From contig NC_049986.1 in NCBI RefSeq assembly GCF_000003815.2, positions 11,196,699 through 11,260,698 on the forward strand: 64,000 nt of DNA, written 5' to 3'. A program made the position numbers and the translations under genes. Below the pieces are notes generated by a model. It ran no database searches. It worked only from the letters and a program-made list of their open reading frames with translations, and was not told the DNA's origin. This document shows, in pieces, positions 1 to 64,000 of this stretch. This DNA comes from Branchiostoma floridae (Eukaryota > Chordata > Leptocardii > Amphioxiformes > Branchiostomatidae). Each line of letters starts with the position of its first letter. Positions within the stretch are counted from its first letter, which is position 1.

Positions 1-1177
1 ATCCTGGGAGCGTGCCCAGAGGCAGGTGGGAAGGATCCTGGAGGAGATTGCCAGACTGCTGATGGGCTGCAAGAGCGTGGGTGAGTTATGGGTGGGGAAC
101 ATGGGTTGGTAACATGGGTGAGTTATGTCATGGGTGGGGAACATGGGTCAGTGTGTAACAATGTGGGTGAGTTACAATGTCATGGGTGGGGAACATGAGT
201 TGGTAACTTGGGTGGGTAATGTGTGTGGGGTGACTTCATGGTGAGTAATGTGGTTAAGTAGTAATGTGTGTGGGTAGCCTCATTAGTGAGTAAGTTATGT
301 GGTTATTTTCAAACATGATGGATAATCTCTTGTAACAAATTGTTATTGCAAGTCTGGAGAAAATTGTAGCCATAGTGCCTTATCTGTACAGAAATCTGAA
401 GAAAAACTTGAATTATTTCTCCTCTGTATGTCTTAGATGGAATGTACCACCAGTTCTATGGAGATGAGTTCCTGCGGCTGTTGTTGCTGCGGTTCGTGTT
501 CTGTTACTGCGTCTTCAGACTGCACAGGGCATTCAAGGTCAGTTTATATGTTGCCATATGTACATTCCTTCTTCTCTTACAAATTTTTAATAGATCTGTG
601 CAAAAAAGGTTGAATTCTATTACAACTTTCATCCTGCTATCTTCTCCACGTATAGCAAATCTGACGCTATCTGGCTTTTAGCTAGGATTTTATTGTAGGG
701 GATCCAAATTTCTTAGTGACTAAGATTCACCACGTGGGGAACACTATAGATGCAAGGTTTTATAGAAGTTTAAGTTAAAATGGTGCATTCTCAGGTATCC
801 TGAAGGGCAAATTACTGTCCTAGTGGTCTTCAACTGTGACCTAGTGGCATTGCTGGTCAATTTTTATGCTCATCAGAGGATCTGCTCCCGAGTGTAAGGG
901 CCTCTTCAGGGTGTCTAGAGCATCCACTTTCTTATTATTTTCAGAACAGTGTGTTAAATTGATGCCTGGCTATAAGCCTGGTTGCTACATGTGTTTTTGC
1001 CAAAGTAACTATTTTTTACATATTCCCCAGGGCCCAGCATACTACCCCCAGTGTCACCCCGAGCTGCCGAAGAACGAAGTTCTGGAGGCGCTGACCGTGC
1101 AGAAACAGCTGCTGGATCTGGCTTCCACCCTGGACATCAGAGCCATGTTCTACGAGATAGATGAGTCTCTAGAGTAA
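1..1177 (+). CDS. 3' end of an unrecognised protein-coding gene (last three exons)
   Basis: Three exons can be read in one frame: up to 80 (donor GTGAGT), 437-537 (acceptor TCTTAG, donor GTCAGT) and 1031-1177 (acceptor CCCCAG, stop TAA). Splice phases agree: the first exon leaves one base and the second supplies two. The visible product is about 110 residues. It holds an amphipathic stretch (RILEEIARLLMGC), then a hydrophobic Leu/Phe/Cys-rich segment in the middle exon (RLLLLRFVFCYCVFRLH) that could be a membrane segment or buried helix, then a charged tail ending EIDESLE. I do not recognise the family and assign no function. The 5' part lies left of the window. Confidence 0.75.
61..330. repeat. 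Degenerate minisatellite in an intron
   Basis: Intron sequence directly after the first donor consists of diverged repeats of the kind ATGGGTGGGGAACATGGGT and GTGGGTGAGTTATG. The unit length varies and the array decays towards 300. No coding potential is seen. Confidence 0.7.
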
Positions 1178-1255
1178 CAGTCTTATATGTGGTAACCAAT
1201 ATGTTTGACCTACTGTGTAGTGTATGAACTGTATGAACAAAAAGGTTTATCCTTG

Positions 1256-1340
1256 TCAAAAGTCAATCTTTTATTAGATAAAAAAAATCATTGATCCTTT
1301 CAACAGTCAATCTTTTATTAGATAAAAAAATCATTAATAC
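1256..1340. repeat. Tandem duplication of about 44 bp in the 3' flank
   Basis: The phrase AGTCAATCTTTTATTAGATA followed by an A-run and TCATT occurs twice in a row, with small differences in the A-run and at the unit end. It lies just past the stop at 1177, so it probably falls in the 3' untranslated region. Confidence 0.8.
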
Positions 1341-3520
1341 GTTGGGAGCAAAACTTTCTATAGAAAGATAAAGAGCTTCCACTAGTCAGTCAGAGACAGG
1401 TCAAAGAATTATGATTTTTTAATGCATTTGTGTAGCATGACAGTTGTTTTACCCATCTTGCCAGCAACAGTACATGACACTTAGTTTTGCTTGCCGATCT
1501 GGTATATGCACATGGACAGGTGCAATTAAAATTTGCATGGGAGTTTAGATTACCATCTATTACCATTGAGACAATAAAAGATATCTTTAGCATCTGAAGC
1601 TCCATTCATATAGGTACATGTAGATATGATTTTGTTCTAGTGGAATTGTTTGATCATCTCACATATAGGCCCACATCCTTAGCTGAATTCTGCACTAAAA
1701 GCATTCAAAATGTGCATGTACATCAATGAAGGGTCTCTTTTTTTCAGTTCCACCTCAGTTGTATAAGGTAGAAACAGATTTTTGTTATGGCAAACTTATT
1801 ACATGTAATAGAACTGTACTCTCTACATCAAGCCATTACCCATTTACCTCCTGGATGTGATAAAACTCAGAACTTCTAGATCACAGGTATGTGTAGTTCA
1901 GTAAGTAGACTTGTCCCATGAATGTTTAGGTAGCTAGTTACATGTACCAAGGAGTTTGTGATATTACAACAATAAGTAGATAGGAAAACGTCTGAAGTGT
2001 CCGCTGTAAGTATTTGCTGTTGATAAAAAGTATTTATTGTTGACGAATGTTAAAGTACTACTGTTGTACATATGGATATATCTCTATATATATTGCTGTG
2101 TTGCAAAGCCACATATTGCTGTGCCAAATGAACATTTGTTGCCAATGTCCTTCCTTTCAAGTTAATGTATGACAGATATCATCATGTAGAAACTGTCACA
2201 ATAGATGTGAGTTAGTAATGTGCTAGTATGCTAAAAAGCTTTTTGTAAACCTATGGTAGCTATCGTTGTTTCATATTAGCCAGATCATTCATAACAGTCT
2301 AGAGTGAAATTCAGAATCTTTGTAGGTGGTTTCAATGATTAAGCATTTATAACTCTGAATTCTTATGTAGGAATGTTAGTGTGTAGCACAGGTTATAGAT
2401 AAATAAATGAAAATAAAGTGAAAAACAAGTAATCAAAGTCATATAGACAGACTTCACCATATTGACAAGTCATCAACAATATTGACAGACTTAAACTGTC
2501 TGAACCAGTTTGTTTGAGTGAGTGTTTCTAACATTTACTGTTGGATATTACTGTCTTGTATGTCATTTTCATCCTGTCACAAGATGTAACAGTGATGCTG
2601 ATTGGACTATTCCCACCTAAATCAAAATGTAATACTAATAGCTATCCTTATTGTTAAATTCCCACCCATACCAAAATGAAACAACCAACCTGATTGAAGG
2701 ATTCCAAATGAAACTCATGCTTTTTAAGTTTTTGAAAGCCCTTGTGTACTCTGTTATAACAATTCTATGAAGTTTGGTTTAAAAAGGTATATATTTATAT
2801 ATTTGGATCCATTTATTTTCTATCATAAGTTTTATTAAAAACTTTAGGCTAATTTTACTCATACTTACTTGTTTATGTTTTCTTAAGAGGCATGTAAGTT
2901 GTACAATTCTATAATACTTTTTAATCATTGTTGGTTTGTATCTGTTCAACATTTGTATATTCATATTCGTTGTTGAATGTGATATATGTTTTTTTCTGCT
3001 TACCTGGCTATTTTCATGTATAATTTGTGTAACTTTCTTATTTCAAGTATGTTTACAGACAGGAATTACACTTCCAATTATATACTTTTAGTTACACATA
3101 GAGTATATTAAATGTGTCTTTATTCTGGCTATTGTAGATATAGCATTGGAGCTGTGTACATTTGTATGACAACAGTTTCAGTATTGTCTTGAAGCTTCAA
3201 TTACATGTATTTACATTGTTGTTGGATATTTTGTTGTACTTTGTTCATTTGTTATAATGCTTAACCAACCAGTCCACTTCTTTACCCTTTTGTACAATCT
3301 CTTTAGCTTGGGCTTTGATATTGTTCATTGAAATAAAACATCGAAATATTGAATAACCAACACTCAGGGATCTTTTAGATTGTAACCATATTAGCAATAT
3401 AGAAAATTAAGATATTCTATCTACTACACAGACTATATAGATGATCTTGGGTAATACATTTGTAGGTTCACACAACAAATCCTAATGTCTATATTGCCCC
3501 GAGGACGGTAGGAAACGACA
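1341..3520. other. AT-rich non-coding stretch, probable 3' UTR and intergenic DNA
   Basis: No spliceable coding exon is seen on either strand. An AATAAA hexamer near 3331 could be a distal poly(A) signal for the upstream gene, but nothing else supports it. Short ORFs here have no recognisable composition. Confidence 0.5.
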
Positions 3521-3528
3521 TGTATTCA

Positions 3529-4025
3529 CATACCCTGGGAGCCAGGCAGGACCGGGTAGCTAGCGAGTTTTGTTCAGGGATCCAAGGCAGTCAGCTAGCC
3601 CGCCGATCTCACATAAGCACTCCGGGGAGTTTAAGCCTGAAGGAGTTATAAAAGAACTCTGCTAACGCTTTACACTAATTCCACACACTGCCCCTTTCAC
3701 TTGTGGTACCCACAACCAAAAAGACAGATGGGTCAATTATGTTTATGTCATCTACAGCACTTGTTATCATAATCAATATGCATTAGTCATGCCAAACGGT
3801 GGGGACTTGCCAAGATATCTGTGAATACTACCCTGGGAGCCAGCCGGGATCGGACAGCTAGCGAGTTTTGTTCAGGGATCCAAGGCAGTTAGCCTGCCGA
3901 TCTCACATTAGCGCTCCGGGGAGTTTAAGCCTGAAGAAGTTATTAAAGGGCAGGTGGACTTCATCGGGCTTAAACTCCCCGGGGTGCTAATAGGAGATCG
4001 GTGGGCCTGACTGTCCGGACCACCG
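3529..4025. mobile_element. Two copies of a palindromic MITE family (TACCCTGG ends)
   Basis: One copy starts at 3531 and a second at 3829. Both begin TACCCTGGGAGCCAG and share GCTAGCGAGTTTTGTTCAGG, GCCGATCTCACAT and CTCCGGGGAGTTTAAGCCTG. The second copy folds back: 3895-3945 pairs with 3965-4010 (GGGCTTAAACTCCCCGG). A more complete member lies at 30288-30509. No ORF is present, so it is non-autonomous. Confidence 0.8.
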
Positions 4026-4815
4026 AATAAACTGTCCTAGGTTTGCTATCAAGTTGATGTCAAACATAGTTTCCCCTTCCAATATGAGATATTGATTTGT
4101 GGGTTGTTTATTTAACATCCTCGACAGAACGTAGAGGCTGATGTTGTAAAATATAGACTTGCATTTAAAGTATTTGTTGAGATAGGGCCCTGTTAATGAC
4201 CTGAAATTCCCATAATGAGAAGCTAATCATGAGAAGCTTGATGATCGCCTTGTCTGACCTGAAACATAATGACTTCAGCAATTATTTACTTGCACGCCAT
4301 TGATAGTAACCTCTGGCAGTTTTGTATTCGGCCTGGTCTCATATATCTTGTTTCAAATAGCACAATGTGGAACATCTGTATGCATAGGCATTCCAATAAT
4401 AAGAGTCACTAAACAAGTCTTTTACATTTTGTCTTATTCGTTTAATACACCAGTACATCCAGAAGGATTTTTTTTTCTCGATAAAACAGCGATTCTGTAA
4501 CGCCCATCTCTGTGCGGGTAAATTATGATGATAGGCAGCACCTGTGCCACGATATTCATTGGGGATGAGGAAGGTGGTTGTAAGAACAAGATAACACACA
4601 TTGTCAAGTAAACAATACATTATTGTTCTTTCGGGGGTATAAATATTTTATTGTTTCACAAAATAGATAACATAGATGAATGTGATGACTTATCAGATAT
4701 GTTAACCAATCCACACACCCTATAATTATATATACAGAATTCTACAGGAAAATTTCATCTAACGTTACATGTACAAGCTAGTAGACAAACAGGCTTTCAC
4801 AAAATAAGATTAAAC

Positions 4816-6520
4816 TTTTGATGTGGCAGCCCTTCAGAAAGAGACAATCACAGGGAATGTACACCTGAACACCGCTTTTGGCAAAGTGCTAAGGAAACGT
4901 CTCGTGTATGATCCACTAACCAATTGTTATATTCTTAAGATTGTCTTGAATATCATCATTCTTCATTTTAAATGGTCGTACTTTCGAACTTTAGGCCAAT
5001 TAAGGCTCCAAAATTCTAACCCCTTTGCGAGCCTTCCGCTATTTCCCCATTCTCGAAAAGATCTATATTTTGGCAATTTGGCGGTCGTTTAACAGTTTTC
5101 TGGCCGCGGTCGTGATCGGTACTGCAGATTAGGCTCTGATAGGGTATAACCTCCCAATTTGTAAATCTGTCAAAACGTACAACAGATCAAGCTCAAATTC
5201 AGCAAATGCCTTCCCTAACAGATCACGACACCATCACAAATATTTAGAATTAGATTTCAGACTTTTCAAAAACACCAGTTGACAATTTGTGGATGACTCA
5301 CGCGTAGCCATTTAACAAGGTGCCCGTCCGTCAAAGCGCCCCCTACATTAATGTACAGATTACCTTTTGTGCGTAATGAGTTCATTTAAGATATATATGG
5401 ACATCATCCGCCTTTCCATGACAATTTTGGCATTTCATTCAACTGTTTGTCCGCTTGTATGGGGTGATGGACTGTCAGAGAAGCCCGACCATCACTCAGA
5501 AAACATTACGATTTCACCCCGACATCTGCTCGGAGACCTGATCCGATTTCTCATGAGTCTTACAACTTTGGCCTTTTACTTTACTTTTCATCCTCTTATG
5601 TAACAAACATTTGGAAAACAAGCCGTCATTGATATAACAAAGAGATATACCTGCAAAAGGTATAGATTGGTAGACTGATTTTCTAAAAAAAATACTGTAC
5701 TGTGTGTCCAAGGAGCTCCTTGGTGTGTCTTAGCCTCTTTGCAACAATGCCATTTTTTAGATATCAAATATCAGACTGGCATGGTTTGCTGATGATACTG
5801 TTCTCAAATAAATCATTCATACCAGAAGGAAAGACATCGAACGTCCAACCTACAATTCCAGACTGCTAGGAAATTTCCAAAATGACAGCCAATGTTGAGT
5901 AAAAGGCTAGATTTGTCAGGAGAAAGCGGGTGATGTCTTCCTTTATACTTTATCGAACAAAAACATGATGTGTTTATGAATGTAGGCGGCGCTTCGAAAA
6001 ACGGCCACCATGTAACATGGGCTCCTTGCAAGGCGCATAGAAGTTTATAATTTTTATGTCAACTCGTGTACTTACAATTCTGACATCTCATTCTAGATGT
6101 AAGTGAGGACGTCTTGACCTGTTTGGAAAAGTATTCACGGGCTTTAGCCTAAAGTCGTATATATTTTCGCATTTTTACAAGTTGGAGGTTATACCCTTTG
6201 AGAGCCTAATCTGCAGTACCGCTCCCGNNNNNNNNNNNNNNNNNNNNNNNNNNNNNNNNNNNNNNNNNNNNNNNNNNNNNNNNNNNNNNNNNNNNNNNNN
6301 NNNNNNNNNNNNNNNNNNNNNNNNNNNNNNNNNNNNNNNNNNNNNNNNNNNNNNNNNNNNNNNNNNNNNNNNNNNNNNNNNNNNNNNNNNNNNNNNNNNN
6401 NNNNNNNNNNNNNNNNNNNNNNNNNNNNNNATATGACATGTCTCCTTTACACTGTTGAATAGAAGTGGTCGATTTTGCAAATTCTCTGTGATTGTCTCTT
6501 TCTGAACAATAGCCACATTC
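4816..6520. mobile_element. Long inverted-repeat element interrupted by the assembly gap
   Basis: CAGAAAGAGACAATCACAG at about 4836 recurs in reverse complement at about 6487-6505. GTACTGCAGATTAGGCTCT with GGGTATAACCTCC at 5119-5155 recurs inverted at 6184-6222. The arms therefore run about 4816-5175 and 6170-6520 around roughly 1 kb. The N run lies inside the right arm. No transposase ORF is seen, so this is a non-autonomous element or a large genomic palindrome. Confidence 0.7.
6228..6430. other. Assembly gap (203 Ns)
   Basis: Unknown bases. Any ORF reported across this stretch is an artefact. Confidence 0.99.
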
Positions 6521-7682
6521 GTTGAGATAAATATGTGACAGTGCTTTGTCTGTTGTCTATCGATCGATTCAATTTGGAATGCATGATAATATATGTGGAC
6601 TATCTAATGAATAACAGTGCAATATAACATCGGACGCTGGGAGGTGCTTCTTGATGGCTGGCCGCGAATTTCAAAATTATCCAAGATTTCTTTCAGGGGT
6701 TCCATTCTATAATACAAAATGATGAATTCCAGTTCAGATTTCATTCTGATTACCCTGATGATTATTTTCACATACATAGACACATACCTGGCGTTGAAAC
6801 TTTATCTTTCTGTACAGGTAATACTACCTAGCTACTTAATTCTTTTCCTGAGAGTCATATCCGATATCTGTTACATAACTTTGCTATGCTTCCAATTGTT
6901 ATCTGTTTTTGTCGAATATCAAAATCTCACTTATCATGTTTTCAGAATTGATACCGAGGATAATGAGAGTAAAGACTGCGACGCTGGAATGGCTTCACAA
7001 ATTTACGTCATCTTTAAGCAATTTATACAGTTTTCTTTACCCCGTTTGCCTCATTGCGAGGTTTACGTTGTTTATTACATAATTATACGAATGAAAAAGC
7101 TCAACACATAAAAGCAGGATAGATCCATCTGCATTGGAGGAGAGCAGGCCATTTATTTACACATGCGGCATGTAAAGTTAAGTTTGGTAAAAAAAAGAAT
7201 CTCACAATTTCTTACTTCGACAATTCTAGCAACAAAGACAACATCAACAAAACATGACAAGACAAAGTCCATTCATTAACTATTTTGGCTGCCATGAACT
7301 CTACCATGGAGAGCTAGTCGAAACATAAAAGAAAATTCACTGAAAATAGCGTCAACATTCTCTTTACCAAATCTAGCTAGTCTTTTGTCATGAAAGAGTT
7401 TTCACACTTTTCATCACCCCTTTCCAGAATTCCTACAAGTACATTTATCATCACAAAATCGCACACTGAAAAATAAAGCAAGCAAAAAAACTGAATAAAT
7501 CTTTGTACTTTGTACAATATATAGATTCACATATGTCATTTCACATGGTGACAACAAACATGTTATGTTGCATTGATAGGCAATTGATATGGACGTTTCC
7601 AAAGTTTCCGAGGTGGGAAAGGGGTTAAGAGAAAACAATTCTGTCAGAGGTCTTAACAAACAAAACCTGATAGTAGGATGGA
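6521..7682. other. Intergenic stretch with no supported gene
   Basis: The longest open frame (6719-7111, +, 130 codons) is rich in Ile, Leu and Tyr as expected for AT-rich DNA, and matches no family I know. No exon with good splice sites was found. Confidence 0.5.
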
Positions 7683-8040
7683 AGCCTGGTATCCATATCA
7701 TACTACAGCTAGCACCAGTCCGCTCATCTGATGACTTCTAGCTTGCCAAATCGCCCAGCACCCGGCCGTCATAATTTGGACGTCATTGATTATTCCGGGT
7801 ATTCTTTACTATAGAAGCAGTGAATCGGGGACGGAACTACTGTGTACATGTTCAATCCCTTTCATCATACCGTTGCGAAGACCGCGTAACCTGCAGCCAA
7901 TCAAAGCTCTCGCTCATAATTCTAGTCGAGTATCATACTGCCAAACGGTCTTGTATTTAACGGGTACCGGACTTTTTGGCTTGCAACCAATCAGAGGTCA
8001 GAGGAGCGACCCGGAGATAGAATAGTATGGATACCAGGCT
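7683..8040. mobile_element. MITE-like element with AGCCTGGTATCCATA termini
   Basis: AGCCTGGTATCCATATCATACTA at the left is mirrored by AGTATGGATACCAGGCT at the right end. The 358-bp body has no coding sequence. The termini resemble those of the elements at 12082 and 13605 (TAGCCTGGGTACC). I see no clear target duplication. Confidence 0.65.
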
Positions 8041-8395
8041 GACAAGGCCTTGCCTTCCCCTCAGACCATTATGTTGGAAAATGGCGCCCTTACAGTAATT
8101 CCTTTTCAAAAGTTGAAGGGTTACAATATGTTGGGATACAATATATTGAACGATGGTCCTCAAGAAAATGTTGCTTTGTGAGAATTCGAAGATCTTAACA
8201 TTCTAAGATTTAAATTTGCTCTGTTCTTTTGACATCAAGGAGCCTTCATCTTGATGATACATAAGCATCATCGGACAAGAAAATATATCATATTCATGTG
8301 AAGTTCGTATTGGATAGCAATCAACATAAACGAGAGATGGAGATGAAATTTGGCCCCTTTCAACTTTTGAAATGGAATCTCCGTGCAGACGACAT

Positions 8396-10824
8396 CTACC
8401 AGTCCAGACTGTTCCTCTCAAACTTGAACCTGGGGCTGTTCTGGCTGTAGAACTGGGAGTACCAGCGGCGGTGCCGGGAGATGCTGGAGTCTTCCCGCAC
8501 CAGCAGCGGTCTCGGCACGTAGCACTTGTTGTTCCAGATCATGATGTCTCTCTCCACCTGGGGACAAGTGGAAGAGAAATATATAGTTCTATATTTCCTG
8601 CGTAGATTTGGTATTTAAAAAAATTCAGTACCTTATTACCTTTCGATGAGAAAGTCGTTCACATCACGTAAGTCAAAACTATAGCTAGTCATACAATAAA
8701 ACGAGAACAGCGCATATTACTTCTGACCATTTCTGTCATCGCATCTTGATGTTAAAACAATTTCGCAAGCAAAAGTTTAATTTCCAGTAAGAAAAGACGT
8801 CTTGGGAAGTTGTTACCTGTACGGACTCTCCCCAGAGTAAGAACTTGGCGAGGCAGGTGGGCACCCACCGCCCGGTGTACACGCTGTGAGTCAGCCTCTG
8901 CAGCAGGGGTTCCACAGGTGTGATGGACTGCACCAGCATGAAGTTCCCAAATCCGGACTCCAGGAACAGGAACACGATACCAGGGCCGATCTGGGGAAGG
9001 ACAGACCGACTCTATAATGAAATGTGCGCCCCAAGCTTATGGCTCATTAACATCTCATTAAATGTACAACATGTACGCCCCAGAAGCCTGCAGCCTCAAA
9101 CGGACCATCGTATGGGCCTGATACGGGATAGTAGAATCTGGCATAAAATCTGGAAATTGGCCAGGGGAGTCGGTCCACGACAAAGTAACTCCACTAGTAG
9201 CAAACCTTCCCTGCATGGCAAATCATTGTCCCTATAATAGCCAGCGTAGTCAGTCTGGTAGAGACTAGCATCTTTAATTTGGCTGCCGTTTCGGTCTACA
9301 CACTAATCTCAGCAGGACCATTTGAGTTTCATGAATGCGCAAGTAAATGCGCAAGCAAACAATGCAAAAATAGCCCCTTATTGATAGATTTCAATATTCT
9401 TCAATCAGAGGTTTCGGTCGGGGTTATTTTTGTATGGCCATTTCTACGATTCTGTTTCCGTAGAGGGGGGAAATGAAAACCTCTGCTTTCAATATTCTAG
9501 ATACAAATATACAAAATCTGTAAAGTCAAGTTCAACTGTAGTCAACCCGAGTGTCACTCACCTGTCGGGCAGTGGCCTTGATGTCTGCGATGGAGATCCT
9601 ATGACCGAACAGGTACATCATGTGCTGTGTGAGCATGGTGCTGCTATGCGCGTCAGGTGCCGGGTCAGGCTGCCACTCCGCCCGCCACACGTGCTTAGCG
9701 AAGTCCCAGGAGGAGGAGTAGATACTGGAGAGGTCCACACCGGCGGCCACGATCGGTCCGTGCAGGTAGTTCAGGTGAGCGATGTCTGCCGCGTTCTCTG
9801 GAACCTCCTGGTTAACATTCAAGTTCAGCAGAATTTAACATACCTCGAGTTAGACTCTTCGATTTCCAAACTTAAACTTGGGTGGTAATAATGATTGAGT
9901 TACTATCAGAAAATTTTCGTGAATGACAACATCAAGTCTTCTTTGAATCACCTCAAAGGCTTGAAGTTCTGCATGCCTGACACGTGCACGTGAGACACAT
10001 GTATGATAGAACAGAGAGGGCAAGTAATACATATCAAATTACTATAGCATGTCATGTTTTTATTAGATTTTAATGAAATAGCGCATGGTTTAAATGGGAC
10101 ACGTCTGTCGTCAAAGCACCTTTTCGGCTTGATAAGCAAAGTATCTGTCGAACTAGCACTCGGTAATTTCAAAGGTGCTGATTTCTTCCGTTCAGCTCAC
10201 AACACATACACTGTGATAGAAAATGCGTTTAACAGTTTACGAGGCCTATTATGGTTCTAGATTTTAATGCAATAACGCATGCTCTAATTCAGGTACGTCT
10301 GTCTTCAAAGCAGGCTTGTCATAAGCAAAGTACATGTGCATGTCCAACTAGCATTCATCGGAAATGTCAATAGTCCCGATTTCTTCGTTCAGTTTACAAC
10401 ACACTGCGACAACATATTCCTTAAAGTTAAACAGTTTACGGTGTCTGTATTTACCTCGATATGTGCGTTGATGATGTGTTCGGTGGTGCCCCGACAGGTC
10501 CAGTCGCCGCTGGCTATCTCATCTATGATGGGCGGTGTCCAGGTGGGCTCTATCCCGTCACAGTGATACCAGATGTAGACACACCCATTCCTCTCCAGGC
10601 ACGGCCACGACTTCACTCGGGCGAAATCAGGAACTAATCAAGTACAAAGTAGTGTTGTTAGAAATGCTGGGTCACATCTGCGAACAGGGGCCCCACTGGG
10701 CTGTTTGCGAGGACAACAAACAAAAGTGTATAATGATCAAGAAATATACATAGCTTATGCTCATAACTATCTTTTAGGCGTTTTTGTTTTGTTTTACTTG
10801 TTTTGTGTTACTTTTTAATGTTTT

Positions 10825-10904
<80 letters not shown>

Positions 10905-13900
10905 CGCATCTTTTGTATCGCATATCGTGCTTTTCTTTTCCGCACTTCTTTCTTCTGACCTTCCTTCAATTTGGAAGCGTGACAGAAGCATTACGCTGAG
11001 AATGTAGTAATTATCGATTACCAATACGGGATTATCGTTGCGTATCGAATACAAGTATCACACTAGTATCGCACAAAGCAAGCGATGAAATAAACCGAAA
11101 TGATTTAGATGTAGAGTGTTAGCTGGGAGTCAGTGATCATGTGATTACATTATCTGGCCACAACGTTCCCAGATAAATGAGTTATTGGTCTGTCTATATC
11201 TGTAAAAAATCAAAGAGAATGGCGTAACCTGAAATAAGACAAAAAGGAAATTGGAGCAAATGAGATAAGGTATAAATGGAATCAACCTAATGAAATAAAG
11301 TAAAGTGAAGAAGATGAAACAGAATGAAACGAAATGGAAGAATATCCAAAGAAGGATGCGTGGCAGATGTACTTTAGATCCTCAACGGACTCCATAATCA
11401 ATGGACCAGTTACAAAGTTGTTCCAACACGAAGGAAGCACTCACCATGAATCTACACAGATGAGTTTTCATTCGAATAGTCAAGACCAGCTTTAATTCTT
11501 TTTTTCCGTCCCTCTCATTGTTTGGGAGTCAATGTTGTTGATTTTCATCAATTTTATGTACTGAAGTTCAGATTTTGGGAACGGATGGGGTGAAATTTTT
11601 GTTCGTTTCAACAAGCAAATTTCTGTCCCGGGACAGAGGAATGGATCCTGGAGACTGCCCTGGCACTCACTACCCACCTTTCTCGGCGTATGGGATGCCC
11701 ATACACTTGCCGTCCTCTCCCCTGAACTTCCAGCCGTGGAAGGGGCACTGTAGACAGTCTCCCACCACCGTGCCTCCCATGGACAGGTCCGCACCCAGGT
11801 GGGGACAGTAGGCATCCAGCACAGACACGCTCCCACCAGCACTCCGGAACACGGCAAGCTTCTCTCCTAGAAAAACGGGGTTTTGTTACGGTGGTACAAA
11901 GAATATTAAATGCCTTTGGTCCTTCCGGAACACAGCAGGTTTCTACGCCAGAAAAACGTGCTTTTGTTACCATGTTTCAATGAATAGGAAGGCAAGTAAA
12001 ATGTGTTTAATTGGTCCAAAAGGATTTATTTTTGTAGCCTCCGCTAGGCCTTCCTAATGGGATCTGGATAGTAGAATTCGGTAGCCTGGGTACCATACGG
12101 ATAGTAGTTCGCTCCTATGTTCGCTTCTGCTATCCACAGAGAAGCGACTGTATATAGTGTATAATGAACACCGGAGCGAACCACTTTCCGGATGGTACCC
12201 AGGCTAAGAATTCGGTAAATGTATGGTGAACAAGATATAAAAAACGGAAGTTCCGCTGCAGTGTCTTGGACAGCCGATAGGGGGCCCACAATAGAACTTG
12301 ACCTTCGTTTTCTTGCCACCAACCAAGTATCACGCACACACGTACACACACAGACACACGCACACGAGCAGACAGACCAAAAACAATGCCTCCATTTTTC
12401 ATGAAGGTAACAATGGTAACTGCGCTAGCAAATAAAACCCTATGGTGGCCAAATTCCTTCCAGTAAATCAGTCTTTCTTTAGCTACATAATATAACTTCA
12501 ACTTAAACGATTTCAGCTAGCGTTATTAGTCTGGTGGAGACTATTCTTACTCAGGGTATTATCTCATTATTTTTGTACAATGCACACATAAAGATATAGT
12601 GACAATTTGTCCCCATATCTTTATGTATGCAATGAAAAAAGAAGAAGTGTAATAAAATTGTAATTTCCATCGCTGTATCAACATCTCACGTGACAAGCCG
12701 ACTACCTTATGATGTAAGGTAGTCGGCGTCATTAGGGCAAAAGAAATTGCCACACCTCATTTGCAGAAGATCCTGTATCTATTTGTTTAGAACAAACCGT
12801 TGAAGACCACGCCCCCACCAATTGACTGTGATTTCAAAGTGCCCCTCCCACTATTCATTGTGCAGTGTGTAATTTGTGACACGGCCCCGCCCCGGGCCGG
12901 TTAATTGCTACTCTAAATGAAGATGTAATTGTAACTGCAGATTTAAATGCACTGTTAAGTTAAGTCCAGTGCATGAGGCAAGGTTGTCTTGGCGGATGCC
13001 TGCACTTTACCAGTAACAGCCTTTGTAAAAAAAACTTGTTAAAATACATTTCCTGACGCCCCTTGGGATTTTCAAATGGTACCGCCCTAGTAATTAGATT
13101 GTGTTGAGCAGATCAAGGGCTCAGCATTTGTTACTGAGTAATTCATGGCTTGTTTTCGGACGCATTGATCGCCGTTGAGCGTGCTGAATACACGTATGTT
13201 GACAGTAGTCCCAGTGACATGCCACACCCCAACGAAACTCAGAATGGCCGCTTCCGGAATCAACAAAGCGTGACTATTGGTCTGTTGGAAGTCTGTGTCG
13301 GTGCGACATTGGCATGACATGTCGGGACAATTGGGGTATTGCAGGTCTTACTTTGGCAACCCAAGCCAAACTGACTCATTTTTCTTTACACGTGCAACAG
13401 AGCGCTGAAAATGGATCACGCTGTGGTTAACCCTGCTCTTTGTTCTCAGTAGAAAGGGTTAACACGCTTTGTAGACACACTGTAGTGTGTGATGGGACAA
13501 TTCCGTTAGAAACATACGCCACCCCGCCCACCAACACACATACACACAAGCACACACTAATAATGCATATTCGAGAAATATAGAATGACTGTCCCTGTGT
13601 GGGTTAGCCTGGGTACCCAATCCTGAAGGTACTAAGTAGTTCGCTCTGACGTTTATCATACACTATAACGTTATACAGTCGCTTCTTTGCTGTTCCAGAG
13701 AGATTATAGGAGCGAACTAATAGTACTAACCGGATGGTACTAATGCTAAATATGGGTCGCCAAGCATTGACATGTAAGCTGTAACGCTACAATAAAAAGT
13801 TACACGATTACTTTACACCAATAGAGCATCAATGAACGCGGCCTGTGCGTTGATATATCTCGACAAAGAGCTGTAAAAACCGTGACTCAGAAATTCAAAC

Positions 13901-14341
13901 ACGCAAAGCCTTACCGAGTACTGTTACTCCCTCCACTTGGTTAGGTCGGAGTTGACAGGAGTCCATCACCCTGAACCAGCCGTTCGGGTACACGGGCGGC
14001 AGCTCGCCTCTCCTCCGCCGCCGACGCACGTCGTTCGCAACGTCCTTGCGAGTGTAGCCGGCAAGTTTGTTGTACCCGACATCGTGAAGAGTCCGACTGA
14101 TCTTCAATGGACACAGTAGAAGCCGGTAAAGCCAGGCCGCTATGGCAACACCAACGCCATACAGGGCGAGTTGACTAACAGGTGGGCACTGCCATGGTGT
14201 TGACCAGAACTTGTCCCCGATGAGGGCTAGCGCCCATGCAGCATGGATATCCACTGCCTTGTCCTGTACCAACCCTACCGTAGCTAGGGACGGCACTAGT
14301 ATGACCAACACCAGTAGGAAAAGGTACCTGTAGGTCGGCAT
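8396..14341 (-). CDS. nvd: Rieske non-haem iron oxygenase, DAF-36/Neverland type (predicted cholesterol 7-desaturase)
   Basis: Six exons in consistent phase: 13915-14341, 11678-11866, 10455-10633, 9562-9807, 8817-8990 and 8396-8557, giving 458 aa, typical for the family. The N-terminus has a hydrophobic, probably membrane-anchoring region (residues 5-25 and about 55-70). [14 protein letters not shown] follows, a hallmark of Neverland/DAF-36. Exon 2 carries the Rieske [2Fe-2S] ligands (CPHLGADL and, 17 residues after the His, CPFHGW). Exon 4 has the mononuclear iron motif D-x2-H-x4-H in [12 protein letters not shown]. Family members convert cholesterol to 7-dehydrocholesterol in the ER. The start ATG begins the only long frame of exon 1. 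Substrate is inferred from family; the fold and cofactors are clear. Confidence 0.93.
10831..10902. repeat. (GT)36 microsatellite
   Basis: A perfect run of 36 GT units in intron 2 of the Rieske gene, followed by several TATCGCA-like words (10902-11070). Open frames through the run are artefacts. Confidence 0.98.
12082..12206. mobile_element. 125-bp MITE with TAGCCTGGGTACCAT inverted ends and 9-bp target duplication
   Basis: The termini TAGCCTGGGTACCAT and ATGGTACCCAGGCTA are perfect inverse copies. Inside them, AGTTCGCTCC pairs with GGAGCGAAC. Both sides are flanked by AGAATTCGG (12073-12081 and 12207-12215), a perfect 9-bp direct repeat. It lies in intron 1 of the Rieske gene. The long target duplication suggests mobilisation by a Mutator-like or hAT-like transposase. 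Confidence 0.85.
12697..12727. repeat. Perfect 13-bp hairpin
   Basis: GCCGACTACCTTA, loop TGATG, then the exact reverse complement. It lies in intron 1 of the Rieske gene. Confidence 0.9.
13605..13748. mobile_element. Second copy of the TAGCCTGGGTACC MITE family
   Basis: It starts TAGCCTGGGTACCC and ends GGATGGTACTAATGCTA, with internal AGTTCGCTC and GGAGCGAACT arms like the copy at 12082. The flanks TGTGTGGGT and AATATGGGT agree at 6 of 9 positions, consistent with an older 9-bp target duplication. It is also in intron 1 of the Rieske gene. Confidence 0.75.
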
Positions 14342-15584
14342 CGCTGTTGAGTCCGTACCTCTGCCCAGGTGTCACCCCCCTCAGTAACACGAGCGGCCGC
14401 TTTGTTTACGCTATAAGATGCGGCTGTTTTACGACATGGTAAACAGAAGCTGGAGTCACCAAGCACGCTGCCATGACGGCAACAAAACAAAACAAAAAGA
14501 ACGTAACCCTAGCTTCAGGACGAATCGAACAGGTGTTTTGAAAGTCAACGCCCTGTCGTACGTACGTTCGACGTGTTCCAACGTACGGCTCTGACAGAAG
14601 ACGTTACCAAACTATGATGCTTGTTACCATGACGACGTTACGAGTTTGTCATCGCAAGGCTACCGAGTCTTTGATCTACAGTACTGCTGACGCTGTTGAG
14701 GCAAATATCAAACGAATCCACCCACTCAGACGGCACAAAGACTTTTGATTGGTACATGGGATTAGCCAGATAAAATCGCGCGCTTCGGAGGGCCCCAGGT
14801 AACAACCGGTCTTCAGCACAATGAGTTGTTACGTGACGAGCCTGTGACGAAGGTGGAAATATTTCATTGTCGTCAGAAGCAACGAGAACTTACGAAATCA
14901 AACCAAATGTAGAAAAGGGGCAGTTCTTCCTCTTATTTTCTTGAGTCTGCCGTGTTCAACTTATTGAAGATTCTGTATCCTATGACGTTACTTGTTAGAC
15001 ATTATAATGAAGATTGATTGATTAAGGAGAGTTGTCACAGGTGTTCAAGGTGTGGTTTACCTGTAAAATCACACTGTCATTGTTGTTAACATGTTGGTTA
15101 CTAAACACCCATTGATGTACAACTTTACGATATTGGTGATCCACAGACACTAAATATGTCTATCAGACAAAGAGAGGCCAAAACATCAAAAAAATATTTC
15201 CTGTCTGCCTGAATCTTTTTCTCTATTGTAAAAGTTAGAATCACAGACACAACGTAACAGGTGCCAGCTCCATTTTGAGTACGAATCCCTGCTGATATGT
15301 GCGTCATCTATCAACATTAATCTGAACTGCAGGGAAGCTTGCGCTTCTGTACATCTTTGAGTAATGACCTTGCATTCAATCAACCAATGGTGTGGCCGTT
15401 TTTCTCAAAGGTATTTAAACCATGTATTTCGAGTTTTGCGCTGTCAAACTAACAAACGATGGTGAAAACCATATTCAAACTTCGCGGGTGACAGAAAAGT
15501 GAGACCTGTTCTCTTATTGGTCAGGTATAACACGACGTCTTTCATTGGCGGAGAGGGCTTTCTACTCTAGTTTCGCAAGGCAAG
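14342..15584. other. Divergent intergenic region between the Rieske gene and HSD17B8
   Basis: The two genes are head to head about 1.2 kb apart. No exon is seen. Two ATTGG (inverted CCAAT) boxes near 15517 and 15543 lie just upstream of the HSD17B8 start. No TATA box stands out. Confidence 0.5.
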
Positions 15585-15592
15585 ATGGCGGC
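15581..15592 (+). promoter_or_regulatory. YY1-type motif overlapping the HSD17B8 start codon
   Basis: CAAGATGGCGGC fits the AAnATGGCGGC consensus of YY1, which in animals often sits just downstream of the transcription start and overlaps the initiator ATG of housekeeping genes. The two ATTGG boxes upstream suit a TATA-less promoter. Binding is inferred from the motif only. Confidence 0.55.
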
Positions 15593-18182
15593 CGGTACTG
15601 GACGTTTGGTAGGACGGTTGGCACTTGTTACAGGTGATCATAGCTGCAATAAAGTTACATGGATATCAGAAATGTTTAGTATGGAGTATGTTAAAGTGGT
15701 GGCTACAACGAGACTGAAATTTCGTGATTTGCCTAGCTCCTCAGTTCAAAGTTTGCCCTTTAACAGCAATGCCAATAAAACCATGCAGGTCATCAATGCA
15801 GTGGTCGAATACTTCATGTACATTTAAAACATTGAAACAAAAAGGCTCGTTTATATGGAAGGTTATCATTTACATAAAGGCTCAGCAAAACCCACTGACA
15901 ACATATATTATTTGGTTGACCAAGAATATAGATTTAGGTTTAGAATATATCAAAGACCCATGAAAAAATAAATTTAGGTTGACATTTGCATTTTGAAGTG
16001 AGATTTGAAGCATCATCTGCATCCTTCAGTCTCAGATTTGATGCTAAATTATTCATGTAGCACTTTTCAGATTAATGGTTAATGTTATGTTTTATGACTA
16101 AAACTATCCATTTCATTGCAATTAGTTCCATTACAGCATAATCCCTCATTTTGCACATTTTATGAAATGCTGTGCCATCATTCCCAAGCTGGAAGATTTT
16201 GCATATTGCTGTCAACTTAACTTCCGTCCGGAAACTGATTTTTGAAGCTACTAGTAAACGTGTGTCAACTTTTTACTAGGTGGAGGCAGTGGCATTGGGA
16301 GAGCAGTCTGTCAGGCATTGGCAGCCCAGGGGTCAAAGGTGGCAGTGGTGGACATCAATGAAGCACCAGCCAATGAGACGCTCCAGTCCCTGTCATGTGA
16401 CCAAGGCTTACAACATCACAGTTTTGGCTGTGATGTGTCCTCTACCCAGTCTGTCAGTCGACTACTGACTGATGTTACCCAGAAGTTTTCCTGTGCTCCT
16501 TGTATCACTGTGAACTGTGCTGGAATCACCAAGGATGAGTTCCTCTTGAAAATGGACAACAGAATGTTTGATCAAGTTATCAAAGTCAATCTCAAGGTAA
16601 GATCTTAGAAATTTATCAAACAGTATAAAAGGGGTAGTTTCTGCTGATATGGTCTTGTAAAAGTTTGTTTGCGGTTGTCATTGACTTTGCATAATTGAAA
16701 AACTTTTTCACTTCATGATATATTTCTGATAGCCCAGCTGTCTGATATGGTCTTGTCAAATTATGTCGGTAAATATCAGTGACTTTTACAATTGAATACT
16801 AGTACCACCTTTTTTCCAGGGCACATTTCTGATAACCCAGGCAGTAGGCAGGGCTATGGTAGAGGGCAAAATCCAAAATGGTTCCATCATCAACATGGCC
16901 AGTATTGTTGGCAAGGTGAGGACCTTAAGTTGGACTTGTACAATTTTACTATTCTATATACCAATAAATTACCTGTATCTATGGTACAAGAGATTTACAT
17001 TTTTCTTCCTCTATACTAAAAATTGTAATCTATTCCATTTAACTAACAGGTTGGAAATCTTGGTCAATGCAACTATGCTGCCTCTAAAGCTGGAGTGGAG
17101 GGGCTCACCAGGACAAGTGCCAAGGAACTAGCCAAGTGAGGATAATACTCTGCGTATGACCTTTGTTAAGAGTCAAAGCATGTGCATGTACTACAGGGAA
17201 TTCATACATGGAAGAGGAGTTTATTGACAGATATGCACACAAATTTGCCACTTTGTTTTTCAAAGAATTTGTCACACTCAATAACTCATAGCAAATCTAT
17301 GGACATTATCATTATCAGCTGTCTTTATGCAGTTTTGATTTCTGCCATTTTCTTGCTTTATTTATAGGTTTGGAATCAGGTGTAATGCCGTTCTGCCTGG
17401 ATTTATTGAAACACCAATGACTGATGCTGTGCCACAGAAAGTTCTGGACAAGGTGAGATGAAAGAACCTCTTTGATTGGTAATATCAAATCAACAATGAC
17501 TGATGCTGAATCAAATGAAGTGCTGGATGAGGTCAGATGAAGGAGTCTATTTGATTAGTGAGATCAAACAACACCATTCAATGGCCACCTTACTATGTAA
17601 AAACATCAATTTACACATGTATATTTTCCATTTCAGTTTAGAGATGTTATACCAATGGGCAGGCTTGGCAAACCGTCAGGTAAGAAGGTCATGTTAAATG
17701 ATAACATTCTTTATTTCCTTTGTCAATTTCTTTGTCAATAGATGATGCTATACAATGACTTAAAAAGGCCTGAGCAAATGAGGATTTTTTCCAGATATAG
17801 CAGATGTTTGTGTATTCCTGGCTTCTGAAGAGAGCAGTTATATAACAGGAGCAAGTATTGAAGTAACAGGTACGTTGTCTTAACATAATCACCTTATGTA
17901 GAAACAAGAATAAATTTGTGAATCTGAAATATGCAAAACCAAGGACGTTATATTATATGTGATATAACGTCCTTGGCAAAACCAATGACCTACATCTCTG
18001 GCAACCTAACAGGAAAAAGTGCAACTGATTTTTTGCTTGTGTATGCCTAATCATGATGACTACTGTCATATTTTAAGGTCCAATATTAAGTCAGATATTG
18101 TTCTTGATTCAAGCATGAGCTGTGGTATAGATAATAAATAACAGATGGTTTTGTTATTCCCTTAGGTGGCCTGAACATATAA
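15585..18182 (+). CDS. HSD17B8: HSD17B8-like short-chain dehydrogenase (17-beta-HSD 8 / 3-ketoacyl-ACP reductase alpha subunit)
   Basis: Eight exons join in phase: 15585-15633, 16280-16596, 16820-16915, 17050-17135, 17368-17452, 17637-17679, 17795-17869 and 18166-18182. The product is 255 aa, close to the vertebrate protein. The classical SDR nucleotide motif TGGGSGIG spans the exon 1/2 junction at about residues 16-23. VNCAG takes the place of NNAG, and the catalytic Ser, Tyr and Lys are visible in NMASIVGK and [21 protein letters not shown] and [19 protein letters not shown] are typical of FabG-like SDRs. In vertebrates HSD17B8 is mitochondrial, pairs with CBR4 in fatty acid synthesis and can oxidise oestradiol. 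The ATG follows a good context (AAGATGG) in a YY1-like motif. Assignment to HSD17B8 rather than another FabG-like SDR is likely but not proven. Confidence 0.9.
17939..17976. repeat. Perfect 15-bp hairpin in HSD17B8 intron 7
   Basis: CCAAGGACGTTATAT pairs perfectly with ATATAACGTCCTTGG across an 8-base loop. GCAAAACCA occurs at both edges (17933 and 17976), which might be a target duplication that partly overlaps the stem. Confidence 0.85.
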
Positions 18183-19426
18183 CAACCTGCTATGAGGACT
18201 ATGCAGACAGCTCAGGGATCAATTTAGAGTCATTTCTATCTTAAAAAAACTGTTTGGTTTTCAACCAGTTTTGTACAAAATTTGATAGACAAAGGTTTCA
18301 TCTTGTAAGATTAATGTAAGTGGGATGGAAGGGAAGAATACTTTAAGGAAAAAAAATGAGCGTAATTGTGAGGAATTAAAAATTTTAAGCTACATAAAAT
18401 CCTGGTTGCTTTGGTCAAATGATGACCTTGATTTCATATTCATAAAAATCTATTGAGAGTGCCTCTCCATTCTTGATAATAACTCAAGATTTTGCTACCA
18501 TTATGACTACCATATATATATATATGCATACACAGGCTTATATAAGAGTCACTCTTATATAAGGTTGACCCATATAATACTTATGTAAGTCAAGATTACA
18601 TATCTCAAGATATTAATAGCCATACTTTATTGTACAGTTCTTTGCAAACCAGTTATACAGTAAAGCAACTTTATGTACAAAACAACAAACTCAAAATGAG
18701 TGTGGAACTGAAAATAATTGGAACTACAGGAGTAAAATATAAGGCAAATAAACTTGTGATCAAATCATGATAAAGTGACTCAAGTAACCAATGTTGATCC
18801 ATGGTTTTGTATAAACTAAGTGTTAATATAGTGGCTTTGTAAGTAGTGTGGTTAATGTGCAGAGCTCCAGATAATGATCAATCCTCTGTAGAAGGGTAAA
18901 TACCAATTCCTTGCAATCCTGGCACGCCCATGCATCTATCATTCTTTTCTTCTTTTAAAAGTCTTTCCACACATACCACATCATTGCACAATAACAGGTG
19001 TAAAACTGGAAAATACAATCCATGTGTAATAATATGCTTTAATAATCTGATGGCACAGGCAGAAATATTGGTACATGTACATGTACATCTATGTTACTGT
19101 TTTTTCATGGGTTCCTTTCAAGCATCCTTTATGTGTACGCATATCTATATACATCTTCACAGCTATTTTGTACCCACTGCACTTCATCCATGACCTGACA
19201 AAAACACCTTTGCACAAAGAGCAGCAACAACATACAGCAGCACACTAAGCCCTGCCTATTTATCTCTAATCCGCTGGTCGTGCATTGCAAGAGAACTCCA
19301 TAGGAATAAATACTCATCCATACAAAGTTATAGCATAGAAAATATCAATTGCATTGATAATCTGCTTATCCTTTAGTGCTATATACGTAACATATCAAAC
19401 TTTGACAAAGACCTTAAAGGTTGTAT
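18183..19426. other. Convergent intergenic region, HSD17B8 3' flank
   Basis: AT-rich, no exon seen. It contains an (AT) tract near 18512-18524 and the hairpin at 18537. Confidence 0.5.
18537..18563. repeat. Near-perfect palindrome, 13-bp arms
   Basis: CTTATATAAGAGT, a single C, then ACTCTTATATAAG. It lies downstream of HSD17B8. Function unknown; it could be a tiny MITE remnant or part of a 3' end. Confidence 0.85.
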
Positions 19427-19634
19427 ATACTATAAATGCAATTAAGTTCGCGGGGATTTAATTTCGCAGTAGCGGGGAAAATGACTTCGCGTGGTTTTAA
19501 TTTCGCGGTAACACCATAGACTGCAGTCTAATACCATTATAAAAAAATGTTTGCGGTGGTTTTAAATTCGCGGTGAAGTGGTCACCGCAAAAACCATGAA
19601 CATTAATCCACCGCGAACATTTCTGCATTTACAG
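19427..19634. mobile_element. MITE with TACTGTAAATGCA-like inverted ends and TTCGCGG motifs
   Basis: The left end TACTATAAATGCA and the inverse of the right end TACTGTAAATGCA match, each followed by a GTTCGCGG word. The interior repeats TTAATTTCGCGGT-like words. A TA at each edge is consistent with a Tc1/mariner-type TA target, but this is not decisive. Confidence 0.75.
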
Positions 19635-19995
19635 TACATCCTCAAACATATATAAGCCCACTGCTAATCAGGACAAAGCTGCGCTGTCCTTGTAGTTCAG
19701 TCATTCTTGGATGATGCAAATGACCATCATCACTTCACAAAGTAACATAGGTACTCGACATACATTTGTACTACAAAATGGACAACTTTTATATTTACAA
19801 GGTGATGAACATTTTCTTTTGTTCAGTCAAGAGTTACAGTCCTCTGCAGCTCAGTGAATGAGGCTACACATCCCTTATAAAGGTGGTAATATGGCCCACA
19901 TTGGAGCAACCTATTTCCAGATTGGTTGAAACCATTCAGAACCATTCAGCCTGCTTTTACTAGATCAACACCTGTGAAGGCCAGACATGTCCTCA

Positions 19996-22900
19996 TCACT
20001 TCTGTTTCTTCAGTCTCTTCATGTGTCGACTCGCTCCTGATGGGCGTTTCTTCCTCAGCTTCTCCTGAACATCGGAGTACTTCTTCTTGTTATACCTAAA
20101 AGATAAAGGGAAATTGCTTCATGTCCAGGTACTTCCAGCCTGCTACCTTAATGGGAGGGATTACCAAATAGACTTTCCTATGCCATACATGGTTAAGACA
20201 TGCAAATACAATCACTTCAAAACACAGTTATTTACCTACATTTCAAATTTTAACCCCCACTGCAAAGCTGGCAGGTCTGAATTGGTTCAAAACGCTACAG
20301 GTCATCTCCGGAATTTCAATGAGCTACAGCTAAAAGAATGAAATAACACCAGGATTTCACCCCCTATTTCAATGGGTCAGTCCAGCCAGTGACCTCCAAT
20401 TCAGAGGTCACCTACAGGTCTAACATGACACAAAAGTCACAGCAAGGAGCTTTTACCTGATATAAAAGCTCCTTGGTCACAGGTTGTTTGTTTTTTTGCA
20501 AACTTTTAGAATAGACATGCTTCTGTCATGCGTAACAGAAAACTCAACCTTTTTCATTTAAAAAATTGCCCAGGAAAATATATTTGATTTAATGTTCGGG
20601 CTAAGTGTGCCCTAAACTGCATAACTCCAATTTTTGCCCCTTCCCCAAAGTCCCTCTTTTCAACCTCCTTGCTGTTATTAAGTGATGGCAAAGAAAATAT
20701 GGATGCATGTCCTGTTTCTTCATGTCTCGTGTTTGGCCACAAGACATGAAGAAAAAGGTACGAAATGGGAAGCCTGATAAAAATGCCTAAAAACACGTCA
20801 GAACAGCTTAGAGAGTAGCATTTGGGTATACCACAAGATGCCAGTGTCATTTTATTTTGCCAGCTCCAAAATTAGAGAATCTTGAAATTCTTTGGGATCA
20901 TAGGTGCTTTGTCACATAAATACAGGTAGTATTGAAGTGAATCCAAAACTGTCAATTTTACCTGCAGTTTTAACCCCAGCTAATAGGAGGCGCTGGTGAA
21001 ATGGGTCCTCTTAGGTAGGCACAAACACTCATCATCATGGCTGCCTTAGGGTAATTATTTACACCTGTCAATTCCATCCAATGCTAATCAGGTGTTTAGT
21101 ACTTTATGGAAAGACCCAAATCAAATGTTATAATTATCTTTATATAAATAAATCCTCATATGTTGTAAGTTGGGACCAGATGTCAACATTAGATTTTAGG
21201 ATCAGAATAGTAACACACTTATACTAGCATCACATATTTTGTCTGATGCAATAAAGTGAACCCTCTATCATGGCCACAAGAGAGACTTTCTTTCGGACCC
21301 ACCAATCGCCTAGTTTCTCTCAGCTTTTAGGTACATAAATGAATATTTAGTCATCGCAATGAGCAAAAGTGTTCATTAATACCGGGTTATTTGCAATAAG
21401 AAAGTTCTCAGACTAGAGGTAACTATTTTTGTTGCTTTCAACATACTTACTTTCTGAACTCGGCATCTGCCAGTAGTTCATCCACAATGGTAGCCTTCCT
21501 GTCCTTCTTTGGGACCCGTGAACGGTAGAAGTCAGCGGGGCTGTCCTCCACTGTACCCATCTACATGTATGTGTGTAGCAATACATTAGCAACATTCAGA
21601 GAGCCTACTTAGATATGTACACACTTGCAGAGTACACAATATAAGACAAATGAAAAATTTTCAGCTAAATTCTAAATAAATTTTTGTGTCAAAATATTTT
21701 GGATCCAAATTAATTTTCTCAGAAGGCCACGCTAATAATCACAATTTTATTTTTCAGAAAACTGAACTTTTAATTTTAATTCTATTTAAAAAATTTTAAA
21801 TGTCCTTGTTGTTCAGATCTTTACTTTACTATGCTATACTAACATTAATTATTGAAAGTAATACGTACCTGGAAGTACTTAGGGTATGCCTCTCTGTCAT
21901 TTTTCTTGTAGAATCTTTTGGGGTCCAAAACCTTTCGCATCTTCAACACATCCAGGTCATTCTTAGTTTCAGCTGTCAGCTCAGGAGCCTTCATGTCAAA
22001 CCATTTCCTGCCTGTCGATGCTTCGCGTTCCTCCTGTAATCATGCACACAAACATATTATGTTAATGTTCACAGAAGGTAAACATCGTTTTTGCCCTGTT
22101 TCTTCTCCAAACAAATAAGGTCCAGGACCAGGCAGCTGTTACCATGGTTACCGGTAAAGTAGCAGGCACCCTATGGTATTTGGTTACATAATGTAAAAAA
22201 TGGCTTGATACAGAGCTAGAGGGGCTCAGGTCACTAAATTTAGAAATGTGTTGGAATAAGAATAAACATAACAGTTGCCATTGTTAGACTACAACATGTG
22301 AAGGTGAACATTATGTATTTGCTGTTACCTTTCTAGTTACATTATGTATTATGCTAAAATATAACAAATTCATGCACCTATCCAATTCTTAAAGGTCATC
22401 CCCTATATGTGTAGCATATAAAATTTTAGAAATTATAAAAGTATAAAGAAAATTCCTTGGGGGAAAACTATTCAGCCATGGTACAGGAAATATAACCTGT
22501 AACTTAGCTGTGACATATACAATACAGTTCCATGTAAGTCATGCTACAATGCTAAAGTACAAGGCACCTTTCTTTTCTTCTTCAGCTGCTTGACAGTTTC
22601 CTTGTAAGGAGGCACGCTGTGCTTCTGCTCAAAGTCTGGAGTCACCACACTCTTTTTCATTATCTGGAAGAAACAACAAGAATTAAGTCTTCTTTCCAAA
22701 AAGTTTAACCATGTTTCCGTCTACTTTTGATCACCATCTTTCACGAATACTTTATATCTTTTTAGTACCACACCAATTTTATTTGTTGCTTCTCAAATTC
22801 TGCTGTCCTATTTTTTCCACTTTGAGGAAGGAAAGAAAAATTTACTGCCTCTCCTGACTTCCAAATAAACGATGGGCCTCAAATTTCTGTGCCTGTACAT

Positions 22901-25900
22901 GTTAATATTGGATGGTAGGTATATTATTTTTTTCACAATTAGAGTTTTGCTTATTAGGAACCACCATAAATATTGATTTGTTGCGTAAAATGTACCAAGG
23001 AAATCTGAAAACTTATTATTTGTTAAATCTGTTGTTATCTATGTTGTGTACATGTATCTTGATCAAGCCCCTCGATCTCTACACCCCAGACTTTTTCAAC
23101 AACAACAAAATTTCTGCCTGCCAGTCCAATGTTTTTCTGAAAGAATTCAAGAAGGGACAAATTAAATTGGTGTGGCCTAGAATTGAGAAAAAATTATCTG
23201 CAATCAAGCAGTACAGATACATGTTACATAGTGCAGAGTAAATAATTATAAATGGCAGGGCTATTTGTCCTAGTAGTCTAGTTATTGGCCTAACAGACTG
23301 ATTACATGTACTTAGTTAATGGAGTATGCTTCTCACTTTGCCATATATAGATTTAAAAAAATAAAATGACCTATAAATTGTCCTACAACAACCATCTGCC
23401 AATCATTTTGCATAGTTTCTAACTCTAACCATTTCCAGCTTATATCTGAGCACAAGATCTCAGGGATTCCTGAAATGGGTGTCTGATTCATCAAGACATT
23501 CACAATGAGTTATAATGGAGGGCCATTTGTTCAATTCTTCACAAACAATGGGATGTAATACTGGGAGAAGGATCTCAGTATGATGGTCACCGTAACTGTA
23601 AACTGGTTATTAGATCTATGAGTATGGAAAACAATGGGGATATCAGATCCTGTTTGGCTGTTTTCCAAACTTTGAATGTTTTTTCTTCCTTCTAGTACTC
23701 TGTAGTAAACAACATGACATTTGGTCAATGACCTCGCTTCAACACTGATTGATTGGTACAAACCAGTCCAACAACTGTACAGTTGACTGGATCCCGCCAC
23801 TCTCAAATTACAACACACCTTTTTCTTCTTTGGTGATCCTAATTTTTTAACAAGTGTACAATGTGGTTTAAGTTAAGTGTAAATGCACTTGAATATTGAG
23901 TCTTTTATCAAGTCCATTCTGACATTGACAGCACTGAGGTTACTGAGTGAGAAAATTGATATAAAAATCTTACAAAATGTCAAAGTTAGTTCTTTAATGA
24001 AGCCTTTTGATTTTAGCAAATCCACCTCATCAAAAGAATCTCAGACCAAAAACACCAAATCCTACAGCTGTTTATATGTTACCAAGCCAGGTACTGAACC
24101 TTTGCTCCACACAATTGCGGTATGCCACACTTTTATGTACATGTGAAATTATTTGAAAATTTTAGTGTCCCAAAATCCATGATCCAAGCGCTACAATAGT
24201 GCAGGGATACGAGGATTGAAAATATAATTCTCCATGCAGAGGTTCTATTTGAGGGTTTTTTTCAGGTCTACATTTTTTCGTCTGCCTTAGCCCAAGCAGA
24301 GTATTTGGGTGGGAGGGTATAAGGTGGGGCTTATATAGTCACTGTTTTGTATCTGCCCTGGAGGGAGGCAGATGAAAAAAAACGTGGAGAATAGAAAATA
24401 CTGCATATTAACACAGAATTATCTGATGTTTTTATCAGCAGGTCTTTGGTACTTTACAATGGTAAGGGCAGTGATAGTGAACACACTTTATCTTTGCAAG
24501 GGCCACAGACAATTTTGTATCAATACAGAATCGATACAAAATGGATACAGAACAGCAGGTAAGTTAGTTATGCTGTCCTAGATACATGTATCTGTAGGAC
24601 AGATCTTTCTCGAAAATAGGAACAAATCCAGCAAACATGTACATACATGACTCTACATTGTACAATAGGGTCTGTAATTCAAGAAACATATTTGAAACCA
24701 TCATCCAGGTTGCACCAACCATGGCACAGACTAATCATTACATATATGACCCTTTCCATGTTTCACTGAAGTCTAAACTGCTCCAATGCTGCTCTCTTTC
24801 TTTCTTTCCTAATCATAGACAGTTCTGATGTTATATTCTGATGTTTATCAAGACATGATCACACAGAAACTATAACCCAGAATGGTCTGTGTAAAAATCA
24901 TCAAAGATGCACAAAGTACAGATAAAAATATGTAGCCATGTATTTCTAATCTGAGTGAAAAACAACAACTGCAGACCACTTGGCATATTAAAATTTCAAA
25001 CATCTTCCAGTAGATCTTGAACCCTGTCTATATCGTGACTTTTGCTGTAAATACAGCATGTCTGTTGACCAGATGAGCAAATAGCAGTGGAAACTGGAAA
25101 GCTAAGTATAGTGTTAAGTTAACACTGCAATGAAGCATCCACAAAGTTGTTTGTATGCAGACGTGCAACTCCTGCGTGCCCCCAGGGTGTAGAATGCTGC
25201 AATTTACGCAGGAACGACCCTTCAGATAAGCCCTTTTAACCTGTGTGCATAACTGTCATTATTACTAGTAGCAGGGTGGGGCAGACATTCATCACAAAAA
25301 GATATTGTTCAATCCTGCTTTTAGTAGTGTCAACCAATAAACCTAGAAAATGCAGCATACTTATCATAATGGCTGAATAACCCGATGGTAATGATAAAAA
25401 ATGACTGGGTTATAATCAGGAATTTGACACAACCTTGAACCTGAGATTTAACAAGGCTATGCTGTATTGCATCTACATGACATTTGTACATGTCAAATTG
25501 TTACTTTGAAGCATTGTTACTGTTAATCAACATGAAAGAACTGTGATGAAGACATCTTGTAAAATGTCTGTAAACCTGAAATGTCAGGGTTAATTTGATC
25601 AGTCCTGCTGAAACAAAGACCATAACAGGATACCCAGCACACATGCACATTTAGTGTAGTTGTGGGGGACTAAATTTCAGACATGTTTTGCTCTTGGTTT
25701 CAAAAGGAAATATGGCACACTGACATCTATGATCAAGGATATACAGACACATCATCCAATTCCAAATCATGACCTTACTGCACTGGAAAGGCGTATCTGA
25801 AAATGCAAAATAAACTTCTAAAACATAAAATAGCTAACTATAAAGGTGTCAATTTTTTAAAAATTCAGACAATGTGCTGTACATTTTATACATTGACTGA

Positions 25901-28900
25901 TATAGTTGCCACAGTGATACTAAGTCCATGATGATGAAACAGAAAACTATCTAGCCAGCCAGAAGACACAAGAATGAAGCACAGCCAGCCATCCTACAAT
26001 ACCATCATCATAAGTCTTGTCCACACATTGTGGAGAACCAGATGTTGAACAGGATCATAACTCAAATGACAGTCCTGAACAACTATGATCTGGATCATGA
26101 ACAACTATGATCTGGATCATGGTTCCTTTAGAGGACAACTTATCATTTACTCTCATGTTAAATCCAACTATTTGCATCATATGCACAACTGCTTCAGCAG
26201 AGGAATGTGGCAGTGCACAGTAAACAATATCAAGAGGTCAAGGGTCACTTCAGCTGTGCTTCAGTTCCAAAGGACAAAAACAGAAACACACACGGTAAAC
26301 GTGATAGGATGTATATGTCCTCAGTAATACATGTAGCCTCTTGATGCAGTAATTAATTTTGCTTATGCTTCTCTGACAAATAAATTCCCAATTTCTTGTT
26401 TTCATTTTCATGCTATTTTGGGGCAACTAAGCAAAATGTACTCTACTGTAAAGCTACTGCTTGCATAAAAGCTGTTTAATTAAAATCATTAGCCCTGTTT
26501 CACTAGTTTACTAACTGGTAATAAGTAAACAATAAAAACAAAGGTGAACACTAAGCCTATTGTGCTGTTTCAGTTAGCCTTGAAAATAATTTGTCATGGC
26601 CTTTGGCCATGTATGTATTGTTCCCAGCAACATCAGTCAGTCACATGATTGTGCAGGGGTGATTGTTTATCCAACCGAACATTCAACATGTGCATTTGAT
26701 AACATGTCATGTTTATAAAAATATACAAGTCAGTATCTTTTTGGCAACTAAAATTCCCACAATAACCAGGATCCAGGTTCTAGTTTGTGGAAACATTCTA
26801 TTGTTCTTTTCTGATTTGAGCAAAAAAAGTACAAATGTATTATTCTGGTTAGATGTAATATGATGTATCCTATCCCAAAACACGAATATTCTAGGACCCA
26901 CAATTTAGGAAAGCCCTCGCCTTCTTAGGTTTTTCAATGTATTCATGTATCAAATGCTCAACATTCATTGTTTGAAATGTCTGACAGCTAAATGGCTATA
27001 CTGTGGTACAAAATGTTGTTTTTCTATTTTAAAGCCCACTCTAGTCTATTATATATAGTATTAATTGAAATGCTTTTCCTGAAAAATCTGGGAACCAAGA
27101 AATCATTTAAGTGAGGCCTAAAACACTCTTGGGCAAAAAAGGCAGTCACAACGATTATGGAAGATAAAGGATGTTAAGTGCAGATGGTGTACACAGATCA
27201 CAAAATGTAATAATTAGTGTTACATATACAAACATGGGTGTGTATGGATAGTGTCTTCCACTGTAGAACATGCGGTTTGTTGACAATCAACCCTTCTGCC
27301 TTCGCATGTTATAGCTCACCTTACCAGTCACCTGTCCAAGTACATGTACACAGCTGTGTCCGATCACAACATTGTGGACAAATTAGTTGTTCCTTTTGTT
27401 GAAAACTGTTTTCTAGCTGTAGCCTGTATCCCATTTACTGTTCTTGACAAGCACTATTGTTTCTTTGACAAAAATATGACATCAATCAAGGTATGGAACA
27501 ACTTAGTATTTTACCTAATAATAGGTAATTCATTTCCAAATCATGTATTTGCTTGAATTTTGTATTCATCAGCAACAGCATTAGACATATTCCTGAGGGG
27601 TTAAATTCCATTGACAGCTCTCCACTCTAGCTGCATTTTCCCTTTGGAGTATCTAACAAACAGCAGTACAGGTGTTGAAGTATGTATTTGGGGAGTAAAT
27701 GTACGTTGTAAGTGTATTTGTTGTTGTCTGCATTCCCACGGTGCAATTCAGCCAACTAAGCATATCATGTTGACTGCCATACTGTTATGTTTGAAACTTT
27801 GAATAAAACCAAATAATCATCATCATCATGATATTTGGTATGTTGGTCAGTGCTGAAAGTGAAAAAAAATTATATCATGGGGCCCCTGACATGCAGTTAT
27901 GATATCTTGTGTACTGGACATGTTTTCCCAAGGCAGCTCTTGGGCTTGCACAGACGTGGTAAATGTTTTTGGCCCCTAGCAGCTTCTTTGGAACTGCAGG
28001 GCAAATTTGGACATTTTGATGGAGGAAAATTTTCAAAATAGGTCACAGATTATAGACTTTATATTTGTAGGTATTGGCAGTATGATGTACATATTTATGC
28101 TAATCATGCAGATGAGTGCCTCATTTGCATAAATTGCTACAATGACCTTCTTTGCTAGGATAACACTATACTTATTCACTGTTCTTGTGTAAGGGGTTAT
28201 CTACAGTATATAAAAGTGATACACAGTGACATTCTGGTTGCAATCTCCAGTTTTGGACTCTCAAAGTATCAACTTGATATGTATGCAAATGATTTCACTA
28301 TCGGAGACAAACCTCCTGTCACAAAGGCAGCATATTCCTACATCATGAACATTACATATTTTCATGGAGTACGTAGGACATACATTTAACTTCATACCCC
28401 CCCAATTTTAACATCACTTTTTCTTATCAAAATTTTGTAGCTGGATAGAATTTGTCACAATGGTTACAAATAAATTCAAATTGTGGCTATAGCATGCTAC
28501 CTTCAACCATTACGTCATTTTGGAAAATATTTTCCACAGACTTTTTTTTCAAATGCCTAGAGGCTTGAACCTTGAACGTGGACATCTTTTTGGATGCCAT
28601 CACGGGTCACAATGGATCCTTAAAATTGGCTTAAAATTCAATCAACTGTGAAAAATTACCATTAACACATTCAAGTTAATCATATACAGGTGGTATCAAG
28701 ATCTTAAGCTCAATTAGTATCACACACCAAAAAGGTTTTATTCTGGCATGCACCAAGGAGATTCTATTTAGGCAAACACCAATTAATACTACCTCTTCAT
28801 CCTGTCTATCCTTCATCAGGATGTTTGTCATGGTGGTGGTTTCTGCTGTCGGGTGTCGGTTGTCCAGGTTCAGGTACGTCTCCCCGACATCAATGCCAGG

Positions 28901-31900
28901 GTCAAGTTCAGAAGACAGCTGAATCCTGGGGGAAAACATGTCAACTGATATAAAAATCATGATCACAGACTATTACAAAATATTTAACGCTAACAAACTC
29001 AATACAGCATATACCAATGCCAGTCTAGAGTATAATTTCAAGACTTTTCAATACCCCCCTCCCCATGCATACACCCACCCACACACATTCCTATCTTTGT
29101 TCATACTAGTGGGATACACAGGTGGGATAAATAACTACTAGTACTTGCTGTCACCAATGCTTCACATGTAGTGAGAAAGGTAGGTGTTCATGTGTCAAGT
29201 GTTCCCCTTACCAAAAGTCTTTCACCTAACAATGAGCAGCTGACTATACCTTCACTGAATCACTCTTTCAAAAGTCTTTCTGGCTGGGAATCTGTGTTGT
29301 TGATTTTCTGTGACTACTATATACACACTGGGGCTGTGATCTAGTCAAAATCTTAAACATCATCATAACATTAGTTCAGAGTTTTTAAAAATAAAACATA
29401 TATCCTTGTAAGAGCTTTTGGAGGATTACTGTCTTACAATGTACATGCATAACGTTAATACATGTATCACCTCTTTCAAAGTAGTAATGCCACTTAGGTC
29501 AATTTTTGCCATTTTTATACCCTAGCCCCCAGATTCTTTGCTTTGGCCTTAAATTAATATCACAATAATGTGATGTACATCCGTACATGACTACATGTAT
29601 TGAAATTTGAATTCATGATAAATGCTTCAATGACCATGCTAATTGTTAACTTACAAATTTATTTTACTTACATACCCCCAAACACCATCCATGTAATATC
29701 ATGTGCTATTTATCATATACATTTTTATTGATATTCATGTTCACCACAAACAATGTAAAATATATAAGAGATATCTCTTGCACTCTTTTTTTTCACTCTT
29801 TTTTTTTTAAACAGGTATGTTTCCATGCTGGCTTCTGACATGGCATGGGTAATTTTACCACCTTTTCATACACCCATCTACTCCTTTTTGTTATAACAAC
29901 AAAGAGTCCAGCTTTTGGGGCGTGTGATCCTTGGCAATTGGATGAATCTAAATGTTGTAGCCAATTAGACACAGACTTCACCATCACAGCCAGACTGCAG
30001 CACTTCCAGTAGCTTGTGTCCTTGGTTGTAATTGTTTGCTACCTGCAGTACCCTGCCTACACTGTATGTGGGCCATCAGATAACTGTGAATAAACCTTGT
30101 ATAATATAGTAATGTTGAACCTTTTCATACCATGTAAAATAAACAAGGTTGGCCCTTTTCAAAGAGCCATTAGGTTACAAATAGACACATCATTAAGTCT
30201 GCAGAGCCGTTTCAGGAACTGGCTCATTCAATCAATCTGCCCTACTTTTTTCTGAACAGGTCCGAGAAGATGTCATCTTCATTTTAGTACCCTGGAACCA
30301 GACGATACCCAGGGGCGGCAGGCAGTTTCTTTGGTGGCTCAATGCAGTCTGCCCGCCATTCCAATTAATGCTCCTGGGAGATTTAGCCTGAGGGAGTTCC
30401 TTGGGCTTTTACTCCCCGGAGCGCTAATTTTAGATCTGCCGGCAGACTCTCTTGGGCTGCAGAACAAACTATGTAGCTGGCTGCTCGGTCCAGTCTGGCA
30501 CCCAGGGTACATTTTATTGGCAATAGTATACAACATGAACCCTTCAGTGTATATAGATCAGTATGCAGTTTTCCACCATTCTACGAATGGATATACGTTT
30601 TCACATATACATGTATCTGCATTTCACTTTTATCAGCCATCTACTGATAACTGTTAGTGTTATGCAACATGTAAGGCACATCATATGACATCGCACATCA
30701 TGCGCTGCTGTACTGCTTTGATGTAATGATGAACTACAATGTATGTCTTTACAATCTGAACCTTGAATGTGAGTGGGTGTGTACATCCTGTACCTGGTGG
30801 CAGTTCCATGTAACACAATCAATACCTTAACCATTATGAAGATCTGTAACTAAAAAACAATCACTAATACACATACGCGTAATGCCACGTTGGGTATATT
30901 TAGTGGAGCAGGACTGGCGTTCCAATGTATCTTCCCATGTAGATGTGGTATATCATGATGCAAACAAGGCCTTTTTTGGCCAACTTTGTTTTGCTAGCAT
31001 ATTGACCACAAGCAGACTCTTTTGCAGCAGCAGGCCACTTTGTGGAGTGGATAAGAATGTTTATCATTCAAAATACCCAGGTGAAATACTTGGGTGCATA
31101 TGTTGCCGGGACCTTCAATTAATTACACAATCCTGTTTAGACTACAACTTACAGTACAAGTATCATGCTCAGGCAAATAACATCCTTGTTTCAGCACAGA
31201 GAAACAAGTACCCATAGTAGTCCATACCATCATGGCATGATAGTGAGTGTCCTTCTGCACCAAATCCACTGTTTTCCATTCAACCATATAGACTTACCTT
31301 GTGGTGGTCCTTCATGCCACAAAAAATGCCTTCCTGTTAGTGTTACATACATGTACATCACTACAAGAAGAAGCACTCCACTGCATGTACAGTTTGGCCC
31401 TAGGCACCACATTCCATGTGTAACTGTTAATAAATGTAATGTTGGCTAGGTTGTGTTCCCACTTCTCGCTTACCATGCAATAAAGCCATCAAAGCCTGCA
31501 GGTTGCTTGAGTGCCTCACCACTACCGGTACACTTTTTAAGTATAACCTATATGACAAGTTGGCAGGGTTTATGCCCCGTCTAATAGCACTTGCCCCAAC
31601 AATCTGTACTGTAGGTAGCCACTATCAGGTTACACATAAACACGAGCAGGGTGGAATATGAATCTTCTTGCAACCACCACCCTACAAACAGTTTATATAT
31701 GATTATCAGTGTGAGGTGAATATACGATTCAGGATTTTCAGCATACCCAGTAATCATTTGGCCAAGCATACCCGGTAGATTTCAGGGGGCACAGTACATT
31801 AAGCCCACCGTGCAGTGTTATGTTTCAAAAACACACATCAATTCTTCAATTGAAACCCTTTCTTTGAGTTTGACTCTTTGCGATCGTATAGTGGTCTGGC

Positions 31901-32960
31901 ATGAAATTGTGCCAAAATGAAAAATTGCCATTTCAATTTTCATTTTTGTCAGTGTGATTTGGTAGGAGGTTGTTTCAGGTCACCCATGTGGGCCCACAAG
32001 ACCCTACCAATCAGCCTATTTTTCAGTTAACCACTAAGTTCTGAATTACCAGGAGGCTTATTATTTCCTTTACCTCAATCCCTGCTTGTACTTACCTTTG
32101 TAGAGGCTGTATATCATATGTGGCCTACTGAAATAACGACAAGTCAGGTTACAGGCCCTGAAGAATGATTCATTAAGAGTTAAACAATCTCATTGGCCAA
32201 ATAATCCGTAACAAACGTCTGATCATTTGATAGTCGCTTTTCATTGGCTGGGGCAGATTTATTCCATGACGTCAAACCATTTACTGGCTTCTGATTGGCC
32301 AAGGTCACATCATGCGGTACCCCCATCGAAAAGCACCTGGACCGTCTATGCCCCGTGGCCCAATAAAAAGAGACCGTAGCCACCGTATTAGTAGTTTGCT
32401 AAAACAATGTAAACATACATAAACTCCTCCCGTCCATTTCGTATGCGTGAAAGAAAGTGAAGGAAATCTACACGTTAATTATGGAGCGTTGGGGTTTTCA
32501 CACGGACATGTCTTTCACACTTTGAGACTTCAGCTAGAAGCTGAGAGAGACATGATGCTAGAAGTTTTGCTCACTGTTTCTTGCGCCACGAAGACTTTCC
32601 AGGCTTCGGGCCCGACAAATCGGGTACGATGACTTCGGCCTGCTGCTCGTCTTCAGCCGACGGCCGCTTGTCGATCATGAACGAGGCGGCAGATGTGGCT
32701 GTAGACGTTCCCGCCTCGGCAGCGGCGGCCGAACTCGTGGCTGAGGCTGACTCCGCCATCTTGGCCCGCATGCTCCGACTTGCCATCGCCACCAGTTCCT
32801 CCATTCCCCCCTCGTCGTCGCTCTCAGACGACTCCATAGCCGAGTCAGAGTCTCGGGGATCTCGGGAGGGTCTGGAGGAAGCCTCTGGTTTAGACTGTGG
32901 AGGACTAGTCTTGCAAAGTCCGCCCGTCACCCGCCGCGCTGGGTCCGTTCTGCGAACCAT
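19996..32960 (-). CDS. DNTTIP2: DNTTIP2/Fcf2 pre-rRNA processing factor
   Basis: Six exons join in phase: 32575-32960, 28793-28925, 22568-22663, 21869-22033, 21451-21560 and 19996-20095, giving 329 aa. Exons 3-6 encode the conserved Fcf2 domain: VVTPDFEQKHSVPPY, KWFDMKAPELT, LDPKRFYKKNDR, PADFYRSRVPKK and IVDELLADAEFRKYNKKKYS, with a basic tail. In yeast and human this protein acts in the nucleolus in early 18S rRNA processing (SSU processome); the human protein was also found as a TdT and oestrogen receptor partner. The exon 1 donor (ACA then GTGAGC) leaves two bases that join the first G of exon 2 to make Gln, so the in-frame stop just past the donor is intronic. Exon 1 has an acidic SSESDDE stretch and an Ala/Ser-rich low-complexity region. 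The product is much shorter than the vertebrate one, mostly at the N-terminus. Confidence 0.9.
20443..20475. repeat. Perfect 13-bp hairpin in the last DNTTIP2 intron
   Basis: CAAGGAGCTTTTA, a 7-base loop CCTGATA, then TAAAAGCTCCTTG. Same architecture as the hairpins at 12697 and 17939. Confidence 0.9.
22664..28792. other. DNTTIP2 intron 2 (6.1 kb)
   Basis: AT-rich, with no exon or known element recognised. It contains a 21-bp tandem duplication (AACTATGATCTGGATCATG, around 26080-26121). Small ORFs here have no family resemblance. Confidence 0.6.
30288..30509. mobile_element. Complete TACCCTGG palindromic MITE in DNTTIP2 intron 1
   Basis: Ends TACCCTGG and CCAGGGTA are inverted. The interior folds back: CTCCTGGGAGATTTAGCC against GGGCTTTTACTCCCCGGAG, and GGCAGTCTGCC-like arms. 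Flanks CATTTTAG and CATTTTAT match at 7 of 8 positions, a likely target duplication. Same family as 3529-4025. Confidence 0.8.
32192..32365. promoter_or_regulatory. Cluster of CCAAT boxes with a palindromic CRE
   Basis: ATTGG occurs at 32192, 32243 and 32294, CCAAT at 32360, and a perfect TGACGTCA at 32267-32274. This grouping resembles an NF-Y/CREB promoter. It lies 210-380 bp inside DNTTIP2 intron 1, so it could be an intronic enhancer, an alternative start, or a promoter for an unannotated transcript. Inference from motifs only. Confidence 0.4.
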
Positions 32961-33120
32961 GTTGCCCAATCTTGTTTGGGACTAGACAGATGGATACCCA
33001 CGGCCGGAAGTCGGCTGTAGCAGCGCCCCCGTGCGGATAATTCCGCCCACCGCGAACGGACTCAGGGCGCAGCTCCGGCAACTCAGACCAGTCTCGAGCT
33101 TCACTTAGCATAACTGTAAC
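32961..33120 (-). promoter_or_regulatory. DNTTIP2 proximal promoter region
   Basis: The stretch just upstream of the ATG at 32960 is GC-richer than its surroundings, lacks a TATA box, and contains CCGGAAGT at about 33003, a strong ETS-type site common in housekeeping promoters. The start context AACATGG is favourable. Confidence 0.4.
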
Positions 33121-36100
33121 CTTGCCTAATCAATTAACAAACTTACCAATCAATTCGCTTAAAACATCCAATAGCTGATCGATTAAACCTTTAATATATC
33201 TGTCCCTATGTTGATGACCCCTGACGCTTTAGTCCAGGGATGGCCATGGACAGCCACCCCATTTGCCATACATTTCCCATTCTCAGACAAGTTGAAAATA
33301 CTTTCCTGTAAAAATGTTACTCCTATTACATACCTGCTGCTTCAGAATTTCTAGGTCATTCAGTCTTGTTGGTATGCAAACCGCGGGCCATGATTCCCAT
33401 TTGCCTCAACATATGGTGTTTGGGGGTTGATGGTTTCATCAAGCCAATATTGTGATTAACTATACAGTGAGCTTTACAAATCACAGTTGATTGCTTGTTG
33501 TTGCTTGTCCAAAGAAATTTTAAGTTTGTGTGTCTTTTTTCGCTATTGAAATGAAACAAGAAGTAACTACGATTATTTTGTCGGTATATCATTGGGTAGG
33601 TATTTGGGGATGGTCCTGATAACTTATGTTAACTTTAATGTATTAATTGGCAATTATAGGGAACGCCATGGGCCTATATGTTATAATATTATCTGATGTC
33701 ATTGGTATTATTCTACCAGACTCCATTGGCTGTTGGAAAAATGGTAGTGATTTGGCAATTTGTTAGATTAATCAGTCGGCCATAGACATAGAGTGACCAT
33801 TTGCGACCAGCGGCCACTTGTATTTTAATGACCTCTGATAAGACAGCCCCCCTATTTCACGCCCATGTCCACATTTTTTTTTTCAGTTCACCGAAAGGTC
33901 TATTAGAGAGTATGTATCATAGCTGTTTAACGGCATACCGTCGCATGCCTTATACGTACAGGTCATAGGTGATATTTGCAGGTGAACATTCCCAGTGAGT
34001 TCGATCTATGGACAATCAGCAGAGACGTTTGCTGCCCTGTGGAGCTATAGAAGAATTTTGACAAAGTTATAGTTATTGACATATTTGGCGTGACACGGAG
34101 TGACCCCCAAGATAAGTGCCGTGCTGATTGTTACCCACACACATCTAGATATGAACGTAGATCTCAATCAACAATGGCTCGAGCGCTGTTGCCGGTGGGA
34201 AAGGCTTTCAGAGGAGCCTCCACCTTGGAACGGAGAAGTTGAACGTTTTGACGCGGTCTGGGATTACATCAACGTCTTTATAAACTATACAAACATTGTC
34301 AGATTAGGCCGGCTTAGGGAAAAACCCCGTAGCATTGGTGATAATTTTGGCATTCCCGTTGGGGTGCGCTTAAACTCCTCACCCCCCCCCCCCTATTTTA
34401 CAACTACATTAAATTTGTACTCCCATTTCACACAGTGACAAAGAATTGATTAGTGAGTTCTCTTGTCTGTACTGAAGGGCCTGAAAGTGAGTGGGTAGGG
34501 TAGTGAGTCACCCCACAAAAATGCCCGTTGTTCACAGTGAGCAGCAGAGAAGTACCGGGCGGCTTCCTGATCTGACGCGCGTTCAAGTACTAGCCTCCAC
34601 TGAACAGCCGTTTTGACTTGCATGTACAGTTTTTAAGTTCTAATTGTAAGGCCAGTTTTCTGACAGTGGTTCACCCAAACCACGGGTGACAAATATTTGT
34701 GTCTCGCGATGGATCTGTAGCACATGCTTGGTATTGGTCTTGTTGTATCTTGTTGTTAGTATTCGGTTCTCAAATGTCGAGCATATGCCGTGTTTTTTCA
34801 GTTTTTATGCAGTACTCATGTTCCTGTCTTCACCGTAAAAAAGATTAGACAGTTCTTGAAGTAGTTATCGAGTCCAAAAACGGGTGGGTTGCTGCTGCAG
34901 TGAACTGTCGCGCCTGACAGGGTCACGGTCAGGTCGATCACGCCCGAAGATGACTATTAAACCGCCGAGGGCAACTTCACCACTGGACGGCACTGTCAGT
35001 GTTGAGTGCCAGTTGTAACTTGTTACATATATGGTGTAGGGAACAAAATGATTTTCAAAGTAGTGCTGGATTTCTTACTAGGGCCATACGGAGTCATGGT
35101 CACCAGGCCACAACGAAGTATTGTGGATGTCGATGGGCATAATGTTATGATGAATTTCCGTGCCAATGATTAAGGGTGGAGTGTTAACATGCACGGTGCT
35201 GTTTAACCAATTATGTGGGGAAATAATGCATATAGCAATTTTAGGCTGATGTATGATGATACATATCTATTAAGAATACTTTTGACCGATTAACAAAAAA
35301 ACAAGAGCGATTGGATCATTTCTAGTCGCAATTCTCTACTGCGCAGACGTGGCATCGTTTTAACTTAAAGCGCCAGGAGTTTTCGGCAGTATCTGTGACA
35401 TCCCATGCAACCCAAATAACAACAGATCAAAGATTCACTCTATATAAAAACACTCCATGTCTAAAACTGGGGGCACCGTGAATGACTTAGTACGTGACGA
35501 CTGGTAGGTGTCCGTGGCAAATCAACATGGTGGCTTAATTAGGCACCCGGAAGTGGCGGTGCATCGCCGCTAGTGGTCGCTTTGCCGCGGAGTGATACAA
35601 CCCAGATACTACACAATAATTCTATTCACTGCGTCATGTGTTGATCGCAATGGCACAAGAAGGGTTATATAATCATTACCGGTGTTAAGGCCTGCAATCT
35701 CCCAGAGTGTCATATAGCAATTAAGCAAGTCGTTATATACGTTACAAAGCAATTAAACAAGTCATTTTTTGTGAGATTATGTGAGTCAAGCTCCGACATA
35801 AGGATGAATGGAATCTTTAGATGAGCATGTCTATCATTCTGCCCTGAAGTTGTCACTACCTGTAAAAAGATCAGAATTCGAAAGCAACAACTTGATTGTA
35901 CTACTAGAAATATAATGAATAATAAATTCATTGCGCGATACACGCAATTGACTATTGAGTCATAAAAAACAAAATGCAATTATTCATACATCATGAATGA
36001 TTAATAACTATCTTTAAAGCGAATCGACCAATAACGCTACTCAACGCTACTCAGCGCTTACTTCACAACAGAAGAAGAAGAATGTGCATGCATGCTTGTG

Positions 36101-37161
36101 GGTTGGACGTAACGTTATGTATTCATGTTGAAGTGCTGTGCTACGAATGAATGAATGTATGCATGCATGGACTTTGGCATGCATGTTTGAATGATAGGAA
36201 TGAATGTATGTATGCATAAATGCATGCTTGTTTATATGAACACATGCTTTTAGCCTTATCGACTGATAATAAGCGACGTATCACGAGTGTTTCTCCGAAG
36301 TTTGATTTTGCAAGTAAGGTTCCCATTTGCTAATATCACTAGATCATCTTCTCTAGTCATTTTGCCCAGGCCAAAGTAGTTTTATCTTACAAGGGATAAT
36401 ATCATGGCTTTTTCTGATCAACCATGCAAATGGGGACCTCGTTTTAATAATCCATATATAACAAACTTAACAAAAATAACTTACCTTTCAAATGCCACAA
36501 GTATGGAAATCAGATCATTTACTTCTATGGAATGTTCGTATAGGCCGGGGGGGGGGGGGGGCAGGTTTATAGCATTTTGTCATTAATTACGAAAATTTTG
36601 GATTCTGATTTTGAAGACCCGTCAGCCCCCTTTGTGTTATTCTCCTTCAAAGTCTGGAACAATACCGGCTCCTGTAGTTCATGTAGTATGTCCATAGTAT
36701 GTACATAAGTCATGATACCAAAACCGGAAGTTCCGCTGCAGTGCCGTAACAAAGCACACACACACACACACACTGTGACACACCCATACACACACACAAA
36801 CATACCATATAATGGAGTCTACTAAATTTTGTATACCATAAAGGGTTGTAATTTTATTGCTGGTGTACACAATAAAACTGCCGATACACAAAAGCCTGAA
36901 TAACTACTTATAATTACTAGTGTATTAGCACAGCGTTTGTTTTTGTCCCAGTGTTGTTTACACTTCAATCTGCTGTCCAAAATAGATCTCCCTAAAAACC
37001 AGTCTGGTCATATGCATCACCGTTAAAGACGATGCTACAACAGAATTTGTTTCCTGGCCCCTTTGTAACGAAATTCTTAAACTAGTATGAAACATTTGCA
37101 ATTGCTTACATGTACTGCTGAAATAACTAGTGTCCGGCAAACCCAGTGTATATACCTTCAA
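33121..37161. other. Intergenic region without a supported gene
   Basis: No exon with acceptable splice sites and family resemblance was found. It contains a C-run at 34380-34392, ATGCATG/GAATGAATG-rich simple sequence at 36080-36240, a run of about 16 Gs at 36546-36561 and a CA-rich tract at 36750-36800. Confidence 0.5.
36715..36805. repeat. CA-rich simple repeat next to a shared repeat word
   Basis: CGGAAGTTCCGCTGCAGTG at about 36724 also occurs at about 12246, and in both places a CA-rich tract follows within about 100 bases. This looks like the tail of one interspersed repeat family. Confidence 0.6.
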
Positions 37162-40100
37162 TTATTTCACATATTGAGCTTTGCCCGCTGTTTTGTCCAT
37201 GGCTAGCACGCTCAACAGCGCCTCCTTGTTGTCCTGCACCCACTGGTCCAGGCTCCTGGTGCCCGGGTACAGCTGGCGGGTCAGCTCGGCGCTACGGTCC
37301 GGGTTACCCAGGCGGTAGAACTTGAACATGTCGCCGAGGTGCTTCGCTCCCGGGAACGGCAGTTTGCCGAACGCGTCCGAGGTCATCTGTGAACATAAAG
37401 GATAGACAGGTTATAAGTTGTCTACAGCATACAGGTCGTGGATTGATCAATCTGTTCTGTGACCGTTACCTACCGTATATACTTTCATCACTTTTGGACA
37501 TGAAATCCACGGCCGTGGAAGTACTCAATGCTATTTTGGGCCGTGAAATTCTTATTCTTATCAACCTCACACAAGTTTTCCCCCGCTTACCTTGGTCGGC
37601 TTGAACACCTTCGGCGCCAGGTGCTTGGAGAGAATGTCTGCGTGTTGCTGGATGGTGATGTTGTCCGCACACAAGCCCACGGTCCGGCCCAGCCATTCCG
37701 CCCTGTTCTTGAAGATCCCCCTGATCGCAAAACCCGCGTCAGGAACACTGATGCCCTGCATAGGAGCGCCCTCCATCGCCCATCCTGTAAAATTACACCA
37801 AGTAACAAAAAGTCAGTTGTTGAAATGTTTTTGTTTAAAACTAATCATTGCACCTGATGTCACATACTATCACATTTCCAAACCGGGGCCCGACCGGGAT
37901 GTTTGTGAAAACAAAAAATAGAAATATAGTATACGTAAAAAATAAAAACAACGACTATTCTCTTTACGTTTTGTGTCACGGTTTGGTGTCATACTTTTCG
38001 TCCCCAAAAGCTGCCCGGCCGGGCCCCGGTTAGGTAATGTGACGTAGGCCTTAGCTGGAAGAGCTATTTACTGTACTGCAATTACACTAGCCATTCTATA
38101 TACATAAGACTGAATTCGTCGATCAAGGTTATGAAAGATCCGCAGCACAATTTTTTTGTCAAGAATGAGTGATATACCTAGCTCATACGTCCCATCCTCC
38201 AGTTGACGCGGCTTGAACACGGTGAGGTAGTTGTCGTAGTAGGCGGGAAACATGATGTAAGTGGCGGGTAGGTCGATAGACCTCATGTACTCCTCGATGT
38301 GCGCTTTGGTTTCGAAGTGCAGACACGGGAACCCCGCGGTCTTCTGGACGTCTTCGAGGCTGCTGAACACCACGTGTTGTACACCGGCAGCTTTTGCTGC
38401 ATCCGCCACAGCCTTTCCCTAGAGTAGATACAATTTGAACTAATTGGGCGAAATATCCGCGATATCATACGTAGTACTACGAACTAGATCAATAGAAGAC
38501 ACTCTTGGTATCATATATTTGCCGACTTCCGTCAATTTTTTTTCTGAGTGTAAAGTTTACTTCCGAACCAGTGGGAAATTATTTCTTTCTAGTCTAGTTC
38601 ACAAAAATGTTTAAAAAGCTTACCTGCTTTATTTCCAGTTGATCGAAGTCTGGGAGTTCAAAATACTGCTGGGTCATGATATAAGTACCGTATGCACCCT
38701 GGACAGGAGAAATATATGTTGCGATAAACTGCATGTTTGAGTACCAAGCCGCTTTCAAATCTTATCAAATATAAACCCAATGATAAACCTAAAAGTTTTA
38801 CCACCTGTGATTACGTTTAAGTTTTCGAAATGTCCAGCATAGTTACAGATGTAGGTTTTTTTTTTCTTCGGATGTGTTAATTTTCTTCTATCTTTTCTTA
38901 CTTCTTTCTTTTTATATTTCTGACATGAGAGTTCAATGAAAGCACCCATGCAAAACTTGTCTATGTTCGTATATACTTATTCTTGTAAATGGGATTCTAA
39001 GGAAATGACAATGTTAGAACTATACCACACAAATGCACAAGAAGAAACTGATTTTGTCAAGAACAATTGCGCATATTTGATTGCATGCTGAACATTTTGA
39101 CATGTTTACATTAATTACATGAATTCATAACTAAATTATGTTAATTTTGGCGACACCTCAGGGCAAGCCTAATGGTATAGTATTGCGTGCGAGTAGCATG
39201 ACAAAAGACAAATAACTGTGAGATAAACATCTTGTATGTTCCAGAAGGCTGACCTGCAATGCCCTCTCCAGTGAGCCGGGATCGTCATAACTGCCTTCAA
39301 CGACCTCAGCACCTCTCTCCTGCAGTGCCTTAGCCTTGGCGCTAGAGGCGCTCCTCGTCAATATCCGGACTTTGAAATCAGAATCTTCCAGAAGGGCATT
39401 GGCCACCCCGCCTCCTTGTGATCCTGTGTAGATAAGACAATGAAGGTGTATCAATCAGTTAATCGATATTGGGATATGTCATACCTGTCTGCTCTTGTTT
39501 CGATAGGAATCTGCACCATGCAGTGTTGTGATGTCTCAGCACTTATGAAATACAAAAAGAGGCATTTGCTTCGACATCGAGTTTAGCCCCCTTAGCACAT
39601 ATGTTGAAAGTGTACAAAGACAAATATTTAGATATTTACTTCCGCCCACTCCGTGATGTCCCGCAGTATTACACAACGTCCGGTTTAGTTTTGACATGGC
39701 TGCTTTGATCACCATGCACAAAATGTATACATGGTAATCTTGATCATATGGAGAGCATGTGAAATTGTTCCAGAGAGTTGGTATCAAACGTGATGCTGGA
39801 ACTCTAGCCAAATCATCTACAGGGATAACAATCTTCGGACTATTCTTGAGGATAGACTAGTACACACCGTCAGCAAAATACCAGCGGAGCTAGATTCGGA
39901 CTCGAGACAAAGAAACTGTCGCTGGTAACTTATCATAACTTGAGAAATGCTGTGTAGTTACGTTTATCATGAGGTCTATCATTATACAGTGCTTTGATTT
40001 CTACGAGGGTGAGTCAGAAAGTAATGCAAGTGGTTTCATAACAGAGTCGTTCTTTGATGGAATGAGTTGAAATTTGGCACAAAGGTTAAGACATATCTCC

Positions 40101-41718
40101 TTTTGAGGTTGAAATATCTAAATTTGTTGCTCATTATTTTATGAGTGACTGAGCTGCTTTCAAGGTGACCACACCCTTGGTATCCCGTCAGAAGAAAAGT
40201 GAGGTCCAATTAACGTACAATTAAGAATTTCCCTAAACCAATTTTTGCTATTGTAGGAGACACAGCCTGCACATGTAATAAGCTGCATTTTTCTATAAGC
40301 CACATGCTTAATTTCAACTCTGAAATCCGAGCAGTTTTTCTTTTTTCGTTGCTGGTATTGAGTGAGGCATAAGCGGTCGTCAGGGTCATGAGATCTGTAG
40401 CGTTTTGATTAAAACTGCCTGTAGCCTTCTTTCCCATTAACAAAGAGAAATGAAACTTAGCACACTTTTTGGACTTTAAACAGTTAATAACTGTGTAAAG
40501 TTTCGTTTCTTTTGATTAATGAAAAAGTAGTCTTTTTACCAACAACTCACGAATTCGCGTATAAATCCAACAGCTCTATAACACAACTTATCACATCCTA
40601 GCAGCTGTAAATATAGAACCATTACGAGTTTAGAGATGAAAATTGGCACGCAACCTATAGAGACATTTGGTATTATACATGTATAATTTCAACCTCCTAC
40701 AGTGATTTTCAGTGGGTCATATTTAGAGGAATTGATAGCCTGACAAGCTACCAAGGGTGTGTTCATCTTGAAATCAACTCAGTTGCTCAAAAAAATGATA
40801 AAGACCAAATCTGAAACATTCAATCTCAAGAAGACATATATCTCTACTTTTGTGCCAAATTTCAACTCAATTGATTAAAAATCGAGTCTGTTATGAAACC
40901 ACTTGCATTACTTTCTGACTCACCCTCGTACTTTGATGAACCCCAGGCCTCCAGTCCTGACTGGACCTCCAGACAAGCCAGAGAGAACCAAGACGACATG
41001 TGATGGATGGCCTGGCTGGTTGATGGATGAGTTTTGCACTCGGGGCGAGGCGTGTGACGCTCCACGGCGTAAACACCGTGCAAGACATATCCCGTAAATT
41101 CGCTGACGTAAGATTCTAAGATATGGAGACATCTCTGCTCGTCCACCACACACTCACACCATCTCTCTCCCTTTTGCCCACTCCGAACTCTCATGATCTC
41201 AACGTGTCCACTTCACAATACCCCCTGTCGCACAGTCGGCGAGCTTCGGTCGTATTTGCTGATCGCCAGAAAAATCACCACCGTTTTAAATCTGAAATAT
41301 TTACACTGGACGACTATAGTATGGGGGGCTGGGAGAGCAGTTAACCTTGGGACGACCGTGCATATTACGGCCAAAAATGTCATGATTTAACTATCTACCT
41401 TGCAGATTCGTCGGCCGCTCGCCTTTTCCTGCTGTGACTCACACAAACACTAAAACCTCCTTGCTATAAGTGTAAGAATACCTCAGTGGCTCTCCGTGGA
41501 AAACATAAGCACATTTCAAAGTAGATCAAGGCATTATGGAATTGGAGGGCCATACAGCAATCGGATTTCTGACCTCTAAGAAGATAACATAACAATTTCA
41601 CCAGTTCTAGTCGTTTTGTTAATTATTTTAATATGTAACTGATACTGCTTAACCATACGTAAAACGAAGGAGGATAAAACTCGCCTGTTGCTCCGAAAAC
41701 GGTGATGAGTTTCGCCAT
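37162..41718 (-). CDS. NMRAL1: NMRAL1-like NADP(H)-sensor protein, copy A
   Basis: Six exons in phase: 41685-41718, 39254-39423, 38624-38698, 38178-38418, 37591-37784 and 37162-37386; 312 aa. The N-terminal Rossmann motif VFGATGSQGGGVA spans the exon 1/2 junction at about residues 7-19, with the NADP-phosphate-contacting TRSAS further on, as in NmrA/HSCARG proteins. These are atypical SDRs that bind NADP(H) without a working catalytic triad; human NMRAL1 is a cytosolic redox sensor. Exon 3 reads ELPDFDQLEIKQ, typical of copies A-D. The C-terminal exon has FPGAKHLGDMFKFYRLGNPDR and is 10 residues longer than in its paralogues. Intron 1 has a GC donor (ACAG then GCGAGT). It is head to head with copy B. 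No break is seen, so probably functional. Confidence 0.92.
37862..38050. mobile_element. MITE with CACATTTCCAAACCGGG-type ends, in copy A intron 4
   Basis: TCACATTTCCAAACCGGGGC at the left is mirrored by GCCCCGGTTAGGTAATGTGA at the right. AATAGAAATATAGTATACG and CTATTCTCTTTACG lie between them. A second copy is at 62852-63058 in copy F, in a different intron, so the two insertions are independent. Confidence 0.75.
40002..40930. mobile_element. Mariner-like non-autonomous element with long inverted repeats
   Basis: The ends TACGAGGGTGAGTCAGAAAG and its inverse are near perfect for at least 45 bp. The arms continue with lower identity to about 40190 and from about 40740, including ACACCCTTGGTA on both sides. 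TA stands at each edge, the mariner target. The sequence CGAGGGTGAGTCA-AAAGT resembles mariner termini. No transposase ORF remains. It lies in intron 1 of copy A. Confidence 0.85.
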
Positions 41719-43711
41719 GTTTCCCTGAGTCGGTTGTTGTTTAATATCCAAACCACAATGAACAAAGCTCTAGATGTTGTATCTCTCTAGATCTTGGTGT
41801 TCTGCCAACTGTTCAATCACCACACGAAGTGTTGTTTTTATGCACACGCCTACCCCGTGGGTTGTCCCATTATCCAAATGGGTACACCTAGGGTCAACAG
41901 TCAAACTTTGGGCAAATTATGCGAATAGCTGGGCGTGTGGTTCAATATTGAATGACTGCGTTACGCCTTAGAGTACCAACAACAGAAACAAATACGCAAA
42001 TGAAGCTCTTTGACAAAAGTTGAAATAGATCTATATATGTAGCCTCCAAAGCAGGCTCTATGACGTTTGTTTCACTGTTTATTTGTGTTGTTTTCTGATT
42101 ATATAAAGTCTGTACTAAGAGCTACCTTTCTTTAAACACCATTGCGCAGCAACAAGTCTGAAGCTGTTTAATGGATAAAAAAAACGTCACCTTATATAGG
42201 AATTAAAATGGCATGTCATGAAGCCTTCTATGGAGGCTATAGCTTATCAGGAAGGGTTGTACCATTATAAATCCGGTTGGGGGTGCAGAACAAAAAGTGC
42301 AAGTCATGCGATTTAGCAAACACTTAATATCTAGATAAGGCCATGCCCTTCAAAACACGTTCTACAATGGGAATTCTATGCAAACTAGAAAGGCAACATT
42401 TTTGTAAAAATGCAGAATGTTTTCCCTGTAGCCTTTTGTAAAGCTAGGCACACAATACTATACCAATAGGCTAGCATATACAGTACATGTATATGTATTA
42501 TGTGCGAAGGAAAAAAAGGGACACCTTACATCTGCTTGTCTTTTGACCAGGTCACTAAACATATAATTATAGGCTCGCCCTATGATATTTGTGTAGGATT
42601 AAAAAGGCCCGCCCTACATCTGCTTGTTTTCTACCAGGTCATTAATGTAATTTATGCAACTAGGGCCATTTATTGAAGTACTGTGACAATGAATATACTT
42701 TTGGGCATACAAAAGAATATTCGCAATTGTGCTTGACATATTCAGTTTCTTTTTGTTCATTTTTGTGAAATAGATGTCATTTGGAAAAGTCTCATAGGAA
42801 AAGTCTCAAGTAATTTGGAAAAGTCTCATTTGGAAAAGTCTCAAGTCTCATTTGGACATTAATAATGAAGGCTTCCCCCACATTATTGAGAGAACTTTCT
42901 GCATCAACAGAGCTGCGCCATACATCTACTTGATGTCTGTCCACCCTACATTTGCTGGCCGTGGAAAGTACAGACGTCATCGTTGACGTCACCGTTGACG
43001 TCACTGTCAGTTGTAAGCTCTGATTGGTTCGTGGCAGAAGAAGAACACACCAGCAAAGACATTGTGTTTTTTGTCCCTATCGGGGACAACATAATAACCT
43101 CGTGAAAAGGGAGTCAAAATCTCATCTCCATGAAAAAAAAAGTCCATGAAAACTTACCAGGATAACCCACCTCATAAAGTGGCCAAAAGTCCTTCAATTT
43201 CTGTCATTTTTATACGTCTTTATGTGCCCATAAACAGATAAAGAAGCACAAAATTTTCCAAAGAAAATAAGTTTTAATGCTGTTTACTCCGTACTATTTT
43301 CTACCCTCGTCGGGCACCTTACACGCATGCGCTGATAGTCATGTGATAGTTATTCGATGGTTTCTTTCATCATGATGGGATACTTTCATTACATAGGAGG
43401 GTCAGAGGTTAAGAATACGTCATATTTGCATTTCCGCCATGTAACTACGTTAGGTAGTGAAAGCTCAGTGTCTATAAATATCTAGCTACGGGAAATTATA
43501 TTTATAATCATAACAGACTTTTCTTCAGACTCTTGTTTCTTTCGGTATCTATAACGTTATATATCCCATGGGAATGAGACTCTTTGCAAAAAAAATGCTA
43601 GTGAGAAAATTCCATGACCCTCGCCCCCTCTATTGTTATTGGGTGGGCCGACTACTCACTCTTTGCAGCCAGGGGCTGAATTGCGAGGAGTTTACAATAG
43701 GCGGGGCTAAA
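41719..43711. other. Intergenic region between divergent copies A and B (left part)
   Basis: No exon seen. It contains an imperfect duplication of about 105 bp (CATCTGCTTGTC/TTTT and ACCAGGTCA words at about 42531 and 42617) and a short GGAAAAGTCTCA array at 42784-42850. Confidence 0.5.
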
Positions 43712-43805
43712 TCGCAAGGGTCTGGAGCGAGCTGCCATTCGGCGCCACTCAGGTGACCTCAATACGACTGTCGCAAGTGTCTGGAGCGAGCTGCCATTCG
43801 GCGCC
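43712..43805. repeat. 59-bp tandem repeat, second unit split by an element
   Basis: TCGCAAGGGTCTGGAGCGAG starts at 43712 and TCGCAAGTGTCTGGAGCGAG at 43771, a 59-bp period. The second unit stops at GGCGCC (43805) and resumes as ACTCAGGTGACCTC after 45410, showing that the element at 43806-45401 inserted into it. Confidence 0.9.
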
Positions 43806-45401
43806 GCAGATTTCCGTTTCGTAAACCGACGTTGCCTTCGAGAAGCGTCGTTGCCAAATTTTAGAACCCTCGTTGCCTTTTTAACCGACGATGCCATTTC
43901 CGAGCGACCGATCTTGAATTCCGAGTGCTCGCGGCATGTTCGTGAAGTTTCCGTAGCTTCTCGGGAAGTTTCTATAATTCATGAGGGCCAGATCTTGCTC
44001 CACTGTGGGAAGAAGATCAGTAAAGACCTTCTCAGTCGGACTGTAACTCTGTCTTCTACTTTGCTGAGGTGTACCGAAGCGTCACATGACGATATACGTA
44101 CACCATTTTGTGAGTAAATTTGGCCAGAGTGCCATGTAGATAGACTGGAGTCATTGGTTATGTAGGATTTTTCTCCGACTCTAACACTAACAGTAGAGGG
44201 GGGTGGACTGAAGTCACCGGATTGGAAATTGGTAAAGGTTACTGACCAATTCTGGACTGGATCAAGGAAGGGTTTGGGCACTTTGGAAGGAACTTTTAAG
44301 ATATTTCTGGGTTGCATCTAAGGTTAGGGATAGAACCTGATTTGTACCTCTTCCACCCTCACCACATTTTTTGGAACAGTCCATTATTGAAGGAGGGGCT
44401 GGTAACACAAACAAGCGGCAGGCATTGTCATTCACGTACGGTGTTAGTGGAGTTGGGAGTCAATAAGTCAGAGTCTGACAAACTGAATCACAACGTCACC
44501 AACACCTTTTTTTCAGTAGACGCTAGAGCATATAGCAGACAATAGCTGTTGTACTTGTAAATGTACTAGGCTCTTACGGTCAGGTCGATAATGTATGTAT
44601 GTATTTGACACTTCTCACATGCATGGCATTACATTGATGCACATGTGCGATCGCGACCTGATTCAAATGTCGGATTTACATACAGATGAAGTCTGGTAAC
44701 AAAAGAAATAAATTTGTGGACACTTTGCCCCTTCTTACACTAATTCACCCTTCATGTAGACATAAGAAGTAATAACTTTGATACAAGCGCTTAGAAATAA
44801 AGCACATCGATATCTTTAATAACATGATAATATAATATATTTATTGCAAACTCATGCCCGAAGGCTAATTGCAAAAATACATGTATGAAAGTACAATGAT
44901 GATAATGATATTGAATAGGGGTCATCAACTAGTGATACTTCTAATATTTCTTATGCATACTGTTGTATTGTCAGCATACCGATATCCCATATATAAATAT
45001 AATGCACTTTAACCCAGCCACTCCAACTAACATCTGTTTTGAATAAAGAACAGTATCCTGTACAACTGAAAGTCAAGACCTGCTTATTCCAGCCTCCCTT
45101 ACAGTACGTAACAGCACAACACATTTCTGTTCTTCCACAAGTTGCGAGAAAAGTAGAATAAGAAAAGGTTTGAGCGATGATAGAGAACCAGCGCCAGAGT
45201 CACATGCTTCGAGGGATGCAATTACCCACAATACTAAGAGTTCCGAGAATTAACGAAAATTTCACGAACATGCCACGAGCACTCGGAATTCACGATCGGT
45301 CGCTCGGAAATGGCATCGTCGGTTTAAAAGGCAACGAGGGTTCTAAAATTTGGCAACGACGCTTCTCGAAGGCAACGACGGTTTACGAAACGGAAATCTG
45401 C
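43806..45401. mobile_element. 1596-bp Mutator-like or foldback element with 161-bp inverted repeats
   Basis: The ends GCAGATTTCCGTTTCGTAAA and its inverse begin terminal repeats of about 161 bp (43806-43966 and 45241-45401) with few mismatches. A perfect 9-bp duplication TTCGGCGCC flanks it (43797-43805 and 45402-45410). The interior (1.27 kb) has no ORF over about 112 codons and no recognised transposase. Long inverted repeats plus a 9-bp duplication are characteristic of Mutator-like elements; it is probably non-autonomous. Confidence 0.88.
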
Positions 45402-45435
45402 TTCGGCGCCACTCAGGTGACCTCAATACGACAGT

Positions 45436-45700
45436 AATTGCCCCGGGTGCGGCCAAGGTACTGTAGGTTTTGAACCACTCGCACATGTGGCGGGTTCTTT
45501 AACGTGCCCGGGGTGTGGCTCTCCCCAGACACGGGACCTCCATTTAACGTCCTATCCGAGGGACGACTCATTTTCACCTGAGTAAAGTGAGGAAAGTCGT
45601 GTTAAGTGCCTTTCCCATGGGCACAAGATCGGTAGCACGGCAGGCACCTCTCGGTCACGAGGCGAACACAATACCACGGTGCTACGCGACCCCACCATCT
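45436..45700. repeat. Interspersed repeat with TTCTTTAACGTGCCCGGGG motif
   Basis: The stretch has the words GGGTTCTTTAACGTGC, ACACGGGACCTCCATTTAAC, GAGGGACGACTCATTTTCACC, AAGTGCCTTTCCCATGGGCACAAG and GTGCTACGCGACC. I recall very similar text as a high-copy repeat in many marine invertebrate genomes; that is memory, not a search. It lies in the copy B promoter region, 260 bp upstream of the start codon. Confidence 0.55.
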
Positions 45701-45959
45701 GTAGCTTGGACACAAAGCTCCAGTTACTGAGTATAAAAGGTGAACATACCGAGAAGAATAGCGCATGAACACCTGTTAGCACTCTATGCTGTGATTGGTC
45801 TTGGAGCTAATCTCTGGATTCGTGTCACTGATTATGTGGGTAACAGGGCGTTGGCTTCACCAGAAGACGCTTCATTCCGAAGGCAGCTAACATCAGTTGT
45901 TGTAAGGTCCGGTCCTTGTAGGAGTCTGAGTCTGAGTCAGGATTCAAAGGTCAAGAGGC

Positions 45960-48900
45960 ATGGCGAAAGTAATCACTGTTTTTGGAGCGACAGGTGAGTT
46001 TTCAAGTGATTTTTCAAACCACTTGTTTCTGGAAATTGCAAACAAACAATACCGGAACACTACTTTCTTTCTCTCGGCAGGCTCACCCTACAACAGCGCA
46101 GACAAGTAGTCCGTCTTTCACAATATGTAGCCTCTACCAGGCACGTGCACCGCGGATGGCTGGTTAAATCGGAGAAATTGGACTAATAGAAGGAATAGTA
46201 TGCTAGGGAAGTCGGCCGGTCAGAGAAGGCGCTATCCGCGGAGCCTGGCAGAGGCTAACAATGCATGTGTATAAAGCCGTCAATAACTAGATAGCCATCC
46301 CATCCACGATATTCTTACCAAAAACACCAACGTTACCAAAGGAAACTAGCAATGCTTCATCACATTCACCTGCAAGGCAGAAACAGGTAGAAGCCAAGAC
46401 AATAGGTAGAAGCCAAACACTTTTAAAATGGGCCTGCCAAGCACTATGGCTAATCCCAGCTACATCCAGCTGTAATCCAGTGTACCATTGTATATTGTCA
46501 CCACTATCTTTTTTCGTTCCTACGCAATACCTTTTTGCTAATTCGGTTGCACCACCGGAACCACAACCGGCCACACAAGAGTAAAGGTGGTATCTCATTG
46601 CACTTGGGGCACCGGTGCGGCACTACGGGGTTCGTTCACTGTGGGACTGTTGTGTTATTTTCGACATTTTTTAAAATATTTTTTTTATAATTTAGAACTT
46701 AGTTAGAAGACTACAAAATGCACAGAACGTAAGAAAATTCTTTGTTCATCTCTAAAATTCGTTGAGTAATCTTTCAAACCTCCCAGTGCCGAACCGGTGC
46801 CCCAAATGCAGTGAGATACCCATGCCGCAGGCGGGGCTTTGTCGAGTATTGTTTAGATGTAGCTGAAGGTTCATACTGGCTTTAGCTGGTAACCATACCA
46901 TCGTGTTATTACAGCTGGAAAGACAGGAGACAGAAAAGGGTCAAAATGCCCCTTATCCAGCCTGTTGTTGGTGTACCAGTGCGAATGTTCAGGTACAGGT
47001 ACGGTTCAGGTCCAGAGGATCAGGTTCCGGTCCGAACCTAATTGTCTGTGAAAACTTATGAATGGGCGATACGCAAAGCTATGGTCCATTTCGCTACTGA
47101 GGATTCTGCTTGGTGACTTCCACTGGCGTTTTAAAGTCCTAAAATTCGCTTCACTGATTCTTTTCAGGGCCGGACCGGTCCAACAATTTAAGGGAAAAAA
47201 ACGATTTTGTACAGGTACACCCACTTTACTGGCTTATGAAAAAGTTATATAATCTCCAAGCAAATGCGGTGGAAGACATACATGTATAATGTGAAATCAA
47301 AGTCCTATAGGTATGCGAAACCTACACATTCTTGGCTTACAGGGACACAGGGAGGTGGAGTGGCCAATGCCCTTCTGGAGGACCCAGAGTTCAAGGTGCG
47401 AGTAGTGACGAGGAGCGCCTCTAGCGACAAGGCTAAGGCACTGCAGAAGAGAGGTGCCGAGGTCGTTGAGGCCACTTTTGACGATCCCGCCTCACTGGAG
47501 CGGGCACTGAAGGTAAAAATGTCGACCTGGTACGACAGAAGTACTCCTAACTGAAACTTGATATCATTCCCCATAACTGATGAAACTTTGATTTGCCGTC
47601 CTATTACCCTCTCCAACTTTTAAACAATTATGAAGAAGACAAATGAGATGCAATACAAAGCGTTCTTTTCTTTCATTTCTGCCCAGGGCGCCCACGGAAC
47701 GTTTGTGATGTCTACCCAGACTTTCACTGAAGGTGTAGACTTTTATACTCTGGAGATCAAGCAGGTATGAGCCTTTGGTTGACACTTCACGGTCCGGTAG
47801 AAATACAATTATGTCATCAACATTAAAACATCTCATGGAGTATCTAAAGTCGCAAACTTGTAAAAGACTCTAATCTTCAGATTACGTTTTGTGGCCACAA
47901 AATCCGAACCAACACGTCCCATAAATTGTACAGAACCTGATAATAATCACAGGACTCACAGCCAGGATATAAATCTCTCTCCACAAAATTTCTCCAGTGT
48001 CAAAGACACGGGATGGTTGTTTGAAACTTCTGACCGTTTCCAAAATCACATCCGGTTGCTTGAGTAACTGCTTTTTGGCTTAATAGTATTTATCACTAGC
48101 GATAAAACGTGAACAAGACTCTTTACTATCACATGTTTATGTACGCACGTAGTTTCTCTTGATTTTGATTTGATTTTTACGAGTATCTTCTCCAAGGGTA
48201 AGGCGGCGGCGGATGCGGCCAAAGCTGCCGGTGTACAACACGTGGTGCTGAGCAGCCTGGATGCCGTAAAGAAGACCATGGGGTTCCCCTGTCCGATGTA
48301 CGACGCTAAAGCAGAGATAGAGGAGTACATGAAGTCTATCGGCCTGCCGCTTACGGCCATCAAGTTTCCCCCCTACTTCGACAACTACCTCTCCCTCAAA
48401 CTGATTACAAAACTGGAGGATGGGACTTTTGAAATAGGTACATGTATCTTGTATTATGATGCAGTATCATATCCTGGTATTCAAACCTATTGTAGCACCC
48501 CCACCCCCCCGAAGTCTCATGGATTTCCACAAAAAGCCCTGTTAGTTACAATAAATTACTATGTCGGATGTCATTTAGTTATTGACAACGCCGCAGTGAC
48601 GTAGCCTCCACCAGGCCTTACCGCGTATTGTGAAATTCGGCAGAAAATGGGATTAATTGGCCAGGGGCTTGAGTCTAGGTTAACGTGATTATAAAACTGT
48701 GTGAAAAATCCAGTATGGTGGCCAAACTCCCCAGGCAAACTATTTTTCATATACTGTATAGTATGTCCGGTAGACTAACCATGATTGTGTTCTGAATTCT
48801 TCAGGTTACTGCATGGAGGGCGTTGCCATGCACGGCATCAGTGTTCCTGACGCTGGTTTTGCCATCAGAGCGATCTTCAAGAACAAGGACGAGTGGCTGG

Positions 48901-49574
48901 GTAAGACTGTGGGCTTCAGCGGAGACAAACTCACCATCCAACAACAAGCAGACATTCTCTCTAAACACCTGACACCTTATGTGTTCAAACCTACCCAGGT
49001 AAGGAGAAAGAACGTACCAAGGACTAAAACAAGGTTTCAGTTATCAGAAGTTAGTATCATGGCGTGTCAAGTGTTAATTTTTCGAGCTCAGAAAGACAAC
49101 CACCCATTCATAACCCTGGACGCCAGACTACGACATAGCGGCTGCCAGGATTTACGCGAAATTTGGATCCAGCCGACTATAGATATAATTATCGGGGCAT
49201 GTCTAGCATGGCTAGGCCGTCCGGGTAAAGCCAAGTAGCGGCCGCGCGGTGCTCTGGCATCCAGGGTAGCCAGCAATTCACCGTACGTCTTCCGAAAATA
49301 CAGTGCATCCGAGGTCTGTGTGGATGTTTATCTATTTAATGTATCAATTCATCCCCACATCTATCCTTTGTGTTCACAGATGACATCGGACGCGTTCAGT
49401 CAACTGCCTTTCCCAGGAGCAAAGGACGTCGGTGACATGTTCAAGTTCTACCGCCTGGGTAACCCTGCCCATGACGTTGAGCTGACCCGCCAGTTGTACC
49501 CGGGCACCAGGAGCCTGGACCAGTGGGTGCAGGACAACAAGGAGACGCTGTTGAGCGCTTTAAAGAGCGCGTAG
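45960..49574 (+). CDS. NMRAL1: NMRAL1-like NADP(H)-sensor protein, copy B
   Basis: Six exons in phase: 45960-45993, 47343-47512, 47687-47764, 48197-48437, 48805-48998 and 49380-49574; 303 aa. Exon 1 encodes MAKVITVFGAT and exon 2 opens GTQGGGVANALLED, completing the GATGxQGG nucleotide-binding loop; VVTRSASSDKAKALQ follows. Exon 3 is 26 codons (TQTFTEGVDFYTLEIKQ), one more than in A and C. Exon 4 carries AAGVQHVVLSSLD and the EEYMKSIGLP helix; the last exon has FPGAKDVGDMFKFYRLGNP. The exon 4 acceptor is AAG rather than CAG or TAG. No catalytic YxxxK is apparent, as expected for NmrA-like sensors. It is first of a head-to-tail trio with C and D. An AATAAA lies at 49885. No break is seen. Confidence 0.92.
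46128..46257. mobile_element. 130-bp MITE with TAGCCTCTACCAGGC ends, copy B intron 1
   Basis: Left end TAGCCTCTACCAGGC and right end GCCTGGCAGAGGCTA are inverted, with CCGCGGAT/ATCCGCGG just inside. Related but incomplete words (TAGCCTCCACCAGGCC, GATTAATTGGCCAGGGG) occur at 12037 and 48602, and similar interior text at about 9080-9170 and 55982-56065. Confidence 0.8.
46589..46820. mobile_element. 232-bp MITE with GGTATCTCATTGCA-like ends, copy B intron 1
   Basis: GGTATCTCATTGCACTTGGG followed by GCACCGGTGCGGCAC is mirrored by GTGCCGAACCGGTGCCCC and GTGAGATACC. The core is AT-rich. No ORF. Confidence 0.8.
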
Positions 49575-50440
49575 ACTGTATACCGAAAGCACATGTCGCT
49601 TGAAAGGAAAGAATTCTCAGGAACGCTCAATGAATATGTTAGAACTAGAGAGGCAACATTTGGCAGCAGTTTAGCACATGTCCAGGAAACGTACTTTAAG
49701 TGGAGTGTCCATATCTTCAGAAACGTTTTTAACATTTGACAACACTCTGTAGATCTACTGATATTTCGTATGCACTATAGAGTAACAATGACACAATGTT
49801 TGCATTAATATTTTATAATCCTGGTGTTAGATATCGTTGTCTACATAGGCAATTGTAACGGTTAGTTTGCTACTCCATCGTCTGAATAAAGAAAGCTTTT
49901 CATAAGGCCATGGGAGGAAAGATCTTGATGTTTTTTTCAGTAACGACCTGGCTTCTCTGACTGTCCCTTACCAAATATAAGTCGCTGAAAAGTTATTGAG
50001 GGAAAACGGATGATGTCCACATAAGTCCGGATAGGGACCCTACCGATTACGTACAAGCAGTGATCATGATGATTGTACAATATAGGCTGCGACTAGCTAC
50101 TCTTCAAGAGGTTCGCTCCGGCTGTTTTTTTTTTTTTTCGACGTGTTTTAGAATTTAGTCGGGCTTTCTATTTTATGTGCTGTTTTCATTTTTGGCCAGC
50201 AAACACGAACAGAACAGTACAAAATTGAAAGCCCAACGAAAATGACTAAAACACGTAGAAAAACATGTACAGCCGGAGCCGAACCTCTGCTTGGAGAATA
50301 GCGACCATGGTGTACACATAGGCCTCTCCGATCGAACGCGGCGCCCCAAAGTAGGCTAGAAAACATCAAGCATTTATACATAAAGTCCAATGTTCAACAA
50401 CACGTCACAAAGTCATGTGAAACATTCATGACTCAACAAC
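49575..50440. other. Spacer between copies B and C
   Basis: The first 400 bases align with the 3' flank of copy C (52753-53200): AGAATTCTCAG, CGTTGTCT, TGAATAAAGA and ACGRCMTGGCTTCTC occur in the same order. This marks the B/C tandem duplication. A poly(A) hexamer lies at 49885-49890. The MITE at 50096-50302 is absent from the C spacer. Confidence 0.7.
50096..50302. mobile_element. 207-bp palindromic MITE upstream of copy C
   Basis: GCTACTCTTCAAGAGGTTCG and CTCCGGCTGT at the left are mirrored by ACAGCCGGAGCCGAACCTC and TTGGAGAATAGC at the right, allowing small gaps. Arms also share CGTGTTTTAG and GGGCTTTC. It lies about 140 bp upstream of the copy C start codon. Confidence 0.8.
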
Positions 50441-52752
50441 ATGGCGAAAGTTATCGCTGTTTTCGGAGCGACTGGTGAGTTTTCTATTGATTCTTCACGC
50501 CATTCTGGCGTATGTAGTGCTGATACACATCCTAGATATACAATGAGAGTGCCAGGATCATTAGCAGCAACATAGCTTGATTGAATCAAAACTATTTATC
50601 CTGCGAAACCTAAATCTTCTGGCTCAACAGGATTACAGGGAGGCGGGGTGGCCAATGCCCTTCTGGAGGACTCTGACTTCAAAGTCCGAGTGGTGACGAG
50701 GAGCGCCTCCAGCGACAAGGCTAAGGCACTGCAGGAGAGAGGTGCTGAGGTCGTTGAGGCCAGTTTTGACGATCCTGGCTCACTGGAGCGGGCACTGCAG
50801 GTAAAAAGTCGGGAATTCGAAATGACATAAACAGTCAACATTTGAAAATTTATAGCATACAATGAAATATGCGCAATTGTTCTTAACAAAATGAATTTCT
50901 TCTTGTGCACTTTTGTGGTATACGAGTTGTAATATTGTCATTTCTAAGGAACGTTAGAACCACATTTACAAGAACAAGTATATACAAACATGAACAAGTT
51001 TTGCACGGTTGCTTTGATTGTCCCTCATTTCAGAAGGAGAAAAAGAAAGAGGAGGGCAAAGAAAGAAGAGGAACACAACAAAGAAAACAATATGTATGGT
51101 ATGACAAAAGTACTCCATGAATGGAACTTGATATCTTTCCTCATCACAGTTGAAATAAATGTGCTTTAAGTGGATTTTTTGTTGCTCCTTTCCCTTTTCT
51201 CTCGCCAGGGCGCCCACGGAACGTTCGTGATGACCCAGTATGCCATTGAACGCCCAGATTTCTACCAACTGGAGATTAAGCAGGTACAAGACTTGGTTGA
51301 CACAATTTTAAGCTCACATGATTTTGTTCACCACAGCCAAAGCATTCGGCAAATTGTACGCCCCTGTGGTCTTGTCATCATACTGTTGTACTTGACGTCT
51401 ACTCTATTACTTCAAAATATAACGAAAGCATGATTTACAGAACTGCCTGGAGAACTAACTGTATGCCGGTGCGCCACGCTCCCTAAGGAGCATGCGGAGC
51501 TGAGTGCGTGAGTATGACCCCATCCCCACCCCAAAGTTCATGCTTTATTCGTAGCAATACAAAATTACAACTGAACGAGACTCTTTGTTATCACATATTT
51601 ACATATGGTCTTCGAATTTTCTAATCCTAGGGTAAGGCTGTGGCGGATGCGGCAAAAGCAGCCGGTGTGCAACACGTGGTGTTCAGCAGCCTGGATGCCG
51701 TCCAGAAGACCATGGGGTTCCCCTGTCTGCTCTACGACTCGAAGGCACACGTCGAGGAGTACATGAAGTCTATCGGCCTGCCGGTCACCATTGTGAAGTA
51801 CCCCCTCTACTACGAGAGCTACCTTTCACTCCGCCTTGTGAAGAAACTGAAAGATGAGACCTATAAAATAGGTTTGTAGGAGTTCTAATTGTTGTCCATT
51901 TCAAGCCCCCGACGTTTGTAGACAAACTCTTTCTGACATCCAAGGCTACATAAGTCTAAGAACCCTGTGTACTGCTATGCAAGAAATTGAAGAGGTGACT
52001 TTATGATCTATATATATGATACAAATCCATGACACGTATACAGAAGAAGACCAAGAATGTATGCATATGTTGGTGACTTTCAGTCCTTCGATATATTCCC
52101 ATTGTCTAAAATGACCGGTTTTGTTGCGTAGAGAGCCACGCCACGTGAGTTGTACTTACCATGTCAGGTATATATCCCGCTATAGTTAGTAGAAACGGAA
52201 CAGTGACTATTGTTTGCCTTGTACTGAATTCTCCAGGTTACGCCATAGAAGGCGCTGCAATACACGGTGTCAGCGTTACTGACATGGGATTTGCCCTCAG
52301 AGAGATCTTCAAGAACAAGGACGAGTGGCTGGGCCGGACTGTCGGCTTCAGCGGAGACAAACTCACCATCCAGCAACACGCGGACATTCTCTCCAAGCAC
52401 CTGGCACCGAACCTTTTCAAACCGACCAAGGTAAGCGGGGGTAAACGTACTAAAGTTTAATGTTTGCCACTGTAGCATACGTATGTGTGCATGCATTCAT
52501 GTTAATGGCTCCAAAGCATCAATTATACCATCCGTTTATCCTTAATGTTCACAGATGACGGTGGACGAGTTCAGCAACCTGCCGTTCCAAGGAGCGAAGC
52601 ACTTCGGCGACATGTTCAAGTTTTGGCGCCTGGGTAACCCCGACCATGACGCTGAGCTGACCCGCCAGCTGTACCCGGGCACCAGGAGCTTCGACCAGTG
52701 GGTGCAGGACAACAAGGGGGCGCTGTTGAGCGCTATGGCAAACAAAATGTAG
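50441..52752 (+). CDS. NMRAL1: NMRAL1-like NADP(H)-sensor protein, copy C
   Basis: Six exons in phase: 50441-50474, 50631-50800, 51209-51283, 51631-51871, 52237-52430 and 52555-52752; 303 aa. The first residues MAKVIAVFGATGLQGGGVA form the Rossmann nucleotide loop. Exon 3 is 25 codons (MTQYAIERPDFYQLEIKQ), exon 4 has GVQHVVFSSLDAVQKTMGF, exon 5 has EWLGRTVGFSGDKLTIQQ, and the last exon FPFQGAKHF-type text is here NLPFQGAKHFGDMFKFWRL. Exon sizes and phases match copies A and B exactly except the last exon. Intron 1 is only 156 bp. Closest in layout to B, with which it shares 3' flanking sequence; poly(A) hexamer at 53125. It appears intact. Confidence 0.92.
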
Positions 52753-53577
52753 AAATATACATGTAGTATGTGTACTGTAGTCACATGCATGTTTGGAAGA
52801 AAATAATTCTCAGTAACGTTCAGTGAATATGGTAAATTTACTGCTTATTGCAACAGTACCGCTGTCTGAAAAATTACGTCATTCTATATAGGTGATGAGA
52901 AATGAATATGAACTGACAAGTTTGGGGACTTATGAAAACTTTATGTTTCAAAAAATATTCTTTAACATTGGACAAAACTCTGTACCGATACTCATATCCG
53001 CTGCAAAGTAACAATGATATTATGATAGATCATTTACTTTAATAGTTGTTGGTTTGGGCCACAATTACAATGTATTAGATTTCGTTGTCTCACATAACCA
53101 ATTGTGGAAGTTTATTTGCTTTTGAATAAAGATGATGCCTTGGGATGAAAGATCGTGATGTTTTCTGAGTAACGGCATGGCTTCTCCAAATGCCCCTTAC
53201 CCATCATGATAAGCAGATCAACAGCTGTTGAGGGAAACAGATGATTCACATATCTTCCTACTAGTCTTCATAATATGCGTGAAGGCGTCTTTTACAACCA
53301 TTTCTTGCGCTGTAATCCTAATGTCTTGCATATTTTCACATTTTCCACAACAAACAATGTGCAGTTATCGAGATGGAGCAAAGGGGTGTATTTGAGTCAC
53401 ATGGCGGTCTCTTTTATTGCAAAAGGGGCGGTAAATAAAAAACATCACACTTGCGTACTACCTCTTGATAACAAACTTGGTGTGTAACGCCTTGAGGCGG
53501 CTCACCTGGTATGCTGCACAAACAAATTTTAAACAAACACAGTTGGGGTCAGAAGCCAGGTTTCAAAGTTCAAGAGC
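52753..53577. other. Spacer between copies C and D
   Basis: Homologous to the B/C spacer over its first half. A hexamer AATAAA at 53125-53130 is a plausible poly(A) signal for copy C. No other exon seen. Confidence 0.6.
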
Positions 53578-54301
53578 ATGGCGGATGTTATCACTGTTTT
53601 CGGAGCGACAGGTGACCTTTCACATTATTTTCAAACCATACTATGTAATCTTCAAGCTGCCACACATGCATGTACGTGTTCATATTAAATGGTAGCTCTC
53701 TGATCAGAAGCAGTCACGTAGCCTGATTGAATCAAAGCTATTTGTATGGTCTGACAGGGACACAAGGAGGTGGAGTGGCCAATGCTCTTCTAGGGCAACT
53801 AGAGTTCAAGGTCCGTATAGTGACGAGAAGCGCCTCTAGCGACAAGGCTAAGGCATTGCAGGAGAGAGGTGCTGAGGTCGTTGAGGCCACTTTTGACGAT
53901 CCCGGCTCACTGGGGCGGGCAGTGCAGGTAGGGCTGTCTACCTGGCACTGTGAAAGTACTAGCTACGTCGACGCTGGAACTTAACATCGTTCATCGTCAG
54001 CGTTGAAATATATATTCACAAATTAGATTTTGAAGTCGTTTCTTTTCTGGCGATTGAAAGTGTCCTCTGTTTATGATGATACAGTGTTTATTTCTCTCGC
54101 CAGGGCGCCCATGGAACTTTCGTGATGACCACGAATTTATTTGAACTTCCAGACTTCGATTTATTTGAACTTCCAGACTTCGGACAACAAGGGGGCGCTC
54201 TTGGACGCGCTCTCAAACTGCACAGTGCAACATTGAACAGAGTGTCCTCCAAGCAGAGGTTGGGTCGGGGTAGAGTAGTGGCCAGGCCGCGAGATTTCTA
54301 A
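53578..54301 (+). pseudogene. NMRAL1: NMRAL1-like copy D, truncated by an exon 3 to exon 6 deletion
   Basis: Exons 1 (53578-53611, MADVITVFGAT) and 2 (53758-53927) are intact, the same sizes as in the paralogues. Exon 3 starts normally at 54104 (GAHGTFVMTTN) but after a 24-bp perfect tandem duplication (54135-54158 and 54159-54182) it runs into GACAACAAGGGGGCGCTC at 54183, which is the end of exon 6 in the other copies. Exons 4, 5 and most of 6 are missing. The exon 6 remnant is out of frame, and reading through stops at 54299-54301 after about 133 residues. The 3' flank still matches copies B and C (GAGAATTCTCATCAACGCTC at about 54397). The substrate domain is absent, so it is a pseudogene unless a truncated Rossmann-half protein is used. 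Confidence 0.88.
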
Positions 54302-54370
54302 CAGCCTCCTCGAGCAGTGTAGTAAGAAATCCCCGACACTGATATCCCCGATCCAACCTGTGCGTAAAGG
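54247..54370. mobile_element. Small fold-back repeat inside the copy D remnant
   Basis: GCAGAGGTTGGGTCGGGG (54253-54270) is mirrored, with two mismatches, by CCCCGATCCAACCTGTGC (54347-54364). GATTTCTAACAG and AGTAAGAAATC also pair. It appears inserted between the exon 6 fragment and the conserved 3' flank. Confidence 0.6.
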
Positions 54371-54459
54371 ATAAAGTATGTGCACTGTTTGAAAGGAGAG
54401 AATTCTCATCAACGCTCAGTAAATATGAAAACATTACTGCTTTATTGGCATCTTTCTCT

Positions 54460-54992
54460 AACGTTGATGATTAAGAACAGTCTACATGGTGGAAAATACA
54501 TATGACCTGATTGGTTGTTTGAGTAGGCTAGGGATGCATGTAGATACCATTCTTTAACGTTTTCCATTAACACCTTTGCTCTTTTACTCAACTGAACATC
54601 TACTTATAAGGGATGAGGTATTTGCTTGGAGACCTTATTCTATTTCCTATTTTGGGCTTTTAGATCTAATTACATAGCTCATAGTATGTCATTAATTTCA
54701 TAATTAGTTAGATGTAATTATGATAGTAATCATAATTTATGTAATCATATATAAGAAACATCTAGTCATAAGACCAACAAGATGTAACAAGACCTAGAAC
54801 GAATGATGATTATACCTATATTGTACAACCTTCCTCTTGAAGAAAGGTAGAAGATGTATTTCTAATACTATATGCAGTTTCAACTGTTGTTGCCTTCTTG
54901 TCTTCTTAGTGTATAGAGTGTCTTGAGTATGTTAAGTTAAGACACAGGATAAGAACATCCACGAAGACGTCTTCAGACGCTGAGGACAATTG
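54460..54992. other. Tail-to-tail spacer between copies D and E
   Basis: AT-rich, with GTAATTATGATAGTAATCAT-like simple sequence near 54712-54750. No exon seen. Confidence 0.5.
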
Positions 54993-55204
54993 CTAGTCCA
55001 GGGATTTTTGCAGCACCTCCTTGTTCTCTGCCACCCACGTGTCGAAGCTCTTGGCGGCGGGGTGTAGCTGGCGGGTCAGCTCCACACTACGGTCAGGGTT
55101 GTGAAGTCGGTAGAACTTGAACATGTTTCCGAGGTCGTCAGCTCCTGGGAAACGTAGCTGGGCAAACGCCTCAGCTGTCATCTAGGAGACAATACACACG
55201 AGAG

Positions 55205-55460
55205 GGGGGATTTAGTCACTACTGACGTACGATATAGAATGCTACATGGAAAGCAAAAAATGCTCAGTTCCCATCTCATTTTTGGCGACACCTCAAGGAC
55301 GGAGCCAGTAGTACATTGTTCTGTTTGACAGTAACAACCACTTCCATTTAGTCAATACTGACATGCGATATAGAATGCTACATGGACAGCAAAATGAGCT
55401 AAGTCCTATATCTCATTTTTGGCGACGCATTGTTCTGTAAGCCAGTAACAACCACTTCCA
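55205..55460. repeat. Imperfect tandem duplication in copy E intron 5
   Basis: TTTAGTCA-TACTGAC, CGATATAGAATGCTACATGG, CTCATTTTTGGCGAC, CATTGTTCTGT and AGTAACAACCACTTCCATC occur twice in the same order (from about 55211 and 55348). The word TTTTTGGCGACACCTCAGGG also occurs at 62776 in the matching intron of copy F and at 39147 in copy A. Confidence 0.8.
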
Positions 55461-57066
55461 TCATCAGGTAACTGACTGGTGCCTACGACAGTTGAATGAT
55501 CTAGTACTACAACAGACTTACGTCGCTGGCCTTGAACACCTTCGGTGCCAGGTGCTTGGAGAGAATGTCTGCAGTCTGCTGGATGGTGATTCTGTCACCG
55601 CTGAAGCCCACAGCCTTGCGGATCCACTGAGCCCTGTTCTTGAAGATCGTCCGAACTGCAGGACCCATGTCTGCTGCACTGACGATGTCCATTGCAGCGC
55701 CCTCCATCGGGACTCCTAGAGAATTACAGTGTGTCAATTGATTGAAGGGGTATGCATGGGGTATGCCTGATAAACGAAATAGCAACTTTGGAGTGACATT
55801 ACGTATTTACTACAACAATGACGGCTACCAATTTTACCAGCCCACCCTTAGCAATACAAAGATATTTATGCTTGACATTTCGCTCATCATCAGACAGTGC
55901 GGTGTAGCAGAAAGTGGTCAAAATCAACCGCTCTGTTGGAAACCCTGTGACAATAAAGATATCAATACAAGTAAGTACCCAATGGCCTCGACCAGACCTT
56001 TGTACGAGGGTATATGATCGTAGAATTTGGCAAAAGGGGAAATAATTGACCAGGAGGGAGTCCGCACCAGGAAGAATACCCTTTCTTTTCGAAGGTCACA
56101 AGCTGCACTCCTCTGAATGGCAAGTTATCTGGCCAATTTATTTTTGCAGCGGCCAATGGAGTCTCGTAGAGACTACTTACCCAAAACGTATGTTCCGTCC
56201 TTCTGTTTTTGTGGCTTTAGAGAAGAGATGTAGTTCTCATAGAAGGAGGAGTATCTGACGAATGTCACTGGCAGTTCTATGGACGTCATGTACTCCTCTA
56301 TCTGCCCCTTGGCGTCGAAGTGAGGACAGGGAAACCCCGCGATCTTCTGAACATTCTCCAGGCCGCTAAACACCACATGGAGAACCCCGGCAGCTTTGGC
56401 GGCGTCCGCTATGGCCTTGCCCTACGTTTGATGTGAAAATGTGGAAATGTAGTTACTCGCGATTCAGCTAGCAAATCAGAGAAAGAAAAACTAGAAACAA
56501 CAGAGGACAATTACGAATAAAATACTGAGGGGCCAGATTTTTGCTGAGCTACTTTTTTTTCAGAAAGGGTAATGTTTGGCTACAGTGTGGTAAATCGTAT
56601 TTTGAGCTACACAGGGAAGAACAGTCGTTAAACATACTTGTTTGATTTCCCTCTCCTGGTCCATATGTTCCCAATAGTTGGTCAACACAAACACTCCGTG
56701 TGCGTCCTGTAGGGGAAACAAACACATGACGTCCATTACAATGGGCCATTTTTGCTGTATTTCACTTTTCACTATCCGACGTTACGACTCACGAGATACA
56801 ACCATTCCCTCGGCTTTGTCTTGATCGTCACTGGAAGCTATACCGGATACAAGAGATTAGGCCAATCACCAAGAAGAGATTATATAATAAGCTGCATGAC
56901 ATAACGAAATCAATTTTTCTAGTACCAAACTGCAGTTTTGAGACGGTTCACCTGCAGGGCAGGTCCCAGCGTGCTTGGATCGTCCAGACTTGCCGTAACC
57001 ACCTCGGCACCTTTCGCTTGCAGTGCCTTAGCTTTGTCGCTAGAGGCGTTTCTCGTTACAGCTCGG

Positions 57067-59640
57067 ACTTTAAAGACTAGGAGAAATAGGATCGATTTTT
57101 TAATTTTTGCAAACTTTTTTAACGATCTAGAGGATCATTTCCTCGCTATTAGATTGAGATATTTTTCATGTGATAATTTGGTCGGAAAGTTATGTTAAAA
57201 CGTCTTTAAAAAGTGCGATTTGGGGCATCCGAGGGCGAATTCAAATGATATGCATGACGTCATTTTAGAGAGTCGCGTTCTTGTAGTAGCTCTACCCCTG
57301 TCCGCTGTAATGGCGTCTTGTACTACCGGTCGTGTTAGTACAAAGTCCAGTGGACGTTATTGTGTCGCAGGAGGCCCACATGGCGTTAGCTGTAAGAATA
57401 GTCAGTCTACCGAGGGGATATCTATGCACAGATTCCCCAAAGTTAAAAATGACAGAACTGCGGCTGACAAATTGAGAGTCTCAGCGAGCTAGAAAACAGT
57501 GTACAAAATTATGTATCAAGTTTGTTCAGAGGCATGGTTCCTTCCGCGACATCTACGGCTCCGCACACTTCGAGCTCCGCACACTTCGAGCCCTCGTACT
57601 TCAACATGAACCTTGAGATTATATTGGGGAGAGCTGTGGGAGGACCAGAAGGATTATCGCAGGAAAAGTTCCAACTATTGACACCGCTGGTCTGCCGACT
57701 CCCAGTCACGGAACGCGCGCGGAGAAGGGTGAATTCGCCACTGTTTATCACAGCTGCAGGACGTTTATCTGTCACATACTAGTAGTAATTCACCCTGTAA
57801 ATTTACCTTGTATTTCGCTTGTTCTGGTCATAACTGTGTTGCCATTATTGTGAAGTACTTGTACGCTTTGACTCCGACACAAAACAGCACAAATGATTCT
57901 TGGATTTTACATCTTTGTCGGCGTCCGGATAGATTTCATAACAAAGTGAACCGCTTATACCGAACTCGTAACAACAATGATGCCGACGCTGTCCCAAGAT
58001 TTTCAAGCACGAAAATTTGCTGACCGTATTCAAAATACGTTGGAAAAATAGTCACTAGATTTTGTCATGAGTATTGTAGTTTTTGGTCTCCGTAAAACCA
58101 AGTTACGAGCGAATCTGGGATTTTTCGTCGTCGACAACAACAACTCTAAGAAAAATGGCCCCAAAAAAGATGGCGGCCGTGCGCTAAAAACCTCAGAGAC
58201 TTTTCGAATTTTCTTTCACGGAAACACCAGTCTGTATGTTTTTCCTCGAATCACTAGGAGCTTACGAAATCTGTGTGTTGTTTAGTGTCTTAGCGGTGGA
58301 CATGCTGTTGATAGATGAGTTAAAGTAGTTTGGTTTTGTATAAAAACTTCTAGCGTAACCTGAGCATGTAAACAAAGGAAAATATATCGAGGTTGCGGGA
58401 CCACAAGCATGTACGTACTCGTTACTATGTCATCGATAACTCGTTTTTTTTTGCTCGTGTAGCTACAAACTTGGCACTTTTGTCGCTAGATTTTGCCATG
58501 AATATTGTAGCATTTATATGTAGTACTGATATGGTCTCCGTAAAACCTAGTTACGAGTGAATCTTGGATTTTTCGTCGTCAACAACAAAGAAAAATTCCT
58601 CACAAAAAAATGGCGGTCCCGTGCCATGCGCTATTATTTAACCACACTTTTCGAATTTTCTATCACGGAAACACCAGTCTGTGTGTTTTCCTCGAATCAA
58701 TAGGAGCTTACAAAATCTGTCTGTTGTGCAGACAAATATGAGACAGAAAGAACAGTCACTCTCAAAATGTTTCACGGACTCGTCACAATCTGGAGGCGTT
58801 TAGCTAGCTATCGGCCGTGCTCACGACTAGAAATAGTCAGTCTACGACGTAACATCTATCCGATAAAAGCTTACAGGTTTGTAAACAAACACATACTTTG
58901 AGTGGGAATGTATTTTGAATCGCATTTCTTGTGGCAATGAGGTTGCTTCTCATTTTAAATCCTGGCGAACTGTACGTAGTTAGTTGCTCAGCTGTTGTAT
59001 ATTTGTACGCGACCGAAGCTTTAGTCCCGGTTTCGCTAGCAGACACAAGCTGAGACCGCAAAGAGGCACAAATTTCTGCGCTTCCGCTAGAAAACATCTT
59101 CAAATTAATGTACAGCATGGCCTCCTTACTGAGGATAATGTAAGCTAATGCTATCATTTGTGTATAGAAGAAGCGATGACTGTTTGTCCCCGCTTATTCC
59201 ACACGCTACAATAATGAACTTTCTCCCCGCTTGCGTTACGCACGCTTGGTACGTGCATCAACTTCAAGTGCCTCTAAGATATATTTCAGTGGCGTGAATA
59301 CGAACGAAATTCTCTTCAAGTGAAGTGAAGTATGTGTTCTTTAGTCGTGCCGAGTTTCGTCAATGAATTATGTTTCCTTTATAAGATACGGGTCTATCAA
59401 ATGTATATTATTCCCCTAGTCAACCATACCAGCTAGTAGGGACTAACTAAAATGACGTCACGGCATGTTCCTAATTAGTTCCAGCAAAGAGCTCAAAGTA
59501 CACATTTTTATGTCGCTGTTTGAGGGACTTCCGGACGGACAATTGATTTGAAACTTGCATTGACTTTTTCAGAAAAGATCAAATTTTTACATTATTGGTA
59601 GAAAATGCTACAGACGATTTCATTTCAGTTACACTTTAAA
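57067..59640. mobile_element. 2558-bp insertion (57075-59632) with 8-bp target duplication in copy E exon 2
   Basis: ACTTTAAA flanks the insert on both sides (57067-57074 and 59633-59640). Removing the insert and one flank copy restores exon 2 to 170 bp, the size in every paralogue. The ends share weak inverted similarity (GAAATAGGATCG against GAAATGAAATCG). An 8-bp duplication points to a hAT-type element; because the repeat contains TTAA, a TTAA-targeting family is also possible. It contains a tandem duplication of about 450 bp but no recognised transposase, so it is likely non-autonomous. Confidence 0.88.
58040..58740. repeat. Tandem duplication, period about 450 bp, inside the insertion
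   Basis: Text at about 58045-58285 recurs at about 58485-58735: GTCACTAGATTTTGTCATGA, GGTCTCCGTAAAACC, GGATTTTTCGTCGTC, TTTTCGAATTTTCT, CACGGAAACACCAGTCTGT and CTTACGAAATCTGT, in the same order with scattered changes. Each unit has an ATGGCGG word after an A-rich run (58167 and 58608). Confidence 0.85.
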
Positions 59641-59687
59641 ATCCTGGTCTTCAAGAAGGGCGTTGGCGACAGCCCCTCCCTGTGTTC

Positions 59688-61270
59688 CTGTAAGATTAAC
59701 ATGCTTTTATGTGTTCTTAAAGATACCAATATGATGAGTAAGCAAGCGACCTCTCAGCAAAGGACAACACAAAATGACAACACCATAGTCGAGAGTAATG
59801 CAGTATTTTTTAAATTTAATTTACATCAAAGGTTTTGCTTATTTCAACCAGTGATTTTAGTTCTTCTGAATATACCGATAGTGGGCACTAGCGACATCTA
59901 TGATGTTGGATCTTCAAAAAACGCCTGTTAGAAGCAGGTCTTTGACTATTTGCATAACGCACTTGCCTCGATATACGAAAGGTTGATAGGACGGTGGCTT
60001 TGTCAGCGGTCATGTTATCCGCATCCACGTGCAACTTACCAAACAGACCACGGATGAATGATGAACAATCACGGTGACCTAAAAACCTCACAGTAAAATG
60101 TTTTCTTTTAGTCCTATTCTAGACCTATGGTAAATACTTGCCAATCACTGCGGGGACATCAGACTATGAGGACAATGCTCCTGGATAGTTTGTAGACACA
60201 TTGAGCAGATTTTGGAATGTACTTACATTTCAAAGTCTGCTCAAACACGCATAACAAGTAACCAACATAATGCTGCTAATACTGCTTAACATTTCCATAC
60301 TACCATTCTCATCAGACACAGTGCAAAGAAAATGCAATGACTGACATGATATTGGTCGACCCAGAAGTGCTATGTGTTTTGTCTGGACTCCTGTGTCAAA
60401 TATTGTTCTGATAAGTAATGGGTGGATGTCAAAGTGAATGTCGACTTAGACAGATCTGGTCTCCCCTAAGTGTACATCTGGTGGGGGTAGTCAAATAATG
60501 GATTACCCCAGGCTCTTTTCAACCTCCTTTCACAGGCCAAAAGGCTATCATTTTGTGGGACTGCCTGTATAGTTGTGAGATTGCCAATAAGTTTAAACAA
60601 CAGAATCTTTTTCCCCTGATATATCGAAGCTTTTGCTTATTTTTTTCCACCTTTAATTTAGACTAGAGTAGTCGCTTACTATACTGTTTTAGTCTGTTTT
60701 TTTCTTTTGTCACCTGCAATTAGCCCTTGGGCAACAGTTTGCAATAAACTTATTATCATCCATGCATAGGCGGTGCCAAATTGTCAGAAATTCAGATCTC
60801 AAACAGATAAAACGTTAGCTTAGAATAGCTACATTGCTTTAGAGGATTGTACAATCATTCAATATAATAGCAAGGCGAACGCAAGCTATTTCATGCTGCA
60901 AACGTTCTTTCAAAGCAAGCAATAGAAAACTTAACACCGAAATCAAAGCTTCTGAGTTGCCCACACCTGTCACTAGTGCTGTTCTCATCGAGTTCAGCCT
61001 CAGGCTGTTGCTCTATGATTTGCCCGGCATGTGACTCCTTGTCTGTCTCAATGGCTAGCGAGGCGATGCCTAAAAATGAACAGCTTCTGAACGCAGCAAT
61101 CGTCAAGACGCAAAACGCTAACCGAGTAACAGACTGGTGAGTAGAGAAGCCTTGAACGGCATGCAACAGGGCCCGTTAAACGTCCTCTCGGTCGTTTTCA
61201 TAGCCGGCACACATGTACATATAACATGAGTAGTTTTATACACGTCTTCTCAGAGACATTTCAGACTCAC
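59688..61270. other. Copy E intron 1
   Basis: Non-coding as far as I can see. The frame 60891-61166 (-) has no family resemblance. Confidence 0.5.
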
Positions 61271-61304
61271 CTGTTGCTCCAAAAACAGTGATAAGTTTCG
61301 CCAT

Positions 61305-62508
61305 ATTGCTGGAAGTCTGTCAGTGTTGTCGCTCCTTGTTGAATGAGGCTAAAGGAAAGCTGGGTGGTCCTGCGTCGCTCTTCCTGCCCTCTCGGTAGCC
61401 CCTGACAAGTTAAATGTCGTTTGAATGACGTGACCTATTTTATACAAACGTACCCCGGTGGCATGGGATGTTCCATTGCACGAATGGGTAGGGCAGTCAG
61501 CAATGCAAACAAATATGCAAGTCATGCAGTATCACTATGGGACGGTAGTCATGCTGTTGCATGGAGAGTATGCAAATGAACAGTCTACTGCAGCATTAGC
61601 GTCGTATGCAAGTCATGATTGACTTTTGTGCCGCTATTTTCTGATGAAAAACGATTTTGACATATTTGTACCGAATAATTCTAATGAAATAATAGTTGAA
61701 ATACCTCGAACATTGCCATCTTAAAACGCAAACTTAAGTTTCGCGGTCTATCTTAAGACACCTTCATCTGGCCTTAATCACTTCATCATCTTGATCACTT
61801 TGATTATCGAGAGAGGCAGTCAATGTTTTTATTATCTCAGCCCACTTTATTCCGTATTGTTAAGTTGCTTGTATAGTCATTTTTTTTTTGTTTCTTATTC
61901 CGCCTGAAGCAGTTCCTTGATGCACAATTTTTTTTATCAATATTAGTCATAGCATATATCATCGATTCTCTTATCAAGAAATTTAAACCGAAAACAAAGA
62001 GTTTCTGTACATATTCTTGACCATGAACCATATCCATTTCACATATCACAAGCTCCATTCTCTGCCACATACTATCCTTGTGTACCTTTATACAATCTCC
62101 GGGTTCCTGACTTTCTGCCACATGCCAACCTTCACTTTTGTAAGCCTGCCGAAGAAATTTGTACGCAGGCCAGCTCAACCATCACTTCCTGCCAGTCTCT
62201 GCTTACAACTCAGTCCGGAACAAACTTGGACCCGGGCCAGCGAAAAAAAAAACTTGAAAAGACACCAATACAAACAAGCAAACAGGCCGAAAACAATATC
62301 TCGGAGGTAATGATGCAATCCATGTACTTATGCATACCCAAGGCGATCTACATATATATGAAAATACAGAACGAATGTACTATATTATATCTGTATCTTT
62401 ATAGATATGTAGACTGTGTGCATGAACAAGTTTAGAAAATAAAAACAACCGTGAAGACGTCTTCAGATGTATGACGAGTTATTGGCAATGTCTGAACTGA
62501 GACACTAG
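61305..62508. other. Spacer between copies E and F
   Basis: Contains the putative promoter of copy E (minus strand, from 61305 upwards) and the 3' flank of copy F. GTGAAGACGTCTTCAGA at 62451 also occurs, as ACGAAGACGTCTTCAGACGC, at 54960 downstream of copy E, showing shared 3' flanks of E and F. No exon found. Confidence 0.6.
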
Positions 62509-64000
62509 CTAGTCTAGTGCCTTTAGCAGCGCCTCCTTGTTCTCTGCCACCCACGTGTCGAAGCTCTTGGCGGCGGGGTGTAGCTGGCGGGTCAGCTCCA
62601 CACTCCGGTCAGGGTTGTGAAGTCTGTTGAACTTGAACATGTTTCCGAGGTGGTCGGCACCAGGGAAACCCAGTTGGGCAAACGCGTCAGCTGTCATCTA
62701 GGAGACAGTGCATAGGTTAGAAGTGGAAATAGTCACATTTTGCATAGGCAATAAAGAGCTTACTCTCCATAATTTTTTTGGCGACACCTCAGGGACGTAA
62801 CTATATCTGCATAGTCGGTATAACCGCCCTTTCGCGTATTAACACAACAGCTTAGGCTAACGTCACATTTCCAAAACCGGGACCAGGCCGAGCTGTCTGT
62901 GGAAACGAAAAAAATAGAAATGTATACGTAAAAATATACGGAAGTGATGCCCACGGCTATTCTCTTTCCGTCTTGTGTAGTCTTGTGTCTTCTATATCAT
63001 ACATTTCGTTCCCGTAGGAGGCCCGACAGGGCCCTGGTTTGGAAATGTGTCGTAGGCCTTGTAATTAAGCCGGAGCCAGAAGTACCTTGTTTGGTTTGAC
63101 ATGATAATAAATACTGCTCGCATTGAATGACTGATGAGTTACCTTTGACAGTTAATTGATCTAACATTACTACTACAACATACTTACATCGCTGGCCTTG
63201 AACACCTTCGGTGCAAGGTGTTTGGAAAGAATCTCCGCATGTTGCTGGATGGTGAGTCTGTCTCCGCTGAAGCCCACAGTCCGGCCCAGCCATTCCGCCC
63301 TGTTGTTGAAGATCGCCCGGACAGCAGGACCCATGTCTGCTGCACTGACCGCGTCCATTTCAGCTCCCTCCATCGGGACTCCTATCAACCACGGATATGT
63401 AAAGATTGATTAATGACTGAATATACATTTTGTATACTCTATAAATCAACATTGGAGTGGCATTACAACAATCGTTTCCATCCGTTTAAAAATTGATCCC
63501 TTCATTTCATTATATCTAAGGTTGAATTTGCAAGCCTCCTTGGCAGGGTTATGGATTGACCTTTTTTCTTGGCTTCCTGGTTGTATTGTATGTATATTGT
63601 ATAAGTTGCTATAACCCAGTGATAATGAATATCAATACCAAACACCAGAGCCTCCTTACCCAAAACGTACGTCACATCTTCCAGTTTCTGTGGCTTTAGA
63701 GAAGAGATGTAGTTCTCATAGTAGAAGGGGTATCTGACAAAGGTCATCGGCAGTTCTATGGAAGTCATGTACTCCTCTACCTGCCCCTTGGCGTCAAAGT
63801 GAGGACAGGGAAACCCCGCGATCTTCTGAACATTCTCCAGGCCGCTAAACACCACATGTTTCACACCGGCAGCTTTGGCGGCGTCGGCTATGGCCTTGCC
63901 CTTCGATGGATATCAACGCAAAATGACAATATTTATAGCAAGGTCTTTGCCTATGGCCAATTGCAGTACGTTACAGTGGGTAGGGAAAGTATACAGATAG
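62509..64000 (-). CDS. NMRAL1: NMRAL1-like NADP(H)-sensor protein, copy F (3' half; 5' exons beyond the window)
   Basis: Three exons are visible: 63660-63900 (exon 4), 63188-63381 (exon 5) and 62509-62697 (exon 6, 62 codons plus stop). Phases and sizes equal those of copy E, and the protein text is nearly the same: VVFSGLENVQKIAGFPCPHF, EEYMTSIELPMTF, VPMEGAEMDAVSAADMG, EWLGRTVGFSGDRLTIQQ and FPGADHLGNMFKFNRLHNPD. The exon 4 acceptor is AAG (CGAAG before GGCAAGG). No break is seen in these exons. Exons 1-3 should lie right of 64000. With E it forms a minus-strand tandem pair of the vertebrate-like type. Confidence 0.9.
62852..63058. mobile_element. MITE with CACATTTCCAAAACCGGG ends, copy F intron 5
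   Basis: GTCACATTTCCAAAACCGGG is mirrored by CCCTGGTTTGGAAATGTGTC. The interior (AATAGAAATGTATACGTAAA, GGCTATTCTCTTTCCGTC) matches the copy at 37862-38050. It is absent from the same intron of copy E, so it entered after the E/F duplication. Confidence 0.8.

Follow-up and report, generated by a model that had tools for sequence, protein, structure and literature searches.

A probable lineage-specific tandem cluster of NMRAL1 (HSCARG) co-orthologues with two sequence classes in Branchiostoma floridae

Introduction

Which genes in a row of NMRAL1-like copies in amphioxus are related to human NMRAL1, and how many of them could serve as redox sensors? Three reports (PMC3602244, PMC3999155, PMC11642932) describe human NMRAL1 as a sensor of NADPH with a Rossmann fold. 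The protein dimerises asymmetrically, occurs mostly as a monomer free of NADPH at a lowered NADPH/NADP ratio, and exerts effects on argininosuccinate synthetase as well as on NF-kappaB and RIG-I-like receptor signalling. An initial annotation of a 64,000-nucleotide stretch of Branchiostoma floridae DNA (the window) proposed six NMRAL1-like copies, A to F, with a common exon plan and an old split into an NMRAL1-type class (E and F) and a lineage-specific class (A to D). Our literature search returned nothing joining NMRAL1 or NmrA-like proteins with amphioxus or Branchiostoma, and NMRAL1 was absent among the best 12 of 1,620 papers matching a search on paralogues and expansion.

Results

Analysis of the 64-kb window by tblastn using eight exon queries revealed 34 matches at E<=1e-3, which collapsed to 29 separate exon stretches. 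All of these lie inside six loci at 37.2-63.9 kb, between position 37162 and the window end (Table 1), and no other exon remnant was detected elsewhere in the window with these queries at this threshold. Exon 1 of C (E 0.001) and exon 1 of D (E 0.002) narrowly missed the cut-off and were placed from splice sites and reading frame. The Pfam NmrA domain (PF05368) was found above its curated cut-off in 6/6 pieces (E 4.5e-54 to 3.5e-19), and together with the tblastn loci this upheld the six-member cluster. The top solved-structure match for copy A was human NMRAL1 (E 1.4e-69), with the next family at 3.5e-30. NCBIfam was searched with proteins A and E; A gave one match far under the cut-off and E gave none. 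No tRNA and no Rfam family at gathering score were identified in the window.

Table 1. Positions in the window of the six NMRAL1-like copies and associated features
Feature	Span	Strand	Exons or parts	Description
Copy A	37162..41718	-	41718-41685, 39423-39254, 38698-38624, 38418-38178, 37784-37591, 37386-37162 (incl. stop)	six exons, 312 aa
Copy B	45960..49574	+	45960-45993, 47343-47512, 47687-47764, 48197-48437, 48805-48998, 49380-49574	six exons, 303 aa
Copy C	50441..52752	+	50441-50474, 50631-50800, 51209-51283, 51631-51871, 52237-52430, 52555-52752	six exons, 303 aa
Copy D	53578..54301	+	53578-53611, 53758-53927, truncated exon 3 from 54104	truncated
Perfect 24-base tandem duplication	54135..54182	+		at the D junction
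Exon-6-end match in D	54182-54203	+		truncated exon 3 runs into it
Copy E	54993..61304	-	exon 1 61304-61271; exon 2 as 59687-59632 + 57074-56952; exons 3-6 56706-56638, 56421-56181, 55715-55522, 55181-54993	exon 2 split
Insert in exon 2 of E	57067..59632	-		about 2.56 kb
Copy F	62509..63900	-	63900-63660, 63381-63188, 62697-62509	exons 4-6 only

Copies A, B and C are complete genes. Exons 1-5 measure 34/170/75/241/194 in A and C; B differs in exon 3, with 34/170/78/241/194. A last exon follows in each, and the phases are 1,0,0,1,0 in all three copies. Their internal splice sites all have an AG acceptor and a GT donor, with the exception of the exon-1 donor of A, which is GC. The common exon plan had been extended to all six copies; it holds for A, B and C, for exons 3-5 of E and for exons 4-5 of F, but not for D, which is missing exons 4-5 and most of exon 6, nor for the split exon 2 of E. 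F contributes its last three exons, and its exons 1-3 would fall past the window end.

Copy D begins with open, in-frame exons 1 and 2 and a normal start of exon 3, after which a 24-base unit occurs twice. The 22 bases after the duplicated unit agree at 21/22 positions with the final part of exon 6 in C, and farther on there is a 67-base match to the 3' flank of C (79%) and a 39-base match to the 3' flank of B (87%). Past the junction the frame shifts and stops at 54301, giving 133 residues. We infer a deletion that runs from within exon 3 almost to the end of exon 6, and D is a probable deletion pseudogene.

Apart from the insert in exon 2, copy E is open to its stop codon, with a downstream piece of 271 aa. 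The sequence TTTAAAGT, which has TTAA within it, flanks the insert at both borders; TTAA as the target and an 8-base duplication of another type are equally possible. With TTAA as the target, 14/24 positions at the ends of the insert pair, compared with 6.1 ± 2.1 in 2000 random pairs; this value is the best among three boundary choices and the maximum of the random pairs was likewise 14, which leaves the inverted ends no more than suggestive. The insert contains a 259-base internal repeat (75%), and the six ORFs scanned of 14 that are at least 60 aa long gave no Pfam match at E<=0.01, to a transposase or otherwise. As a TTAA-type DNA transposon it would at best be non-autonomous. In our reading a non-autonomous mobile element inserted here recently; the insert could also be present in one allele only, or be an assembly error. 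Three in-frame GT-AG joins across the insert were identified in the stretch scanned, and each alters the protein. D and E both look damaged, which makes at least two copies out of six; on present sequence this would cut the number of candidates and weakens the proposal of several redox-sensor paralogues at this locus.

The two sequence classes of the initial annotation were recovered, with support of 100/99 for A-C and 85/79 for E-F in the tree described below, and with D placed alongside A-C by exon 2 (last 123 bases; dS 0.18-0.25 to A-C and 0.96 to E). Over exons 4-6, dS was 0.45-0.47 within A-C and 0.32 for E-F, compared with 0.91-1.17 between the classes. Pairwise dN/dS over the same exons was 0.21-0.39 in the ten pairs (0.22 for E-F), a range in keeping with purifying selection.

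Not all of the motifs proposed to mark the classes do so. SGLENVQKIAG, VPMEG and GADxLGNMFKF are present in E and F, as annotated. The TNYWE-type exon 3 given for both was found in E; exon 3 of F lies outside the window, so this motif is visible in E alone. Among the motifs assigned to A-D, LYPGTRSxDQW is present in A, B and C but not in D, where exon 6 is mostly gone. LPDFDxLEIKQ is whole in A only; B has GVDFYTLEIKQ, C has RPDFYQLEIKQ, and D has LPDFDLFEL and then runs out of register. SSLxxVQKT is present in A and C, but B has SSLDAVKKT and D is without exon 4. LTIQQ is not a marker of A-D, as it is found in B, C and F, with ITIQQ in A and E.

In the exon-3 loop that aligns with human Y81, A reads TQQYFE, B STQTFTE, C TQYAIE and E TNYWE. 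A TN(Y/F)W loop with the Y81 equivalent is present in E, compared with QQYF in A, QYAI in C and QTFT in B. TNYWE has disappeared from A-C, and residues were added ahead of EIKQ in a different way in each copy; A retains Y81 and the following aromatic residue and C retains Y81, so the loss is not uniform. A T-x-(F/Y)-W loop was identified in 5/9 bacterial rows of the alignment, and these are the five closest (TNFWE, TNFWE, TSFWD, TNFWA and TPYWE); the four more distant rows are without the TxFW loop (QTFRG, QTFLK, QDF and QDF). Because the five closest rows carry it, the loop motif is probably older than animals and kept by E, and because the TNYWE of E resembles their loops, the A-C loop is probably a derived state; the ancestral status of the TxFW loop rests on these five of nine rows. 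We also considered positive selection on exon 3; this was unsupported, with pN below pS in 3/3 A-C pairs across the whole exon and in the loop alone.

Elsewhere in the protein, GATGxQGG (family motif GxTGxQGG) is present in A, B, C, D and the upstream piece of E. The same five copies also retain the counterpart of human R37, an arginine; in F both sites would fall past the window end. Human K41 and K42 are not conserved. At 64 columns human agrees with most of the five closest bacterial rows and A, B, C, E and F are all represented; the human residue is found at 39 of them in A, 37 in B, 32 in C, 41 in E and 42 in F. Structure alignments revealed alanine at R37 and Y81 in the solved chains 3dxf and 3e5m, substitutions which we take to have been intended to weaken NADP(H) binding. 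No paper tying HSCARG to either residue was found for Y81 or R37 mutants among the matches listed, subscription literature being outside the scope of the search, and structural terms were absent from PMC4690889 on a term search.

The tree combined five window copies (A, B, C, F and the downstream piece of E, with D left out) with human NMRAL1 and nine bacterial rows. The bacterial rows came from plasmid records, of which 156 matched and nine were chosen by score and variety among the matches listed; a degenerate scan of genome contigs gave 307 pattern matches and no bacterial relatives by tblastn. The window copies formed one clade (99/98), with human as their sister (98/98) relative to the nine bacterial rows. 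This places human outside all window copies and argues against E and F as the NMRAL1 type by descent. In the AU test, a grouping of human with E and F had p = 0.0141 with all columns, p = 0.0333 without exon 3 and p = 0.0613 without exon 5 (not rejected at 0.05). The corresponding grouping of human with A, B and C had p = 0.0081 with all columns and p = 0.0367 without exon 5. Removal of exon 5 from the tree left the window clade at 94/94, while the branch uniting human with the window copies was no longer recovered at 80 and the E-F pair was lost. Human is the sole other animal sequence in this tree, on a branch of 0.66, and the long outgroup branches may pull it outward. With one other animal sequence and the result obtained without exon 5, the rejection of a grouping of human with E and F is therefore moderate.

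Identity to human was 124/286 for A, 118/286 for B, 114/286 for C, 115/261 for E and 84/197 for F. Overall these values barely differ, and E and F are not closer to NMRAL1 than A-C as had been proposed, an outcome that the initial annotation itself had named as speaking against its split; they are somewhat nearer in exon 4 alone, where F has 40/80 and E 37/80 compared with 31-32/80 for A-C. These comparisons do not support the view that, within the cluster, human NMRAL1 is kin to E and F alone.

Exon 5 also differed from the other exons in its divergence between the classes, with a between-class dS of 0.53-0.78 compared with 0.83-2.67 in exons 2b, 4 and 6. The longest run of common variable sites fell in exon 5 in 6/6 between-class pairs; the permutation P values, uncorrected for ten pairs, were 0.0014 (A-F), 0.0016 (C-E), 0.0118 (B-F), 0.0256 (C-F), 0.095 (A-E) and 0.0996 (B-E). 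Within a class, A-B had a run in exon 6 (P = 0.0094). When third positions alone were used, just C-E (P = 0.0048) was under 0.05. Gene conversion between the classes in exon 5 is likely but not proven from these patterns, with codon constraint as the alternative; either would account for the occurrence of LTIQQ in both classes.

Discussion

The reading that we prefer, at a probability of about 0.7, is a lineage-specific tandem cluster of NMRAL1 (HSCARG) co-orthologues under birth and death, in which the two classes seem to have arisen through local copying. A single ancestral gene, whose TN(Y/F)W loop resembled that of the closest bacterial relatives, would have duplicated after the split from the human lineage. 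One daughter line, E and F, would have remained close to the ancestral form; in the other, represented by A-C and the D remnant, the exon-3 loop at human Y81 would have been remodelled by the gain of residues and the loss of TNYWE, and this line would then have multiplied by further copying. A deletion would have removed exons 4-5 and most of exon 6 of D, exon 2 of E would have received a mobile-element-like insert, and the classes may have exchanged stretches of exon 5. The intact copies are predicted to bind NADP(H) via the glycine-rich motif and the R37-equivalent arginine, and to respond to a change in the NADPH/NADP ratio, as reported for human NMRAL1, by altering both dimer state and partner binding. 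The altered A-C loop would shift cofactor affinity or the dimer switch. A further step, in which A-C form a new NADP(H) sensor subtype, graded sensors with differing NADPH thresholds or partners, and E and F keep the ancestral setting, is a tentative suggestion with the odds well against it.

Under the rival view of an old split, E and F would be the NMRAL1 orthologues proper, and A-D would belong to another ancient class with no surviving counterpart in vertebrates. This would explain the TNYWE loop and short exon 3 of E and the exon-4 identities of E and F to human, and gene conversion between the classes could mask such a split. Once exon 5 is removed, the p-AU of 0.061 does not reject it. 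The best tree has human outside the window copies, however, with p-AU of 0.014 for this grouping (0.033 without exon 3), the loop motif was probably inherited rather than shared-derived, and overall identity to human is nearly equal among the copies; we consider an old split unlikely. Somewhat less probable still is that D and E look damaged merely because of the assembly or of a single haplotype, all copies being intact in the species. The E-F dN/dS and the otherwise open frame of E suggest a recent event, but a target-site-like duplication borders the insert, as expected of a true insertion, and the D junction has both its perfect 24-base duplication and an alignable 3' flank.

A cluster of lineage-specific co-orthologues, some of them damaged, also has to be weighed against one in which all six copies are working redox-sensor paralogues, the insert in E being spliced as a new intron and the short D protein being useful. 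Copy E is otherwise open through its 271-aa downstream piece, in-frame GT-AG combinations across the insert were found in the stretch scanned, and D retains its 133-aa frame. Every such splice of E, however, changes or adds residues by the second strand of the Rossmann fold, the splice sites appear weak by eye (unscored), and the C-terminal half is absent from D, which makes working copies throughout very improbable.

Comparison with known systems places the cluster nearest to human NMRAL1/HSCARG (PDB 2exx, 2wm3, 2wmd, 3dxf and 3e5m), with which the window copies have in common the NmrA Rossmann fold, the glycine-rich motif, the R37 equivalent, the (E/V)KQGK stretch and full-length alignment at 40-44% identity. 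They differ in that human lies outside the cluster, the exon-3 loop of A-C is longer and without TNYWE, and K41/K42 are not kept. The bacterial NmrA/HSCARG proteins (e.g. plasmid copies from Kitasatospora, Streptomyces and Sandaracinus) have a family annotation in 7/9 records, with two unannotated, and a mean identity to the window copies of 30.7-34.1%. They resemble the window copies in the T-x-(F/Y)-W loop of the five closest rows, which carry an extra segment near human position 118; the four more distant rows do not have the loop. Bovine NMRAL2 is described in PMC11640032 as an NMRAL1 paralogue without 11 residues at functional sites that acts unlike NMRAL1; this mammalian gene is likened to the window copies by that description alone.

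Taken together, the cluster is mainly an ordinary case of gene birth and death, plus one remodelled loop, and it warns that ancestral motifs that persist may be mistaken for orthology. In mammals, NMRAL1 connects innate immunity and nitric-oxide signalling to the level of NADPH, and natural variants at the cofactor-side loop would allow asking which residues set the NADPH response.

Inverted-repeat elements at copies A and B

Analysis of the NMRAL1-like copies revealed two elements with inverted ends. Copy A, a six-exon gene, carries one of them in its first intron; this element is inverted at 30/30 of its terminal bases (CGAGGGTGAGTCAGAAAG...), has arms of 139 bases (81%) and is flanked by TA at either end; we take it to be mariner-like. 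The element between copies A and B is presumably Mutator-like, with long inverted repeats of 166 bases (93%), terminal bases that pair at 29/30 and a 9-base duplication, TTCGGCGCC. A Pfam scan of one ORF from each element gave no match. The exon-1 donor of copy A is GC rather than GT (41684-41683). The insertion that splits exon 2 of copy E holds one segment twice (58051-58281 and 58482-58727; 75% identity over 259 aligned bases).

Features in the window
Feature	Position	Strand	Context or match
925-bp element	40004-40928		Intron 1 of copy A; inverted ends, flanking TA
1596-bp element	43806-45401		Between A and B; long inverted repeats
Possible Rieske oxygenase piece	9535-9834	-	KshA_C, under cut-off
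Possible Rieske oxygenase piece	11790-11867	-	Rieske domain
Possible Rieske oxygenase piece	13898-14371	-	
Short-chain dehydrogenase exon	16258-16605	+	Solved structure

Oxygenase and dehydrogenase matches

An assembly gap of 203 consecutive N lies at 6228-6430. The short-chain dehydrogenase exon had human estradiol 17-beta-dehydrogenase 8 (HSD17B8) as its top solved-structure match (E 7e-20). The Rieske domain match was narrowly above that domain's cut-off (E 0.0004) and the KshA_C match was under its own (E 0.002); comparison of the KshA_C piece with solved structures and a Pfam search of the third piece gave no match. The three minus-strand pieces may be parts of one Rieske oxygenase, which we assume to be Neverland/DAF-36-like.
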